A stretch of DNA of 56,232 nucleotides, taken from positions 1 to 56,232 of the IMG/VR virus record IMGVR_UViG_3300028027_000068. The stretch is one strand, 5' to 3'. The notes under the pieces were generated by a model, which was given only the letters and a program-made list of their open reading frames with translations, did not search any database and had not been told where the DNA came from. The position numbers and the translations under genes are program-made. This document shows, in pieces, positions 1-56,232 of this stretch; the first letter of the stretch is position 1, and every line of letters begins with the position of its first letter. The DNA is from a virus.

Positions 1-23
1 CTATTACTACTAACGGAGAACAT

Positions 24-287
24 ATGTCACTCACAATAAATGCATGGCGCGAACAACGAGCATGCGCAGGAATGCCAACAGCAAATTTCTTTCCACAAAC
101 ACGCGGCATCGCAAAGAAGACGATTGCAGTCTGTGATGAATGCCCAGTCAAATGGGATTGTCTCAACTACGCAATAATTAACGGTATCGAACACGGAATC
201 TGGGGTGGAACAACAGAGACGCAGCGCATCCGTATCATTCGTGCATATCAAAAGCTCGCCGGCCGCCCGGAGCCTGTCGGAATTTAG
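24..287 (+). CDS. whiB: WhiB-family transcriptional regulator (copy 1)
   Basis: This 87-residue protein has the WhiB signature seen directly: four cysteines (C14, then C37, C40 and C46 in VCDECPVKWDC) that in the family bind a [4Fe-4S] cluster, followed by the GIWGG turn and a basic C-terminal tail. WhiB proteins are confined to actinobacteria and their phages, where they bind sigma factor and adjust transcription. A GGAG ribosome site lies 5-6 bases before the ATG. The stop codon overlaps the ribosome site of the helicase gene behind it, so the two are probably translated together. A second WhiB copy lies at 8738-9028. Confidence 0.93.
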   Translation: MSLTINAWREQRACAGMPTANFFPQTRGIAKKTIAVCDECPVKWDCLNYAIINGIEHGIWGGTTETQRIRIIRAYQKLAGRPEPVGI

Positions 288-294
288 GAGAACA

Positions 295-2259
295 ATGCCA
301 GACAAAGAAGATGTTGGATATGTGTTTATATCCGGTGACCAGTTAGTTCTAGATTTCCCTTACGACAAAGTTCTTGTAGCGAAATTAAAATCAATACCTG
401 GAGCGAAATGGGACAAGCTCTCTAAAGTCTGGCGAGCACCGATGACGTCGGTTGAACAAATACGCGACTATGCAATTAGCGCCGGCATGAATGTTGAGCG
501 AGACATAATTGTGTTCGATGTGCCTAAAGCAAAGAACGAAGCTTTTGGTCTTCGTGAAGATGGAAACTGGATTTATTTGGGCTTTGCTTACGACCCGGTA
601 AAGGTGCGTTCAGTCAAGTCTTTGCCTGGAGTTACGTGGCATGCAAAAACAATGGCATGGCGAGTGCCGTCAACCGCTATCCAGGAAGCAATCACTTGGG
701 CGGACAAGTTTGGCGAAAGCGTGCCAGATGAATTGCGCGGCAAAGCTAAGGAAATATCTGACGAACAAGACAAACGCACAGACGCATCTAGGTCTACCGA
801 CGCAGAAATTCATATCGCCGGCATTACCGGAGAGCTTCTTCCGTATCAGCGAGCTGGTGTTGCTTACGCACTGAACGCAAAACGTTGTTTCATTGCTGAC
901 GACATGGGGCTTGGAAAAACACTGCAGGCCATAGCAACCGTTGAAGCAAACTACGAAGCAGATAGCAAAACGTTTCCCGTTGTTGTTGTATGTCCCCCAA
1001 CTCTTGTTCTTAACTGGGCAAAAGAAATTAACAGGTGGGCCCCCGACAACATAGTGAAGACAATAGTTAACCGTAAGGATTTTCCAGACAAAGATAGCTA
1101 CGACTACTTGATTGTTGGTTATTCCAACATTACTCATTGGGAAAAAGAACTCAGCAACCATTCGTCCTACATCTTCGATGAATCACATTACGCAAAAACA
1201 CCAACGGCGCAGCGAACAAAGAGTGCAATAAAGATTGCAAAGACCGCACACAAAGACGGACTTGTTTTATGTCTTACCGGAACACCGATAACAAACAAGC
1301 CAGCTGAATACGCATCACAGCTTGACATACTTGGGGAACTGAATAAGTTTGGTGGACTGTGGGGCTTTTACCGTCGCTACTGCGGAGCGTTCCGTGACAG
1401 GTTTGGACAGTGGCATATTGACGGCGCGACAAACCTAGAAGAACTAAACAAAACACTTCGGTCGGTTTGTTATATTCGGCGTACCAAGGGCCAGGTTCTT
1501 ACAGAGCTACCTGATGTTCGCCATACGCCCGTCTATATACAGATGGACGCTAAATCAACAGCCGAGTACAAGAAAGCCAAAGACGACATTGTTAAGTATG
1601 TGATGGAGCGCGCTAAAGAGATTGCTAAAGAACTCGGTGAACCAGTTGGTTCTAGTGCGGTGCGAGCAAAGATACGTGCCGAATCAAACGAGCACCTTGT
1701 ACGCATATCGGTATTGCGACGATTGGCCGCAAAGTCCAAGACAAAAGCCGTAGAAGAGTTTGTTGATTCACTTAAAGACGCTGGGGAGAAGTGTGTGATA
1801 GCCGCTCATCACCGGGAGATAGTTAGCGACCTCGCAGCGAAGTACGGGAATCGAAAGATTCAAGGTGGTATGGACGTTGCTGAAATCGAAGTAATGAAAC
1901 AAGAGTTCCAAGAGATGTCTACCGAAGATGCGCCGGTAATTGTTTTATCAATACAGGCAGCAAAAACAGGGCATACTCTGACCGCGGCGTCTAACGTTTT
2001 GTTCGTTGAGCTCCCCTGGACACCCGCCGATGTTGACCAAACTTATAGTCGATGCCACCGGTTAGGCCAAAAAAACGCCGTAAACGCAATTTATTTTCTA
2101 GCAGAAAATACCATCGATGAGGAAATTTTCTCTTTAATTGCCCAGAAACGAGACGTTGTAACCGCTGCAACTGAAGGGTTTGCGGCAGAATCTACAACAG
2201 AAACAGTTGCACAAAAGCTCATAATGGACTTATTTGATTTAGGCGTAGCTACAGCTTAA
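295..2259 (+). CDS. SNF2-family helicase/translocase with two HARP-like repeats
   Basis: A 654-residue superfamily 2 DNA translocase. Walker A is DDMGLGKT (about 202-209), the DExx box is DESH (295-298), motif III is LTGTP (about 328-332) and the SNF2 motif VI region reads QTYSRCHRLGQ near residue 580. Before the motor are two repeats (about 15-60 and 88-135), each with P-G-x-x-W followed by W-R-x-P; they resemble the HARP domains of SMARCAL1-type annealing helicases. The likely role is remodelling forks or annealing strands during phage replication. The ATG at 295 follows an AGGAG ribosome site that overlaps the whiB stop, so I prefer it to the in-frame codon at 205. Confidence 0.93.
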   Translation: MPDKEDVGYVFISGDQLVLDFPYDKVLVAKLKSIPGAKWDKLSKVWRAPMTSVEQIRDYAISAGMNVERDIIVFDVPKAKNEAFGLREDGNWIYLGFAYDPVKVRSVKSLPGVTWHAKTMAWRVPSTAIQEAITWADKFGESVPDELRGKAKEISDEQDKRTDASRSTDAEIHIAGITGELLPYQRAGVAYALNAKRCFIADDMGLGKTLQAIATVEANYEADSKTFPVVVVCPPTLVLNWAKEINRWAPDNIVKTIVNRKDFPDKDSYDYLIVGYSNITHWEKELSNHSSYIFDESHYAKTPTAQRTKSAIKIAKTAHKDGLVLCLTGTPITNKPAEYASQLDILGELNKFGGLWGFYRRYCGAFRDRFGQWHIDGATNLEELNKTLRSVCYIRRTKGQVLTELPDVRHTPVYIQMDAKSTAEYKKAKDDIVKYVMERAKEIAKELGEPVGSSAVRAKIRAESNEHLVRISVLRRLAAKSKTKAVEEFVDSLKDAGEKCVIAAHHREIVSDLAAKYGNRKIQGGMDVAEIEVMKQEFQEMSTEDAPVIVLSIQAAKTGHTLTAASNVLFVELPWTPADVDQTYSRCHRLGQKNAVNAIYFLAENTIDEEIFSLIAQKRDVVTAATEGFAAESTTETVAQKLIMDLFDLGVATA

Positions 2260-2260
2260 G

Positions 2261-2289
2261 TTGACAACCCGAAACTGCTAGGGTATAAT
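2261..2289 (+). promoter_or_regulatory. Perfect consensus sigma-70-type promoter for the lysin gene
   Basis: TTGACA (2261-2266), a 17-base spacer and TATAAT (2284-2289) match the bacterial housekeeping consensus at all twelve positions. Transcription should start near 2296, leaving a leader of about 77 bases. It begins just after the helicase stop codon and so separates lysin expression from the upstream pair. Confidence 0.88.
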
Positions 2290-2357
2290 TTACAGATACC
2301 ACTACTGCCATAGTACGGGCCGCGAGGCTTAGCCCCACCCGTCGTCCCTATCCCTCT

Positions 2358-2372
2358 ACAGAAGGAATCTGT
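2358..2372 (+). promoter_or_regulatory. Ribosome site displayed in a hairpin loop before the lysin start
   Basis: ACAGA (2358-2362) and TCTGT (2368-2372) are exact inverted repeats around AGGAA, the ribosome-binding sequence. The start codon follows at once (2373). The small stem would present the site in its loop; its strength as a control element is unknown. Confidence 0.5.
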
Positions 2373-3356
2373 ATGACTATTCGTCGTCTATTTATATCTA
2401 TTTGTGTTACGTCACTGCTTGTAGGTCTTATACCTGCACCGGTGCTAGCTGTAGATGCAACAACTGAAACAACCGTTCCAGTTAAGCGTCCACAGACGAA
2501 GCCTCTTGATTCTGTTTGGTACTTACGGGTAATGCCTACTAGTACGATTCACCCGGAATTGATTGAGCAATTACGTACCCGTAAGGCTGGTTCGGTAAAG
2601 TTTTGGGAGGCAGTCTCCTGGTGCGAAACTAATCACAAATGGAATGACGGCGGATATTTCTCTGGCGGCCTGGGTATGGCTCAGTCTGTATGGGAAGGCT
2701 ACGGTGGACGACAGTTTGCGTCTCGTCCATCTAAAGCAACCAAGGAAGAGCAGATTATTGTTGGTAACCGCATGGCGTTTTTGGGCTATCAAACAAAGAA
2801 CATATTTCGTACTCTTGAGGACAAGTTAAACAACCGCCCTTTCTTCCGCCCTGCTATTGGGTGGCGTAGTTCAAGCAATTGGGGCAAGGGTTGTGCTAAC
2901 TGGAAGACCCGTAAACCATTGCGAGACAGGTACACCGAGGCAGGCATGGCCGAATGGCTAAAGACTCGTCCGGTATCGAACAGCTCAGTGAAGGCAGCGG
3001 AAGTGCGCGGAAAAGTTTCTTCTCAAGGTCTCCGTAGCGCGGAGGTCAAGAGTTGCCCTCAGTGGGAAAAGCAACTCAAAGCAAACGGTTTGACACCCGT
3101 CAAGAAGTTTAGTTACATAATGTGGCGTGAGAGCCGCTGTCAAGAAAAAGTTGTTTCTAAGAAAAACTCAAACGGCACGAGGGATTATGGTTTACTCCAA
3201 ATCAACTCGTCATGGCGAACAGTGACCAGGAACGTGTGCGGTGGGAAGACTCTTGATGTTCTTCTTGACAACCGATGCAATCTCAAGGTAGCCAAGTACC
3301 TCTTAGACAATGGCGGCATTGGTCATTGGTCGGCCACTTCGGGCTCAGCAAACTAA
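2373..3356 (+). CDS. Secreted two-domain peptidoglycan hydrolase (Rpf-like plus lytic transglycosylase-like)
   Basis: A 327-residue cell-wall lytic protein. Residues 1-26 are a signal peptide with basic MTIRR, a hydrophobic core and an ALA-type end at PVLA. Residues 75-140 resemble the Rpf/transglycosylase-like fold of actinobacterial resuscitation-promoting factors: SWCETNHKW with E85 as the likely acid, then GGLGMAQSVWEGYGG. Residues 244-327 form a second, lysozyme-like transglycosylase domain with MWRESRC (E253) and GLLQINSSW. Both domains should cut the glycan backbone. The signal peptide implies host Sec export rather than holin-only release. A consensus promoter and a hairpin-looped ribosome site precede it. 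Whether it acts at lysis or is a virion entry lysin cannot be told here. Confidence 0.85.
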   Translation: MTIRRLFISICVTSLLVGLIPAPVLAVDATTETTVPVKRPQTKPLDSVWYLRVMPTSTIHPELIEQLRTRKAGSVKFWEAVSWCETNHKWNDGGYFSGGLGMAQSVWEGYGGRQFASRPSKATKEEQIIVGNRMAFLGYQTKNIFRTLEDKLNNRPFFRPAIGWRSSSNWGKGCANWKTRKPLRDRYTEAGMAEWLKTRPVSNSSVKAAEVRGKVSSQGLRSAEVKSCPQWEKQLKANGLTPVKKFSYIMWRESRCQEKVVSKKNSNGTRDYGLLQINSSWRTVTRNVCGGKTLDVLLDNRCNLKVAKYLLDNGGIGHWSATSGSAN

Positions 3357-3500
3357 CTAAGGCTTACCAATTGTGCGGTAAGCAGCGTAAGCGCTAAACC
3401 CGACAGCAAGCGCGGCAAACAGCGGTGGGAGCAGCAGCACGTATACGCCACTGAGAGTCATTATAAGCGTCCAAATTAGGCGGCGGTCTTCCTGGGTCAT
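3357..3500 (-). CDS. Small membrane protein, possible holin-like
   Basis: A 47-residue frame converging on the lysin gene: the two stop codons abut (lysin TAA ends at 3356, this TAG begins at 3359 on the minus strand). It starts MTQEDRRLIW, followed by one long or two short hydrophobic segments and a short basic end. The ATG lies two bases after the TGA of the gene upstream, the usual layout for coupled translation. Small membrane proteins beside lysins are often holins, but this one is on the opposite strand, so the role is only a suggestion. Confidence 0.6.
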   Translation of the reverse strand: MTQEDRRLIWTLIMTLSGVYVLLLPPLFAALAVGFSAYAAYRTIGKP

Positions 3501-3502
3501 AA

Positions 3503-3715
3503 TCAGAGTTTAATGCCGTACGTCTTGCGATAGTACGCCATCAGGGCCTTCTCTGCCTTAGGGGTGCCATGGGTGCTGTAAACACGCCCACCAAGCGCTT
3601 CCGGGGGCATGATTTTGTACGTATTGTTCTTCGCGTGAAGCACTTTAAACCCAAGGCGAGACAGCTCCGAGAAGAGCTCCTTGATTGCTTTAGTACCATG
3701 ATTCCTTGCGGCCAC
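3503..3715 (-). CDS. Small HicA-like (dsRBD-fold) protein
   Basis: A 70-residue basic protein. The string GFKVLHAKNNTYKI followed by a Gly/Thr-containing turn and a C-terminal helix resembles the HicA mRNA-interferase fold, with N instead of the usual catalytic His region, so activity is doubtful. The start is GTG at 3715, chosen because AGGAG sits six bases upstream. No HicB-like antitoxin lies beside it. A similar HicA-like segment occurs near residues 85-140 of the large protein at 31243-34509. Assignment is by pattern only. Confidence 0.6.
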   Translation of the reverse strand: MAARNHGTKAIKELFSELSRLGFKVLHAKNNTYKIMPPEALGGRVYSTHGTPKAEKALMAYYRKTYGIKL

Positions 3716-3743
3716 AGTATTCTCCTTTTGTTTCGGTCCTCCT

Positions 3744-3772
3744 ATTAAACAGGATATTTACTGAAATTGCAA
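3744..3772 (-). promoter_or_regulatory. Minus-strand promoter for the HicA-like and small membrane genes
   Basis: On the minus strand TTGCAA (3767-3772), 17 bases, TTTAAT (3744-3749). The -10 sits in TGTTTAATAG, a 10-mer also at the -10 of the promoters near 5189 and 6154. Confidence 0.65.
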
Positions 3773-3797
3773 ATCTAAAGAATTTCTTATTTGGGGG

Positions 3798-3827
3798 TTG
3801 CACATTAACCAGCTTCGTGGATATGGT
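3798..3827 (+). promoter_or_regulatory. Plus-strand promoter for the AT-hook gene
   Basis: TTGCAC (3798-3803), an 18-base spacer, TATGGT (3822-3827). It diverges from the promoter at 3744-3772, with about 25 bases between the two -35 boxes. Confidence 0.5.
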
Positions 3828-3861
3828 GTCTGTACCCCATCAACAAGTTAAAGGAACAGTT

Positions 3862-4092
3862 ATGACGGAATATCAAGAAATAATCGCAGACAAAACAAAG
3901 TCAAAGCGAGGACGCAAGCCGCTGCCAGCCGCAGAAAAGGCACGCCGTATGGAAATCCAGAAGGAAAAGAACCGCCTTCGCCAGGAAGCTCGCCGCCGGG
4001 CATCACTCGTGCTTCAGCATCGCTATGCAGATGAATTCGACGCTCTCTACAAGGTAGAGTTTGCAAACATCGAATTGACTAAACAGTCATAA
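3862..4092 (+). CDS. Small basic AT-hook DNA-binding protein
   Basis: A 76-residue protein starting MTEYQEIIADK. It has an AT-hook core (KRGRKPLP, about residues 15-22) and then a long Lys/Arg/Glu-rich helix (about 24-50) likely to form a coiled coil. AT-hooks bind the minor groove of AT-rich DNA, so a DNA-organising or regulatory role is likely. The ATG at 3862 has AAGGAA upstream; an in-frame codon at 3706 lacks a ribosome site and would cross the promoters. A terminator and two tRNA genes follow. Confidence 0.75.
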   Translation: MTEYQEIIADKTKSKRGRKPLPAAEKARRMEIQKEKNRLRQEARRRASLVLQHRYADEFDALYKVEFANIELTKQS

Positions 4093-4125
4093 GACCTCAT
4101 GCAGCCGTTTAGGCTGTATGTACCG

Positions 4126-4168
4126 AAGAGACCCCTGGACACGCCCCCCTTTAGTTCAGGGGTCTTTT
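4126..4168 (+). terminator. Rho-independent terminator after the AT-hook gene
   Basis: AGACCCCTG pairs with CAGGGGTCT and is followed by TTTT. It lies directly before the first tRNA gene. A smaller 5-bp hairpin (CAGCC/GGCTG, 4102-4116) precedes it. Confidence 0.82.
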
Positions 4169-4171
4169 CAC

Positions 4172-4245
4172 GGGCCCTTAGCTCAGTTGGTTAGAGCGCC
4201 GGACTCATAATCCGTCAGTCCTGGGTTCAAGTCCCAGAGGGCCCA
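4172..4245 (+). tRNA. tRNA with CAT anticodon (Met, or Ile2 if lysidine-modified)
   Basis: A full cloverleaf can be drawn: acceptor GGGCCCT/AGGGCCC, D stem GCTC/GAGC, anticodon stem CCGGA/TCCGT (one weak pair) around CTCATAA, T stem CTGGG/CCCAG with TTCAAGT, discriminator A. CCA is not encoded. CAT can mean elongator Met or, after TilS modification, Ile reading AUA. The anticodon arm looks Met-like and the GGGCCC acceptor Ile-like, so identity is open. Confidence 0.93.
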
Positions 4246-4306
4246 CTCATAAGAAAGAAAAACTTAAACAATGAACACACAGTTTCGAATATGCGCTTAA
4301 TCACTC

Positions 4307-4379
4307 GGGCTAGTAGCTCAGTGGTAAGAGCAGCACTCTTATAAGGTGCTGGCCGCGGGTTCAATTCCCGCCTAGCCCA
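4307..4379 (+). tRNA. tRNA-Ile (TAT anticodon)
   Basis: Acceptor GGGCTAG/CTAGCCC, D stem GCTC/GAGC, anticodon stem GCACT/GGTGC around CTTATAA (positions 34-36 TAT), T stem GCGGG/CCCGC, discriminator A, no encoded CCA. It should read AUA. Most bacteria read AUA with a lysidine-modified CAT tRNA, so a TAT isoacceptor is uncommon. Confidence 0.92.
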
Positions 4380-4398
4380 CTACACCTATACTGTCGTT

Positions 4399-4722
4399 AT
4401 GGTTATTGACCTCGACAAAAACACCTTCCACGAACTAATCGGCAGCTCAGTCAAGCCGGTAGTAGTCCAAGTATGGGCTGCATGGTGTGGACCGTGCCAG
4501 TACTTCAAACCAATCATGGAGCAGATTGCTGCCGAGTATGGAGAAGATATTGAAGTAGCGCGTCTGAATCTAGACGAAGAGATTGAAACAGCCAGAGAGC
4601 TGAACGTAATGGACATCCCAACTGTTATCGTTTTCAATAACGGTCGTCAAGACAAGGTAATCGTCGGAGCTCACGAAAAAGACGACATGGTTACTTACTT
4701 GGACAAGTATCTAACCCGTTAG
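4399..4722 (+). CDS. Thioredoxin
   Basis: A 107-residue single-domain thioredoxin, the usual length for the family. The active site AAWCGPC lies at about residues 28-34 and the cis-proline loop reads MDIPT near 76-80. It reduces disulfides in the cytoplasm and could recycle the ribonucleotide reductase encoded at 11912-13840, whose C-terminal cysteine pair needs a thiol donor. No ribosome site is seen; TATACT ends six bases before the ATG, which fits a leaderless transcript, though processing from the tRNA transcript just upstream is also possible. Its 3' end overlaps the convergent gene by four bases (TTAG). Confidence 0.94.
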   Translation: MVIDLDKNTFHELIGSSVKPVVVQVWAAWCGPCQYFKPIMEQIAAEYGEDIEVARLNLDEEIETARELNVMDIPTVIVFNNGRQDKVIVGAHEKDDMVTYLDKYLTR

Positions 4723-5165
4723 AGGGTTTCTTCTCGCTTCTTCCATGTCAGTTCTGGAGTTGCGTAATAAGTAGTGAACTGCATCCGGTAGTCAGCAATG
4801 TCTTTGTTGCGTACCCATGTCCACGCGTACGGGCAACATGGAGGAGTAGCGATGCCGTCGTCTGAGTCGTGTTCGTTGCGGTTTGGATGGCCGCCGTTTA
4901 CCCGGGCAATCTTTGCCAACGCAGGAAACGTATCAAGCAACTTTACGCAGCAGTCATGACACATGTGCACCATGTAAGGAGATGAGTCATACTCAGCAAT
5001 GCTGTCTACGCTGCCGAGGTCACGGTCAGGGATGCAGTCTGTAAACCCTCCATAGTGGCCAAGCGAAAGCCAGTCAAAGCTCCAGCCATAATCAATGTAG
5101 TTGCCTTCTTGCGGGTCTGAATCTTGAGCGACACCACATAGGTCGCACGTCTTTGTCTGTTGCAT
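4719..5165 (-). CDS. Cys-rich protein of unknown function
   Basis: A 148-residue protein I do not recognise. It opens with a probable zinc knuckle (CDLC at residues 7-10) and has a second cluster, MCHDCC, near residue 83, then PPCC near 124. Acidic and aromatic residues fill the middle. The paired CxxC clusters suggest a metal-binding fold. A 15-bp inverted repeat sits between its -10 box and start codon, so it may be repressed by a dimeric regulator. Confidence 0.75.
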   Translation of the reverse strand: MQQTKTCDLCGVAQDSDPQEGNYIDYGWSFDWLSLGHYGGFTDCIPDRDLGSVDSIAEYDSSPYMVHMCHDCCVKLLDTFPALAKIARVNGGHPNRNEHDSDDGIATPPCCPYAWTWVRNKDIADYRMQFTTYYATPELTWKKREETL

Positions 5166-5180
5166 GTTACACAGTGTAAC
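5166..5180 (-). promoter_or_regulatory. Candidate operator: 7+1+7 inverted repeat
   Basis: GTTACAC-A-GTGTAAC is a perfect inverted repeat lying directly upstream of the ATG at 5165 and just downstream of the predicted transcription start near 5182. This is a typical place for a repressor dimer to block elongation. Confidence 0.55.
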
Positions 5181-5188
5181 GCGTAGCT

Positions 5189-5194
5189 ATTAAA
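5189..5194 (-). promoter_or_regulatory. -10 box (TTTAAT) of the 4719-5165 gene
   Basis: TTTAAT within TGTTTAATAG, matching the -10 region of the promoters at 3744 and 6154. No good -35 box is visible; the terminator's T run falls there. Confidence 0.5.
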
Positions 5195-5210
5195 CAACAA
5201 CCCGTACAAC

Positions 5211-5242
5211 AAAAAAGCCCGACCCCACTAGGAGGCCGGGCT
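5211..5242 (-). terminator. Rho-independent terminator after the ParB-like gene
   Basis: On the minus strand AGCCCG (5237-5242) pairs with CGGGCT (5216-5221) and a run of T follows (5211-5216). It ends the transcript of 5259-6146. Confidence 0.85.
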
Positions 5243-5258
5243 AGTTCGCAGTTCTGAA

Positions 5259-6146
5259 TTAGAACAATTTTGCTTTAGTGGAGATTTGTGGCCACTCGGA
5301 GATTGATGTCCATGGACGCATCACCTTAATCTCTTGACCTTCTACCCATGAATTGAATCCACGAATATAGGTTGCAAGGTTGTCAGTGGTGACTCCACCG
5401 TTCTTGGTATCTCCGTTGCGGATTACCCAGTTGCGAAGTGCAAGACGTGGGTCGCCGGCGGTCATTGCTTCACCTGTAACCATTGCGTTAAGGAAGGCTT
5501 CGACTGTTTCGCGCTCTCCGCGCTCTTTAGCAACCATTCCAGCAAAGATAATCCACGCTGTACGGATGCCACCGATTGCGGAGTTAACCAAGCGACCGTG
5601 AGAGTATGCCCATTGAACGTCGTCAAAGTTTTCGCGCGTGTAGTTGAGCACGTCTTCGCCGCTGACAAGCTGAAGGTTGTCCCTGTTGCGAGGGTTAAGT
5701 CCAGCCTCCAAGACGATGAAGTACTTCACGGCAGGAGCGATATGCGAACCGCCCTTAATGCCGGCCATAGATAGAACATCGTGGTTGCCACGAGCTTTGC
5801 CGCGGTCGATAACCGAGAACACTGACTCATCAAGGTCAGACACGGCAAGAGTCTTGAACGGAAGTCCTGATTCTACGCAGGCGATAAGACGGTGCTGACC
5901 GTCAAGCAGGCGTACTTCGCCGGTAAGCGGATTGAGAGAGGTCTTGATTGACTCTCCGTTGACTTTCCATTGACTGCGCTTCATTGCATCCGTATACATG
6001 CGAACACGAGTGCGACTAATAGGGCGATTTTGTGTGTTGGACTTCAGGAGAAGTTCAGCCATCGCTGGGGTGATTGTGACGATTGACACGTTCGGGTCTT
6101 GTGAGACCTTAGTGAACATGCCCTTAAGTGGGTTATTGATATCCAT
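5259..6146 (-). CDS. ParB/Srx-like nuclease-fold protein
   Basis: A 295-residue protein with the ParB N-terminal-like motif DGQHRL (residues 82-87), preceded by TPAMAELLL and NGESIK strings typical of phage ParB-like proteins. Members bind nucleotide and DNA; some are nucleases or partition factors. The rest (about 100-295) is helical and unrecognised. The start at 6146 (MDINNP) is chosen over 6182 because a promoter with TTTAAT ends seven bases upstream, so the message would begin at or next to the ATG. No parA neighbour is present, which argues against classical partition. Confidence 0.8.
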   Translation of the reverse strand: MDINNPLKGMFTKVSQDPNVSIVTITPAMAELLLKSNTQNRPISRTRVRMYTDAMKRSQWKVNGESIKTSLNPLTGEVRLLDGQHRLIACVESGLPFKTLAVSDLDESVFSVIDRGKARGNHDVLSMAGIKGGSHIAPAVKYFIVLEAGLNPRNRDNLQLVSGEDVLNYTRENFDDVQWAYSHGRLVNSAIGGIRTAWIIFAGMVAKERGERETVEAFLNAMVTGEAMTAGDPRLALRNWVIRNGDTKNGGVTTDNLATYIRGFNSWVEGQEIKVMRPWTSISEWPQISTKAKLF

Positions 6147-6153
6147 GAGCACT

Positions 6154-6182
6154 ATTAAACAGGGTCCGGATAAGAACGTCAA
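6154..6182 (-). promoter_or_regulatory. Promoter of the ParB-like gene, predicted leaderless
   Basis: Minus strand TTGACG (6177-6182), 17 bases, TTTAAT (6154-6159). Seven bases separate the -10 from the ATG at 6146, so transcription likely begins at the start codon. Confidence 0.72.
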
Positions 6183-6206
6183 CCCCTATTCGAGAATTTT
6201 TTCTAA

Positions 6207-7121
6207 CTAAATAACCGGAGGGTTGAGAACGCTCTCAAAGAAGGAATGAATTTCCTTAACGATTAGTCCTCGGTCACTGGAGTCGATAGTTATATCTTCA
6301 AGACTAGTTACGTCAATCTGACGCTCAGTGAACACAGGACGCCCGTTATCCAAGTAGCGATACTGCGCAGTAGTTGTAACTATGGGCTCGTTATGGCCAT
6401 AGGTAATGCTTGATACAGCTTGATATACGTCGCTATCGGGCCTAGTGAGAAAGTCTTCTCCAAGGTTTGTACCAGAAAACTCAACTACTTCTTCAATGCT
6501 CTTGAATTCACGAACATAGGTATCCGACACAAGGGAGATGATTGTTGGTTCGCCGTAGAGTGCATAACAATCGACCAGCATCTTTCGAATAACCATAAAC
6601 GCATCCTCGTCTTCGTCGACAAATATTGGACAAAGATTGATTGAGTAGTCCTCAAGTGAAGACACGTCGTTATTAATTGGAGCCGCCATATAAATCAGTG
6701 TTGCCGGAATATCTATCGGGCCGCCAGCATCGTGGCACGCTTCAATCTTTTGCATCTCAATACGGGATGTCATCTGTATCGCAATACCGGCAAGTGCCCG
6801 TACTCGCAGCGATTCCCCCTCTAGTGCTGGAATGTTGTCGATGCCGCTGTGCTCTTCAAAGTGACTCATAGCTACGTTGAGAAAAACCGTGTTTTGCATA
6901 AATTCAAGCATTTCCATCGTGAAGTCGCCGTCACTCTTCATTACTTGATAGATAAAGCGCATTTTGTCTTCGGTCTCTGGGTCGTCATAGATATCCCACC
7001 CGTTACTCTCCGTCACCTGGTGAATGAAGCTATTTAGCGTTTCCATGATGCTTGATGACTCAGCGCCACCAACTTCACACATCTCTTTAAAGGTCATTGT
7101 TTCGTCGTCGTAATTAAACAT
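6207..7121 (-). CDS. Acidic protein of unknown function
   Basis: A 304-residue acidic protein starting MFNYDDETMTFKEM. I find no domain I can name. The N-terminal half is helical and Met/Glu-rich; the C-terminal half has alternating strands and ends near SFFESVLNPP. The start at 7121 is chosen because a promoter with TATATT ends six bases before it, and because upstream codons would run into the divergent DUF932 gene. It reads toward the ParB-like gene, with which it shares strand but not promoter. Confidence 0.7.
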   Translation of the reverse strand: MFNYDDETMTFKEMCEVGGAESSSIMETLNSFIHQVTESNGWDIYDDPETEDKMRFIYQVMKSDGDFTMEMLEFMQNTVFLNVAMSHFEEHSGIDNIPALEGESLRVRALAGIAIQMTSRIEMQKIEACHDAGGPIDIPATLIYMAAPINNDVSSLEDYSINLCPIFVDEDEDAFMVIRKMLVDCYALYGEPTIISLVSDTYVREFKSIEEVVEFSGTNLGEDFLTRPDSDVYQAVSSITYGHNEPIVTTTAQYRYLDNGRPVFTERQIDVTSLEDITIDSSDRGLIVKEIHSFFESVLNPPVI

Positions 7122-7127
7122 GGAGCA

Positions 7128-7156
7128 AATATACGCGAGTTGCACTAATAAAGCAA
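7128..7156 (-). promoter_or_regulatory. Promoter of the 6207-7121 gene, predicted leaderless
   Basis: Minus strand TTGCTT (7151-7156), 17 bases, TATATT (7128-7133), then six bases to the ATG. Confidence 0.6.
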
Positions 7157-7206
7157 GGCGGTCACATACAATTTGGATAAATTGAGTAGAAATGACAGAG
7201 GGCTTT

Positions 7207-8235
7207 ATGGCACATGAATTAGACTTCACAAAAGACGGCAAAGCAAGAATGGCATACGCCGGCCATGTGGTCCCTTGGCATCGTCTTGGCACCTCTGTCC
7301 GTGAGCTACAGACCGTAGAGGCAATGCTTGCAGCCTCGTATACCGATTACGACGTGATTCTAACTAAAGTCGCAGCAGTTGACGACAATGGCGAACTAAT
7401 AAGAAACACTGATGGCAAACCCGTAATGATTGAGGATTCGCGCGCAACCCTACGCATGGATACCGACGGCACGTTTGACGCCCTGGCTACTGTCGGAACC
7501 CGTTATGAGGTTCGCCAAAACAGAGAGGTACTGGAGCGCGCCATGGCCGTTATCGGAGCTTCTGATGGAGACGCGGTAATAGACACCTGCGGAGCCCTTC
7601 GTGGTGGAGCTCGGTTCTTTGCGACCATAGACCTTGGCGCAATTGTTGTTGACCCGGCTGGTGTTAACGACAAGATTGCTCGCTACCTGGTTGTATCAAC
7701 TGGGCATGATGGCATCTGGCCGATTCGCTACGCAAACACCGACATTCGGGCCGTATGTAATAACACTGTTGTTCTTGGTCTCCGCGAAGCGCAGCGCGTG
7801 TTCACTGCTCGTCACACTCGTAACGTCGACTTTGCAATGGATGATGCGCGAACAGTTCTCAACCTCTCTACCGCGTGGTCTGAAGCGTTCACCCGGCAAG
7901 CAGAACAAATGCTACGTATCAATACGTCTCCTGCAACAGGGAACATAGACAAGGTTCTCAATGGTTTGTACCCAATTAAGTCAGAAGAGACGGAGAGGCA
8001 ACGCCGGCGTCGTGAAGGAATACATGACACCATTCGCGCCCTGTATTCAACAGACAAAAACGCTGCACGTTTCGGACACAATGGATGGGCGCTAGTTAAT
8101 GCAATTGGTGAATACTTAGACCACTTTCGCGAATCAACTCCGATGGAGCGCGCTGCAGCAAGTATGGACGACACTTCTCACGCAACACGTATGAAATTGC
8201 AAGCGTACGACCTGGTGTTATCATTGAGTCGATGA
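7207..8235 (+). CDS. DUF932 family phage/plasmid-like protein
   Basis: A 342-residue protein. The opening MAHELDFTKDGKARMAYAG followed by PWHRLG matches the start of the DUF932 (phage/plasmid-like TIGR03299) family, which usually runs about 300-360 residues. The role is unknown; members are common in mobile elements and are often linked to replication or anti-host functions. The ATG at 7207 has AGAGGG upstream; an ATG at 7192 is possible. It overlaps the next gene by ATGA, so the two are co-translated. Confidence 0.85.
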   Translation: MAHELDFTKDGKARMAYAGHVVPWHRLGTSVRELQTVEAMLAASYTDYDVILTKVAAVDDNGELIRNTDGKPVMIEDSRATLRMDTDGTFDALATVGTRYEVRQNREVLERAMAVIGASDGDAVIDTCGALRGGARFFATIDLGAIVVDPAGVNDKIARYLVVSTGHDGIWPIRYANTDIRAVCNNTVVLGLREAQRVFTARHTRNVDFAMDDARTVLNLSTAWSEAFTRQAEQMLRINTSPATGNIDKVLNGLYPIKSEETERQRRRREGIHDTIRALYSTDKNAARFGHNGWALVNAIGEYLDHFRESTPMERAAASMDDTSHATRMKLQAYDLVLSLSR

Positions 8236-8702
8236 GTGATAACAGCTTCGACGGTGATGATGACTTCCTAGAAGACGACTTTGACGGCGAATCATTTATG
8301 GAACAGTTGATTAGTTTCAAGCCATCAATGATGGATGAGTACAACAACGAAGACGGTGTATTTAATTCTTTAAATGACATCGCTCAGTTCGTTAAAGAAC
8401 ATTACGGAGACGGCGGCATGTACTCACTGATGTGTGCAGTAGAAGCACAGACTGGGTGGAGCCTAGAAATAGTTGGCTCAAAGAGTGACCTTGAGCAATC
8501 GTTATGGAACCAGTACGGCATATTTGATGAACGCGCATGGCTAAAGGCTCGCAATTCCCCATACTGGGACATGATGGTTAGGGAAGTGTATTCCGTATCA
8601 AATACTTGGCAGCAACATATCGTTGCATCGATAGCCGACAAGCAGGTACCATTCCCCGTACGAATCAAACACGCATGGCGGGTATTGACGCGACGCTTCT
8701 AA
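8232..8702 (+). CDS. Acidic protein of unknown function
   Basis: A 156-residue protein with a strongly acidic N-terminus (DGDDDFLEDDFDGES) and a helical, Trp-containing C-terminal part. No family is recognised. The four-base ATGA overlap with the DUF932 gene shows coupling; the WhiB-2 gene follows after 35 bases. Confidence 0.75.
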   Translation: MSDNSFDGDDDFLEDDFDGESFMEQLISFKPSMMDEYNNEDGVFNSLNDIAQFVKEHYGDGGMYSLMCAVEAQTGWSLEIVGSKSDLEQSLWNQYGIFDERAWLKARNSPYWDMMVREVYSVSNTWQQHIVASIADKQVPFPVRIKHAWRVLTRRF

Positions 8703-8737
8703 TGCTTTAGAGTCGCTCAATTGCGGCAAGGAGCATT

Positions 8738-9028
8738 ATGCAATTGGACAATCCACCACGTAACGGAGCATGCACCGGCAAACCCGTTAGCTGGTTTTAT
8801 CCGGACCCTAGAGGGCGTGGGATTACCCGTGAAGCTCGACTTGCTTTACAAACTTGTAAGTCGTGCGCGGTAAAGGACGACTGCGGAAACTATGCACTCA
8901 AATGGGAACTTCACGGCATATGGGGCGGCATGACCGAACGTGAACGACACGTAATTCGCAATCAACTCGGAATTATGCTAGAAATTCCTGGCTACCAAGA
9001 CCCAATACTCACCAGGAAACGTAAATGA
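8738..9028 (+). CDS. whiB: WhiB-family transcriptional regulator (copy 2)
   Basis: A 96-residue WhiB protein with cysteines C12, C40, C43 and C49 (TCKSCAVKDDC) and the GIWGG turn. AAGGAG precedes the ATG. Its stop overlaps the ATG of the primase-helicase gene (ATGA), as the first WhiB sits tightly before the SNF2 helicase: both WhiB genes head a replication gene, suggesting each sensor is tuned with the enzyme behind it. It is longer at the C-terminus than copy 1, with a basic TRKRK end. Confidence 0.93.
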   Translation: MQLDNPPRNGACTGKPVSWFYPDPRGRGITREARLALQTCKSCAVKDDCGNYALKWELHGIWGGMTERERHVIRNQLGIMLEIPGYQDPILTRKRK

Positions 9029-10743
9029 CACAACAATCGCCAGTAGACAATGTACTAAGCAAGCTTCGCAACGTGAAGAAGGCTGGCTCCAACTGGCATG
9101 CAAGCTGCCCGTGTCGTGCTGATGACGATAACCCGTCGCTCTCTGTTAAGGAAGGTGACGATGGCCGCGTCTTGTTCTCGTGTCATTACGGCTCACCATG
9201 CAACGTGAACCAAATCTGCGAAGCATTGAACATGAAGGTCAAAGACTTGTACCCGGCAGAGAAGCAAATCACTGCCGCAACAGTGCAGAAGAAGAACAAA
9301 CTCGTCAAGGCTTACCCGTATCGCGATGAAGAGGGAACCCTGCTCTTTGAGAAGCTGCGTTTTGTTACTGAAGACGGCAAGAAGACATTCCGTCAACGCC
9401 GGCCTGACCCAAGCAACCCATCAAAGTATCTGTACGACCTTGATGGCGTACGAAAGGTGTTATACAACTTGCCCGCAGTGGTTAGGGCCGTGGCAGCAGG
9501 AGAGCCGATATGGATTGTTGAAGGAGAGAAAGACGCTGACTCACTAATTGCGCTTGGCATCACTGCGACAACAACAACACTTGGTGCTGGAGTTTGGGAA
9601 GCAGAACACACCCGTCCACTAATTGGTGCGTATATAGAAATAGTTGCAGACAATGACAAGCCTGGAATAGAACACGCACTAGACGTAGCAACGAAACTGC
9701 GCTCCGCTGGCTGCACAGTAAACACATGGGTTAGCAAGGACTTCAAAGATATATCCGACCACCTTGGCGCAGGCAAAGAGCTTGACGAATTATGCGAGAT
9801 GGATGAACAGGGTGACGTAGTAGTTCCCGACCTGGCGAGTGACTTCGTAAAGACAGTGCGCGACAAGATGCTAGATGTATTTCAGAACACCGAGCTCGAT
9901 GACTCTCAAGTCTTCAGTCGTCTTGCTCTGATTCTCGGCAATGCTCCAACGGAGAACAAGCGCGTGCATGATGGGCGTCTTGTTAAGTGGTCTGAGTTCA
10001 TCAAGGAAGAAATCGACGAGACATACCAGTGGGTTATCCCTGGTGTTATCGAAAAGCAAGAGCGAGTAATTGTTGTTGCCGCAGAGGGTGTTGGTAAAAC
10101 AATGCTTGCTCGCCAGATTGCAATTTGTTGCGCGGCCGGAATTCACCCGTTCACCTATCAACGCATGCCTCGTGTGCGCACGCTTACGGTTGACCTAGAA
10201 AACCCGGAGCGCATCATCAAGCGCACGTCCAGCAAGATTATGGCGGCAGCAATTGGACGCGGTTTTGAGACAGACATTGATGCACACCTTCTTATTAAGC
10301 CCGACGGCCTTGACTTGTGTAGCGCGGCTGATAGGGCAATGCTTGAAGCTCATATCGAACGCATTCGTCCAGAACTTATCTGTCTTGGTCCTCTCTATAA
10401 GTCGTATATCGATTCCGGAACCCGTACCTCAGAAGCTTTGGCCATCGAAGTGGCCCGCTACCTAGACCAGATTCGCGATGTCTATGGCTGCGCGCTGTGG
10501 CTGGAGCATCACGCTCCTCTTGGTTCGATGGGTTCACGCGACTTGCGCCCGTTCGGTTCGTCTGTATGGTCTCGCTGGCCAGAGTTCGGTATTGCCCTAC
10601 AGCCCGACCCGACAGCGCTGGAGGGGTTTACCTACGAGGTGCGCCATTTCCGAGGTGCTCGTGACGTACGTGAATGGCCGACTAAAATGAAACGAGGAAC
10701 TCTTTTCCCATTTGAGGTCCTCGAATTCATGAAGGTCGATTAG
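9025..10743 (+). CDS. Primase-helicase fusion (zinc finger, TOPRIM, RecA-like ATPase)
   Basis: A 572-residue replication protein. Residues about 25-65 hold a CHC2-like zinc region (C28, C30, C53, H54, C59). Residues 163-240 are a TOPRIM domain with VEGEKDADSL and VADNDKPG, the metal-binding acid cluster of primases. From about 335 comes a RecA/RepA-like ATPase with Walker A AAEGVGKT (352-359), Walker B-like LTVDLENPE (387-395) and a LEHHAPLG segment (493-500). It should prime and unwind phage DNA at the fork. It overlaps WhiB-2 by ATGA. Confidence 0.87.
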   Translation: MTQQSPVDNVLSKLRNVKKAGSNWHASCPCRADDDNPSLSVKEGDDGRVLFSCHYGSPCNVNQICEALNMKVKDLYPAEKQITAATVQKKNKLVKAYPYRDEEGTLLFEKLRFVTEDGKKTFRQRRPDPSNPSKYLYDLDGVRKVLYNLPAVVRAVAAGEPIWIVEGEKDADSLIALGITATTTTLGAGVWEAEHTRPLIGAYIEIVADNDKPGIEHALDVATKLRSAGCTVNTWVSKDFKDISDHLGAGKELDELCEMDEQGDVVVPDLASDFVKTVRDKMLDVFQNTELDDSQVFSRLALILGNAPTENKRVHDGRLVKWSEFIKEEIDETYQWVIPGVIEKQERVIVVAAEGVGKTMLARQIAICCAAGIHPFTYQRMPRVRTLTVDLENPERIIKRTSSKIMAAAIGRGFETDIDAHLLIKPDGLDLCSAADRAMLEAHIERIRPELICLGPLYKSYIDSGTRTSEALAIEVARYLDQIRDVYGCALWLEHHAPLGSMGSRDLRPFGSSVWSRWPEFGIALQPDPTALEGFTYEVRHFRGARDVREWPTKMKRGTLFPFEVLEFMKVD

Positions 10744-10745
10744 TT

Positions 10746-11369
10746 ATGGCAAACAACAATGCTCTGTCCAGGGAATTCCTGGCAGAAAGAGACCTGCGCA
10801 TCTTTAAGATGAGACAGGCAGGCGTAGCCATCAACGAGATTGCGCGCCGATTCAACATGAGTTCCTCTTCGGTCAACGCGTCTATACGCCGTCAGCTTGA
10901 GAAGATGAACAGAGAGGCCCTCCTTGCCTACCCAGAGGTCCTCAGGCTTGAGCTAGAGCGCCTGGACGCCCTACAGCAGTCAATATGGCCCATGACGCAG
11001 CACAGGCGTGTAACGACAGAGGACGGCTCTGAGATGAACGTAGAGCCAGACATGAAGGCAATCCAGCAAGTCCTCTCAATTATGGACAGAAGAGCCAAGC
11101 TGCTTGGCATGGAGCAGAATAATGTCAATATTCAGCTAGACGTCAGCAATCAACAACTTCCTGTCAGGGCGGCGCTGTCTGGAGCAGAAAAAGACACAGT
11201 TGCACTGTCTGCCTTCTCCCCCGAGAACGAAGCACGCAAGCTTTTGGAGATTATGGGCCGCTCAGGTGTGCTGCCTCGTGAAACAGTTAATGCAATACTC
11301 TCTGATGGGAAGATTAACGACGAGATAATCGACGCTGAAGTGGTTGAACCAGAGGAAATAAATGAGTAA
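10746..11369 (+). CDS. Helix-turn-helix protein, possibly terminase small-subunit-like
   Basis: A 207-residue protein. Residues 15-55 form a helix-turn-helix (RQAGVAINEIARRFNMSSSS), and IMDRRAKLLGMEQ (about 112-125) matches a phrase common in small phage DNA-packaging or replisome-associated proteins of this type. The large terminase is far away at 55979, so packaging is only one option; a replication accessory is as likely given the primase just two bases upstream. Confidence 0.72.
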   Translation: MANNNALSREFLAERDLRIFKMRQAGVAINEIARRFNMSSSSVNASIRRQLEKMNREALLAYPEVLRLELERLDALQQSIWPMTQHRRVTTEDGSEMNVEPDMKAIQQVLSIMDRRAKLLGMEQNNVNIQLDVSNQQLPVRAALSGAEKDTVALSAFSPENEARKLLEIMGRSGVLPRETVNAILSDGKINDEIIDAEVVEPEEINE

Positions 11370-11682
11370 TAACGAAGAAATCGACAACATAGAGGCTGCG
11401 ATGGACAAACTTGCAGAGACCCTTGAACCAACCCGCAAGCCAAGCACTGGTTCTACTCCAGGTGAACCGGCAATGAAGCAGGTAATAATCCGAGCGACAG
11501 AATTTGACCAGGACAGATGGAAAACAGCTGCTGAAAAACAGGGTCTTTCGCTTGCTGAGTTTGTTCGTCGTGTATGCAACGAAGCAACCACTCTTGAGCT
11601 TGATTGTGCTCACCCACTACAGTTCCGCAAGACGTACCCGTGGTCAGAACGCTGCACTAAGTGCAACGCTCGTCTTCGTTAG
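11362..11682 (+). CDS. Ribbon-helix-helix-like protein with C-terminal zinc knuckle
   Basis: A 106-residue protein. Residues 40-75 (VIIRATEFDQDRWKTAAEKQ, then an EFVRR helix) resemble a ribbon-helix-helix DNA-binding unit. The end carries CAHP...CTKC, a likely zinc knuckle. It overlaps the preceding gene by eight bases and converges on the next gene with the four-base TTAG overlap. Probably a small regulator; target unknown. Confidence 0.7.
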   Translation: MSNNEEIDNIEAAMDKLAETLEPTRKPSTGSTPGEPAMKQVIIRATEFDQDRWKTAAEKQGLSLAEFVRRVCNEATTLELDCAHPLQFRKTYPWSERCTKCNARLR

Positions 11683-11846
11683 CGATTAATAAGCTTTTCG
11701 TCAAGCTCGCTAAATAGGCGCTGATTGGCCTTGTAAAGCATGCGCGATGTGCGCTGTTCACGCTTTAGGAGCGTTGTCTTTCGGCTAACCAATGCTCCAA
11801 GCATGATGATTGTGATTATTGCTGCAATGTCTGCTGTTGTACGCAT
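11679..11846 (-). CDS. Small membrane protein
   Basis: A 55-residue frame with one hydrophobic helix (DIAAIITIIMLGALV) and a basic, helical C-terminal half (REQRTSRMLYKANQR). An ATG at 11858 would add four residues. Starts farther upstream are unlikely because they lie in the terminator at 11862-11902. No ribosome site is clear. Confidence 0.5.
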   Translation of the reverse strand: MRTTADIAAIITIIMLGALVSRKTTLLKREQRTSRMLYKANQRLFSELDEKLINR

Positions 11847-11861
11847 AAGTACGAACATAAC

Positions 11862-11902
11862 AAAAGCCCGAGGGTAAGTGGTGGATACCCCCGGGCTTTT
11901 GT
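11862..11902. terminator. Bidirectional terminator
   Basis: AAAAGCCCG and CGGGCTTTT form the outer stem, with AGGGTA/TACCCC inside. A run of T follows on both strands, so it can end the NrdJ transcript from the right and block transcripts from the left. Confidence 0.85.
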
Positions 11903-11911
11903 TAGAAGCTA

Positions 11912-13840
11912 CTACTTGATTGGGCAAGCACCCGTAGCGCAGTTGTCCAAGTCAAGCTCGTCAGCAAATGACGAAGGCGAGATTGCCATGCTGAAGTCAA
12001 CCTTTGAGAGAAGCTTCTGATACGTCGCTTCGTCAATTTCTTCATAAGGAGGAAGTGGGAAGTTGTGGTCAGCATGCAGCAGGAACGATACGGACTTAAC
12101 ACCCGTGTCGTAGTTTTCTGAAAGCCATGTCTTGATGGCGGGAAGTTCTTCCTTGCGGTAGTACACAGTTACAGACACGGCATTGTCAGCCCAGTCTGTC
12201 TGCATCTTCTTAACCCATTCAAGCTGCTCTAGCGCTGTCATCTCTGCGGCGAGAACTGAACCCTCTGGAGACTGGCAAGGGAACTCAACAACATATCGCG
12301 AGTGGTCTTCGCGTCCGTCAATACCAATGTCCCATGTCACTTTGTATCCACGCTTGCGGCATGCGTCAACAAGAGGGTCAGCAGCACCAAAACGAACGCG
12401 GCGAATGTAGTGACGAGCAAATGCGGGATGCACTCCAGGTGTGACTCCTGGGAGAAGCGACAAGGTTCCGGAAGGCTGCACTGTCGTGAGACGTACTGAT
12501 ACTGGAAGATTGTTGTCGTGTGAATACTTGACGTCGTAATCACGCAAGTGTTGGTATGCAGGGTCAAGCCATGACAATTGGTCTGGTGTTGACTGCAAGA
12601 TACCCGTAATCGATTGTCCAAGTCGTGCATTCTTGCGAACGATTGCTGAAGTCTTCTCGTACGGGTAGTCCATGCGTGTGATGTTCTTCTGTGTCTTGTA
12701 GAGGAGCTCACTGATTTCTTTGAACTGTGCTAGTGACTGAATGTTAGGAAGAAACAGCGTTGCAAGGTTGCAAGACTCACCATCTGCAAGGCCAATCTCT
12801 GCGCATGGGTTAAAGCCTTCGATTGAGTTGTCAGTACGTACTTCACCAAGACGTCCAAACTTGCGTGCCAAGCGACGATTCACCAATCCGTATGGTTCAC
12901 CCGTGCCGTCGTATCCCTTCCACAACTCGGGTTGAATCTCATCGTAGTGGTCAGCGTAGATACTGTTGTTTGAGTTGGCACGATACGCAGGGATGTTTCC
13001 ACTACCCCAGTTCTTTGCACGAAGGAAGAGAACATCATCTGGGTCTCCAATAGCAATCTGTGCAGAGCGACGTGAAGAGCCCGACACAACAATCTTTCCA
13101 ATGATGTTGCAGATGTCGAGCACGTCGATTGAACGAAGCTTCTTGCCAATGCGGTTGTCCATCACTTTACAGATGTCACCAATGCCTTCGATGAGCGCGC
13201 CAGGTCCGCTTGCTGTTCCACCAAACGTCTTGAGTGGTGCTCCAAATTCACGAACCAGAATTGTTGAGTAAGAGAATGAACGACCCGTATCAAAGTAAGA
13301 CTTCAGCACGCTGTGCAAGAGACGACGCCATCCTTGACGTGAGTCGGGAACAATAATGTCTGCATCGTTGCTTCGTTCGTGAGTAATAACAACACCCGTC
13401 TTAACTTTTGGAAGGTCATGAATCTTGCTGCGTTCAACAGAGAAACCAACACCTCCACCAAGCATCAAGTAGTCAAACAAAAGTTCGAAGTCTTCTACTT
13501 TCTCGATGTTTGTGAAGTAGCAGTTGTTTAGTGAAGTTGCATTGAACTTCTTTACAAGTGGAGTACCAAGCTGCCACAGTGCGCGGCCAGAGAAGAGGCA
13601 ACGAAGATTGAACATGTGGTCGAACAGCGTTTCAGCTTCTTGTGTTGTGTATGGAACGCCAACTTCTACAGCGCCATCAATGACTCGACGAATGGTTTCT
13701 ACGAATGATTCGTTACGACCGGTACCTTCAATGGAGCGGCTGTATGTGCGGAGGAAAACGATTTCTCCGAGACCACCGAAGCCCCATGGTGGTGTTTGTG
13801 TCTTGTATTGTGCAATGAATTCGTCGGATAAAATCGACAT
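11912..13840 (-). CDS. nrdJ: Adenosylcobalamin-dependent (class II) ribonucleotide reductase
   Basis: A 642-residue monomeric class II reductase that makes deoxynucleotides using vitamin B12. The five key cysteines of the Lactobacillus-type enzyme are present: C107 (NNCYFTN), C346 with E348 in NPCAEIG (thiyl radical site and acid), C357 (GESCNLA), and the C-terminal shuttle pair in CATGACP (C634, C639). The glycine-rich MLGGGVGFS is also typical. The ATG at 13840 has GAGG upstream; the frame opens earlier at 13891 without support. With ThyX and thioredoxin it gives the phage its own dNTP supply and implies a B12-using host. Confidence 0.94.
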   Translation of the reverse strand: MSILSDEFIAQYKTQTPPWGFGGLGEIVFLRTYSRSIEGTGRNESFVETIRRVIDGAVEVGVPYTTQEAETLFDHMFNLRCLFSGRALWQLGTPLVKKFNATSLNNCYFTNIEKVEDFELLFDYLMLGGGVGFSVERSKIHDLPKVKTGVVITHERSNDADIIVPDSRQGWRRLLHSVLKSYFDTGRSFSYSTILVREFGAPLKTFGGTASGPGALIEGIGDICKVMDNRIGKKLRSIDVLDICNIIGKIVVSGSSRRSAQIAIGDPDDVLFLRAKNWGSGNIPAYRANSNNSIYADHYDEIQPELWKGYDGTGEPYGLVNRRLARKFGRLGEVRTDNSIEGFNPCAEIGLADGESCNLATLFLPNIQSLAQFKEISELLYKTQKNITRMDYPYEKTSAIVRKNARLGQSITGILQSTPDQLSWLDPAYQHLRDYDVKYSHDNNLPVSVRLTTVQPSGTLSLLPGVTPGVHPAFARHYIRRVRFGAADPLVDACRKRGYKVTWDIGIDGREDHSRYVVEFPCQSPEGSVLAAEMTALEQLEWVKKMQTDWADNAVSVTVYYRKEELPAIKTWLSENYDTGVKSVSFLLHADHNFPLPPYEEIDEATYQKLLSKVDFSMAISPSSFADELDLDNCATGACPIK

Positions 13841-13872
13841 GTAAACCTCATGTTTTGTTTGGGTGGACAATG

Positions 13873-13901
13873 ATTGTACACCCGTGTGCATGAGAAGTAA
13901 A
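13873..13901 (-). promoter_or_regulatory. Promoter of nrdJ
   Basis: Minus strand TTTACT (13896-13901), 17 bases, TACAAT (13873-13878). ACGGGT lies just before the -10, as in the promoters at 14308 and 15139. No cobalamin riboswitch is apparent in the short leader. Confidence 0.55.
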
Positions 13902-13903
13902 GC

Positions 13904-14200
13904 CTAAATAATCCCTAACTCTTTTGCTCGTGCGATTGTGACGTAGCTTCCGGCACGTGCTATGAGGACTTTCGACTTCGTAAACGGAGTGAGCTGCACT
14001 TCCTCGATGATGTCATTTTCTACAAGAATCTTTTGATTATCATTCATTGAACCCGCAGTAGCAGTTACGCCGAAGATGTGACTCGGTTCAGCTTCCGTTG
14101 TAGTGCAGTCGCCTGTCGTGTGTCCACAGATAATGCACGGCTCACGATTCGCCGGCATGAAAGGAAGGTCGCCATACAGCATCTGATAGTTGTCGCTCAT
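13904..14200 (-). CDS. Small Cys-motif protein of unknown function
   Basis: A 98-residue protein. CIICGHTTGDC (about residues 22-32) looks like a zinc knuckle; this phrase recurs in small actinophage proteins of unknown role. The rest is beta-rich, with a C-terminal VTIARAKELGI helix. A weak -10 (TACCAT) ends six bases before the ATG, so it may be leaderless. It ends just before the nrdJ promoter and may read into that gene. Confidence 0.68.
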   Translation of the reverse strand: MSDNYQMLYGDLPFMPANREPCIICGHTTGDCTTTEAEPSHIFGVTATAGSMNDNQKILVENDIIEEVQLTPFTKSKVLIARAGSYVTIARAKELGII

Positions 14201-14218
14201 GCGTTAATGGTACGCCAG

Positions 14219-14299
14219 TTAGTAGTAGAGCCACATGTAGTACGCGAAAGCAATCCACCACAGTATTGCCGCGCAGGCGAAGTGCTTTAGATTTTTCAT
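14219..14299 (-). CDS. 26-residue membrane peptide
   Basis: A short frame starting MKNLKHFACAAILWW, basic at the start and then almost wholly hydrophobic and aromatic to its YY end: a single membrane helix. A promoter with a 17-base spacer places its -10 eight bases before the ATG. No ribosome site is visible. The good promoter raises the odds that it is real, but the length makes it uncertain. Confidence 0.42.
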   Translation of the reverse strand: MKNLKHFACAAILWWIAFAYYMWLYY

Positions 14300-14307
14300 A
14301 CTCGTAT

Positions 14308-14336
14308 ATCTTACCCGTATGTAGTTTGGCCGGCAA
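14308..14336 (-). promoter_or_regulatory. Leftward promoter using the tRNA-Arg acceptor stem as -35
   Basis: Minus strand TTGCCG (14331-14336, part of the tRNA 3' acceptor strand), 17 bases, TAAGAT (14308-14313). Confidence 0.5.
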
Positions 14337-14403
14337 GGCAGGATTTGAACCTGCGGCCTGCGGATTAGAAGTCCGATGCTCTATCCAACTGAGCTACTTG
14401 CCG
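14327..14403 (-). tRNA. tRNA-Arg (TCT anticodon), CCA encoded
   Basis: Acceptor CGGCAAG/CTTGCCG, D stem GCTC/GAGC, anticodon stem TCGGA/TCCGC (one mismatch) around CTTCTAA with TCT at 34-36, T stem GCAGG/CCTGC with TTCAAAT, discriminator G and an encoded CCA end. It reads AGA, a codon that is rare in most actinobacteria. Unlike the two plus-strand tRNAs it carries its own CCA, which suggests a different origin. Confidence 0.94.
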
Positions 14404-14426
14404 ATTTCTAATTATGCCCCTATGAT
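14398..14426 (+). promoter_or_regulatory. Rightward promoter using the tRNA-Arg acceptor stem as -35
   Basis: TTGCCG (14398-14403, opposite the tRNA 5' acceptor strand), 17 bases, TATGAT (14421-14426). It drives the gene at 14454. Confidence 0.62.
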
Positions 14427-14453
14427 GCTCTCCAGTCAAACAAGGGAGACACA

Positions 14454-14789
14454 ATGCCAAGCAAAGAATTACCGTGGGCAATTCGATATCCAGACTACGG
14501 GGTGCCATTTAAGGTCATCTCCTATGGTTCGTATGCACAGATACTGATTTACTATGCGGACTTTAAGAAGGGCCCGTTCAGCTACGAGGACCACATGACA
14601 CTGCGTTCGAAAGAGATTCGCAAAGATTCGTGGGTTAGTTCAGCAAAGAAACTTGTTGGGCTTCAGTGGCTCAAGCAACTAGATGATGGCAAGTACGTTA
14701 TTACTCCGCTTGGTTCACAAGCAGTACGTCGTATTGGCAACCGCAACGCAATTAGGCGTGCGAACCTCAAAGAGACTAAGGACGCTTAA
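14454..14789 (+). CDS. Possible winged-helix protein
   Basis: A 111-residue basic protein. Residues about 45-90 (SKEIRKDSWVSSAKKLVGLQ, then WLKQLDDGKYVITPLG) look like the last helix and wing of a winged-helix DNA-binding domain. AGGGAG precedes the ATG. Its last 14 bases overlap the convergent H1-like gene. The assignment rests on pattern only. Confidence 0.65.
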   Translation: MPSKELPWAIRYPDYGVPFKVISYGSYAQILIYYADFKKGPFSYEDHMTLRSKEIRKDSWVSSAKKLVGLQWLKQLDDGKYVITPLGSQAVRRIGNRNAIRRANLKETKDA

Positions 14790-15129
14790 ACCAGGCAAGA
14801 ACACGCTTGCGCAGTGAGGCTGACTTTATGTCGTTTGCTGTAATTAGTTCAGAGACAAAAGTTACGGCAGTTTGTGGGGCAACACCCGACACTGACTTGA
14901 TGAGCTCTTTGGCTTCAGTAACAACATCATCAACTTCTTTGCTGACACGTACTGTTGCTTCTTTTAGTTCTGCGCTAGAGCTAGACGTCTTAGATGGACG
15001 ACCAGGTTTTCTTTTAGCTTCTGCTTGTGCATTAGCTTTCTTTGCAGGGGCCTTAGAAGCTGCTGCCTTTTTAGCAGGAGCCTTCTTAGTAGCTGTCTTC
15101 TTTTGTGCTGGTTTCTTCTTTGCTGCCAT
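14776..15129 (-). CDS. Histone H1/Lsr2-tail-like nucleoid protein
   Basis: A 117-residue protein. Residues 1-50 are Lys/Ala/Pro repeats (KKPAQKK, KKAPAKK) ending in an AT-hook, KRKPGRPSK. Residues 51-117 form a helical domain with VRVSKEVDDVV. Such Lys-Ala-Pro tails occur in actinobacterial HupB-type proteins and eukaryotic H1. It probably coats or bridges DNA; it might protect phage DNA or silence host genes. It starts nine bases after a predicted -10 box. Confidence 0.77.
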   Translation of the reverse strand: MAAKKKPAQKKTATKKAPAKKAAASKAPAKKANAQAEAKRKPGRPSKTSSSSAELKEATVRVSKEVDDVVTEAKELIKSVSGVAPQTAVTFVSELITANDIKSASLRKRVLAWFKRP

Positions 15130-15138
15130 GTGCCAGAC

Positions 15139-15167
15139 ATTATCACCCGTGATGCACCCGTAGTGAA
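15139..15167 (-). promoter_or_regulatory. Promoter of the H1-like gene, nearly leaderless
   Basis: Minus strand TTCACT (15162-15167), 17 bases, GATAAT (15139-15144), then nine bases to the ATG. ACGGGT abuts the -10. Confidence 0.55.
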
Positions 15168-15191
15168 TGTACGTAAAGTAGCCTTGTCTTT

Positions 15192-15821
15192 ATGCGTGAA
15201 GGACCAAGAGCAGATGACACCATAGATAAGGTCGCCTTTGTGGTCGAGGCTGCATCGTTGGCAAAAGAGCTGATAGTCAAGGACGCCGGCATTGGTGAAG
15301 ACTTGACCTTTGGTCTATATGCATGGAAAGACGATTACCTTGTAGCTATCCTGCAAATGAGACCTGAGCATATGTGGATAGACAAGTACGAGCGATTCAA
15401 GAAGCTGACCAACGTGGCGTGTGTTCTTCGCAAGGCATGGAGTATTGATGAGTTTACTCTCGTGGCTGAGGGATACTGTAGTAGTGACCCGGAAGCTACC
15501 CGTGGCCTAGAGCTAGACGAGGCGTACGTGACGATGGACGAAGTGCGTTCATGCCTTACCTTTACTCACGTTAACGAGATAGAGACTGCGATAGTGACGC
15601 GGCCTTACAAACTAACAGTGCCGCGTAAGGTGGAGTATGACGAAGAGATGTACTTCCCTGGTCAGTCGATACTAAGACGCAAGGATGGCGTCATACCTGC
15701 AATGCTCCTAAGAGTGATTGACACGGTAGAACCTGACGATGTGCCTGAAGACGACGACGCTTACTATGAGGCGCTAGATGAAGGCCTGCACCAAGAAGGC
15801 TTTGTAGCGCAATGGTTCTAG
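15192..15821 (+). CDS. Protein of unknown function
   Basis: A 209-residue mixed alpha/beta protein with an acidic C-terminal region (EPDDVPEDDDAYYEALDEG). It has no motif I can name. The ATG at 15192 lacks a clear ribosome site. The small membrane protein gene follows after seven bases, so they probably share a transcript. Confidence 0.72.
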   Translation: MREGPRADDTIDKVAFVVEAASLAKELIVKDAGIGEDLTFGLYAWKDDYLVAILQMRPEHMWIDKYERFKKLTNVACVLRKAWSIDEFTLVAEGYCSSDPEATRGLELDEAYVTMDEVRSCLTFTHVNEIETAIVTRPYKLTVPRKVEYDEEMYFPGQSILRRKDGVIPAMLLRVIDTVEPDDVPEDDDAYYEALDEGLHQEGFVAQWF

Positions 15822-15828
15822 ACATAGC

Positions 15829-16062
15829 ATGACAGAGCTTCAATGGTCTTGGCTATTGGCCAGCATGGGTATCGTAGGCATGTACTTCGTAGGCAAGAAG
15901 AGATGGGAAGCATTCCTGTGGCTGATTGTGATGGAGTGCCTATGGGTAGTGTTTGCTATACAGACAGGTACGTATGGGTTCATCGTTGGCTCTGTGTCCT
16001 ATGTGGCTGTGTATGCACGTAATGCAAAGCTGTGGAGAAATAGCAGCAAGAGTATTGACTAA
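15829..16062 (+). CDS. Small membrane protein, PnuC-like in appearance
   Basis: A 77-residue protein with three hydrophobic segments (about 7-22, 27-45, 48-63) and a VYARNAKLW end. This layout resembles small actinophage membrane proteins sometimes described as PnuC-like, but it is far shorter than true nicotinamide riboside transporters. Function is unknown. Confidence 0.68.
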   Translation: MTELQWSWLLASMGIVGMYFVGKKRWEAFLWLIVMECLWVVFAIQTGTYGFIVGSVSYVAVYARNAKLWRNSSKSID

Positions 16063-16079
16063 CCCATAAGGTCACCCGT

Positions 16080-16280
16080 ATGCTGTGTGGCATGAGCGAC
16101 TACGACAGGGACGACCTAGACCATGACCTATACCTAATGGTTAAGGCAGGGTTATTAGATGTGAACATGCGTGAGGATGGTGAGTGGGTATATCACGTCA
16201 CTGATGCATCGCTGAAGATGACAGAGGAAGAACGTGACTACATCATTAGTCACCTCAACGACTACGAGGACAAAGAGTAG
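16080..16280 (+). CDS. Small acidic protein
   Basis: A 66-residue acidic protein (16080 start; an ATG at 16092 giving MSDYDRDD is also possible). AAGG lies upstream, in a gap that also contains the ACCCGT motif. Nothing in it points to a function. Confidence 0.6.
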   Translation: MLCGMSDYDRDDLDHDLYLMVKAGLLDVNMREDGEWVYHVTDASLKMTEEERDYIISHLNDYEDKE

Positions 16281-16343
16281 TTCCACCCGTAGGTCACCCG
16301 TGATGCCGTTTGCCTGCCCTATGCGCCGGCCACGACTGAAACA

Positions 16344-16778
16344 CTAAGGCTTCATTGGGATGTCAGGAGAGTTGAGCTTGTACTCAACGTGTCCGACTAT
16401 TGCCGACGCCGGCACTGAACCAAAGTACGTGAAGCATCGCATGCCATATGGGTAGAAGTCAGAAGAGAAGTCTTCCTTAGAGTCTATTAACAACGTCTGG
16501 TCTAGGTCAGCGACACGTATCTTTACAGCTACTCCAGTGCTGAACCTGTCAAATGCTGGTGCTGTAATGTTCTTGCCATCAAACTCAAACTCAGTCACGC
16601 CATTGAGTCGTATGCCTCCTGTGAGGTTGATGAAACCAATAGCGTATGTGTCACGATTTACAAGCATGAAGCCTACGTCATCATTGCTATGAAGGCCTTG
16701 TTGTAGTGCTTCTTCTGCTTTGTCTGGCCATACTGGGGCATACAGATACTCAAGCGTGTCTTCTAATACTTCTGGCAT
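16344..16778 (-). CDS. Protein of unknown function
   Basis: A 144-residue, beta-rich protein beginning MPEVLEDTLEYLYAP. GGAGG lies eight bases before the ATG. No domain is recognised. It converges on the 16080-16280 gene and is followed by a gap holding two ACCCGT copies. Confidence 0.7.
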   Translation of the reverse strand: MPEVLEDTLEYLYAPVWPDKAEEALQQGLHSNDDVGFMLVNRDTYAIGFINLTGGIRLNGVTEFEFDGKNITAPAFDRFSTGVAVKIRVADLDQTLLIDSKEDFSSDFYPYGMRCFTYFGSVPASAIVGHVEYKLNSPDIPMKP

Positions 16779-16985
16779 ATCACTAACCTCCAGTGGCTAA
16801 TTATGTATGTGCAGTTGTGCACACTACACTATCGCCGGCATCGACTATATATAGAGGGCCGTGCCCCATAAACGCGCAAATTTTTTTCACACGGCCGATT
16901 TGTGTGGGGAGACACACGCCGGTGCTTCATGGCTAATCCTCTAATAGATTTACCAGAACCACTCTTGGTCGTCATTTGGTCGTCG
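16779..16985. other. Non-coding gap with two inverted repeats
   Basis: It holds GTGCA-GTTG-TGCAC (16809-16822) in the likely promoter region of the 16344-16778 gene, and a looser GGCCGTG/CACACGGCC pair (about 16855-16898). No convincing gene or terminator is seen. Confidence 0.4.
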
Positions 16986-17240
16986 CTAGAAGTAGTCATC
17001 CATCGGTGGTAACGATGGCTCGCCGGCGAAGAGTATGTCACGCAAGACGGCAGCTATGCAGTTGCTCAGGTAAAAAGCCTCTTCGGCCTCTTGTTGTTTA
17101 CGGTTCGGTTCTAAAGAGCCGGATAGTTCGACCATTCGTCGCTGCCAGTGCTTCGCTGTTAGGTCGTGCTCGTTGTAGGCGTTGTGTAGTGCTTCATACG
17201 CTCGTAGGGCCTTTGCTTCGTCTGTCTTGTTCTCGTTCAT
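16986..17240 (-). CDS. Small helical protein of unknown function
   Basis: An 84-residue protein starting MNENKTDEAKALRAYEAL, almost wholly helical and charged, ending PPMDDYF. It lies 40 bases after thyX on the same strand and is probably co-transcribed with it. No family is recognised. Confidence 0.65.
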   Translation of the reverse strand: MNENKTDEAKALRAYEALHNAYNEHDLTAKHWQRRMVELSGSLEPNRKQQEAEEAFYLSNCIAAVLRDILFAGEPSLPPMDDYF

Positions 17241-17280
17241 CCCTATTGTCCTTTAATGTCAATGACGCGGCTAAATGTAA

Positions 17281-17979
17281 TCAAGGGGCCACTCGTCCGT
17301 TATCTTTCCAAAAACCGTGAGTGATTGGCATCTTGTCTTCAAAAAATGTTTCGCATGCTGCTGCAAATTGGCGAATCTCGTGCTGAGCATCTTGTCCAAG
17401 ACGCAAGGACAGGAAATTCATCAGTGAACGAGCATTGACCGTCCAGTAGAACTCTGTGTACGCGCCTACCGGAATGACGCTACGCGCCAGTTCTTTGGCT
17501 AAGCCCTGGCTAAGGAGGTCCTGGTACGTATTCCAGGCACTCTCGTAGGCATTGGTCATGACGCTATCGATATGAGCGCATACGGCTTCGTCGTCAATCG
17601 GCTCGAAGGTGTAGCTGCCTGGCTTGCCGGTCTGGGTTCGCATGTCTTCCCAGTCGGGAACGTAGAACTCTTCAATCATCTCTGAGTAGCGGCCTGAGTA
17701 CTCGTTGAACGACCCCATGCGGTGTCGGAACCACTCGCGCGCGACGAATATCGGGCACTTGACATGAAACATGAAGCTATTGTGCTCAAACGGCGTTCCG
17801 TGACGGTGCTCCATCAGGAAGCGTATAAGTTGAACATCGGCCGGCGTCATCGATTCGGTTGACTTCCCAAAAGACACACGTGCCGAGTTAACAACACTAA
17901 TGTCCTTCGCCATTGAGTCCACCAGACGGACAAATCCATAGTCCAGTACTGTGTGCGTACTACCCATCCACTCGGTCAT
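17281..17979 (-). CDS. thyX: Flavin-dependent thymidylate synthase
   Basis: A 232-residue ThyX, the usual length. The signature RHRMGSFNEYSGRY (consensus RHRxxSxNEYSxRY) is intact near residues 85-98. It methylates dUMP to dTMP using FAD, NADPH and methylene-tetrahydrofolate. With NrdJ and thioredoxin it supports DNA synthesis. Its ATG overlaps the stop of the membrane-protein gene (TAATG), so it is the downstream end of a tight six-gene series. Confidence 0.96.
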   Translation of the reverse strand: MTEWMGSTHTVLDYGFVRLVDSMAKDISVVNSARVSFGKSTESMTPADVQLIRFLMEHRHGTPFEHNSFMFHVKCPIFVAREWFRHRMGSFNEYSGRYSEMIEEFYVPDWEDMRTQTGKPGSYTFEPIDDEAVCAHIDSVMTNAYESAWNTYQDLLSQGLAKELARSVIPVGAYTEFYWTVNARSLMNFLSLRLGQDAQHEIRQFAAACETFFEDKMPITHGFWKDNGRVAP

Positions 17980-18131
17980 TATTTATATTCCCTCTTTGTT
18001 GTTCGGATTAATTTATCGAAACTGTATTGTTTTCCAGCTATTGTGTTTTTCATGTACATATAGATAAACAGGTGCCCAATTATGATTCCTAGCTCAAATG
18101 CTATAAATATCTGTAAAAAACTGGTGACCAT
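17979..18131 (-). CDS. 50-residue membrane protein
   Basis: It starts MVTSFLQIFIAFELGIIIG, one membrane helix, followed by a basic cytoplasmic-type tail (TTKREYK). Both ends overlap neighbours by one base in a TAATG arrangement, which strongly supports translation. The function is unknown. Confidence 0.75.
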   Translation of the reverse strand: MVTSFLQIFIAFELGIIIGHLFIYMYMKNTIAGKQYSFDKLIRTTKREYK

Positions 18132-18334
18132 TACACTGTCGATTTCTTTATATCTAAGCCAAGAGAGTGAGCAAAAGCTCGAGCCTCATCTGGAGATACG
18201 AAGGTAGCCCCAATGTGGTGCGCACCAGAACGCTGGCGTATTAGTACCCACTCGTCTTTTTCGAACATCTTGACTACATGGTAGGAGTCATCTCCCTTAA
18301 TTTGGATTCCCTCGGAAACGAAGTCGTAAATCAT
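18131..18334 (-). CDS. Small protein of unknown function
   Basis: A 67-residue alpha/beta protein (MIYDFVSEGIQIKGDDSYHV...) with an EARAFAHSLGLD helix near the end. ATGA overlap upstream and TAATG downstream place it in the thyX operon. Confidence 0.72.
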   Translation of the reverse strand: MIYDFVSEGIQIKGDDSYHVVKMFEKDEWVLIRQRSGAHHIGATFVSPDEARAFAHSLGLDIKKSTV

Positions 18335-18564
18335 TTTTTCTCAGCTTTCATTTTCAGTTCGTATGCAGCTACGTGGTCAGCGCACTGACATACCTTGTCA
18401 TTTAGTTCGCACATCACGACATCGTAGAGACCCCAGGCGATTTCTTGCCATTCACTAGCAAGGCGCGTCTCATCAGCCAAATTGTTGAGTAGTTCACTGG
18501 CATGCTTGCCACAGATTCGCACCGGCTCAAAGCCGGCGAACTTACACCGGCATGGGAGCTTCAT
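18331..18564 (-). CDS. Small Cys-rich protein
   Basis: A 77-residue protein with CRC (residues 5-7), ICGKH (about 17-21) and C...CQC late in the chain, a likely metal-binding set. It overlaps both neighbours by ATGA. Unrecognised otherwise. Confidence 0.72.
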   Translation of the reverse strand: MKLPCRCKFAGFEPVRICGKHASELLNNLADETRLASEWQEIAWGLYDVVMCELNDKVCQCADHVAAYELKMKAEKK

Positions 18565-18746
18565 GATTCGTATCCAAAATAGCTATTAAGTGCCTTTGTT
18601 ACGATTTCCGCGCGCGCGCGAGAGACTCCACGCATCCAGTATTCAGCTGTCTTGTCGTCATGAAGAAGGATTACGTCACCCCATTCTTCTTTTTCATCGT
18701 CGTCGAATACGAATGATTTTTCGTGAAATATTAGTATGAACTTCAT
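18561..18746 (-). CDS. Small acidic protein
   Basis: A 61-residue protein starting MKFILIFHEKSFVF. The start at 18746 is chosen because AAGGA lies just upstream; longer starts to 18797 lack one and would overlap the nuclease gene. ATGA overlap with the next gene. Confidence 0.68.
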   Translation of the reverse strand: MKFILIFHEKSFVFDDDEKEEWGDVILLHDDKTAEYWMRGVSRARAEIVTKALNSYFGYES

Positions 18747-18756
18747 TTTTTCCTTT

Positions 18757-19191
18757 TTAAGCATCATATTTTTGATTAGTGAGCATATCAAGCACATCTT
18801 CCGGAAATATCAAAAACCCCTTTGCAGGGTTGTCGCTTCCAGCAGCAAACATGCGCTTTGTACCCTCGTTAAATTTATCTGTATTAGAGCGTAAATAGCG
18901 CTTTAAACGGTCTACGGCTATTACGTGAAAAGCTCCATCTAGGGCGTACTGGTACACCCACCACTTAGCTTTTGTCACGTTTATGCCTGAATCAATCCAG
19001 GTCCCATGGGCCCCTGGTTGCTGCTGGGTTTCGACTGCCATGCGGCCATTCCGGTATCGGTCCGACTTGACCTCGAAAGAACCACTGGAAATATCGACCA
19101 AAAAATCGGAAATAAGACTCTCGCCCTTCTTCCCGTATTCCAGGTCCTTTCGCCAGTTCGGTTGCGGTATGTCGTAATCGTTGAATTTCAT
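18757..19191 (-). CDS. PD-(D/E)XK-type nuclease-like protein
   Basis: A 144-residue protein. KGESLISDFL (an early Glu-bearing helix) followed by SFEVKSDRYRNGRMAVE gives the E-x-K core of PD-(D/E)XK nucleases; a later GINVTKAKWWVYQ helix completes the fold as in phage Holliday-junction or exonuclease-like enzymes. GGAAG precedes the ATG. About 200 bases of its 5' end also lie inside the zinc-ribbon frame. Confidence 0.75.
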   Translation of the reverse strand: MKFNDYDIPQPNWRKDLEYGKKGESLISDFLVDISSGSFEVKSDRYRNGRMAVETQQQPGAHGTWIDSGINVTKAKWWVYQYALDGAFHVIAVDRLKRYLRSNTDKFNEGTKRMFAAGSDNPAKGFLIFPEDVLDMLTNQKYDA

Positions 19192-19339
19192 TTTCTTCCG
19201 TAACTAATTTCATCTGTTCTTTGCAGACTGGGCACCTGCCTATTCCTCGCACAATATGTGCGGTGTGTACTGGCCAGTATCGACAGCACTTAAGAAACTT
19301 GAGTGGACCATACTCAACTTCCATGCTTTCAAAACTCAT
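18992..19339 (-). CDS. Zinc-ribbon-like protein, out-of-frame overlap with the nuclease
   Basis: A 115-residue frame whose first half looks real: KCCRYW (about 17-22) and RCPVCKEQM (about 35-43) form a zinc-ribbon pattern, and its ATG at 19339 overlaps the preceding stop by ATGA. The second half (from about residue 50) runs in a different frame over the nuclease gene for 200 bases. Either a true long overlap or a chance extension because no stop arose. Confidence 0.55.
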   Translation of the reverse strand: MSFESMEVEYGPLKFLKCCRYWPVHTAHIVRGIGRCPVCKEQMKLVTEENEIQRLRHTATELAKGPGIREEGRESYFRFFGRYFQWFFRGQVGPIPEWPHGSRNPAATRGPWDLD

Positions 19340-19572
19340 GCTGTGTCCACCCAGTCCCACGACCAGACACTAAATGGGTGTAGTCCAATACGAGAGGCAA
19401 GCCTGTCTGCCTCATATGGGTCAAGCTTTATTTGGGGCCGGCGAATCCACTTATTTATGGTCTTTTCCGGCATGTACAGGACGGCTGCAGCTTCTTCGGC
19501 AGTCAGCTCTGGCCCCATACTGTTGAGCAAGCGTCCAACATCAAGACGCGGTTTATTAGTCCTGCGCAGCAT
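19336..19572 (-). CDS. Helix-turn-helix protein
   Basis: A 78-residue protein. TAEEAAAVLYMPEKTINKWI (about 24-43) is a helix-turn-helix, followed by YEADRLASRIGLHPFSVW, the arrangement of small Cro/Xre-type regulators. It heads the thyX operon behind its own promoter and could regulate it. ATGA overlap with the zinc-ribbon gene. Confidence 0.78.
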   Translation of the reverse strand: MLRRTNKPRLDVGRLLNSMGPELTAEEAAAVLYMPEKTINKWIRRPQIKLDPYEADRLASRIGLHPFSVWSWDWVDTA

Positions 19573-19612
19573 GTTTTTCAGTCTTTAATATAAATCGTAA
19601 GGTCATGGACAC

Positions 19613-19641
19613 AAAGTAGTCCGAAGCCACACTGGTGTCAA
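19613..19641 (-). promoter_or_regulatory. Promoter of the HTH-to-thyX operon
   Basis: Minus strand TTGACA (19636-19641), 17 bases, TACTTT (19613-19618). Expected start near 19606, leaving a 34-base leader. Confidence 0.6.
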
Positions 19642-19669
19642 TAGGCATAACGCAACGCGTTAGCAAATA

Positions 19670-19804
19670 TTAGGAGTACTGAACAACTCCGGCAGGCGCA
19701 GTTCTTGCTGTGAGGGCTTGAATAGCAAGAGTAAGCTCTTTAATAGCTATTTCAATTGAGGCAAGACGCTCATTAATTAGTTCGAGTTCATGTGAATAGC
19801 TCAT
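19670..19804 (-). CDS. 44-residue coiled-coil protein
   Basis: It starts MSYSHELELINERLASIEI and keeps a heptad of Leu/Ile through residue 30. Its ATG overlaps the stop of the gene upstream by ATGA, which supports it. It is the last gene of the head-block transcript. Confidence 0.75.
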   Translation of the reverse strand: MSYSHELELINERLASIEIAIKELTLAIQALTARTAPAGVVQYS

Positions 19805-20031
19805 TTGGAACCCCTTGATTTTTTGCTGTTAGCTTTAATCTTCTTAGCCAATTCTTCAACTGAGTTTTTGGCGCTAGAAAAGTTTAGCGCAACAGTGGCG
19901 TCTTCTGCCTGAACATCCTTAATGCCATTAGCTTCTATGTAGTCCATATAGGAATTACGCCAAAAACGTTGTACAGCGGCAGCCATTTGGTCGCCTTCTT
20001 TTTGGTTTTCTGGAGATTTAGCTGGGGTCAT
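19801..20031 (-). CDS. Small basic protein of unknown function
   Basis: A 76-residue protein starting MTPAKSPENQKEGDQM and ending in a Lys/Ser-rich tail. Its ATG overlaps the stop of the giant gene at 20028 and its stop overlaps the next ATG. No motif recognised. Confidence 0.7.
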   Translation of the reverse strand: MTPAKSPENQKEGDQMAAAVQRFWRNSYMDYIEANGIKDVQAEDATVALNFSSAKNSVEELAKKIKANSKKSRGSK

Positions 20032-23000
20032 GGCCAGGTGCTTCCGGTTAGGTAGTTGGATAATTCGGGAAATGCTCTTGCGAGTATTGCTCGTTGATTG
20101 AAACTGAGCAAGTTTCTAGTCACTCTACTTGGAGAAAGTGCTGCAGTCAAAGTTTCTGATAACCATTCGGGAGGAGAGCTTGCTGCATAATCGCTGACGG
20201 AATCTTTAAGCATCATGTTTACAAAGCTCAGGTCAATACCGGCAGCAGACTGCCAACTTGGTTTGTTAAGCAGAGACAGAATAACATGCGCATCCTGGGC
20301 GTCTTGATTTTTAGGGTCTGCTTCTATGTCGAGTTTTGCTTTAGCTAAAGCGTTGTTGTGTATCGAGTGGGACGCCTCGTGCCGCAATACCGTCACAGGG
20401 CTACCCTCGTCAATAACCGCAGGCCTAGAGAACTTGCTCATTCTTTGTGTAGCAAGAACCTCGGTGTACCGCGTAATCATACTTAATGGGTCGTCTGGAA
20501 ATCTGTCTATGAAAAACTCCGGGCTGATTCCCCAATGCCCGCGAAGCAACAGTTCAGGGTCTTGGAGAGCATCGTTTACTTGTGCTCCCTTGGGAATAAA
20601 AGAACTACTACCAACCGGGAGTATTGCAGAAATACTACTGTTCATTAAAGTCACACCATTACCTGCTCCAGGCATGTTTTGTGCACGCACTTCTGAGTTG
20701 GGGAAAAACTTGGGCTTACCATCTGCTCCAGTTATTTCTTGAGCAGAGAAAATTGCAAACTGTGGAAATCCGTAAGTGTTGGCAAGAAGGTACATTTCCG
20801 GAGAGGCCATATACATCATCTCAATGTTGTACTGAAGCTGCTGTAAATGCCATGGGTTAAAATCCGGAGCGTAGTTGTTTAACCTTTTAGACAGGTATGT
20901 TTCTGCAGATATTCTTTGCTCGGCATTTACCATTGCTATGTACTGAGCCTTAGTCATCGGGCTTCCATCTGGATTTATGGCAGCAGGGTCTGCCTTCCAC
21001 TTATTGCTTTGGTTAATGTCGGCTAGGCGTTTAATAAAAACGGGATTGCGCTGAACATAGTTTTGCATTGCTCGTTCGCGAAGCGACTGCATGTCTTGAG
21101 CTATGAGGCCTTTTGTTATTTCGCGTATGTCGCCTAAACGTCCTAGATATTTTTCTTGAACTTTTGTTCCCATAGAGCCAGTAATTTTGGAACTCCTGCC
21201 CAGGTTTTTTTCAAATGTTCCTGTGATGGGGTTAAAGGTTTCAACCTGCTCAAGGGTGATTTTTTTAACTTTTGTTCGCTGTCCGTTGCGCTCTATGTAG
21301 TCAGTTGATGTTCTAACATACTTAAATCTTCCTTGCGTCACCTGCTCTGTAACGTCTGTAACCCATTCGCCACCGATGTTAAATTGATGCATATACTCCT
21401 CACCAGCAGCATCGCCAGTACGGGCTCCTGGGACTATCTCTAGTATTACTCCAGGGGTTGTGTCACCATCTACGCCAATTGCATACATTTTTGCTGTTTG
21501 CAGGTCTGAGGTAAAAGCCGACAACGGCAAAGTTATTATTTCGCCAGCTGAAAGATTCATCACCTGGTCCCCGGGAGTAACGTTTGAAAGCCCTCTATAT
21601 ATAGGGCGCATGTTCACTTCTTTACCACTATTAATGTAATTAAGACCTATGAAAGCATCACGAATAGCCCTACGAGCATCGTTCATTTCCGAACGAGAAA
21701 TATTCGGCGTTGTTCCGTTGCCAAGAAGGTCGTGAACGTGTGTGCCTTCATCGTCTCCCATGTATCCAGCAGAGCTTGGAAGAGGTTCACCCATTAGTGC
21801 AGCAGAAGCAAGACGCATGCCGTAGTTGCCGCGCCATCCAACCCATTCATCGTATGCATCTACCCACTCTGTATATTCATTAGGGTTTACATCAAAAGTA
21901 AAATCCAAATCTCCGTACTTCACGGTGACTGTTGAGTTTTTATTATCTTTTTTGACTACATCTATAGATGTTGTAATCTTTTTACCCTTAGTGGGATTTT
22001 CGTTAGCCATTGCGCCAGTAATAACTCCCGGCGTTTTGATTGTTTCACCACGTGCTGGAGGAGTGTCGGCATCTGTTTTTGGCAGTTTTGACCTTCTGTT
22101 TGCCCTAAGGGAAGACGGCTCAGTAGGCAGTACTGAAGAACTTGTAGCTCTTCTTCGTAGCTCTGCTCTGGTAAAGTTTTTTCCACGCCTAGGTGGAGTT
22201 ACTATCTCTGTTGGGTCAACGGGGTACTCGTCCTGAAATGCAAACCCACCTTCGTTTCTTCCTCCCGGTCGTGTTCTTGCCAGTACGTATTCATTAGCCC
22301 CAGTCGTGCTTAGGATTCTGTTTACAGTAGATACAGATATCTTATTACGTGCTGCAATTTCTTTTTGAGTAAACTGAGTAGACAAAAAGTCACGTACTAC
22401 GTCACGTTCTAATTTTTCTTTAGCGGCCCACCAGTCTGAAGACACTGCTCCAGATATTTTTCTTGTCTCTCTGCGTGCTGTTGTTTTGTTGGTCTTTGGC
22501 TTTGGTTTTCCAATTGAGCCTGACAGCTTTTGTTGAGCTGATTCTCTACGAGCCATAGCTTCGTGATATTTAGTCCAGTCCCTACCTCTGTCATACATTC
22601 CTCCATGATAAGCAATTGATTCCTCGCTGTAAGCAGGACGAGCTCCTAAGACTTTTATTTTGTCTTCATCAAAAACAATTACGTGACTTGACTCTGCTCC
22701 ATCTCCTGGAGTGTTAATCCAAACAATTCCATCGTGACCAGCGGCTCGTGCTAAAAGATTTAATTCTTGTGTGGCCAACCCGCCTGCATCAGAATGCATA
22801 TTTATTTTTCCGCCATTAACTATTTCTTCATAGTATTTAATTTGCTCAGGGCTTGGTTCGTATTTAAAGGTTATTTTTACTCCAGCAGGAGAATCGTCTC
22901 CACCTTTAGCCACGTCTAGCAAGAGTTTGTACAAACCGCGTACTTTTTCTGTACCTCCTAGTTGTTTTATGTACTCTTCTTGCCTTTCCTCGAGTGTGGC

Positions 23001-25448
23001 AGCCCTATTTTTTCTTTCTTTAGAATCATCCGGATACCATTCATGTGTGGTATTTTCGTCAGGCTCAAGTACTCCGACATTTACAACTATGGGGTTTTCT
23101 AGCTCGAGTCTTGCCACGAGTCGTCTTATTTTCTTCAGCTCCTCTGTCGAGTTGCGGTGTAAATCTTCACCATAAGCTTCGGCCATATAGGGGTCGCCAT
23201 CAAAAGAAAAATTTCCGCCTCGGCCAAAATTTCCAGAACCTCTGATTTCGTACTTCTTTGATTTTATTATTGATTCAATGTCTGCTTCACTAGTTGAATG
23301 TAGGCCTAGTATTTTTACCGGCTTTCCAGTTTCTAAGTCGTAAGAATATACTGGATGATTTTTGTAATTGACAGAAGGCTCAGCGTGCCCTTCTCCAAGT
23401 TCAGGGTCGTCTACAACAGGCCAGCCACCCCAAAAACCAATACTCTTGCCAACTGCTTCGGCATCTAAGTCTAATTTAGGGTCGTCTATATAATCAAGAA
23501 TTGACTTTGTTGGTTTCGGAGTTGTGCCAATAGAGCCCTTTAATCCTGTTGAAGACCTAGGTATTGTCATCCGTCCGTCTTCATCTGGCAGTCGATACTT
23601 GACTAAGGTTTTAAGCACCTCTCCTGGCTTAGAATTTCTTTCTTTCGCCAACTCGACAACCGTCTTGCCGGCGTCATACATGTCAAGTAGTTCTTGGTCA
23701 TCTTTTGGAATCTCGATTGATGAATCCCTGGTTGCAGTTGTTCTCTTGCGACCTTTTTGCGCAGACACAATATTGGAAACCCTATTTATGGTCATTCCTT
23801 CTATTTCTGCTATTTCTCTAGTCGTCTTTCCGGCATTGTGTGCGTCAAGGATACGCTTAGCTCGTTCGGGATTCGGCTTCCAACGCGGCTCTTCTGTTAT
23901 TTCGCCACGTTTGCGTGCTTGATTTAGGGCCCAGCCAACTCCCTGTACGGTTGTTCCTTCTGCTTCGGCTATATTCTTGCGACTTTCACCAGCTTTATAC
24001 CTTTGAACAATTCGCTTATCACGTTCTGTCATCTGTGCTGTTCTTGCCATTGCTCCAGTAACGCGAGAAGGTTTGGGGACACGTGGTGCTCCCGGTCTTT
24101 CAAAACGTGTTGCGTCTTGTACTTTTCCGTCGCCGTCGGCATCTATAGCATTAGGGTCAAACCGGTCAGGGTTATTTAGTTTGCGTAGAGACTTTTCATC
24201 AACGGGAACGTTTGCGCGCTTTTTTACAAAAGACGAATGCATTTGTCCTGTTTCCACAATATTGTTATCCACCATTGAGTGGAGATATGCAACCGCACGT
24301 TTTCTGATTGTTTTAGGCTCTTCAGATAGTGATTTTGTCTTAGGTCGAGAGTAAGTAATAGGGTCATCTATGCCGATTATTTGCCTCATTGTGTCTCTGT
24401 CTATCCACGCATCACGTTTTTCTTGGATTATTTCCCAAATCAATCTTTTGGCTTCTTGGGCTGTTTTAATTCCTCTTTTTTCGTCAACTTCTTCCCATGC
24501 CGCAAGTTGAGATGTCATTATTCTGTCAAAGAACCCCCATGCTACTTGGTCGATTATTTCGTCATCGCCTTCACTCACTGTTTCAGCAGCATGAACCATT
24601 GCTAAATAGTTAGCCCACTCTCCGTGCCTATCAAAGCCACGCCCGGTTCCAAGATGTCCGTAAAAGTCATGCATGACTTGTACGTATTCCATCTGATACA
24701 TCTCTGTGCCAAACATCATGTCGTTTGAAAGTCTTAAAAAACGTTCGTATATTGCATCAAATGGATGGAAAGGCGTACCTGGCATATATTGTTCGCCAAG
24801 AGATTCACGCATATCGCTATATTCGCTGCGTGGAAGAAACAGGCCATTGTCGGCTTTTTTGTACAACTTCTCACTGATTGTTTCGGCGTACGCGCGTTTC
24901 TCATTTTTGTTTTCTTTAAGATTTTCAAGAATAGCTTTATACATTCGTATTCTTGCTTCAGACGAGGGAATCCTTACGTTAGAAAAATCCCCATCAAAAC
25001 CAATCAATTCTCTTATCTCGGGGATAGGGGGAGCAACGATTGTAAAAATACCATCAGGTGACGGTTCGATTTTTATACCATTGACTAGGTCCATTATTCG
25101 TTTTTCGGACCATTGTCCTTTTGGGGTTACGTTTCTAATTCTAGAACGTTCAAAAAGTTCACGGTCTCCGCCGGCCATCTCAAATATAACCGAAGGTATT
25201 TTTTCCGGCGCTAAGTCATATAAGGATGGGTCCTTGATTAAAGCATCTATTATTTCAGGCACGGGTTGATTAATGTCAAAAGGCTTTGACATAGCCCCAC
25301 TAATAGTTCTTGCTGTTGCAGGGCGCTCAAACCTAGTTAGCTCTTGAACAATGCCGTCGTTGTCTCCATCTATGGCGTCCGGGTCGAACGCTTCTAATCT
25401 AGATGCACGACCTATTGTTGGAAGTTTTTTAATAACGCGGCGTGGCAT
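20028..25448 (-). CDS. Giant polyvalent protein: two ART domains, HTH array, metallopeptidase
   Basis: An 1,806-residue multi-domain protein. In order: FDPDAIDGDNDGIVQE tag (21-36); ISGAMS (49-54); a HDFYGH...HGEW domain (about 230-295) seen in polyvalent phage proteins; a second tag (430-445); VTGAMA (463-468); three HTH repeats (475-620); LKGSIG (636-641); an ART-PolyVal-like domain (about 710-935, ending AGHDGIVWINTPGDG and VIVFDEDKIK); LSGSIG (975-980); ISGAVS (998-1003); another HTH (1015-1048); ITGAMA (1143-1148); an R-S-E ADP-ribosyltransferase (R1285 in YRGLS, LSAFTS 1309-1314, E1368); ITGSMG (1422-1427); and a gluzincin metallopeptidase (HEASH 1690-1694, SPPEWLSE 1758-1765). The short G-A/S-M elements fall between domains and may be protease sites. 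It probably acts in the host after delivery. Confidence 0.85.
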   Translation of the reverse strand: MPRRVIKKLPTIGRASRLEAFDPDAIDGDNDGIVQELTRFERPATARTISGAMSKPFDINQPVPEIIDALIKDPSLYDLAPEKIPSVIFEMAGGDRELFERSRIRNVTPKGQWSEKRIMDLVNGIKIEPSPDGIFTIVAPPIPEIRELIGFDGDFSNVRIPSSEARIRMYKAILENLKENKNEKRAYAETISEKLYKKADNGLFLPRSEYSDMRESLGEQYMPGTPFHPFDAIYERFLRLSNDMMFGTEMYQMEYVQVMHDFYGHLGTGRGFDRHGEWANYLAMVHAAETVSEGDDEIIDQVAWGFFDRIMTSQLAAWEEVDEKRGIKTAQEAKRLIWEIIQEKRDAWIDRDTMRQIIGIDDPITYSRPKTKSLSEEPKTIRKRAVAYLHSMVDNNIVETGQMHSSFVKKRANVPVDEKSLRKLNNPDRFDPNAIDADGDGKVQDATRFERPGAPRVPKPSRVTGAMARTAQMTERDKRIVQRYKAGESRKNIAEAEGTTVQGVGWALNQARKRGEITEEPRWKPNPERAKRILDAHNAGKTTREIAEIEGMTINRVSNIVSAQKGRKRTTATRDSSIEIPKDDQELLDMYDAGKTVVELAKERNSKPGEVLKTLVKYRLPDEDGRMTIPRSSTGLKGSIGTTPKPTKSILDYIDDPKLDLDAEAVGKSIGFWGGWPVVDDPELGEGHAEPSVNYKNHPVYSYDLETGKPVKILGLHSTSEADIESIIKSKKYEIRGSGNFGRGGNFSFDGDPYMAEAYGEDLHRNSTEELKKIRRLVARLELENPIVVNVGVLEPDENTTHEWYPDDSKERKNRAATLEERQEEYIKQLGGTEKVRGLYKLLLDVAKGGDDSPAGVKITFKYEPSPEQIKYYEEIVNGGKINMHSDAGGLATQELNLLARAAGHDGIVWINTPGDGAESSHVIVFDEDKIKVLGARPAYSEESIAYHGGMYDRGRDWTKYHEAMARRESAQQKLSGSIGKPKPKTNKTTARRETRKISGAVSSDWWAAKEKLERDVVRDFLSTQFTQKEIAARNKISVSTVNRILSTTGANEYVLARTRPGGRNEGGFAFQDEYPVDPTEIVTPPRRGKNFTRAELRRRATSSSVLPTEPSSLRANRRSKLPKTDADTPPARGETIKTPGVITGAMANENPTKGKKITTSIDVVKKDNKNSTVTVKYGDLDFTFDVNPNEYTEWVDAYDEWVGWRGNYGMRLASAALMGEPLPSSAGYMGDDEGTHVHDLLGNGTTPNISRSEMNDARRAIRDAFIGLNYINSGKEVNMRPIYRGLSNVTPGDQVMNLSAGEIITLPLSAFTSDLQTAKMYAIGVDGDTTPGVILEIVPGARTGDAAGEEYMHQFNIGGEWVTDVTEQVTQGRFKYVRTSTDYIERNGQRTKVKKITLEQVETFNPITGTFEKNLGRSSKITGSMGTKVQEKYLGRLGDIREITKGLIAQDMQSLRERAMQNYVQRNPVFIKRLADINQSNKWKADPAAINPDGSPMTKAQYIAMVNAEQRISAETYLSKRLNNYAPDFNPWHLQQLQYNIEMMYMASPEMYLLANTYGFPQFAIFSAQEITGADGKPKFFPNSEVRAQNMPGAGNGVTLMNSSISAILPVGSSSFIPKGAQVNDALQDPELLLRGHWGISPEFFIDRFPDDPLSMITRYTEVLATQRMSKFSRPAVIDEGSPVTVLRHEASHSIHNNALAKAKLDIEADPKNQDAQDAHVILSLLNKPSWQSAAGIDLSFVNMMLKDSVSDYAASSPPEWLSETLTAALSPSRVTRNLLSFNQRAILARAFPELSNYLTGSTWP

Positions 25449-25456
25449 GATGACAA

Positions 25457-25555
25457 TTACTTTGAAACTATTCCGTCTGGAATTACAGCAAATCTACATT
25501 TACCATTCGGTTCAATAGCTGCAAGCTCGTCTATTTCTTTTGAAAAATCATTCAT
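25457..25555 (-). CDS. 32-residue protein upstream of the giant gene
   Basis: It starts MNDFSKEIDELAAIEPNGK and ends FAVIPDGIVSK. GGAG lies seven bases before its ATG and a promoter precedes it; it ends nine bases before the giant gene's ATG. It may be a leader peptide for that gene or a small protein in its own right. Confidence 0.55.
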   Translation of the reverse strand: MNDFSKEIDELAAIEPNGKCRFAVIPDGIVSK

Positions 25556-25585
25556 TTTATTACTCCGTAAGAAAACTAATACAAC

Positions 25586-25591
25586 ATTATC
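25586..25591 (-). promoter_or_regulatory. Extended -10 promoter for the giant gene
   Basis: Minus strand TGG-GATAAT; no good -35 box, but the TGn extension can compensate. A palindrome CTTGTT-A-AACAAG (25618-25630) lies just upstream and could be a regulator site. Confidence 0.45.
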
Positions 25592-25629
25592 CCATGTGGA
25601 CAAAACCCCCGGGCACTCTTGTTAAACAA

Positions 25630-25667
25630 GAAATCCCCCGCCTTCAATAACAAGGACAAGGGATTTC
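25630..25667 (-). terminator. Second hairpin of a double terminator
   Basis: GAAATCCC (25630-25637) pairs with GGGATTTC (25660-25667) around a 22-base loop; a T-rich stretch follows on the minus strand. With the hairpin at 25715-25752 it separates the capsid and giant-gene transcripts. The 25449-25765 interval otherwise holds only the 32-residue gene and its promoter. Confidence 0.5.
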
Positions 25668-25714
25668 CTGGATAAGCCCTAAGGTAGGCATGTTTTAATT
25701 ATGCCATAGATAGC

Positions 25715-25752
25715 AAAAACCCCGCCCACACCCGAAGGTATGAGCGGGGTTC
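25715..25752 (-). terminator. Strong terminator after the major capsid gene
   Basis: Minus strand AACCCCGC...GCGGGGTT with a TTCG tetraloop between further paired bases, then TTT. One of the clearest terminators in the window. Confidence 0.9.
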
Positions 25753-25765
25753 CGCTTAATGCTTA

Positions 25766-27094
25766 TTAGGCTGCTACTGGAGCGTTGTCGAACGTTACAG
25801 AGACAAATGACTCTGGACGCTTGACAGCAAGCGCGAGGCGCTGCTCAGCAAGGATGACAATCGCGTTACGCACGAAGAAGTCTGCATGCTGTTCCGAAAT
25901 ACGGATGCTTGCTTGTTCACGGTCGTAAAGTTGAGCACCTGTACCGAATGCACCGATAAGAGCCTGGCCTACTGGCATTGCTGGAGTGTCCACGACAGGA
26001 ACGCGCCAAAGCTTTGGCTCGCCACCCATTGCAACCGAAACTGCGATGAGGTACTGACCGTTTGAGTCCTTGGTAAGTTCGATGTCTTCCCAGTCCTGTG
26101 GGTTCAAAACGACACCAGTTGGTTCGTAGTAAGCCAACAGGGCAAGAGTTGCGGCACGGCGGATTGCATCAGCCTTTGTGTCTGCAACTGGTGCTGTTGC
26201 ACCGTCTGACCAGTCGTATGTCTGAATACCGGTGGTGTTCAAGATTCCGTTAAGGTTTTCGCCAATGCCGTCACCTTGAAGGATTTGGTAATCCTCTTGG
26301 AGACGAAGTCCGTAAAGGAGTTCATTGTCGATGATTGAACGCAATTGTGGCTCGTCAGCAAGCACGTTGCGGTGCGCTGCTTCCCAGTGAGCGAGTGTGC
26401 GGACAGGAGCCTGCTCACCAACGAACTGGAATGACGATTGTGGCTTAGCAGCAAATGCTGCACCATTACGCTCAGCTACGGTTCCGGCGTTGTTTACTGC
26501 AGTGGTACCTGGTGTTGTGAAACCGAGCATACGGAAGTACTCGATAACAGCAGCAGTTGTGGTGCGTGCAGGGAACAAGTCGCGAACGCGCTTTGTACGT
26601 GTTGGAGGCGTGACCATAGGGTCACGCTGGACTGTGCCGAATGAACCAGGGTTACCTGAAGGAAGCGCCGAGTAGACGTCCTTTACGTTGAATCCGGCAT
26701 TTGCAACACTGCTGTTCAATACGAACGGTGAAGCCATGTTTGCGCCATTACGACCACCCTGAAGGGACTTGAACTCTGGTGAGTCAAGGAACATTTGACC
26801 AAGAGACTTGGCTTCTGCTGGACGGAATTGTGCACTTGCATCAAATGAGCTGGATACTGAGCTCTGTGGCTCTGAGCCCCACTGCTCAACTGACTTCATT
26901 TGCTCAAGGCCATCAATGAGGCTCTTGATTTCGCGGATGTCCGACATATTGCGGTCGAACGCTGACTTCTGCTCAGAGGAAACGACAACAATGCCGTCCT
27001 CTATCTTAAATGAGTCTGCGATGGTCTTGTTGTCGGCCATCTTTACTCGGAGTGCGCTCTGAAGCTCACTCAATCTTGATTCGTCAAATGACAT
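25766..27094 (-). CDS. Major capsid protein, HK97 fold
   Basis: A 442-residue HK97-type capsid protein. The N-terminal region (about 1-110) is helical and charged like the delta/scaffold segment. Later come VLNPQDWEDIEL (about 328-339), the P-domain spine region, and the closing ISEQHADFFVRNAIVILAEQ with RLALAVKRPESF, typical of the family. AGGAG precedes the ATG. It is the only capsid gene seen, and it lies 23 kb from the protease. It carries none of the GAM-type tags, so if the protease trims it, the site differs. Confidence 0.92.
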   Translation of the reverse strand: MSFDESRLSELQSALRVKMADNKTIADSFKIEDGIVVVSSEQKSAFDRNMSDIREIKSLIDGLEQMKSVEQWGSEPQSSVSSSFDASAQFRPAEAKSLGQMFLDSPEFKSLQGGRNGANMASPFVLNSSVANAGFNVKDVYSALPSGNPGSFGTVQRDPMVTPPTRTKRVRDLFPARTTTAAVIEYFRMLGFTTPGTTAVNNAGTVAERNGAAFAAKPQSSFQFVGEQAPVRTLAHWEAAHRNVLADEPQLRSIIDNELLYGLRLQEDYQILQGDGIGENLNGILNTTGIQTYDWSDGATAPVADTKADAIRRAATLALLAYYEPTGVVLNPQDWEDIELTKDSNGQYLIAVSVAMGGEPKLWRVPVVDTPAMPVGQALIGAFGTGAQLYDREQASIRISEQHADFFVRNAIVILAEQRLALAVKRPESFVSVTFDNAPVAA

Positions 27095-27128
27095 GATTTT
27101 CTCCTAATAAGGTTGTTGAAAAATTGAA

Positions 27129-27148
27129 TGACCTATTGGCTCAGGTCA
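27129..27148 (-). repeat. Inverted repeat in the capsid gene leader
   Basis: TGACCT and AGGTCA with an eight-base loop, about 35 bases before the capsid start. A possible RNA stem or regulator site. Confidence 0.35.
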
Positions 27149-27222
27149 GCACCCAGCTTTTAGTTCTCTTACAAATCTAACACGGCATTTTTGCCCCTAG
27201 TGAAACTATTGTAAGTATTTAG

Positions 27223-27420
27223 CTAGAAGACTACGTTTGCGTCTATGCCAGATTTGTACATCTTGTCGTATTCCGCGCGGAGTTGACGAAATAGTTCTTT
27301 GTTTTTTTCTGTTTCTTCTATGCCGGCATCAGCAAGGCTTGTATTTCGCGCAGCTGCAAGTGCTATTGACTCAACATTTATTGCGGTTTTTAAAATTTTT
27401 GAATCTGCCATGGTTACCAT
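27223..27420 (-). CDS. Small helical protein
   Basis: A 65-residue helical protein (start 27420; a start at 27411, MADSKILK, is equally possible). It overlaps the end of the zeta-like kinase gene. No function is recognised; the place just before the capsid gene would suit a scaffold or decoration protein, but there is no direct support. Confidence 0.6.
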   Translation of the reverse strand: MVTMADSKILKTAINVESIALAAARNTSLADAGIEETEKNKELFRQLRAEYDKMYKSGIDANVVF

Positions 27421-28415
27421 TTTGCCGTTCTTGGAGCCGTTGACCACCAGTTGGTACCCCCAAAGAATACAGCCAATGCTGTTTCGTCGTGTTCAAACTT
27501 TAAATCTTCAGCAAGGGATAGTTTCAAGATAATTCTTGGGTTCGTTGGGTCCGTAGTGTCAACAAGTGTTAAATCGTCTAAATATCCACTTCTCCAAAGT
27601 TGTGGAATTATGCCCTGAATATTACTGGCCATGGTGCTCACTATGCCGGAAGGGACTCCACGTCCAGTTTCTTCTTCTCGCTTTTTAACTCTTTGAACAA
27701 GTGTTTGAGTTGGAGCTAGGAAGTAATTTGCACTTATTCTGTATCCAGAATCGCGCATATCAGAAATTGTTTGATATCCGTTATTAAACTGGCCGCTTGT
27801 GTCGTAGATAATTGGTAACGCATTTGCTGCTGCATTAACTCTCAGTTCCTCAGCAATGTTTCTCGATTCCTGGTGAACGTATGAAGCCCCACCAGGCGTA
27901 AGGGTTGATAGGTGTCCCTGATACTCGGGTATTATTAATTTTGCATCGTCCGGGTCAACCATTACGCTGCGTCCATAAAGGCCGTCAATCACTCTTGCGG
28001 CATCTCCAGGGAGACTGTCTCTGTAAATTGTTCCCTCGGATATTTTTTCTGCCCAGTCCCTGAAAGTGCTCTTCATACTTGCCGACGAACCGCCGAGTAT
28101 GGAGAAGACCTTTTCATCTACATCATCAACTCTAAGTAATTTTACGCGAAGTATTTCGGCTTCTATATAGGGCACCCATATCTCTTTTTTTCTTACTGGG
28201 TCATTGGACGGCGTTCCACTTGGAAATATACGCATCATTGTGTCGAGGTCTGATTTGGTCATCACGTCCGGATGAGGTAAACCAAGCTTGTCATGAAGTG
28301 AATAGTCTGGTTGCCACTTACCGGAACGTGAGTTCCCGGGTGATTTGCCCTTACTTAAACCGCGACGTACGTTGTCGCGCATCTGGTCAATCTGCTCTTG
28401 ACTATAAAAAGCCAT
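27414..28415 (-). CDS. Zeta-toxin-like kinase
   Basis: A 333-residue P-loop kinase. GGSSASMKST (108-117) is a variant Walker A lacking the usual GK pair but keeping KST; PDDAKLIIPEY, a QESRNIAEEL helix, IIYDTSG and the C-terminal RVKKREEETGRGVPSGIV follow in the zeta-toxin order. Zeta kinases phosphorylate UDP-N-acetylglucosamine and block cell-wall synthesis; whether this variant does is unknown. The same frame stays open for 31 codons upstream, where it encodes KLSGAMA across the start codon, one of the recurrent tags. A -1 slip at 28508-28514 would join it to the preceding protein. Confidence 0.8.
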   Translation of the reverse strand: MAFYSQEQIDQMRDNVRRGLSKGKSPGNSRSGKWQPDYSLHDKLGLPHPDVMTKSDLDTMMRIFPSGTPSNDPVRKKEIWVPYIEAEILRVKLLRVDDVDEKVFSILGGSSASMKSTFRDWAEKISEGTIYRDSLPGDAARVIDGLYGRSVMVDPDDAKLIIPEYQGHLSTLTPGGASYVHQESRNIAEELRVNAAANALPIIYDTSGQFNNGYQTISDMRDSGYRISANYFLAPTQTLVQRVKKREEETGRGVPSGIVSTMASNIQGIIPQLWRSGYLDDLTLVDTTDPTNPRIILKLSLAEDLKFEHDETALAVFFGGTNWWSTAPRTAKW

Positions 28416-28501
28416 AGCTCCAGACAGTTTTGGTTTTCTTGAATTTGGACCAATCGCCCGACTTACTGCCGCTTCACTCTGTGCTGCCGGCAGGTCAGGC
28501 G

Positions 28502-30586
28502 TTATGCTTTTTTTGGTTTTTTACGCGGTCTAAAGAAGCCCTTTGGAAAATCTTTTGTAGAGCGCATTCTGCTTACGATTGCGCTTTCTTGCTTGTTTAG
28601 ATTCGGTGGTCTTTTTGATACAGAGCTAGATTTAAACGAATTATTGTTTAGCTTAGCTAGGTCTGTTTGAATCGCCTCAAACTCTCTAAAATCAACCTTT
28701 TTTGCCTTGGCTGGTTTGGATATTGTCAGGCCACGAGGAAGTCCAATGCTTCCACTTAGGCCTGAACCTCCGGTCGGTTTGTTTTTTGTATTTTGGATAT
28801 CGTCCCAAAATGACTGAACATCAGAAAGCTTGTCTTGAAGCATTGATATTTGGTCGTTCTGAAATTCGTACGCCCTATCTGTTGCCGTAGAAATGTCATG
28901 ACCATGATTAATGTCTTCAGCAAGCTGTTCAAATAGTGGTGATGTTTCAAAAAACCAATTGCGCATGCGGTCAGCAAAATCTCCGTCATTTTCGCCGTCT
29001 TTGCGTTCAGGCATAGTTTCAAATAATGACGAAGCTAAACGCCATCTCTCTACCTGCTTCTTGCGCATCATTTGATATTCGTTAGATGTCCGCTTTTTTA
29101 TGTTTTTTGCCTCATCTAAAGCTGCGTTTAAACGACGCTTTAGGTCTTTGACGTCTTTGGCATTTTGCATTTTTTCGATAAGGCGTTCAACGGAAGCATT
29201 GTTCGCTCTTTCTCTTGCGGCCGAACGAGCTGCTCTTTCTGCTGCTTGCGATTGTTGTTTTGAAACGCCGGCCTCAGTAGCCCCCATCCGGCTCATGTCT
29301 CTAACTAGGCTCCAGTGATAGTCGGGGTAGTCGGGGGCAATCTCTCTGAACCCCTCACCGTTCTTTACTCGAGTCCATATCTGAGCGCGCTCAGCTTTAG
29401 ATTTTCCACTTGTGCCGAGTTTGTCGTCGTGCAGTGCTTGGCGGGCTTTTAGCTCTTCGTCAGTAAGTTCCCAGTCTTCTTTTTGTTGAGGCGTCAGGTT
29501 AGCCTGACGAAGCAACTTGTCCCAGTTGATTTGGTCTTTTCTATCGCCAGAAACTTCCCATGGAATAGGTGCGTATCTTTCAGCCTGTCCGTCCGATTCA
29601 TTGTCCGCCCATTCGCGCTCTTCATAATCACGCGCTGCAGGGTTGAAGGGATGGTCTTTCAACCAGGCCTGAATAGCTTCGATATCTCTTCTATCTTTTG
29701 CACCATTGGGGTCCTGTGCGTCATCTAGTAATTGCTGAAGTTCATTATCTAGGTCATCGGCACTAACTATAGAATCAGCTAGTTCGTCAAGAACCTGGTC
29801 TTGCAAGTCGTTAATCTCCGTCAGGTCTTCTGGGGAGAGTATATCTTCACCAAAGTTTTCATCGTCCTTATTGAACCGGTTGTCATCAGGGATACCAATG
29901 CCTCCAGCAAGTCTTCCGCGAGGGCTATTTCTTTTTTTGTTAAGACGTGCATTGTAGGCGTCTGTGACTTTTTGAGCCGCTGCGCGAGTGCGTTCGTCCA
30001 TTCTTTTTGAACTTTGAGAAACAACACTGACGGCATCCAGGAGGTCTTCCATCTCCATGTCGTTTATCCCAAATTCGTCAATTTTTCCATCTACCAACAT
30101 TTGTGCATGGTATTCCATTGAAGAAATTTCTTGATTAAACCTTCTCATCTGTGCCGGTTTTTCCGCGTATAGAGAGTCTCCGCGCCTCTTTTCAACACGC
30201 AAACGAGCAATCAGGTCGCTGCCGGCTTTCTTTTCATCGGTTCTTAGACCCATGGCTCCGCCGACAACAGCCCTCTGTGGGACTTTAGGCTTCTGAGGTA
30301 TTTCGCTTGGCTTGGATGGGGTTGATGGGCGGCTTGGGGTAGAAGGCTTGATTGGGACTTCTTCTGGCCGAGGAACCTGAATAGGTTTTACCTTTGGCAT
30401 ATTTTGAGGACCTGCAGGACGCTCAAAATTGCTTCCTTCCTGTACGGTGCCGTCGTTGTCACCATCTATGGCGTTGGGGTCGAATCTTTCAACGCGCTTT
30501 CCAATACGTCCACGGCCGAGAACTTTCTCTTCCTGGTCCGTAAAAATAATTCGCTTAATATTGGAGGCTGAATTTTGTTCGCTCAT
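28502..30586 (-). CDS. Tagged coiled-coil protein, frameshift partner of the zeta-like kinase
   Basis: A 694-residue charged, helical protein. It carries the FDPNAIDGDNDGTVQE tag (35-50), FERP, then the linker MPKVKPIQVPR and a Pro/Ser-rich stretch shared with the protease protein at 50181, then VVGGAMG (107-113) and later LSGSIG (near 640). The middle has long helices (EKMQNAKDVKDLKRRL) and no enzyme motif. The start is ATG 30586; TTG 30589 just before is not needed. It ends on an A7 run two codons before its stop. Confidence 0.75.
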   Translation of the reverse strand: MSEQNSASNIKRIIFTDQEEKVLGRGRIGKRVERFDPNAIDGDNDGTVQEGSNFERPAGPQNMPKVKPIQVPRPEEVPIKPSTPSRPSTPSKPSEIPQKPKVPQRAVVGGAMGLRTDEKKAGSDLIARLRVEKRRGDSLYAEKPAQMRRFNQEISSMEYHAQMLVDGKIDEFGINDMEMEDLLDAVSVVSQSSKRMDERTRAAAQKVTDAYNARLNKKRNSPRGRLAGGIGIPDDNRFNKDDENFGEDILSPEDLTEINDLQDQVLDELADSIVSADDLDNELQQLLDDAQDPNGAKDRRDIEAIQAWLKDHPFNPAARDYEEREWADNESDGQAERYAPIPWEVSGDRKDQINWDKLLRQANLTPQQKEDWELTDEELKARQALHDDKLGTSGKSKAERAQIWTRVKNGEGFREIAPDYPDYHWSLVRDMSRMGATEAGVSKQQSQAAERAARSAARERANNASVERLIEKMQNAKDVKDLKRRLNAALDEAKNIKKRTSNEYQMMRKKQVERWRLASSLFETMPERKDGENDGDFADRMRNWFFETSPLFEQLAEDINHGHDISTATDRAYEFQNDQISMLQDKLSDVQSFWDDIQNTKNKPTGGSGLSGSIGLPRGLTISKPAKAKKVDFREFEAIQTDLAKLNNNSFKSSSVSKRPPNLNKQESAIVSRMRSTKDFPKGFFRPRKKPKKA
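28508..28514 (-). promoter_or_regulatory. Candidate -1 ribosomal frameshift site (A AAA AAA)
   Basis: On the minus strand the zero frame reads CCA AAA AAA GCA TAA. Slipping back one base gives AGC ATA ACG and an open frame straight into the zeta-like kinase gene. Confidence 0.55.
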
Positions 30587-30629
30587 CAATAGCCTTTCGT
30601 TGTATATAAGTTTAGTAAACAGCAGTCAA

Positions 30630-31250
30630 CTAAAATGTATGTCTAATCACTTTTGCACCAGCTTTACGCGGATGACCGGTCGGAAGCATCGAAATATCCG
30701 ATATATATTTTAGGTTTTTAGGACTAGCCCCAGCAAGTACCGAGAGAAAAAGGTTAACTCTCCTCATCGCAGCCTTGGAGCCGTTGGCTTTTTCCTTATC
30801 CCAGATAGAGGACAAAACCGAAACTGAAGCCATATATTCTTGTCCTTTGCCGGTTAGTTCCATTTCTTTGTTGTGATTTCTGACTTTTGCCAAAATGAAT
30901 CTGTTGTCTTCCTTTTTAGCACTTTTAGTATCTACCATTTTAGAAACAATTCTAGAATTTGGTTTTGCAGTCTGCGCTCTGGTGGTTTTTTTGATAACCC
31001 TCTTGATGAATTCTCGTTCTTTTTTGTCTCTGTCTTTTTTTGCCTGGGGTCCAACCCCCATAGAGCGTCGGAAGTCGGACTCGTTTGTGCACGGCATCCA
31101 AGCTTCGCCACCGTCTATGGTTTGATACCTACGTATACCTATGCATCCGAGCTGCCTAGAGCGTACTCGTGCCGAATCTGGGCTTACATAAACGTCAGGG
31201 TCGGTCGTTCTTATTTTTCTTGGGCCGAATACGGCTTTTTCATCAAACAT
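30630..31250 (-). CDS. Tagged basic protein (GCxG...WMPC motif)
   Basis: A 206-residue basic protein. LGCIGIRRYQ...WMPCTNESDF (about 35-62) is a Cys motif also present in the small protein at 34510-34830. The remainder is Lys-rich and helical, with GHPRKAGAKVIRHTF at the end. The start is ATG 31250; an upstream GTG at 31259 is also in frame. It overlaps the preceding gene's end by eight bases. Function unknown. Confidence 0.68.
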   Translation of the reverse strand: MFDEKAVFGPRKIRTTDPDVYVSPDSARVRSRQLGCIGIRRYQTIDGGEAWMPCTNESDFRRSMGVGPQAKKDRDKKEREFIKRVIKKTTRAQTAKPNSRIVSKMVDTKSAKKEDNRFILAKVRNHNKEMELTGKGQEYMASVSVLSSIWDKEKANGSKAAMRRVNLFLSVLAGASPKNLKYISDISMLPTGHPRKAGAKVIRHTF

Positions 31251-34200
31251 CTGGACCACCAGCTTCTATTGTTTTAGGGCGTTCTTTTGTTGGTAGCGCA
31301 TTGTATATTTCATCAATATTAAAAAACTTATTATCTGCTTCTGCAATCTTTTTTAGCACTATGCGTAGCTGTCTGACTTGGTCATCACTCATGTTTAACG
31401 ATAATCCATTGTCGTCAGTTGGGATGGCTTCAACAGAATTAAATATTGAAATAGCTTTCATTAATTCTCTGTACTCAGAAGTTGATATCTGTACGTCTCG
31501 GCTTTTCACCTTTTCAAAATACTCAGTTAGGTCATCTGCAAATATGTACCAGTCATCAACGTTTAACTCAGGTATGAATCTATTTCTAGGTTCAGAAGAT
31601 GAAGATATTGACGCGCGTCCTGAGCCTCTTGGTCCACGTGGTGGTGCGGCCATGCCGCCCCTAAGACCCTTGGGTTTTTTAGGACTAGTTTTAGGTAGTG
31701 CAAACTCTGCTTGCATTTTTCGAGCATGCCGTCTTGTTCCGGGAGTTACGTTGTTAAACGGAACGTCAGGGTTATCCCAATAATTGGATTTACCAATTCT
31801 TCTTCTAAGGCCGTCGTCGGCACGTAGTGAAGCTACTAGCTGTGAAAAGGATTTGTATTCTTGGTCTAGGCCAAAAATTTGAAGCGAACGCGCGACCTTA
31901 TATAACCGCGCACCATAAGCTTGGTCCCATGGGTCTTGACCCTTGTCCCATGCAAGACTGTCCAGCCAATCGCCTTTAGCTAAGTCCCAGCCCATTGCCT
32001 CGGCATAAATAGAAGCCATTTCGCGAAGATTGTCCATGTATTTTTTATCAGCTTTTAGAGCATCGATGTTGCTGCCGGCGACGCTGTAGCCATCTCCGTA
32101 TGCAGCGCTTCCTCTGTCTATTGGAAATGCCCACCAGTCATAATGGGCATTGTGAAGGTCTTTCCATCTTCCTTCAGTTTTCCATTTTCTGAACATTTCA
32201 AGCTGTTCCTGTTGTTTATCACGCATTTTTGCATGACCATAAAATTGAATTTTATTGATTCTTCTGCTTGGCTTATCTTTGTTTTTGCGCCATCCAAATA
32301 TTGTGCGTTTAGATTTTTTCTTACCTGCAATTTGTGCAGGAAGAGGTCTGTCCCATGGCTCGTCAAATAGTGACGGCTGAGCATCTTCTTGACTAAAACC
32401 CGAAGCCGGATTGTAGTCTCTCCAAAAATCGTATTCATCAGGGTCGGTATTTTTTAGATGTTCTAAATAATCCTTCCAATCTTTATCTGATTCATTTAAG
32501 TCATCAAGCGCGTAGTCAAAATCATCTTCCGATTCATAGTCCATGTATGCAACTTCAATATCAAGAAGGTCGTCAATGAGGCGGTCGCGTTCTTCTTTAG
32601 ATAGGTCAAGACTAAACATGCGTGTTGCTATGTCTCTGACTTCTTGTCCCTTATCGCTCTCCCACGCAGCGGGCCCCATCTTTTCCTTGAGGTAGTCAAC
32701 ATATTCGCCAACTTCTGAGTCGTCATCCATCAACCCCATTGAGCCTGAAAGCTTGCGGCCGCTTGGACGTGAAGAAACTGAGCCGACAATTCCCTGCTTA
32801 CGACCTTTTTTCTTCATGCTGTCAGCTATATCTTTACGAATCTTTGCTTCCAGTTTTTGTGTAGCTTCGCGGAGCATGTCGTCGAACTCACGCTCTGTCA
32901 TGTCAAACTTTTTTGCTGTGTCTGCGGAAGAATGAGTAGACCTGTGGATAAACATTTCTTCTATTCGTTTATCAAAAAATCCCGGATTGCGTGTTATTAC
33001 TTTTGCTAAATCAAATCCTAGATTTTCCACTTTTCTTACGCCTAGTGGTCCTGTTCCTTCTGGGATGTAATGCTTGTTGGGGCTGCCCAAACCAGTAAAT
33101 AGTTTTTCCCCAGCTTCTTTTCGTTTTTCGTTAATGCGGCGGATTAGCTCTTGGTTTCTAAAACGAGAAGCTCGTGTGAGTATGTCGAATTTTCTAGACA
33201 ATTCAGCATCGTTCTCAAAAGCCATAGAAAGCCACGCGGCGTGTCCAAATCCAATTCTATGCTTTCCGCTTGCCAGGTCTTCTATCGAAACCCACTCAGC
33301 ACCTGCTGCGTCACTAGCCGCCACGGCTTCAGTGTCTGTAGGAACATCAAACCTTGTAGCACCAACATGAACGCCTTCAACAAATCTTGGGTCCCAGTCT
33401 CTTGCTTTTATTTCTCCCAAAAATCTTCTACTATCGGCTTTAGACGCTGCAATTCCAACTTCTTCTTCCATCTCTCTGTCTACTGTTTGCTCAAGCGTTT
33501 CTCCAGCATCAAGAAGGCCACCGGGGAGTGTGTAGCCATCAGTGAAAGGAGCAGTTTTACGCCTAATCATTAGTACTTTAAATTTGCCGTCTTTGTCTTT
33601 TTTAACAATTACAGCATCGCCAGCCTGTTGGACTTTGGTTTTTGCAAAAGACCAGCTATTTGAAGACCATTCAACATCGTTGTCAAAGTCAGAATCGTCA
33701 AGTATTGCGTCGAGACTAACCCCTGCTGCTTCGGCTTCTTTGGTCAGTGAATCTGGAACCAAAGACTTGGGCTTGTCGCCTGATGACATTGCTCCGTCAA
33801 TACCCCTCCGTTTTTGACGACGAGTAAGATTTCGTGGATTATCAGGAACATCTGCGGGCTTTGTTTCATCTGGAAAGTAGCCAGGAAATTTTTTGTTTAT
33901 TTCATCACGCAACTGTGGCTTGAGTTCGTCTTTAATATCAAGTAGGTCCGCAAATTCTTCAATAGAAAGTTTTTTTGCGTCATTCTGAGTAGCGGCCGCA
34001 TATCTAACTGCTTCGTCCAGGACTTCCGCATTTAGCTGTTCAGAAGAAGGCTCCAATCTAAAACCTGCAACAGGTTTTGGCTTTGCTCCCTTTTTAGGAA
34101 TAGGAAGACCCCGCCGACGAAGTTCCGCCTCCATGTTTTTAAACCCGCGACCACCCCCTCCTGTGCCGCCGGTTGTCACTATCGCAACCGATGGGTCTGG

Positions 34201-34509
34201 ATGAATATATTGAATATGTCCATTTGGTGTTTTTAGTACTGTCCACCCATTTTCGTTAGCTACTCGAGCCCAGAGGCGATGTTCTGGTTCTGAACCTCTT
34301 ACGGCTGCCATCGCTTCATCAAGCCTTTGAGAGCCAGGCTTTGGTCTGTCGCCACCCATGGAGCCGGTGACTCGCCTAGCGCGAGGAGCAGCAGGACGCT
34401 CGAATTGGGTTGTTTCTTGGACTACGCCATCATTGTCGCCATCTATTGCGTTAGGGTCAAATCTATCAAGACGCCCAATTCTTCTTGATATACGGTTGTT
34501 TATAGGCAT
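31243..34509 (-). CDS. Polyvalent protein with Nudix hydrolase domain
   Basis: A 1,088-residue tagged protein. FDPNAIDGDNDGVVQE (17-32), FERP, VTGSMG (47-52); then a HicA-like stretch (GWTVLKTPNGHIQYIHPD, 88-105); IDGAMS (237-242); a Nudix domain (297-430) with a perfect Nudix box, G331 to I353 (GLLDAGETLEQTVDREMEEE); an HTH-like segment (about 510-550); IVGSVS (574-579), LSGSMG (587-592); an unrecognised domain with HYDWWAFPIDRGSAAYGDG; LRGGMA; and an acidic C-terminal part. The Nudix domain would hydrolyse a nucleoside diphosphate derivative, plausibly ADP-ribose or NAD beside so many ART domains. Confidence 0.82.
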   Translation of the reverse strand: MPINNRISRRIGRLDRFDPNAIDGDNDGVVQETTQFERPAAPRARRVTGSMGGDRPKPGSQRLDEAMAAVRGSEPEHRLWARVANENGWTVLKTPNGHIQYIHPDPSVAIVTTGGTGGGGRGFKNMEAELRRRGLPIPKKGAKPKPVAGFRLEPSSEQLNAEVLDEAVRYAAATQNDAKKLSIEEFADLLDIKDELKPQLRDEINKKFPGYFPDETKPADVPDNPRNLTRRQKRRGIDGAMSSGDKPKSLVPDSLTKEAEAAGVSLDAILDDSDFDNDVEWSSNSWSFAKTKVQQAGDAVIVKKDKDGKFKVLMIRRKTAPFTDGYTLPGGLLDAGETLEQTVDREMEEEVGIAASKADSRRFLGEIKARDWDPRFVEGVHVGATRFDVPTDTEAVAASDAAGAEWVSIEDLASGKHRIGFGHAAWLSMAFENDAELSRKFDILTRASRFRNQELIRRINEKRKEAGEKLFTGLGSPNKHYIPEGTGPLGVRKVENLGFDLAKVITRNPGFFDKRIEEMFIHRSTHSSADTAKKFDMTEREFDDMLREATQKLEAKIRKDIADSMKKKGRKQGIVGSVSSRPSGRKLSGSMGLMDDDSEVGEYVDYLKEKMGPAAWESDKGQEVRDIATRMFSLDLSKEERDRLIDDLLDIEVAYMDYESEDDFDYALDDLNESDKDWKDYLEHLKNTDPDEYDFWRDYNPASGFSQEDAQPSLFDEPWDRPLPAQIAGKKKSKRTIFGWRKNKDKPSRRINKIQFYGHAKMRDKQQEQLEMFRKWKTEGRWKDLHNAHYDWWAFPIDRGSAAYGDGYSVAGSNIDALKADKKYMDNLREMASIYAEAMGWDLAKGDWLDSLAWDKGQDPWDQAYGARLYKVARSLQIFGLDQEYKSFSQLVASLRADDGLRRRIGKSNYWDNPDVPFNNVTPGTRRHARKMQAEFALPKTSPKKPKGLRGGMAAPPRGPRGSGRASISSSSEPRNRFIPELNVDDWYIFADDLTEYFEKVKSRDVQISTSEYRELMKAISIFNSVEAIPTDDNGLSLNMSDDQVRQLRIVLKKIAEADNKFFNIDEIYNALPTKERPKTIEAGGPDV

Positions 34510-34830
34510 TTAAAACAGAGCTCCTTCAGAGCCTGGAGACATAGATGACAGCGACCCGTCTGGCATTGTTTCTATTCCTGCAACACCGCGCTCGCGAAGC
34601 TTCTCAAACTTGCTTCCTGTTATCTTGCGCTTACCACGTCGTTTTTGAGACATTCTCCGAATCGATTCAAATTCATGAGTAGCAGCCTTTTTCTTTGGTT
34701 CTGCCTCCATGGATACACGCTGCAGTATTTCATGAGAAGAACAAGGCATCCAGTCACCATCTTTGTCCTGATGCGCGCCAGAGCAACCGATAAATGAGGA
34801 TATTTTTAGCGCTTCTTCTCTCGTAGACAT
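34510..34830 (-). CDS. Small tagged protein (GCxG...WMPC motif)
   Basis: A 106-residue protein. FIGCSGAHQDKDGDWMPC (about 14-31) matches the Cys motif of 30630-31250. KRKITGS (about 68-74) is a partial copy of the boundary tag. It abuts the Nudix gene with no gap. Confidence 0.7.
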   Translation of the reverse strand: MSTREEALKISSFIGCSGAHQDKDGDWMPCSSHEILQRVSMEAEPKKKAATHEFESIRRMSQKRRGKRKITGSKFEKLRERGVAGIETMPDGSLSSMSPGSEGALF

Positions 34831-34832
34831 GT

Positions 34833-35210
34833 TTACCCTAGTAAGTAAAGATTAGAAAAATCATTAATTGTTACGTTGTTAGATTTAATAGCTATATATG
34901 CCTTGGCTGCCTCTGCTGGAGACTCGTATTTATCTTTGGCTTTCTGGGCGTCTGTAATTTGTTTTTCAAATTTCTTTTTTATTTTTCCAAACAGATTTTC
35001 ATCGTACTTATTATAAGTTTTTATCTTTTGGTGCGCTGTAAGCAATTCATCAACAAAAGCATTGTGATGTATTTTTAAATTAAGGGGTGGGAAATCTATC
35101 AACTCTTCTAATGCTAAATAGTCTTGAACTAACTCAGCTTGAGCATTGTATTCGTTAATCAGTTTGGCCTGCTCTTCGAATTCTTTTGTTTCTTCTTTTG
35201 TAGTTTCCAT
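34833..35210 (-). CDS. Small coiled-coil protein
   Basis: A 125-residue Lys/Glu-rich helical protein (KEFEEQAKLINEYNAQAELV, then KIKKKFEKQITDAQKAKDKY). No family recognised. It begins two bases after the stop of the large gene upstream. Confidence 0.68.
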   Translation of the reverse strand: METTKEETKEFEEQAKLINEYNAQAELVQDYLALEELIDFPPLNLKIHHNAFVDELLTAHQKIKTYNKYDENLFGKIKKKFEKQITDAQKAKDKYESPAEAAKAYIAIKSNNVTINDFSNLYLLG

Positions 35211-35212
35211 GT

Positions 35213-38200
35213 TTACAACCTTGATAGCCTTGATGCTTCATCGTACGTTGCCGTATTGTCAAGGACGGCAAGAGCGGTTCTGTTTAACCACATTATCTGA
35301 TTGCCGCCAAAATCTTTTGGAGTGTGTTGTGGCCAATCTGACTGTTCAGCTGAACCAGTTAGCCATGACGGAGTTTGAGAGAAATAACCGTCATATCCGG
35401 CAAAGAGGGCAATCTGCGCTTCGTCCATCTTGTATATCCCAGTCTGCATGTTCACCAATCTCTTGTTCCAAGCAATGTCAGCTTCCGAAGTTGGATTGTC
35501 GATTTTCGCCATTTCAAGCTGTAACCAATGTTCTGCCAGTGTAAATACAAGCGCCCGAGCTTCGTTCGCAAGCGGCGAGCCGGCGGTGTAGCTAGTTGAA
35601 TATCTTCCTGTATTAGAAAAGTCTATTGCACTTTTCAGCGTGTCTGTCAGTGCCATTAATTCATCAATATCTACAGCATCAGCGCTGGTTGGAGTAAACG
35701 ATGCCATCGACACTTGTCGCGCTTCCGCCATCTGTGTTAGTAACTTCTGAAGATTTGACTCAACCGCACCTAAGAACTGTCTGTCAGCAATACGTGAATC
35801 AGCAGACACGAGGGCAACTATTCCGGATGGTCCGTATCCAGAGTATCCACTTCCTCCTGCGAAGTTGTCACCACGTCCTCCGGCACTGCTTCCTTGGCCA
35901 ATCGGGAACCTTGGTCCCTCTCTGTACTCTGCAACCATGGACGCTGGTGATTTTCCTGGCTCACTAGAGTTGGTATTGAGGTACCTGGTCATCATGAACC
36001 ATCTAGGCTTACCGGATTCGTCTTTTTCAACAAGCATTTGTTCTGCTTCTGCTGTTGATACCTGAACAGGAGGGTCGTTGTATCCATTTAATTCGAGTGC
36101 CATATAGAGCTCTGCAATACTCTGGTTCATGCCACCGGCCCAGTTGACTACTCGACCATCAGGAAGCGTCGATGTCAAATAAGCGTCCTGGACTTGGTCA
36201 AGATAATCAATTTCGTCATCTGAAAGAAGGGGAACAGCCTGAGCTGTGTCAAGCAGGTTTATTTCAGAGAAGAGCTGAGGAGATTTGTGCTCTTCCATTA
36301 TCGTGCGTATTGAGTCGCCGTCTCTGACGACTCCAGCTTGTGGCCTTAGTGCTTCTACTTGAAGTTTTCCTCCAACCTTGAGTTCTCCGGCGGCCCTACG
36401 TTCAGCACGTTCGCGCTGCTTATTTGCCGAATCAACGCCGCGCCTATAGGTGGCTCTCGTTCTTCTTGTAACAGCAGCACTGATTTTGTCGTCTGTAAAA
36501 TACTTGTCGGCCATCCGCTCCAAAGCGTCAATTTCAAAACCTAGTTGTGCCATTCTTCTTGTGGATACTGCGCTTTGCTTATTTCCAGGCGTTCTGAATC
36601 TAGCTATAAGCTGAGTCATCTCCTGCTGTGCGCTTTGTGCTCTTTCTTGAAGCGCGTCGAAGGCAGTTATATAGTCGTTGTCATCGCCGGTAGCTATTGC
36701 TTTAATTAGGAGTAGGCCGACCTGTCTGGATGGTGGGGCATTATATCTCCAGCTATTACCAGTAAAGGCTCTCCAAGTACTTGAGTAACCAGTTCCTGGA
36801 TGTTGCCATTTGTTCCAGCCTTCAAATGGGCTTGCAGAAATAGGGAAATCCAACATTATTTCAGGAAGAATGTCAGCAACAGTAATTTCTTCAACTTTAA
36901 GATTAATTAGTTTTGAGGTAGCCGAATCAATATCGAAACCTAACGCGTCATACTGGTCGTCAGTAATTGGCTTATCTCCATAACCTGGTTTAAGAAATTT
37001 CTGAAGAGCAAACAGTAAATCCCTAAGCTCCGACGCGGCAGGCGTATCTACGATAGGCGTATCTAGTGTTACGTCTTCCTGGCCAGTAACTGCAGAAATA
37101 TAATCTCTTATTGTCTGGAATCCGCCTAATGTTTCAGCATGTCCTGCAACGTCTGCCGGGAACTGCTTAACAGATTCGGTCCATGAGTCCCAAGCTTTGT
37201 CTGAAACCCCCGGAAATATTTCTCTATTCTGGCCCTTTGTTGCATCGCGCTTTGATGGGTATTTGATTAGCGGGGTTTTACTTACCTTGGGATATGTGAT
37301 TCTCGGAATAGCTTCAGCGGGATTGTCTACTTCAATATTGTCTGAAAAGTCAACAAACCTATTGTCTTCTGGGTTGAGGAAAAGAGGATTAGCTCCTGGG
37401 ACATCAATCTTTACTAGGCCTGAAGTATCTTGCCCCATCCATGTTGAGCCGGCAGGCTGAACTCCAGGGATAGTCAGGTCTCTGTTTTTTGGAGTTGCTG
37501 GCTTGGATGGAGGTACTGGAGTTGGCTTTTTCGGCGGAGGAGTTGGGGTTATCGGCGTACGCGGTCTTACGTTTACTGGGGTTGGAGTTGGAGGAGCTAC
37601 TGGTGTAGGGGGAGGAGTGGGTGGAGTAGGGGGAGTAGGAGGAGTAGGAGGGGCTGCTGGCGGAGTTGGAGGCGCAGGCGGGGACGATGGTGGAGTAGGA
37701 GGCGCTGGCGGATTAGGAGGATTAGATGGAGGCGCTGGAGGGGTCGCTGGTGGGTTCTTCTTGCCACGTGTTCTTTTTGGCGGAGGCGTCACTCCGGCAG
37801 CAATGAGTATTCTGTCCCTCTTTGCGGGTTTAAGGTCGTCAACCTTTGAGTAATCACCGCTGTTAACTATTTCAGCAAGAACTTCAAAGTTGTGGGCATC
37901 GTTATTCCACTGACCCTGCATCCATCCGTCAATAATTCCTGAGTTTTGATTAGCTTCAGCTACTTCGTCCATGTCGAGATTGCCAGGGGTGGATTTAAAC
38001 GTGCGAGGATTTTTCTTGCTTATTCTGCCCAACTTGCTGCGTCTATCTATGTACTGAAGAGTGCGCTTTTCCCACGTATCGTAAAGGGCTTCGTATGCTT
38101 CCTGTACGGCGGCCTTGACATCATCCTGTTGCTGTTGTGTGAGTGTGGACATGTCAGGCATCATTGCCTTGTCGCGATTCTTAGCAAAGAATTTTGAAGT

Positions 38201-39754
38201 ATTGGCTCCACCAAGAACAACGTCACGACGCGCCGCACGTGCGCTCTTTTTAGGTTTTTGCTTTTTCTTTTTGTCTATTTTTTTGCCGGTAAGTACTCTG
38301 TCTGCGTATTGAGAGACAACTCGGCCGGCGCGCTCTTTGCGGCCACTGGTTGAACGAGGTTTACGCCCACGCTGTGTACGGGTAGTCCTGGAGTTTCTTA
38401 TATTGTCTCCAGCGGCAGCAAGTCTTTCGCCTAGGCGTTCGGACAATGGTGGCTTCTTGGGGCTTGCGCCTCTTTGCTGACGCTTGCTTGGTTGCTGATT
38501 GTCTTTTTTGTGTTTTGCAATAGCTTTTCTAAAGTCTCGCTTGTTTGGATTTGTTATTTTCCCGGTTTCAACATCAATAACATATTGAAGTTGGTCGTCA
38601 GGAATAGCAACCCAGTCGCCATCAGGATTGTCTTTAACAATAGTTTCTAAATCATCCAACCACTCTTGGTCAGTCTTGTTTGGGTCACGAACGAGCCACC
38701 CGCTGTTGGGGGTAGATGTATTAAATATTTGATTAGCATCTTCTAGGGAAAGTTTTGAATTTCGCTTATTGATGTCTGTCCAAAAATCATCTATAGGATT
38801 AGATTTTGGTTTTGGGGTTTTTGTGGCCGTAGCTACGTTCTGCGTAGCGCCGCCAGTACGTCTATTTGTCCTACGCTGGATTCTGTTGGCCGAACGAGAA
38901 CGTACTCCTCCTGCGGCGTTCTCTAAAGCGGTAGCAAACCTCTCGGCTACTCTTTCGCGCGCGGGTGGGCGAGCTGCGTTTTGTGCTCTTCTGTCAAGTC
39001 TTCTATTAGAGCGTTCGCCGGCGTTGGTTAGACGACTGTCTCCAAACTGTTCCAACGTCTCACCAATTTTACGAATCTTGCCAAGGTCATTTCCAGCAAA
39101 CGCGGTAAAAGCTCTGCCGAGTCTTCTTGAGACACCCCATGTGCATCCACGGCCAAAGCGGTTGGAAAACTGACCACCATACGGGCTGTCGGGTGGACAT
39201 CTCCAAGCACCGACTCCGCCTCGAGCGCTTGAGTCAAAAATAGCTCTAGCACCTTTTGCTTCTAGCCGCATGCTCGCAACTTGCATATCTAATGCAAACG
39301 CTTTTGCTTTATAGGTTATTGCGTGTCTTTTAAATTGAACGTCAATGTAATGTATTGGAGCGTCAGATATGGACAGTCTCCAATCATCATCTTCTTCTGC
39401 CGACTCTGGTTGAAAATCCTCAAACGAAGGTTCGCGCTCAGACTTTATCTCCAGCTTCACGGGGGTTTTGTCCACAGCTATTAGTTCCGATATTTGCTTT
39501 AATGATTCTGGGTCAACAATGTCGGCCAAGGAAGCAGCATCGCCATCAGCAAAATTCTTCAGCTGAGAAACGTAAAGCATTATGTCGATATTTTTTTTAA
39601 TATCGTTGATGCCGTATTTGTTTACATTTGACTGTTTTGCCCAAGCTCTTGCGGTTGGATTAACTCCGAAAGCGGTTGTTTTTTTCCCATTCTCTACAAT
39701 GACAGCAAATACTGAGTCATCATTAACATCTTTTATGTATGCAATTTTGCTCAT
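35213..39754 (-). CDS. Giant polyvalent protein with C-terminal ADP-ribosyltransferase-like domain
   Basis: A 1,513-residue protein. Near residue 180-215 is the second type of tag, WRCPPDSPYGGQFSNRF followed by GC. Arg-rich segments follow, then a Pro-rich spacer of about 90 residues (around 663-753), then helical regions. Residues about 1209-1505 look like a phage ADP-ribosyltransferase: GYNDPPVQVSTAEAE, a TRYL strand, MVAEYREGPRFPIGQGS, GGRGDNFA, and the closing LFAGYDGYF and MWLNRTALAV, in the order seen in that family. The catalytic residues are not all obvious, so activity is uncertain. It overlaps the gene upstream by ATGA. Confidence 0.75.
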   Translation of the reverse strand: MSKIAYIKDVNDDSVFAVIVENGKKTTAFGVNPTARAWAKQSNVNKYGINDIKKNIDIMLYVSQLKNFADGDAASLADIVDPESLKQISELIAVDKTPVKLEIKSEREPSFEDFQPESAEEDDDWRLSISDAPIHYIDVQFKRHAITYKAKAFALDMQVASMRLEAKGARAIFDSSARGGVGAWRCPPDSPYGGQFSNRFGRGCTWGVSRRLGRAFTAFAGNDLGKIRKIGETLEQFGDSRLTNAGERSNRRLDRRAQNAARPPARERVAERFATALENAAGGVRSRSANRIQRRTNRRTGGATQNVATATKTPKPKSNPIDDFWTDINKRNSKLSLEDANQIFNTSTPNSGWLVRDPNKTDQEWLDDLETIVKDNPDGDWVAIPDDQLQYVIDVETGKITNPNKRDFRKAIAKHKKDNQQPSKRQQRGASPKKPPLSERLGERLAAAGDNIRNSRTTRTQRGRKPRSTSGRKERAGRVVSQYADRVLTGKKIDKKKKQKPKKSARAARRDVVLGGANTSKFFAKNRDKAMMPDMSTLTQQQQDDVKAAVQEAYEALYDTWEKRTLQYIDRRSKLGRISKKNPRTFKSTPGNLDMDEVAEANQNSGIIDGWMQGQWNNDAHNFEVLAEIVNSGDYSKVDDLKPAKRDRILIAAGVTPPPKRTRGKKNPPATPPAPPSNPPNPPAPPTPPSSPPAPPTPPAAPPTPPTPPTPPTPPPTPVAPPTPTPVNVRPRTPITPTPPPKKPTPVPPSKPATPKNRDLTIPGVQPAGSTWMGQDTSGLVKIDVPGANPLFLNPEDNRFVDFSDNIEVDNPAEAIPRITYPKVSKTPLIKYPSKRDATKGQNREIFPGVSDKAWDSWTESVKQFPADVAGHAETLGGFQTIRDYISAVTGQEDVTLDTPIVDTPAASELRDLLFALQKFLKPGYGDKPITDDQYDALGFDIDSATSKLINLKVEEITVADILPEIMLDFPISASPFEGWNKWQHPGTGYSSTWRAFTGNSWRYNAPPSRQVGLLLIKAIATGDDNDYITAFDALQERAQSAQQEMTQLIARFRTPGNKQSAVSTRRMAQLGFEIDALERMADKYFTDDKISAAVTRRTRATYRRGVDSANKQRERAERRAAGELKVGGKLQVEALRPQAGVVRDGDSIRTIMEEHKSPQLFSEINLLDTAQAVPLLSDDEIDYLDQVQDAYLTSTLPDGRVVNWAGGMNQSIAELYMALELNGYNDPPVQVSTAEAEQMLVEKDESGKPRWFMMTRYLNTNSSEPGKSPASMVAEYREGPRFPIGQGSSAGGRGDNFAGGSGYSGYGPSGIVALVSADSRIADRQFLGAVESNLQKLLTQMAEARQVSMASFTPTSADAVDIDELMALTDTLKSAIDFSNTGRYSTSYTAGSPLANEARALVFTLAEHWLQLEMAKIDNPTSEADIAWNKRLVNMQTGIYKMDEAQIALFAGYDGYFSQTPSWLTGSAEQSDWPQHTPKDFGGNQIMWLNRTALAVLDNTATYDEASRLSRL
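37495..37765 (-). repeat. Proline-rich coding repeat
   Basis: Short codon-level repeats encode PPTPP, PPAPP and similar units for about 90 residues inside the 35213-39754 gene. It would act as a stiff spacer between the N-terminal half and the ART-like end. Confidence 0.85.
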
Positions 39755-41796
39755 GTTTTCTGACCCAATCCTAATATTTCTAGGAAAACCTTGCGAGTGC
39801 TTGAAAGGCTAGTAACCCTGGCTTCAATAAGAGACTGAACAAGCTTTAGGTGTGATTTTTCAGCTTCTGTGAACTCGCCATCTAAAGATAAACGCGATGC
39901 CATTTCACTAATATCATACTCTCTCAAGCGCACTAACATGGAATCAAGAAGCTTGATTGCCAGTTTACGCTGTGCTTCTGAACGCTTTAAGAAGTTTGAC
40001 CTCATTGCCTGAATGTACTCATCTGAGTAAAAATCGTTTAGCTGTAGACGTTTTCTTAACTGTGCCGCAGTGACACCCAGTCCAGCAAGGGAAGAGTTTC
40101 TATTTATGGAAGCAATTGTTCTTTTTCCACCTTGAGCATCAATGGAAACAATTGTAGATAAATCACGATTACGCGTATCTGACACAAAATCGCTAACAGC
40201 AATTCTCAACATGTCTTCGTAGTTGTTGTTGTCGGAACTCAGTTCCCTATCTATCTTGGCTCTCTTTAAGACGTCAACTGACTCCTGGAGAAGATATGGC
40301 CTACGAGTACCGGTTCCATTAAAAACAACATCTGGTGTCGCAAGTCCAAGATATGACTGAACGTCAGCAGATACGGCGGCTCCAATGTGCTCAAAGTTAG
40401 TAGATGCTGGAACCTCCAAATAACTCTGTCCATCCGCTCTATCAAAAACGTTGATGCCGTTCTTCATGGTGCGCTGTTTGTACATCTTGCTTCGTTTCAT
40501 GGCTTCAGCAACTATTGATGGACTAATTTTTGACACGTCGCCATTGCTGTTTAGGTGCTTAATTGCATTCTGAAGGTTTGTAATTTTTTGGTCTAGTGTT
40601 CTTGCGTTTGTTGTTTGTGAATCAAGCTCTGCCCTGTCTTGAAGCTTGCCTTTTCTCGAGCGAAGGAATGACTCGTAATACCAGCGTCTTACTTGCTTTA
40701 CGTTTGACGTTCCGGGAATTACGGCGTCGACAATGTCGTTTGGGTTTTCTACCTTAAATGATTCCCTATAAGCAATGCCACTACCCATTTCGGCAGCAAG
40801 GGCCTTCAGTCGAGCTGCTGGGTCCGAGTCAGTTTTAATTGACTCGAGCGTTTTTATCGTTCTGCCGAGTTTTCTTCTTTCACCAACGGTTAGTGTTCGT
40901 GATTTTTCAATAGATATTATTGAGCCGCCTGGAATAACGTAGCTAAGTTTTTTTATTCCGGTGTTTGACAGTAGGCCTATTTCGTCATTTGTACCAATCA
41001 GTGATGCATTATCTACATAAGATACGTAGTTAGCCCCCTCCATGTCTCTGTTGTCTGGAACTGTCCTCAGTACCGCAGCGCTAACAACTGGCTGAAGAGT
41101 GAAGCCGTCACGGCGCACCATTCTTGTAGACGGGTTTGCAAAAGACACCATCTCTGAGACTATTTTTTCTGATGATGATGCGTAGGCTTTTACGTTATCC
41201 ACACCAACTCTTGGTATTTGTGCGGCGCGACTTGTGGTCACTTCACCCGGTGGGTCGCCAAAAGTTACAGACTGCGACGAAACTGTTTGGCTCGGTACTG
41301 CTCTCTGTGTCGCCTGTATTAATTGACCTATTGCCGCTCCCAGTTTTCCTGCAATAGCAAACAATTGTCGACCACAAGTAGAAAGCCTACTGTCCGTAAA
41401 TCGACCACCATACTGGTAACCCTCTGGACATCTGTAGCCTCGCGAATTACCCCCAGGCACTGCGGCACTTACTCCTCTAGGTAACCCGTTAGGAGACGCT
41501 GCCGAGTAAATGCGAGAACGAATAGGGCTACGAAACGCAGAAGCGTTACCTGGAATAAGGGTTGAACCAAGTCCCTGTACTCCTTGCAGGAATCTACTGT
41601 CCGAGCCGGCGATTCCAGCCTTGTAGTCGATTCTGTTTCTCCCGCCTTGGCGCTGTGCTCTGGCTTTAAATTCAACCAGTACTGATTTATTTATGCCTTC
41701 GAGAGGGCCGTAAAATACTGGGGGACGCGAAATAGCAAGGCTTGCGGACTTGTACCGAATTGCTCGGTAAGCCTTTCTTCCTTCATTCACATCCAT
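39751..41796 (-). CDS. Polyvalent protein, possible HipA-like kinase domain
   Basis: A 681-residue protein. GYRCPEGYQYGGRFTDSRL then CG (about 120-145) is the second tag type. Residues about 220-330 (YVSYVDNASLIGTNDEIGLL, PGGSIISIEKS) are unassigned. Residues about 450-590 (SYLEVPASTNFEHIGAAVSA, LGLATPDVVF, YLLQESVD, SDFVSDTRNRDLS) follow the strand and helix order of HipA/PI3K-like kinases, with an NRD in place of the usual DRH-N. This is tentative. Confidence 0.6.
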   Translation of the reverse strand: MDVNEGRKAYRAIRYKSASLAISRPPVFYGPLEGINKSVLVEFKARAQRQGGRNRIDYKAGIAGSDSRFLQGVQGLGSTLIPGNASAFRSPIRSRIYSAASPNGLPRGVSAAVPGGNSRGYRCPEGYQYGGRFTDSRLSTCGRQLFAIAGKLGAAIGQLIQATQRAVPSQTVSSQSVTFGDPPGEVTTSRAAQIPRVGVDNVKAYASSSEKIVSEMVSFANPSTRMVRRDGFTLQPVVSAAVLRTVPDNRDMEGANYVSYVDNASLIGTNDEIGLLSNTGIKKLSYVIPGGSIISIEKSRTLTVGERRKLGRTIKTLESIKTDSDPAARLKALAAEMGSGIAYRESFKVENPNDIVDAVIPGTSNVKQVRRWYYESFLRSRKGKLQDRAELDSQTTNARTLDQKITNLQNAIKHLNSNGDVSKISPSIVAEAMKRSKMYKQRTMKNGINVFDRADGQSYLEVPASTNFEHIGAAVSADVQSYLGLATPDVVFNGTGTRRPYLLQESVDVLKRAKIDRELSSDNNNYEDMLRIAVSDFVSDTRNRDLSTIVSIDAQGGKRTIASINRNSSLAGLGVTAAQLRKRLQLNDFYSDEYIQAMRSNFLKRSEAQRKLAIKLLDSMLVRLREYDISEMASRLSLDGEFTEAEKSHLKLVQSLIEARVTSLSSTRKVFLEILGLGQKT

Positions 41797-41803
41797 TTTT
41801 TAA

Positions 41804-42448
41804 TTAGCACTTTCCGCAGGTGCAGCCCGGCGCAGAAACTCGCTCGTGCGGCATATCTTCTTCTTCGTCATCGTCTCCGATGTGAACCCAGTTTGATGGT
41901 TCGTTAATGTAATTAACCCAGTCTGGTTCCATTTCAATGAAATCGCTTAGCACTTTATAAGCATGCTCCATATCTTCGTTTGTTATAACTGGACTAAACG
42001 GCTCTTCTCCACCTTCAATACCAGAGTACTTTAGGCTTTTGCCTCCAGCACGAGAAGTTAGTTTTCTCATTCTGTCGTCAAACTCGTTATCGTTCCAGAG
42101 CGAACCTCGTACTGCTTTCTTTAGCTTCGTGCGGCAGTTTTTCATTCCCGGGTGATGACACCCTTCGTTTGGCCACAGGCCTGTAGTTTCATGATGCAAC
42201 CATGCACATATGTTGTTTAACGGGTAAAGCTCTGGGTGGTCAGCGAGGATAACTCGGCATCTTCTAAAGCCCCCTGGCTTCTTCATGATTGGACGCCAGT
42301 ATCGAAGCAGTCTTTCCAGGTTTCCACGACGTGGACCACGTCCCTTAAGTACGTCTCCTGTAAATCTTTCTTGCGGGATGCCGACCTCTGGTACCGGAGC
42401 TTTGACTGAAATCCGAGCACCTCTTGGGATTATTGATTCATATGTCAT
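41804..42448 (-). CDS. Head-block protein with GFRRC...LHHE motif and Cys tail
   Basis: A 214-residue protein. RGNLERLLRYW...KPGGFRRCRV followed by ICAWLHHETTGLWP (about 35-95) is a phrase I associate with actinophage head proteins of unknown role. The C-terminus ends CTCGKC, a likely metal site. It is coupled to the gene upstream by ATGA. Confidence 0.65.
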   Translation of the reverse strand: MTYESIIPRGARISVKAPVPEVGIPQERFTGDVLKGRGPRRGNLERLLRYWRPIMKKPGGFRRCRVILADHPELYPLNNICAWLHHETTGLWPNEGCHHPGMKNCRTKLKKAVRGSLWNDNEFDDRMRKLTSRAGGKSLKYSGIEGGEEPFSPVITNEDMEHAYKVLSDFIEMEPDWVNYINEPSNWVHIGDDDEEEDMPHERVSAPGCTCGKC

Positions 42449-42768
42449 TTTTTTTCCTTTTTATCAGTAGTTTGCATTTTTATTGCATCTTCAATACTGA
42501 TGTTTAGACCAGCTATTTTTCGAATATCAGATATGTATTTATCTATATTGCCAAAAACATTAGAGCTAGCTAGCGCCTCGTCTATCGATTCCGGGCTGTT
42601 GTCAAAATTGTCACCTACAACAACGGAGCCGTCTTCTTCAACCCTGGACACGGCACCAAGTATTTTCTTTCCTGCTTTTACTGGTTTTGTTTTTCCTCCG
42701 GAAGAAAGCGAGAAAAGTTTCCTAGATTCAGGCTTTTGTGAAGTTGTCTGTTTTGAGTTCTTTGTCAT
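42445..42768 (-). CDS. Small basic tagged protein
   Basis: A 107-residue protein. KKILGAVSRV (about 34-43) is a copy of the boundary element. The C-terminal half (NVFGNIDKYISDIRKIAGLN) is helical. ATGA overlaps on both sides. Function unknown. Confidence 0.65.
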   Translation of the reverse strand: MTKNSKQTTSQKPESRKLFSLSSGGKTKPVKAGKKILGAVSRVEEDGSVVVGDNFDNSPESIDEALASSNVFGNIDKYISDIRKIAGLNISIEDAIKMQTTDKKEKK

Positions 42769-45700
42769 TTTACTTTAAGCGCTTCCAACGATACGTCTGG
42801 CAAAATAGACTTCCAGCTATCTCCACCATACACCCAGTCAAGTATGTTAATTATAGCCCCTCGGACCTGTGAAGACATAGGTGTTCGAGCCGCTCCGGCA
42901 CCAAGAATTAGCGACGTAATAAGCTCTGCATTGATTTCGGCAGAAATAATGCTCTGCTTGCTGGGTGTAGTAAGTCCATTTCGGTATCTAAAATGAGTCA
43001 GGGACCCATACCGAGATATTGCCCTCATCCAGTCTATTAGCTCCCATTTTGCTTCATCATCAATACCAGGGGCCCAGTGTTCAGCACTGAGGGCTGCTAC
43101 GTATGCTTGGCCGAGAGTGTCAACAAGGTCATCCACTTGTGCGGGGTCAATTCCTTGTATTTGATTAGTCAGGGAGAATGATTCGTTGCCGTTTGTGTCC
43201 CTCTCTATGTTTGCGTCATCCAGCAAGTCTTTTAGACCTGCCAAGCTGAACCCAGCATTCTCTGATGCTGAATGAAAATCTTTAGCTTGTATAAATGAAA
43301 TTATTGTAGATTCCATATATTCAGGAGTGGCTTTTAGTTCCTTGACCGGATTCCCGTCACCATCTATTAGTGCAACCATGTTTCCGGCAGGGTCTACGGT
43401 TAGGTCGACATCGGTTCCATATCCAGGATGACCTGGAGGAAAGACGTCAGACAGGTAGTTAAGTCCTCTGTCGTAAACAGAGCGATGAAGTGTTCCCATT
43501 ATGCTTTGTTCGGGAGTTCCATTATTTATGTTTTCTTCCAAGTCATCAGTAAGGGTAGTTAGCTGGCTAATAGTATTGTCCAGATTGTCTATCATGGACT
43601 GCATTGATTGAGCAATTAGCATGGCTTGAAGTTGTTCACCCAAGTCCAGTAGCGGGTCATTTAATAAACTACTAGCCTCATCACGTCTGGCCTCTATTTC
43701 TGCCTTCATTTTATTTACTTCATCGATTGACAGTCTTCCATTTTTCAAAAACTCTTCAGGACCGTTAGCCTCGTATTCCATCGATGCACCAATAGCCCTC
43801 ATCGCATTGGACGAAGTTACATCATCTATTGCGTCCCTCATTACAAAAGTTTTTAGGACTTCGTCTCTAGTTCCGGCTTGTTTAAATATGTGGTCAATAC
43901 GTGCTCGTTCAGTCTGAAGGCTTGGGTCCTCTTGCATCGCTGCTTTATGTATCTTGTCATTTATCTGCGGCATGTCCAAAGCGTGAATCGACTCGTGTAT
44001 CGATGTTCCAACAAAAAATGAAACCAAAGCTGCCTGCTCGTAGCTGTCTCTTTCCTGGCCTGGGCTCAATGTCTGGGCATGCAAGAGAAGCGCCTTGGCT
44101 ACCTGGTTACCAACTCCGTCGATGCTGTTCATGTCCTCACCAATTATGGCTCCGGCAACATTTTCGTTAAATGGAATATTAATACGAATACCATACTCAG
44201 GAAAGTCCGGCCCTCCGTTTTGGCCAATACGCGGCATTATTGCAGTTGAGCCGTTTATGCTAAAACTACCGTCGCTTATCTCGTGAGAAAGAATTAGCCT
44301 CCGAGATTTTAAATGAGGGGAATTGTTTAATGTGTAGAGAATCCCGGCAATAGCTGCCTGTTCAGATTTTGTTAGCCTGTCTCCAAGCTCGGACTTGCCG
44401 TCGGGACCATGGTTTTCTCCCATGTGATTTATCCGTACTTTTTTAAAAACTGTTTTTAGAGCTTTTGCAGCATCTCCAACGGTTTTTATTTTTCCGTGAC
44501 GTGTTTCAATTTCTCTAATAATTTTATTGACCGACTCAAGAGCAGCAGTATGGTCAAAACCGTCAAATTTTTTAACTTCTTTGTCTTCTGAAAGACCGTA
44601 TTTTACAGGGCTAGATACTGAGGTTTTTATTTTTCCAGTCAGTCTTGACACCTCTCTGCGTGGTGCCGGTCTTTCAAATCCTGTAGCTCCATCGATTTCG
44701 GTATCAGTTTCTGGATTTTTGTCTGCAGAAGTTTTCTGCTTCGGTCTTTTAACTGGAGAGTATTTAGACGTGAGGGGGTCAAAGGTGTCAGTCTGTCGAA
44801 GGGTTATTACTGTTTGTTCTCCTTCTACGTCGTCTATTTCTATTAATTCAAATCTTCCAGCAGTAACAACCTCAAAGTAGTTGTCAAATGTTTCGGTTGG
44901 ATTTTGTATATATTCAGCATTGGTTGGAGTCGAATGAGCCCCAGGTAAAACTTTAAGTATTACCCCTTGTCCGTTTTCAGTAAACTCGCCCATTTCGTAA
45001 GCCCAGTCTTCTGAAGCAGTAAATGCCGATAACGGGAGTTCGAATGTATCGCCCTTTTTGAGATTAAGTATTGAGGCATCGTCTGGAACGCCCGTTAGTC
45101 CTCTGAATATTTCGTAAGGCTTAGAGTTTTCAGGCAAATTCAATGTACGGAGAGCGGCTATAGCGTATTCTATTTCTTGACGTACTCTTTTTTGTTTTGC
45201 AGCATCAACCCCTTTCATTGACCCAGACACAAGCTCGTCATGTATGGACTTCAGTCCTTCATCAAGCGTCTCTGAACCGTACCCTTCGGACATCGGAACA
45301 TCTTGCCCCATAAGCATTGCCGACACGTAACGCATTGCAAAGTTCCCATGGAATGTGGCCCATTCATTAAAAGCTTCAGACTTCCAAAGTTCGTTAGGGT
45401 CTATAGATGTATCTATTTCAAAAGAGTCTTCACCCCATTGCAGAAGCGCTTTTTCACTATTTTCCACTGGTGAAAGAACTGCAGAAACACGGTTCTCAAC
45501 TTTTGGTGCATTTGGTTCATTACTCCATGGCGGAAGAGAGCTTGTGTTAACCCACCCCATGGACCCAGACAGTTTTGAAATACGTGGATTAGAAATGCTC
45601 CCCGTTATTTTTTTTGTCAGTTTATTAGATGCTGTTCCAGCTTGGCGAGAATTGCGCTTTTCTAGCTTAACTCTTTTTCTCTCTTTACGAACCGCGTCAA

Positions 45701-47906
45701 TAGTTTTAAGAGGCCCGGCTCCTCCACCCAGCACATAAGCGTCAGTAAGTGCCGTAAAGTCAATCCAATCATTTAAGTTTGCGGTTGACAGTAGGTCTAG
45801 CCAGTCTTGTTCTCTGGAAGACATTCCTCCGGCAGGTGTTCTAGATGAATTAAATATTTCTGGCTTTGTTAATAGTGATTGTATAAATCTGTTATTTGTT
45901 CTTTGATTTTGGGGAATTGCTGCAAGTATTTTTTTAATTTCATCTGGTGAATAGGCTGAAAAAATAGACTGAACGGTGTTTTTTCTTCGATTATCCCTAA
46001 GTCTATTTCCTCTTGCTACGATGTTGTCAAAAGTTTGGTCTGCGTAGTCTTCTGCAACCTGGTCGGTTATATCATCAATATTTCTATCGGGAATACCGTT
46101 TCTATCTGGGTCTCTAAATGTTCTTGCTGCTCTAGCAATTCTTCGTCGCACTCCTGGTTTATCTATTACGCTGGCGTTGTTTTCAGGCTTTGTTATGTCT
46201 ATCCCGAATACGCCCATCATTAATTCATCAAGGTCTGGGTGTGGACGTTCTCCGTTTGGTATACGCTGACTATTTAGTTCGTCAATAGCTTGTTGTACCA
46301 TCTCTGGAAATTCTCTTGCCGTTACATAGAATTCCGCTCTTGCTTCGTTGTCTAAAAAATCACCATTACGGTCTTTTGCATGTGCGTATTTTGAACCTGC
46401 AAGATGTCTTAGTAAGTCGCCTATTTCTTTGGAATATATTCCACTATCTGTAATCATCTTGTCAGTAATGTCACTATAAAACTTATCCCATATTGATTCT
46501 TTTTGTGCGTCTGTAGTTGCAGTGCTTAAATCAGTTTTGAGCTCGCCATACTTTTCATAAAGCCAATGCTGCTCAGGAGTTATTAGGCCAGCATTGAGCG
46601 CTCCATCAATATCTCCATTAGAAATATCTTCTATTCTTTGTATAGCGTCGTTGTAGTCCGTGTCGTTGATATCTATGCCAAAACGTTTAAACATTTCATT
46701 GAAGTCGGTCAGGTGTCCAAATTCGTGCACCCCAACCCATGAGCCAAAATCTCTAGGACTTAAAGGCTCTTCGGCGTTACTGCTTGCGCCAATACCTAAA
46801 TATTCTGGAGTCTCTGATATTTCGTAATATAGTTCTGTAAATTTTCTAGGATGATACCTAAACGTGACAAACGGGGTTCCTAAATCTTTTACCTCATTGG
46901 GGGATGCCTCAACTACAAAGCCTTCGTTGGTAGCTGCAAGAGTTTCATCAAACTGCCAAAAAATTTCAGAATTCTCTGCGACCTCTCTGTTTGTTAAGGC
47001 CTCGTACAGCATAGAAGTAACGAACGCTTCCCGTAGGTCTATATAGTCTGCCAGCTCTTTGCCAAATAGTCCATTTGTATCGTTTAGAAAAGTATCTAAA
47101 CTTTGTTCGTCCATTTTTGGATACGCACGCATCATTGCTTTTTTGGCGTTAATTGCAAATCTTACGTTTCCAAATGTCTGAGCGACAATTTTTTCTTTTC
47201 TTTTTTGGTTACGCTTAAAAGTTAAAAATCTTTTGGCTCCTTCATTTCCGCCAAATAGCATTACGCCGTTGTCGTCAATTCTTTCGCCAACATTTAGTCC
47301 AACTGCTCCAGATAAGTTTCTTTTACCCGAGTTTTTGGCAGCAGACCGTACTGCGTCAGCGGCATCTCCAGCAAGTGTTGCGGCAGATGGGACCATACAG
47401 TTAGACATTTGAAGGTCCGTAAACTGGTTAGCCGCCGGTGTTCCGGCAGGGCAACGAAGTTTACCCATGTCATCGACAGGAATACCTCTCCCTCTGGCAA
47501 CCATGGCTATCAGCGATGTTGCTCCAGGCATGTTGTTGATGGTTCTTCCAAGCACAGATTTGGAAGCCATTAGGCCTATTTCGTTAAGGCTTCTTTTTCT
47601 TTGCGGTTTTTCATCGTCTAGAAATTTGGAGTTAGCAGAGGGTTCAAGGCTCAAGGAATCTAGTTTTATGACTTTTCCTGGAGGGAGAAGCGGAATCCTG
47701 TCTCCTTCTTTCCAGTTTCTTACCCAGTGCTGGAACTTTGTCTTTGCTGGTTTTTGAGGTTTTTTTTCGTCTTTAATATCAGACGTGTTTTTTTCAGCTT
47801 TATAGCGTGAACCAGCACCAAAACCATTTAAATTAAATTCGTCAGAAGAAACGTTGTTAAGTAGTCGTTGTTCAATGTCGCTTAACTTTTTACGCGGTTC
47901 AGCCAT
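42765..47906 (-). CDS. Giant polyvalent protein: two metallopeptidases and an ADP-ribosyltransferase
   Basis: A 1,713-residue protein. RCPAGTPAANQFTD...C (151-170) is the second tag type; LSGAVG (198-203); a metallopeptidase with HEFGH (394-398) and a distal EARAEF (521-526); ITGSIS (767-772) and LSGSMG (779-784); an R-S-E ADP-ribosyltransferase (about 845-1045; R935 in FRGLT, LSAFTA 959-964, E1012), a clear paralogue of the one in 20028-25448; a remnant of the first tag (GFERP, 1076-1080) and LTGKIK (1089-1094); a second metallopeptidase with HESIH (1304-1308); then helices. The ATG at 47906 has GGAG five bases upstream; 47927 does not. Confidence 0.83.
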   Translation of the reverse strand: MAEPRKKLSDIEQRLLNNVSSDEFNLNGFGAGSRYKAEKNTSDIKDEKKPQKPAKTKFQHWVRNWKEGDRIPLLPPGKVIKLDSLSLEPSANSKFLDDEKPQRKRSLNEIGLMASKSVLGRTINNMPGATSLIAMVARGRGIPVDDMGKLRCPAGTPAANQFTDLQMSNCMVPSAATLAGDAADAVRSAAKNSGKRNLSGAVGLNVGERIDDNGVMLFGGNEGAKRFLTFKRNQKRKEKIVAQTFGNVRFAINAKKAMMRAYPKMDEQSLDTFLNDTNGLFGKELADYIDLREAFVTSMLYEALTNREVAENSEIFWQFDETLAATNEGFVVEASPNEVKDLGTPFVTFRYHPRKFTELYYEISETPEYLGIGASSNAEEPLSPRDFGSWVGVHEFGHLTDFNEMFKRFGIDINDTDYNDAIQRIEDISNGDIDGALNAGLITPEQHWLYEKYGELKTDLSTATTDAQKESIWDKFYSDITDKMITDSGIYSKEIGDLLRHLAGSKYAHAKDRNGDFLDNEARAEFYVTAREFPEMVQQAIDELNSQRIPNGERPHPDLDELMMGVFGIDITKPENNASVIDKPGVRRRIARAARTFRDPDRNGIPDRNIDDITDQVAEDYADQTFDNIVARGNRLRDNRRKNTVQSIFSAYSPDEIKKILAAIPQNQRTNNRFIQSLLTKPEIFNSSRTPAGGMSSREQDWLDLLSTANLNDWIDFTALTDAYVLGGGAGPLKTIDAVRKERKRVKLEKRNSRQAGTASNKLTKKITGSISNPRISKLSGSMGWVNTSSLPPWSNEPNAPKVENRVSAVLSPVENSEKALLQWGEDSFEIDTSIDPNELWKSEAFNEWATFHGNFAMRYVSAMLMGQDVPMSEGYGSETLDEGLKSIHDELVSGSMKGVDAAKQKRVRQEIEYAIAALRTLNLPENSKPYEIFRGLTGVPDDASILNLKKGDTFELPLSAFTASEDWAYEMGEFTENGQGVILKVLPGAHSTPTNAEYIQNPTETFDNYFEVVTAGRFELIEIDDVEGEQTVITLRQTDTFDPLTSKYSPVKRPKQKTSADKNPETDTEIDGATGFERPAPRREVSRLTGKIKTSVSSPVKYGLSEDKEVKKFDGFDHTAALESVNKIIREIETRHGKIKTVGDAAKALKTVFKKVRINHMGENHGPDGKSELGDRLTKSEQAAIAGILYTLNNSPHLKSRRLILSHEISDGSFSINGSTAIMPRIGQNGGPDFPEYGIRINIPFNENVAGAIIGEDMNSIDGVGNQVAKALLLHAQTLSPGQERDSYEQAALVSFFVGTSIHESIHALDMPQINDKIHKAAMQEDPSLQTERARIDHIFKQAGTRDEVLKTFVMRDAIDDVTSSNAMRAIGASMEYEANGPEEFLKNGRLSIDEVNKMKAEIEARRDEASSLLNDPLLDLGEQLQAMLIAQSMQSMIDNLDNTISQLTTLTDDLEENINNGTPEQSIMGTLHRSVYDRGLNYLSDVFPPGHPGYGTDVDLTVDPAGNMVALIDGDGNPVKELKATPEYMESTIISFIQAKDFHSASENAGFSLAGLKDLLDDANIERDTNGNESFSLTNQIQGIDPAQVDDLVDTLGQAYVAALSAEHWAPGIDDEAKWELIDWMRAISRYGSLTHFRYRNGLTTPSKQSIISAEINAELITSLILGAGAARTPMSSQVRGAIINILDWVYGGDSWKSILPDVSLEALKVK

Positions 47907-47974
47907 TGCTACTCCATATATTAACAACTACATCATTCAATTGTATTTGCCCGGAGCGCACCGGGAAAGTATAA

Positions 47975-48250
47975 CTAGGCTGTTTCAGTGTCCGACGAGA
48001 CTGGTGCCTCTTCAACGACTGGTGCCTCTTCAACGACTGGAGCTGTAGCTTCTGTTGCTTCACTGGTTTCAGCTTCTGCATCTTTTGCCTTCTTAGCTTT
48101 TGCCTTTGATTCTTTTTGTGGTTCTGCAGATTCGCTCAAAAGAGAGCCGATGCCGGATGGCGCTGCTTTGTCTTCCTTGTTTTCAATAGCAATATCTGCT
48201 TTGTTTGTCTGCTGAAAAACGCCTGTTGGGGCTGCATTCTTGTGCTGCAT
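47975..48250 (-). CDS. Disordered Ala/Glu-rich protein
   Basis: A 91-residue low-complexity protein (KAKAKKAKDAEAE, APVVEEA repeats) with an SGIGSLL string near residue 32. TAATG overlap with the gene upstream. Such proteins in head operons may serve as scaffolds, but nothing proves it. Confidence 0.68.
   Translation of the reverse strand: MQHKNAAPTGVFQQTNKADIAIENKEDKAAPSGIGSLLSESAEPQKESKAKAKKAKDAEAETSEATEATAPVVEEAPVVEEAPVSSDTETA
48001..48040 (-). repeat. 18-bp tandem repeat encoding PVVEEA
   Basis: CTGGTGCCTCTTCAACGA occurs twice head to tail, with four bases of a third copy. Confidence 0.9.
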
Positions 48251-49596
48251 TATTTTTCTCCCTCTATGCCTTGCTCTGCTGTGAGCATTTCAAATTCAAG
48301 CAAATCATTAAGGAAAGATTCTTCTTCAGACTTTCCTTCCATCTTCGCTTTGTTCTTGTCTTCTGCTGGAACCCAATTGGTAGGGATTAATTCCTCGAGG
48401 CCAAGGTCTAGTGCGCGCTTCATGATGTGCGCCTTAGCTGCTTCTTTGTCTTTTGCTCGGCCATATGCTTGAACAGCATTGCGAAGGTCTGATTCATCCT
48501 TGATTGGGTACGAACCATCTGACATCGCGCTTCCGCTCTTTGCCATCTGGTCACGTGACTCTTCGTTATAAGCACGCTTGAGTGCAATCTCTGCTGCTTC
48601 GGCCTCGATGGACTCTGCTTCGTCAAGTGTGTACTCGTCGTAACCAAGAAGCTCACCGTCAAGGGAAACGAACACGTCGTACGACTTGCCGTCAAGACCC
48701 TCAATCTCTACCGCGTATGCATCAAAGCCTTCAAATACGTCTGGTTCTACAGCAACAACGTCACCGAATACGCTCTTTGTTGCAATCTCTGCAGCTTCTG
48801 AGAAGCTAATAAGGCTTTGGTTCTGCAGCCCGGACTTAACGTTCAAGACGTCCGCATTAAGCATGTGCCATCCCATTACCTCGGCTGTTTCACCATCAAA
48901 GAATATTTCAATTGGCTTGCCGTCTTTACGTTCAACATCAACAATGAAAAGGTCTGCATCGTCCGAGTAGCCGGAGTCAAGAACCTTGCCGCTGAACATG
49001 TCTTCAGCAATGCCTTCAATCTCTAAAATTCCAGGCATTTTTCCTTCGGGCATACATCCGCCTGGGCAGCTGTCGCAAACAGATTCACCCATTGGGTATA
49101 CCTTGCGCTCAAACTGACACATAAATACTTCGTCAGTCTCCATGTCTGCGGACTTGAATCCCATCGAGTTCAGGCGACGCATACGCATTTTCTTGCGCAT
49201 ATTTTGCATTGCTTGCGTTTCTTCTTCTGCTGGGTCCATTGACATCTTGGCTTCTTCTTCATCCATCGGCATGTCAGCTTCTTCTTCGTCCATGGCCATT
49301 GGCTTCTTCTTTTTGATGGGGAACATTTGCTCTTCTTCCTCATCGTCCATCATTGGAGCGGCGGCTTTGCGACTATTCTTCATAGGCATTTCTTCTTCGC
49401 CCATTTCATCTTCCTCGTCTGCCGCGTCTTCAAGGTCCATGTCTCCCATGTCCCCTTTAGCCATAACAGCCATTGCGCCGCACTTACCGCAGGCCTTGTC
49501 GCCAGCTTTAAATCCGCACTCAGACGCGTCAACGCCTTTAGCGCAGCTAGCTAAGCTTCCATCTGCGTTTAGTTTTACGATAGCTTTTTCCTGCAT
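48250..49596 (-). CDS. Acidic Met-rich protein with PepSY-like domain
   Basis: A 448-residue protein. An N-terminal Cys cluster (CAKG...ECGF...CGKCG) is followed by a Met/Glu/Asp-rich stretch to about residue 130 (MDEEEADMPMDEEE), then Cys-containing CDSCPGGC. Residues about 265-330 resemble a PepSY fold (FEGFDAYAVEIEGLDGKSYD). The C-terminal SGSAMSDGSYPIKDESDLRN and AVQAYGRAKD strings recur in phage head proteins, and SGSAMS resembles the boundary tag. The ATG at 49596 has AAGGAG upstream. It may be scaffold-like. Confidence 0.7.
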   Translation of the reverse strand: MQEKAIVKLNADGSLASCAKGVDASECGFKAGDKACGKCGAMAVMAKGDMGDMDLEDAADEEDEMGEEEMPMKNSRKAAAPMMDDEEEEQMFPIKKKKPMAMDEEEADMPMDEEEAKMSMDPAEEETQAMQNMRKKMRMRRLNSMGFKSADMETDEVFMCQFERKVYPMGESVCDSCPGGCMPEGKMPGILEIEGIAEDMFSGKVLDSGYSDDADLFIVDVERKDGKPIEIFFDGETAEVMGWHMLNADVLNVKSGLQNQSLISFSEAAEIATKSVFGDVVAVEPDVFEGFDAYAVEIEGLDGKSYDVFVSLDGELLGYDEYTLDEAESIEAEAAEIALKRAYNEESRDQMAKSGSAMSDGSYPIKDESDLRNAVQAYGRAKDKEAAKAHIMKRALDLGLEELIPTNWVPAEDKNKAKMEGKSEEESFLNDLLEFEMLTAEQGIEGEK

Positions 49597-49835
49597 TATG
49601 GCTCCTTGTGTTGGATTGTCTTCATAAGACAACCTTTTTGATTTGTGCACCCTGCACACGGTTCGTAGCGCTTTTCGCCCGTGACTATGCACTGATACTT
49701 ATGTTGAATATTCGCTAATTGCCTTGAAGTAGCATAACCCATTGGAGAGCGTCCCTGGGTGTACTTCTCGTCACGAATACCGCCATTAACTGGCTTTGAG
49801 GATGGCCGGCCAGAAGGCTGACCGGCCTTAATCAT
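49596..49835 (-). CDS. Small Cys-cluster protein
   Basis: A 79-residue protein with CIVTGEKRYEPCAGCTNQKG ending in a further Cys (about 48-68), a likely zinc-binding set. ATGA overlap upstream and TAATG downstream. Function unknown. Confidence 0.7.
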   Translation of the reverse strand: MIKAGQPSGRPSSKPVNGGIRDEKYTQGRSPMGYATSRQLANIQHKYQCIVTGEKRYEPCAGCTNQKGCLMKTIQHKEP

Positions 49836-50170
49836 TTTAAATAGTTATTCATTCCTTTTACGGCTAGCTGAATAGCTTCGATTGTGTCCTCGGCAAGGTA
49901 GTCAGCATCAGTGATGGTGATTTTTCCTCCCGAAACAGTTGCATCAATGCCGTGGTAGTCAAGGACTGGGTCAATGATTGATTTAACCTCTCTAATCATT
50001 GATGGTGATGCTTTTAGCATTATTTGACTTGGCTCTTGTGAGCCGTCCGTGCCGACGGTTGATGGCATTAAGGAAAGAGTTACTTCGTTCCCCACAGGCT
50101 TAGTCATGACAACCTGGCCAGACTTGACCTCTATGTCCAGGGATTGGTTTATTGATATAAAAGCTTCCAT
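49832..50170 (-). CDS. Small protein of unknown function
   Basis: A 112-residue alpha/beta protein (DIEVKSGQVVMTKPVGNEVT...). It sits between the protease gene (ten-base gap) and the Cys-cluster gene (ATGA overlap). Position beside the protease suggests a head role, otherwise unknown. Confidence 0.7.
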   Translation of the reverse strand: MEAFISINQSLDIEVKSGQVVMTKPVGNEVTLSLMPSTVGTDGSQEPSQIMLKASPSMIREVKSIIDPVLDYHGIDATVSGGKITITDADYLAEDTIEAIQLAVKGMNNYLK

Positions 50171-50180
50171 TTAATTACCC

Positions 50181-53100
50181 TTAATACTCTTCGTCTTTTT
50201 GTAAATTCTTTATATGAAGATTTAGGTTCTCTTTTAGCTGACGATAAGTCTGCTCGGTCTGATTAGCCACATCCCATAAATTCTGCAGGCGTGCAGCTTC
50301 TTTTGTAGCTTCTCTTTTATTCATGTCTTCCCAGCGCATCAGATGTTTAATAACGCCCTCTTCATCTTGCCAGCTGAGTCTTTCGGCAAGAGCATCGTTC
50401 CAGTCGTTATTTATCCCTCTAACCATTTCTTTCCATCTGGTTTTCAGGTCGTAAAGAGCATCTTCTGCTTCTTCTAGCGACAGGTCGTCAAACTTGGTGT
50501 CTGTAACTTTGTCATGCATATCCCAGGCTTCGTCGCCGTCTTTAGCATTAAGTACCTCATCTAGGGCTGAGCCAGGATTTCTCGCATCGACGTCTGGATT
50601 TTTCTTTTTTGCCCCCATGGCCCCTGAAATTCCGCCCCTGCTATCAGTGTCTCCACCCATGCGGTTGTCGTCCATTTCTGCGTTTTGGTAGTCACGTCGT
50701 AATTTAGCTAACTGACCTTGCAGACCTCGTATTTTGTCTTCCGGTAGATTGAAGTCTCGGGCTTGGGAGGATGCGTCTTCTGGGTTTCCAACCCTTTCGG
50801 TTATGGTAAGGCTATCAAATAGCTCCCGAGGAAGACCGGTACGTTCAACCATTCGTTCAATGGCGGCCTTTTCCCAGTTCTGAAGTTTAGGTGGGCGTTT
50901 TCCTGGCTCGTCCCCGCTCATGGCTCCTGAGAGACCAGCTCTTCTTCTGGCGTTTCTGGCAATTGTGAGTTCGTATTCCATTGGGGTCATCCCGGCAATC
51001 ATCGTTCCGCCGCCGCCGCCATCTATTGGAGCAACACGCGGTGTATCAGCCATGTCTCTTTGGAATTTTTTTCTTTGTGCTGGTGTCATGTTTTTAAGAA
51101 TGTCATCCATACTCTGTGGCTTGTCTGAGCTCATGGCTCCTGAGAGACCAGCCCTCTGTGGGACTCGTGGCTGTGACGGAACAGAAGGACGGGCTGGGGT
51201 TGGCGTAGAGGGAACGGATGGCTTGATTGGTACATCTTCTCTACGAGGAACCTGGATTGGTTTAACCTTGGGCATCATTTGAGGCGCTTTAGGAGCATCA
51301 GGGCGCTGAAAGGTTGTTCCCTCTTGAATAACCCTGTCTCCGTCAGCATCTATTGCGTTGGGGTCGAACCTATCCATTCTATTGGCTCCCATTTGGCCAA
51401 TGCGGCGAAGTTTTCCACCTACACCCTTTGCACTGAAACCTTCAGACATGTTTTGAGCAATATTCATTACTGCTTCGTAACCCTCTTCAGACAATGAATC
51501 GATAAACGGTACGGCGACTCCATCTTCAAGCTCTTTAAGCTCGATGCCGTGGTAGTCACATACGGTCTTTACTAATTCCATAGCTGCGGACTTTTCATCA
51601 CCAAGTGCACGAACAAACAGGTGGGCTCCTGGGGTCTGTTCTTTAAACATACTCCAGTCAATACTCGGCATTGAGGTTCCACATGTTCCGCCGCAGCCGC
51701 AGCCGCCGTGAGGTTTCTTTTCTACGTCTTCCATCATTTCACGATGTCCGTGTGCATACTCGCGTTCATCTTCGTCATCCTCCATGTCTGGGAAAGCGTG
51801 GCCTGGCATAATTCCGGCAGGCGTATTTACTGGTAAATAAACAGTTTCAGCACGAACCTGGTGCGGTTCACCAAACATAAATTCATCACCGTCAAAGTAG
51901 TAGGTGACCCTCATGGTTGTTGACTGTCCACCGTTACTTATGTCAAATATGACCATGTCTCTGTCGGCTGTTCTGATTTTCACAGGAGAGCTAAATCTTT
52001 CAGAAAGAGCTTTGGCAAGGTCTGCCATTCGCCCAACCGAGGTATTGGACATCGACTCCGGCGACTCGTATATAGCACTTTTTTCAGAGACTTGAGAGTT
52101 TTCATCCGTAATTGGGCCACCAACTACCCAAGCATCACACGTGCGAGAAGATGCGCACTTAAAGTCAAACGCTTCGCAGTACCCAAGCTCGGCGGCGTTA
52201 ATTACATCCCAAGCACTGTCACCAAGCTCACCGCCGGCTGCAAGGCCTTTTTGAATGCAGCTTTCCATGTCCGATGTCTTAATGAATACTGCGCAATTTC
52301 CGCATTTTTGTTTCTTTGCTTCAGTCGTATCGACATCCCAGCGAGATGCTTTTTTATTCCAAAATTTTTCATTTGCTTCTTTTGGATTAAGTGGGCCATA
52401 TCCAGCCGTCTCAATAGCTTTTTGTCTATTTTTAATATTTACGGAAACATCAGTTGTTGCTACTGGACACTTGTTTCCACCTTCAGCAGGGTCGGCTTTT
52501 GTTTTGTTTTTGCCATATCTGTCAAGCATTCTGCGACCTTTGGCAGCTAACTCTGCTGCGTCTTGGCGGTTTTTGGGTGCTGGCTCACCCCACGCTACGG
52601 CTGCAAGTGCAAGACGTGTTGGTTCCCCGTCTTCGTCGACCAGCGGGCCTGATGGATTTGTATAGAACCGAGTAAGGAAAGAACCCTTACGGCGCATCTT
52701 TTCAGGAGTGTCAGCAGGTCCTTTTACTCCGGGCTTCAGGTTTGCGCCTTCAGTTTCCTTAAAGTACTTGCGTCCTGCTGGAGTTAGTCCGCCTTTGGGG
52801 TCCTTTAGTTGTTGGTCCGCCTTTATGGATATGGTTCCAGTCAGTTGGTTTGCGCCATGAAGAACTGGAGAAACTTCATAAAGTTCCACTTCTTTAAGCA
52901 TATTGGCTTGCTGAGATGGGTCGAATACTGCATCAAGGGTTTTGTAACCAATAGACCATTCTTGTTCTTCGCCAAAGAACACAACGCTATTAAAGGCTTC
53001 CTTGCCTCTTTCGGACTTTAAGTTGAACTGAACACGTGCATATAGGCCGCCGATTCCAGCACGCTTCATCTTCATCGGAAGGCGCGGGTCGTTTGGCCCA

Positions 53101-53357
53101 ACTTCATAAATGTCGATAACCTTGCCGATTGGCTCGTTCCAGTTATGGCCCCATACGACACGAGGCTTACGGCGCTTAAGACTGCCTACAAACGCTCCAG
53201 GCAGACACACATCGCCTACTGAGTCTTTGTTACCAATACCGGCCACGAAGCATTCAACAATGCCTAGAGCCTCATCAACATTAAACTGACCTGGTATGGC
53301 TTTATATTCTGTAGCTTTTTCTTCAGTCGTTTGCATGTCTGTAAAAGATGACGGCAT
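50181..53357 (-). CDS. Prohead protease (S78) fused to tagged C-terminal region
   Basis: A 1,058-residue protein. Residues 20-180 are an HK97-type S78 prohead protease: H71 in VVWGHNWNEPIG, S135 in EWSIGYKT, and E161 in LYEVSPVLHGAN. Next is a DUF6321-like segment (LTPAGRKYF...LAAVAWGEP, 191-258), then a Cys-rich region (297-410: KCGNCAVFIK, CEAFDFKC, CDAW) and CGCGGTCG. From about 661 comes FDPNAIDADGDRVIQE, the linker MPKVKPIQVPR, and three boundary elements (LSGAMS near 738 and 808, ISGAMG near 910). The family is usually 200-300 residues, so this is a large fusion that links the protease to the tag system. Confidence 0.85.
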   Translation of the reverse strand: MPSSFTDMQTTEEKATEYKAIPGQFNVDEALGIVECFVAGIGNKDSVGDVCLPGAFVGSLKRRKPRVVWGHNWNEPIGKVIDIYEVGPNDPRLPMKMKRAGIGGLYARVQFNLKSERGKEAFNSVVFFGEEQEWSIGYKTLDAVFDPSQQANMLKEVELYEVSPVLHGANQLTGTISIKADQQLKDPKGGLTPAGRKYFKETEGANLKPGVKGPADTPEKMRRKGSFLTRFYTNPSGPLVDEDGEPTRLALAAVAWGEPAPKNRQDAAELAAKGRRMLDRYGKNKTKADPAEGGNKCPVATTDVSVNIKNRQKAIETAGYGPLNPKEANEKFWNKKASRWDVDTTEAKKQKCGNCAVFIKTSDMESCIQKGLAAGGELGDSAWDVINAAELGYCEAFDFKCASSRTCDAWVVGGPITDENSQVSEKSAIYESPESMSNTSVGRMADLAKALSERFSSPVKIRTADRDMVIFDISNGGQSTTMRVTYYFDGDEFMFGEPHQVRAETVYLPVNTPAGIMPGHAFPDMEDDEDEREYAHGHREMMEDVEKKPHGGCGCGGTCGTSMPSIDWSMFKEQTPGAHLFVRALGDEKSAAMELVKTVCDYHGIELKELEDGVAVPFIDSLSEEGYEAVMNIAQNMSEGFSAKGVGGKLRRIGQMGANRMDRFDPNAIDADGDRVIQEGTTFQRPDAPKAPQMMPKVKPIQVPRREDVPIKPSVPSTPTPARPSVPSQPRVPQRAGLSGAMSSDKPQSMDDILKNMTPAQRKKFQRDMADTPRVAPIDGGGGGTMIAGMTPMEYELTIARNARRRAGLSGAMSGDEPGKRPPKLQNWEKAAIERMVERTGLPRELFDSLTITERVGNPEDASSQARDFNLPEDKIRGLQGQLAKLRRDYQNAEMDDNRMGGDTDSRGGISGAMGAKKKNPDVDARNPGSALDEVLNAKDGDEAWDMHDKVTDTKFDDLSLEEAEDALYDLKTRWKEMVRGINNDWNDALAERLSWQDEEGVIKHLMRWEDMNKREATKEAARLQNLWDVANQTEQTYRQLKENLNLHIKNLQKDEEY
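50916..50939 (-). repeat. 24-bp direct repeat, copy 1
   Basis: Identical to 51129-51152; both encode the AGLSGAMS boundary element in the protease protein, so one arose by duplication of the other. Confidence 0.85.
51129..51152 (-). repeat. 24-bp direct repeat, copy 2
   Basis: Exact partner of 50916-50939, 213 bases apart (a whole number of codons). Confidence 0.85.
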
Positions 53358-53413
53358 GATATGGCCCTTTCGACAGAACCCATAATAAACAATTAAATCA
53401 CTTGCTAGCGGAA

Positions 53414-53448
53414 CACTTTAAGTAAAGTGCGTTACTTTACTTAAAGTG
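53414..53448 (-). repeat. Perfect 14-bp inverted repeat between portal and protease
   Basis: CACTTTAAGTAAAG (53414-53427) and CTTTACTTAAAGTG (53435-53448) flank a seven-base loop and take in the portal stop codon. There is no T run, so it is not a classical terminator; it may be an RNA processing or stability stem. Confidence 0.85.
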
Positions 53449-55687
53449 GGTCGAAACGCAATCTGCAACGGCAGTTTATTGTCAAATGAGGTGGCGCAGA
53501 TGGGTCTCCAGGGAAGCGCATCTTCGTGCCCTCCACATCAAAGGAATCTCCTACGTCAACCGTCTTTCCCTGCATTAGAAGGTGTTCGGGTCTAACTTTT
53601 GCATCTTTACGAGTTACCCATGTCTTTGTCGGGGAACCAAGAAGCCTGCTTGCGAAGTACGTACCGGCATTGTATGCAGATTGTGCTTCGTGTTCGGCAA
53701 TCATTCGTCGGCGCTTGGAGAGCAGGTTGAGGAATATTGCAGCTAGTGCCGCTTTTAACATTCCAGACCTGTCTTCATCAGATTGCAAAGATTGCGCTAT
53801 GAGTATGGCCGCAAGAATTTCTTCTTTTGTCGTATTATTAACCTGCTGCGCCCTGGCTATCTGCTCATCCATGTAGGTGTTGAGCTCTTCTTCATCAATC
53901 TCGACGGGCATCCCAGTCTTCTGAGAAGCAAGCCGTGCCGAGTCCTCAATGATTGCCTTAATTACAGGACGAAGGTCTTCAGCAAGCTGCTTATTCCAAA
54001 CCTCGGTATCGAATATTGAATCTCCTTCAAGCTTCCCGGCATCAAGATTTCTTTTTGCTTTTGTGCCGTTAGCCTTCTCGGAAATAACTCTATTCTGCCT
54101 ATCAAAAAGACGCTCAAGGCTTCTATCCATGATTTCTACCCATCGGTCAGAGTCCTGCTCTGCTTTTGTATCCCATTCATCAATAGCCATGTTTAAAGAC
54201 TTGAAGTGAAGTTCATTAAGGTTCTCTGAAAGGCCTTGTATTGGTCCAACTTCAGTTGGGATGGTCTGAGCTGTAGCTTCTTGAGCCAATGCTGCTGTCA
54301 TTCCTTCCTGAGGGGCTGCTGGAGGGGCACCAATCATCCCAGCGTCCTGTCCAAGCACTCCACCGGGCATCGGTGGCATTCCAGGCATTTGAGGGGCTCC
54401 TGGGGCTGCTTGCTGAGCTCCCATCATGTCAACCTGTTGCTGCTGGGTGGAGTCAAATGGCTTATCTGTATATCCAATCGGAGTCAAGTTAGGGTTGGCT
54501 AACATTGCGTTCATCAAGTCTGAGTCAATTTCTTTTTTGCCAGTACCTACGCGATATTCATTGGGACTAATAAGCCCGGCCTGAAGTTCGTCCATCAAAT
54601 AGCGTTCACGCTCCTGCTTGTACAAAACAAGTACTGGAACTTGAGAGGTATCAAAGTCAACGTAATACTCGGGGTCCAAGTTATCCAAAGCTCTGGCCAT
54701 CTGCATTAGGTGAGGCATCATTGTCTCCACCCAAAAGACTCTAATTTCTTCGCCGGCATTAGAGAACGTACGACCAGCAGCGTTACCAATAACAGACTCG
54801 GGAACACCAAAGGCTGAAAGAATTTCTTCTTTTGTAATTTGACGCATTTGAATATATGCGGCATCTCGGGGTGATGCCCCGGTATCAACAAAGTCAACGC
54901 CTTCATCTGAGGACAGCACGGTTACAGCACCGCTCTTTGACAGGTTTCCACGGAATCTGCTGCGCAGCTCATCCTTGTCGTCGTCATCAATTTCACCGCG
55001 TACAACAAGCAATCCGCCCGGACGACCGTCATTCAACAAAAAGTTTCTGTTGTATATCTTTGCCAGGTTTTCAATTTCTATTGCTATTCCTGCTGATTCC
55101 ATCGGAGTCATTGACAAGTAGGGGTCCAGGGGGTGAGGTCTTCTAACCCAAATAACATCTTCAGGCTTGAGAATTATCTTGGTGCCATTACGCATGTCCA
55201 CCTCAAAACCAGAAACAAACGTTTTTGGGTCAGGTATAGGAGACGTATGCTGCGGCGGTAAAAGATGCAAGGCAACTATTTCACCATTGCGGCCTCTTAC
55301 TTTTTCAATAAAAGCACCGCGGCTAGACATTAGTAGCTGTGAAGATAGACGGTATCTAAAAATAAAAGAGTTTTCACCCTGGTTAGACGTCGAGTTAAGA
55401 ATGTCAAGAAGGGGGTTTTTCTTGCGGAGGATTTCACCATCTGGAGAATTGTCCATACGGAGAATCATTGGAAGTCGTGCTTGGTTTCCAGCAATGGCGT
55501 CTATACACCTGCTTACCCACGTTACTTTTTGTACGCCTTCTCGGTACGCGCGCTCAATATCCCAAGAGTCTTTGTACGGACGTCCAGCTATTGATGGGTT
55601 GTACGCAACGGGTGCGCCCGGACCAATCTGGCCCGCTTTTCTCTCAAAATTGTCATTGAGGCTCTTGTTGCTAATATTCCAGGCCAT
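53441..55687 (-). CDS. Portal protein fused to a MuF-like head morphogenesis domain
   Basis: A 748-residue protein. The first 420 residues follow the HK97-type portal pattern (WVSRCIDAIAGNQARLPMIL, LRSRFRGNLSKSGAVTVLSS, FGVPESVIGNAAGRTFSN). A Pro/Met/Gly-rich linker (APGAPQMPGMPPMPGG) leads to a helical region and a C-terminal MuF/SPP1 gp7-like end: AHEA or AEHEAQSAYNAGT, TWVTRKDAKVRPEH, and PPHLTINCRCRL. The portal forms the DNA-entry ring; MuF proteins are few-copy head proteins often carrying toxin domains. Fusion of the two is known in actinophages. Confidence 0.9.
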   Translation of the reverse strand: MAWNISNKSLNDNFERKAGQIGPGAPVAYNPSIAGRPYKDSWDIERAYREGVQKVTWVSRCIDAIAGNQARLPMILRMDNSPDGEILRKKNPLLDILNSTSNQGENSFIFRYRLSSQLLMSSRGAFIEKVRGRNGEIVALHLLPPQHTSPIPDPKTFVSGFEVDMRNGTKIILKPEDVIWVRRPHPLDPYLSMTPMESAGIAIEIENLAKIYNRNFLLNDGRPGGLLVVRGEIDDDDKDELRSRFRGNLSKSGAVTVLSSDEGVDFVDTGASPRDAAYIQMRQITKEEILSAFGVPESVIGNAAGRTFSNAGEEIRVFWVETMMPHLMQMARALDNLDPEYYVDFDTSQVPVLVLYKQERERYLMDELQAGLISPNEYRVGTGKKEIDSDLMNAMLANPNLTPIGYTDKPFDSTQQQQVDMMGAQQAAPGAPQMPGMPPMPGGVLGQDAGMIGAPPAAPQEGMTAALAQEATAQTIPTEVGPIQGLSENLNELHFKSLNMAIDEWDTKAEQDSDRWVEIMDRSLERLFDRQNRVISEKANGTKAKRNLDAGKLEGDSIFDTEVWNKQLAEDLRPVIKAIIEDSARLASQKTGMPVEIDEEELNTYMDEQIARAQQVNNTTKEEILAAILIAQSLQSDEDRSGMLKAALAAIFLNLLSKRRRMIAEHEAQSAYNAGTYFASRLLGSPTKTWVTRKDAKVRPEHLLMQGKTVDVGDSFDVEGTKMRFPGDPSAPPHLTINCRCRLRFDPL

Positions 55688-55697
55688 GATTTAGTAT

Positions 55698-55913
55698 TTA
55701 TTCCTGTCCTAGGAGAAAACCGAACAAACCACAAGATACGCCGGCGCATATAAATCCGGCGGGTACGTACACCAAAAAACATCCAATAGTAGTAAACAGT
55801 ATAAACGAAGTCATCATTAAATTGGCGGCTGACCCTCTATTAGAATTGGCTTTGAACTTTATAGTACACCAATCTACAAATCTCTTAAACGATGACTGAT
55901 TATCTTCCGGCAT
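55698..55913 (-). CDS. Small two-helix membrane protein
   Basis: A 71-residue protein with hydrophobic stretches at about 33-50 and 53-68 (SFILFTTIGCFLVYV, then GFICAGVSCGLFGFLLG). It is the first gene of the head operon; its stop is ten bases before the portal start. Function unknown. Confidence 0.68.
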   Translation of the reverse strand: MPEDNQSSFKRFVDWCTIKFKANSNRGSAANLMMTSFILFTTIGCFLVYVPAGFICAGVSCGLFGFLLGQE

Positions 55914-55946
55914 TCGGCCTGCTCCTCGGGTTTGTCATTGCATACT

Positions 55947-55975
55947 AATCTATACCTATACCTTACGAAGGGCAA
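55947..55975 (-). promoter_or_regulatory. Candidate promoter of the head operon
   Basis: Minus strand TTGCCC (55970-55975), 17 bases, TAGATT (55947-55952). It lies in the divergent gap with the terminase gene and overlaps the terminase ribosome site. Confidence 0.42.
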
Positions 55976-55978
55976 GCA

Positions 55979-56232
55979 ATGACTGACTGGAATAAAGTAC
56001 TCGAATATCTTGAACCAAAGATTTCAGAGTTCTCCGCTGAAAAGCCATCCATAACCCAAAAGGTATTTCTAAGAAGCAATTCCCTGGAGGCGCTATTCGG
56101 CGGCGCTGCCGGCGGTGGAAAGTCATCTGCCCTCCTAATGTCTGCCTTGCAATACGTAGACGTCCCTGGATATTCTGCAATCCTTTTCCGTCGAACATTT
56201 GCCGACTTATCGCTCCCTGGAGCACTTATGGA
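55979..56232 (+). CDS. terL: Terminase large subunit, 5' part (cut by the window end)
   Basis: Only the first 84 codons are present, running off the right edge. They contain FGGAAGGGKSSALLMSAL, the Walker A of phage large terminases, then AILFRRTFADLSLPG, the usual next strand. The product is the ATPase-nuclease motor that packs DNA into the head. GAAGGG precedes the ATG. It is divergent from the portal gene, whereas in most phages the two lie in one transcript. Confidence 0.88.
   Translation, partial: MTDWNKVLEYLEPKISEFSAEKPSITQKVFLRSNSLEALFGGAAGGGKSSALLMSALQYVDVPGYSAILFRRTFADLSLPGALM

Follow-up and report, generated by a model that had tools for sequence, protein, structure and literature searches.

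The window analysed here, a stretch of 56,232 nucleotides, carries on its minus strand a head block whose long genes lie between the portal gene (53441) and the major capsid protein gene (25766..27094; phrog_10, 1.5e-62), and just beyond the latter. The S78 prohead protease gene (50181..53357, 1058 aa; Pfam S78 5.8e-10, DUF6321 2.7e-28) encodes an N-terminal assemblin-fold protease, DUF6321, a Cys-rich HiPIP-like insert (aa 293-419, 60% identical to the DSL-LC01 'HiPIP') and C-terminal segments. A first polyprotein (42765..47927, 1720 aa) contains a Cys-rich RCP element, a HEFGH peptidase segment, an ART-like segment and a second HExxH segment, and is followed by a small head-block protein (42445..42768). 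Further along are a Nudix polyprotein (31243..34509, 1088 aa; NUDIX at aa 300-416, 1e-15), a carrier protein (28502..30589, 695 aa) whose zero-frame product ends in RKKPKKA, a Zeta-toxin-type kinase (27414..28415; PF06414, 1.1e-11), and a second large polyprotein (20028..25448, 1806 aa) with phrog_3170, HTH, ART-like and C-terminal HEASH segments. The ART-like segment of 42765 is also found in 20028, and the effector-type segments of the window include Nudix, HTH and ART-like ones.

A sequence-only reading of this DNA had claimed that a short element recurs in six of these proteins and reads through the start of the kinase, and this proved correct. The pattern [ILV]xG[AS][MIV][GSA] has 20 exact matches in the head block, against a shuffle mean of 0.7 and maximum of 4 (1000 shuffles), and no matches outside the head block of the window, where 0.4 were expected. 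A de novo motif search blind to this tag returned it among the top motifs that were not of low complexity. By pattern match, seven copies lie in 20028: ISGAMS (aa 49, 25287..25304), VTGAMA (aa 463, 24045..24062), LKGSIG (aa 636, 23526..23543), LSGSIG (aa 975, 22509..22526), ISGAVS (aa 998, 22440..22457), ITGAMA (aa 1143, 22005..22022) and ITGSMG (aa 1422, 21168..21185). The Nudix polyprotein has four, VTGSMG (aa 47, 34354..34371), IDGAMS (aa 237, 33784..33801), IVGSVS (aa 574, 32773..32790) and LSGSMG (aa 587, 32734..32751), and 42765 has three, LSGAVG (aa 205, 47298..47315), ITGSIS (aa 774, 45591..45608) and LSGSMG (aa 786, 45555..45572). Two copies are found in the carrier protein (VGGAMG, aa 109, 30248..30265; LSGSIG, aa 611, 28742..28759) and one in the small protein 42445 (ILGAVS, 42646-42663). 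The protease gene itself contains three, as the earlier reading had also stated: LSGAMS at aa 738 (51129..51146) and again at aa 809 (50916..50933), in linkers with pLDDT below 50 (675-750 and 770-820, respectively), and ISGAMG at aa 910 (50613..50630), in a low-confidence linker of 23 residues (898-920) that separates two helical segments. Some copies are degenerate, such as LTGKIK near aa 1096 of 42765. Near aa 897 of the same protein a loose look-alike, LVSGSMKG, lies inside a domain common to other proteins and is probably a chance match.

Ahead of many tags stands a second repeated element, FDPNAIDGDNDGxVQExTxFERP, which the earlier reading had omitted. This FDPNAIDGDNDG..FERP leader lies before tags in several genes of the window, all on the minus strand: in 20028 as FDPDAIDGDNDGIVQELTRFERP (copy 1, 25320..25388, coordinates derived from its reported position) and as an internal copy immediately before the tag at aa 463 (24093..24161), in 31243 (34393..34461), and in the carrier gene 28502 (30416..30484).

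Tag codons vary at all positions, and Shine-Dalgarno-like matches 5' of the tag Met are rarer than at other internal Met residues (0.72 vs 0.94). Codon variation and the lack of a Shine-Dalgarno before the tag ATG together indicate that selection acts on the peptide rather than the DNA, bearing out the initial proposal; given the codon variation, the tag is also not a DNA recombination seed. The tag Met could in principle mark an internal start of translation, from which modules are also made separately in the same frame: M followed by S/G/A/T resembles the N-termini of many proteins, and it is there that the kinase ORF begins. The results on Shine-Dalgarno matches and codons nevertheless led us to reject internal starts, the M is replaced by I or V in many window copies, and the residues preceding it are conserved, so that we regard this explanation as extremely improbable. 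Stand-alone homologues whose start aligns to the tag Met offered few informative cases.

De novo searches yielded lineage variants of the tag core, phi-[ST]-G-x-M-[SGA], for about a dozen relatives, with forms such as ISGRMG, VSGKMS, GLTGAMS and PVGKMA. In these relatives up to about 20 copies are present, in ORFs of up to 5345 aa and only in the head block, and each lineage's own consensus is common to unrelated junctions. The phages with the tag are uncultured and probably actinobacterial. No tag excess was found in the Gordonia phages Chidiebere and GMA6, the Brevibacterium phage Cantare or DSL-LC01, and two head-block proteins searched against cultured phages gave no match. Proteins of more than 2000 aa in the relatives G020, G021, G026 and G030 have no such element. 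Sister lineages whose capsid proteins are 70-80% identical, and whose head genes are homologous, are tagless. These sisters bear on the possibility that the tag stays uncut and, in the manner of an encapsulin cargo-loading peptide, loads cargo by docking to shell, scaffold or protease. A short hydrophobic-Gly-Met peptide repeated in disordered linkers of the head block alone would suit such a role, but the tagless sisters do not, the divergence of the tags is not significantly correlated with that of the capsid protein (r 0.25, p 0.12), and docking needs neither one copy per junction nor cassette swapping at copies. We consider docking unlikely.

The tags also track domain boundaries in relatives, a check that the sequence-only reading had suggested: only one of 53 tags lies inside a Pfam domain (a DnaJ domain), compared to 7.5 expected. 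Ends of high-scoring segment pairs fall near tags in 50% of cases, versus 29% at disorder-matched positions, and the same domains are found between tags in different proteins. Whole cassettes of 180-1500 aa have been gained or lost with their junctions on tags, and five such events have all three junctions within 15 aa of a tag, where 0.014 were expected. One 386-aa cassette, for example, is present in G002 and G001 and absent at 31243 of the window, with junctions 2, 0 and 0 aa from tags; a Pfam search of the gained cassettes gave no confident match, and PHROGs connect the cassette of G001 and G002 with part of 20028 in the window. A few gain or loss junctions lie away from tags (the HiPIP insert; G016/G017). 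The cargo includes effector enzymes, as had been claimed, with Nudix, ART, HTH, DnaJ, Zeta and RNase_T domains in single ORFs of relatives. Location in linkers and at gain/loss junctions would also be expected if the tag were a favoured flexible linker or a recombination fusion scar between modules, without any partner. Against this, Gly and Met are conserved while the neighbouring linker drifts, and each lineage applies one consensus of its own across unrelated junctions, which makes a linker or scar improbable.

The tag at the carrier-kinase junction, LSGAMA (28410..28427), has as its M codon the ATG of the kinase. Upstream of it, in frame, is a slippery heptamer, A AAA AAA (28508..28514), suited to -1 frameshifting, with a predicted stem-loop 6 nt past it (28455..28501; -26.5 kcal/mol, z -3.5), and the -1 ORF is conserved and has no start of its own before the junction. 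The heptamer is kept in the window, G001 and G002, and a DNA pattern search for further copies of the frameshift site retrieved only G001 and G002; the G006 lineage has T TTA AAA instead, and its -1 frame changes are mostly in third positions. In relatives the kinase is part of a single fused ORF. Judging from these sequence features, the tag at the kinase start is probably reached by -1 ribosomal frameshifting from the upstream gene 28502, with the kinase as the C-terminal part of the proposed fusion, and the tag is kept at this joined module.

The sequence-only reading had named the S78 prohead protease as the enzyme that cuts the tags. By its structure model this domain is of the T4 gp21/assemblin fold, with matches to T4 gp21 (Z 11.1) and a herpesvirus protease (Z 7.6), and the catalytic residues H71 and S135 are invariant in 22 homologues; Foldseek with the whole model gave no match below E 0.001, and gp21 was recovered only by a VIA second look. 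As stated, the S78 assignment is not supported. No tag was found in the window's major capsid protein or in the capsid proteins of 21 records, which instead carry a different conserved linker, S-[VI]-A, at the N-terminal domain. Moreover, the S78 N-terminal domains of the tagless G007 and G009 are about 80% identical to that of the window, much like that of the PVGKM-tag lineage G005 (81%). Tag divergence correlates with S78 (Mantel 0.65) no better than with other head genes, most of which correlate.

A different enzyme could be the HExxH metallopeptidase within the first polyprotein, whose HEFGH motif (aa 401-405, 46713..46727) marks a candidate resident peptidase. Cutting before the invariant Met would then yield product N-termini of M-S/G/A, and the kinase ORF starts exactly at a tag Met. 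An HExxH segment occurs in the counterpart gene of each of the 13 tag lineages examined, its clades match the tag classes (window-type 26-50% identical, the ISG[RK]M group 36-69%, G015/G016 50%), and the head block of four of nine tagless lineages (G025, G026, G030 and G031) has no HExxH match, with G021 having a marginal one only. Autoprocessing by such peptidases has been proposed (Iyer et al. 2017). However, G020 has a related HEFGH segment and is tagless, the segments of G005 and G029 are very divergent, and its Mantel correlation (0.56) does not exceed that of S78 (0.65). The peptidase fold is also not confirmed: the model, from six sequences, was unusable (pLDDT 41), and a PDB sequence search with the six-sequence alignment produced no convincing match. 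We infer that S78 is somewhat the likelier enzyme; the resident HExxH peptidase is a serious rival, although on balance an unlikely one.

The tag exists, is selected as a peptide, is restricted to the head block and sits at module boundaries, where cassettes are gained, lost and moved. We think it probable that the tag is where a protease cuts head-directed polyproteins between their cargo modules, although the tagless capsid protein, the relatives with tagless proteins above 2000 aa, the tagless lineages with nearly the same S78 domain, the degenerate copies, the few junctions off the tag and the match within a DnaJ domain all count against this. In such a scheme, head-directed proteins would be synthesised as long chains, in one case probably through a -1 frameshift, and would enter the prohead via N-terminal or carrier elements. 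A phage protease would then cut the chains at the tags, releasing modules such as Nudix, ART, kinase and HTH before or during ejection. Nearly all module junctions of a lineage would carry its own version of the site, and because the site is short and lies in linkers, the flanked modules could be gained, lost or moved with their neighbours unspoiled. More tentatively, and with confidence just short of even, we propose that polyproteins of up to about 5,300 residues are packaged in the head and punctuated by a peptide code specific to each lineage; the tag would both free effectors and serve as the point at which they are swapped, and -1 frameshifting onto a carrier would set the dose of some.

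Several known systems resemble parts of this arrangement. Polyvalent proteins of phages and conjugative elements (Iyer et al. 2017, PMC5512222) are, in the portion of the source drawn on here, large and multidomain (ART, HExxH peptidase, kinase, HTH), encoded near portal and terminase genes, and predicted to be packaged and injected; resident or assemblin-like peptidases have already been suggested to process them. The present system likewise has several unrelated effector-type domains per polypeptide beside portal and head genes, but that portion mentions neither a repeated tag between domains, nor exchange of cassettes at such a tag, nor a module joined by frameshifting. T4 gp21 processes injected T4 proteins including Alt, removing a capsid targeting sequence (PMC9026906). 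A gp21-fold protease is common to both, as would be an injected ADP-ribosyltransferase and, if the leader element serves to target proteins to the head, a short cut motif close to such a peptide; T4, however, cuts propeptides from single proteins, whereas in the window one chain has the site between many of its modules and the capsid protein lacks it. In SPN3US, 13 of 14 AXE sites cut by gp245 remove N-terminal propeptides (PMC10052503). One head protease with a short motif, in several copies in some head proteins, would be common to both systems, but the motif is A-x-E in SPN3US and phi-S-G-x-M in the window. The Dar proteins of phage P1 are very large injected head proteins with N-terminal capsid targeting, by the first 30 residues in DarB, and DarA is believed to be processed, according to the part of PMC9024508 drawn on here. 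Size is alike, as N-terminal targeting may be, but no inter-module tag is reported there, unlike in the window.

If the tags are cut, there would be tailed phages with a true polyprotein logic: a single chain in which one protease site is repeated many times and which yields many effectors. The sequence would then reveal directly where modules end and which new effector domains there are, since any segment flanked by two tags is a candidate for injection. Protein delivery by the phage head could also make use of the tag, and the lineage-specific tags, which diverge alongside head genes, would offer a test case for protease-substrate coevolution.

The window, a linear IMG/VR virus record of 56,232 bases, carries its head block on the minus strand: a portal with a head-morphogenesis domain (53441-55687), an S78 protease (50181-53357), the conserved genes 48250, 41804 and 39751, polyproteins at 42765, 35213 and 31243, a 695-aa "carrier" at 28502, a Zeta-type kinase at 27414, the major capsid protein (25766-27094) and a further polyprotein at 20028. 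Relatives are encoded on hundreds of IMG/VR stretches. Among named records, those nearest to the window come from actinobacterial phages (capsid identity about 50%), and these, together with a WhiB-like gene recognised by eye only (8738-9028), suggest an actinobacterial host. The central head-block proteins 39751 and 42765 had no matches among 50,697 phage records. The gene at 48250-49692 encodes a 480-aa acidic, Met-rich protein, possibly a scaffold, which is kept in every relative compared and retrieved no match in Pfam or PHROG.

The sequence-only reading had described a six-residue element, here called the tag, repeated in the head-block proteins, and this was borne out. The pattern [ILV]xG[AS][MIV][GSA] occurs 20 times in these proteins, where 1000 shuffles gave a mean of 0.7 and at most 4, and was recovered by an EM motif search run without any hint, which together are a partial safeguard only, given that the tag patterns were refined once motifs had been seen. 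One additional copy spans the kinase start, and no copies were found outside the window's head block. Codons vary freely at each tag position; the peptide is therefore conserved rather than the DNA, as had been claimed.

The portal-to-capsid block was obtained for about 25 relatives, which are metagenomic fragments. Every tag-bearing lineage has its own variant of the single core phi-[ST]-G-x-M-[SGA]: ISGRMGN in loci G012 and G013, ITGKMS in G014, VSGKMS in G017, GLTGAMS in G015, GVVGAMA in G016, GPVGKMA in G005 and G004, and a more divergent GLAS form in G029. Well-covered lineages usually hold 11-19 copies of phi-[ST]-G-x-M against 0.3-0.9 expected, and the motif is essentially absent outside the relatives' head blocks. 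Per locus of retrieved DNA, 38 of 160 had at least three copies. No excess was found in G007/G008, G009, G019, G020, G021, G025, G026, G030 and G031, some of which nonetheless have proteins of more than 2000 aa. One tag-bearing relative has a single 5345-aa ORF (G005:C1:50217-66254), with the protease side on one flank and the capsid gene on the other.

Whether the copies track domain boundaries in relatives, a check proposed with the sequence-only reading, can be answered positively. Across ten tag proteins that were annotated, the domains assigned from Pfam and PHROG sit between tags, with 1 of 53 tags inside a domain against 7.5 expected, the domain calls spanning only part of these proteins. 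The 3462-aa G012 protein places Nudix, HTH, DnaJ and Zeta domains in one inter-tag segment apiece. The Nudix segment is tag-flanked in every tag lineage where it was matched, and tags enclose an ART-like segment in 20028 as well as in 42765. For 50% of tags a BLAST alignment ends no more than 15 aa away, against 29% for disorder-matched positions. The most telling border evidence comes from cassettes gained or lost between relatives. The window's 31243 protein aligns to that of G002 at 72% and 74% identity before and after a 386-aa cassette that is confined to G002 (and G001) and whose junctions fall 2, 0 and 0 aa from tags; gene 20028 has the domain of this cassette too, flanked by the tags at aa 49 and 463. 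Comparable events involve 452 aa (G012 versus G013), 282 aa (G001 versus G002/G003) and about 1500 aa (G012/G013/G014 versus G017). Of 20 events, 5 have each of their three junctions no more than 15 aa from a tag, where 0.014 would be expected, although certain events are not independent of one another, some records being closely related. In the predicted model of the S78 protein, each of the three tags lies in a linker modelled at low confidence; one such linker has just 23 residues and joins helical segments. A docking peptide would equally occupy linkers, but this reading leaves unexplained why near relatives whose shell is much the same lack the tag. A passive scar of module exchange would not explain the retained Gly and Met.

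At the kinase, the M of LSGAMA is the gene's ATG. That tag methionines serve as internal translation starts is contradicted by a Shine-Dalgarno test. Upstream of this ATG the kinase frame contains 35 open codons, none of them ATG, GTG or TTG, and overlaps the end of 28502 in the -1 frame. The sequence CCAAAAAAAGC[AG]TAACGCC[CT]GACC, with A AAA AAA in frame, is common to the window, G001 and G002; the kinases of G001 and G002 share only 44-54% identity with that of the window. A stem begins 6 nt after the heptamer (z -3.5). A second, unrelated case, T TTA AAA in the G006 lineage, has an extension bearing a leader element and a tag, with changes mostly at third positions of the -1 frame. In other relatives the kinase is fused in a single frame. 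The shared heptamer, the stem, the -1 overlap and the in-frame fusions elsewhere point to a likely product in which carrier and kinase are fused by a predicted -1 frameshift, a tag marking the junction. Sites of either type (window 28455-28520; G001 and G002; L011:13280, L012:7918 and L013:13193) probably append the kinase or another module to the upstream head-block gene. In a tagless lineage, the frame of the ORF at G019:C1:69775-72252 stays open for another 68 codons upstream with no start codon. This extension lies at -1 relative to the preceding gene and contains the Cys-rich RCP element described below, and the ORF is possibly a third frameshift fusion.

Other elements recur in the head block. 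The leader element FDPNAIDGDNDGxVQExTxFERP (DxDxDG, calcium-loop-like) lies near N-termini and ahead of tags in the window (25320-25388, 24093-24161, 34393-34461 and 30416-30484, minus strand) and in many relatives. Related DxDxDG elements are much more widespread among relatives than the tag, so the leader element may be a packaging leader. Cys-rich RCPxGxxxGGxFTDxxxxxC recurs near the N-terminal part of several proteins (39143-39202, 41374-41433 and near aa 160-180 of the 42765 product), also in tagless lineages. GCxGx(6-16)PC, which is DUF3721-like, occurs at 31089-31148 and 34741-34788 and also starts the relatives' giant polyproteins.

As to which enzyme would cut at the tags, we lean slightly toward the S78 protease over an HExxH candidate in the 42765 polyprotein. 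S78 is universal in this group and has a predicted T4 gp21 fold; gp21 (PMC9026906) and SPN3US gp245 (PMC10052503) process internal head proteins. Against it, the capsid protein has no tag, and S78 domains of tagless lineages are as close to that of the window (80% identity) as the domain of the PVGKM-tag lineage is (81%). Every tag lineage examined has the HExxH candidate in its corresponding gene, and the clades of this candidate fit the tag classes, but it is present in tagless G020 and structure modelling gave no confirmation of its fold. Tag distance correlates alike with S78 (0.65), 48250 (0.67) and the HExxH candidate (0.56); for the capsid protein no such correlation was seen (0.25, p 0.12). 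The S78 protein also carries a HiPIP-like Cys-rich insert (aa 293-419 of the 50181 product), gained or lost among relatives. In phage DSL-LC01 a stand-alone protein named "high potential iron-sulfur protein" shares 60% identity with this insert.

Processing of packaged polyvalent proteins is a known general idea, since Iyer et al. 2017 (PMC5512222) proposed that they are packaged and perhaps processed by resident or assemblin-like peptidases. The literature searched, of partial coverage, held no description of a recurrent lineage-specific inter-domain tag, of cassette exchange at one, or of a frameshift-joined module. We propose that a phage protease would cut the tags between modules of the head proteins. 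Such cutting would account for one copy per junction and its linker position, for selection on the peptide, for the copy where the frameshift joins carrier and kinase, and for free cassette exchange, and we infer that modules would be packaged, cut and released.
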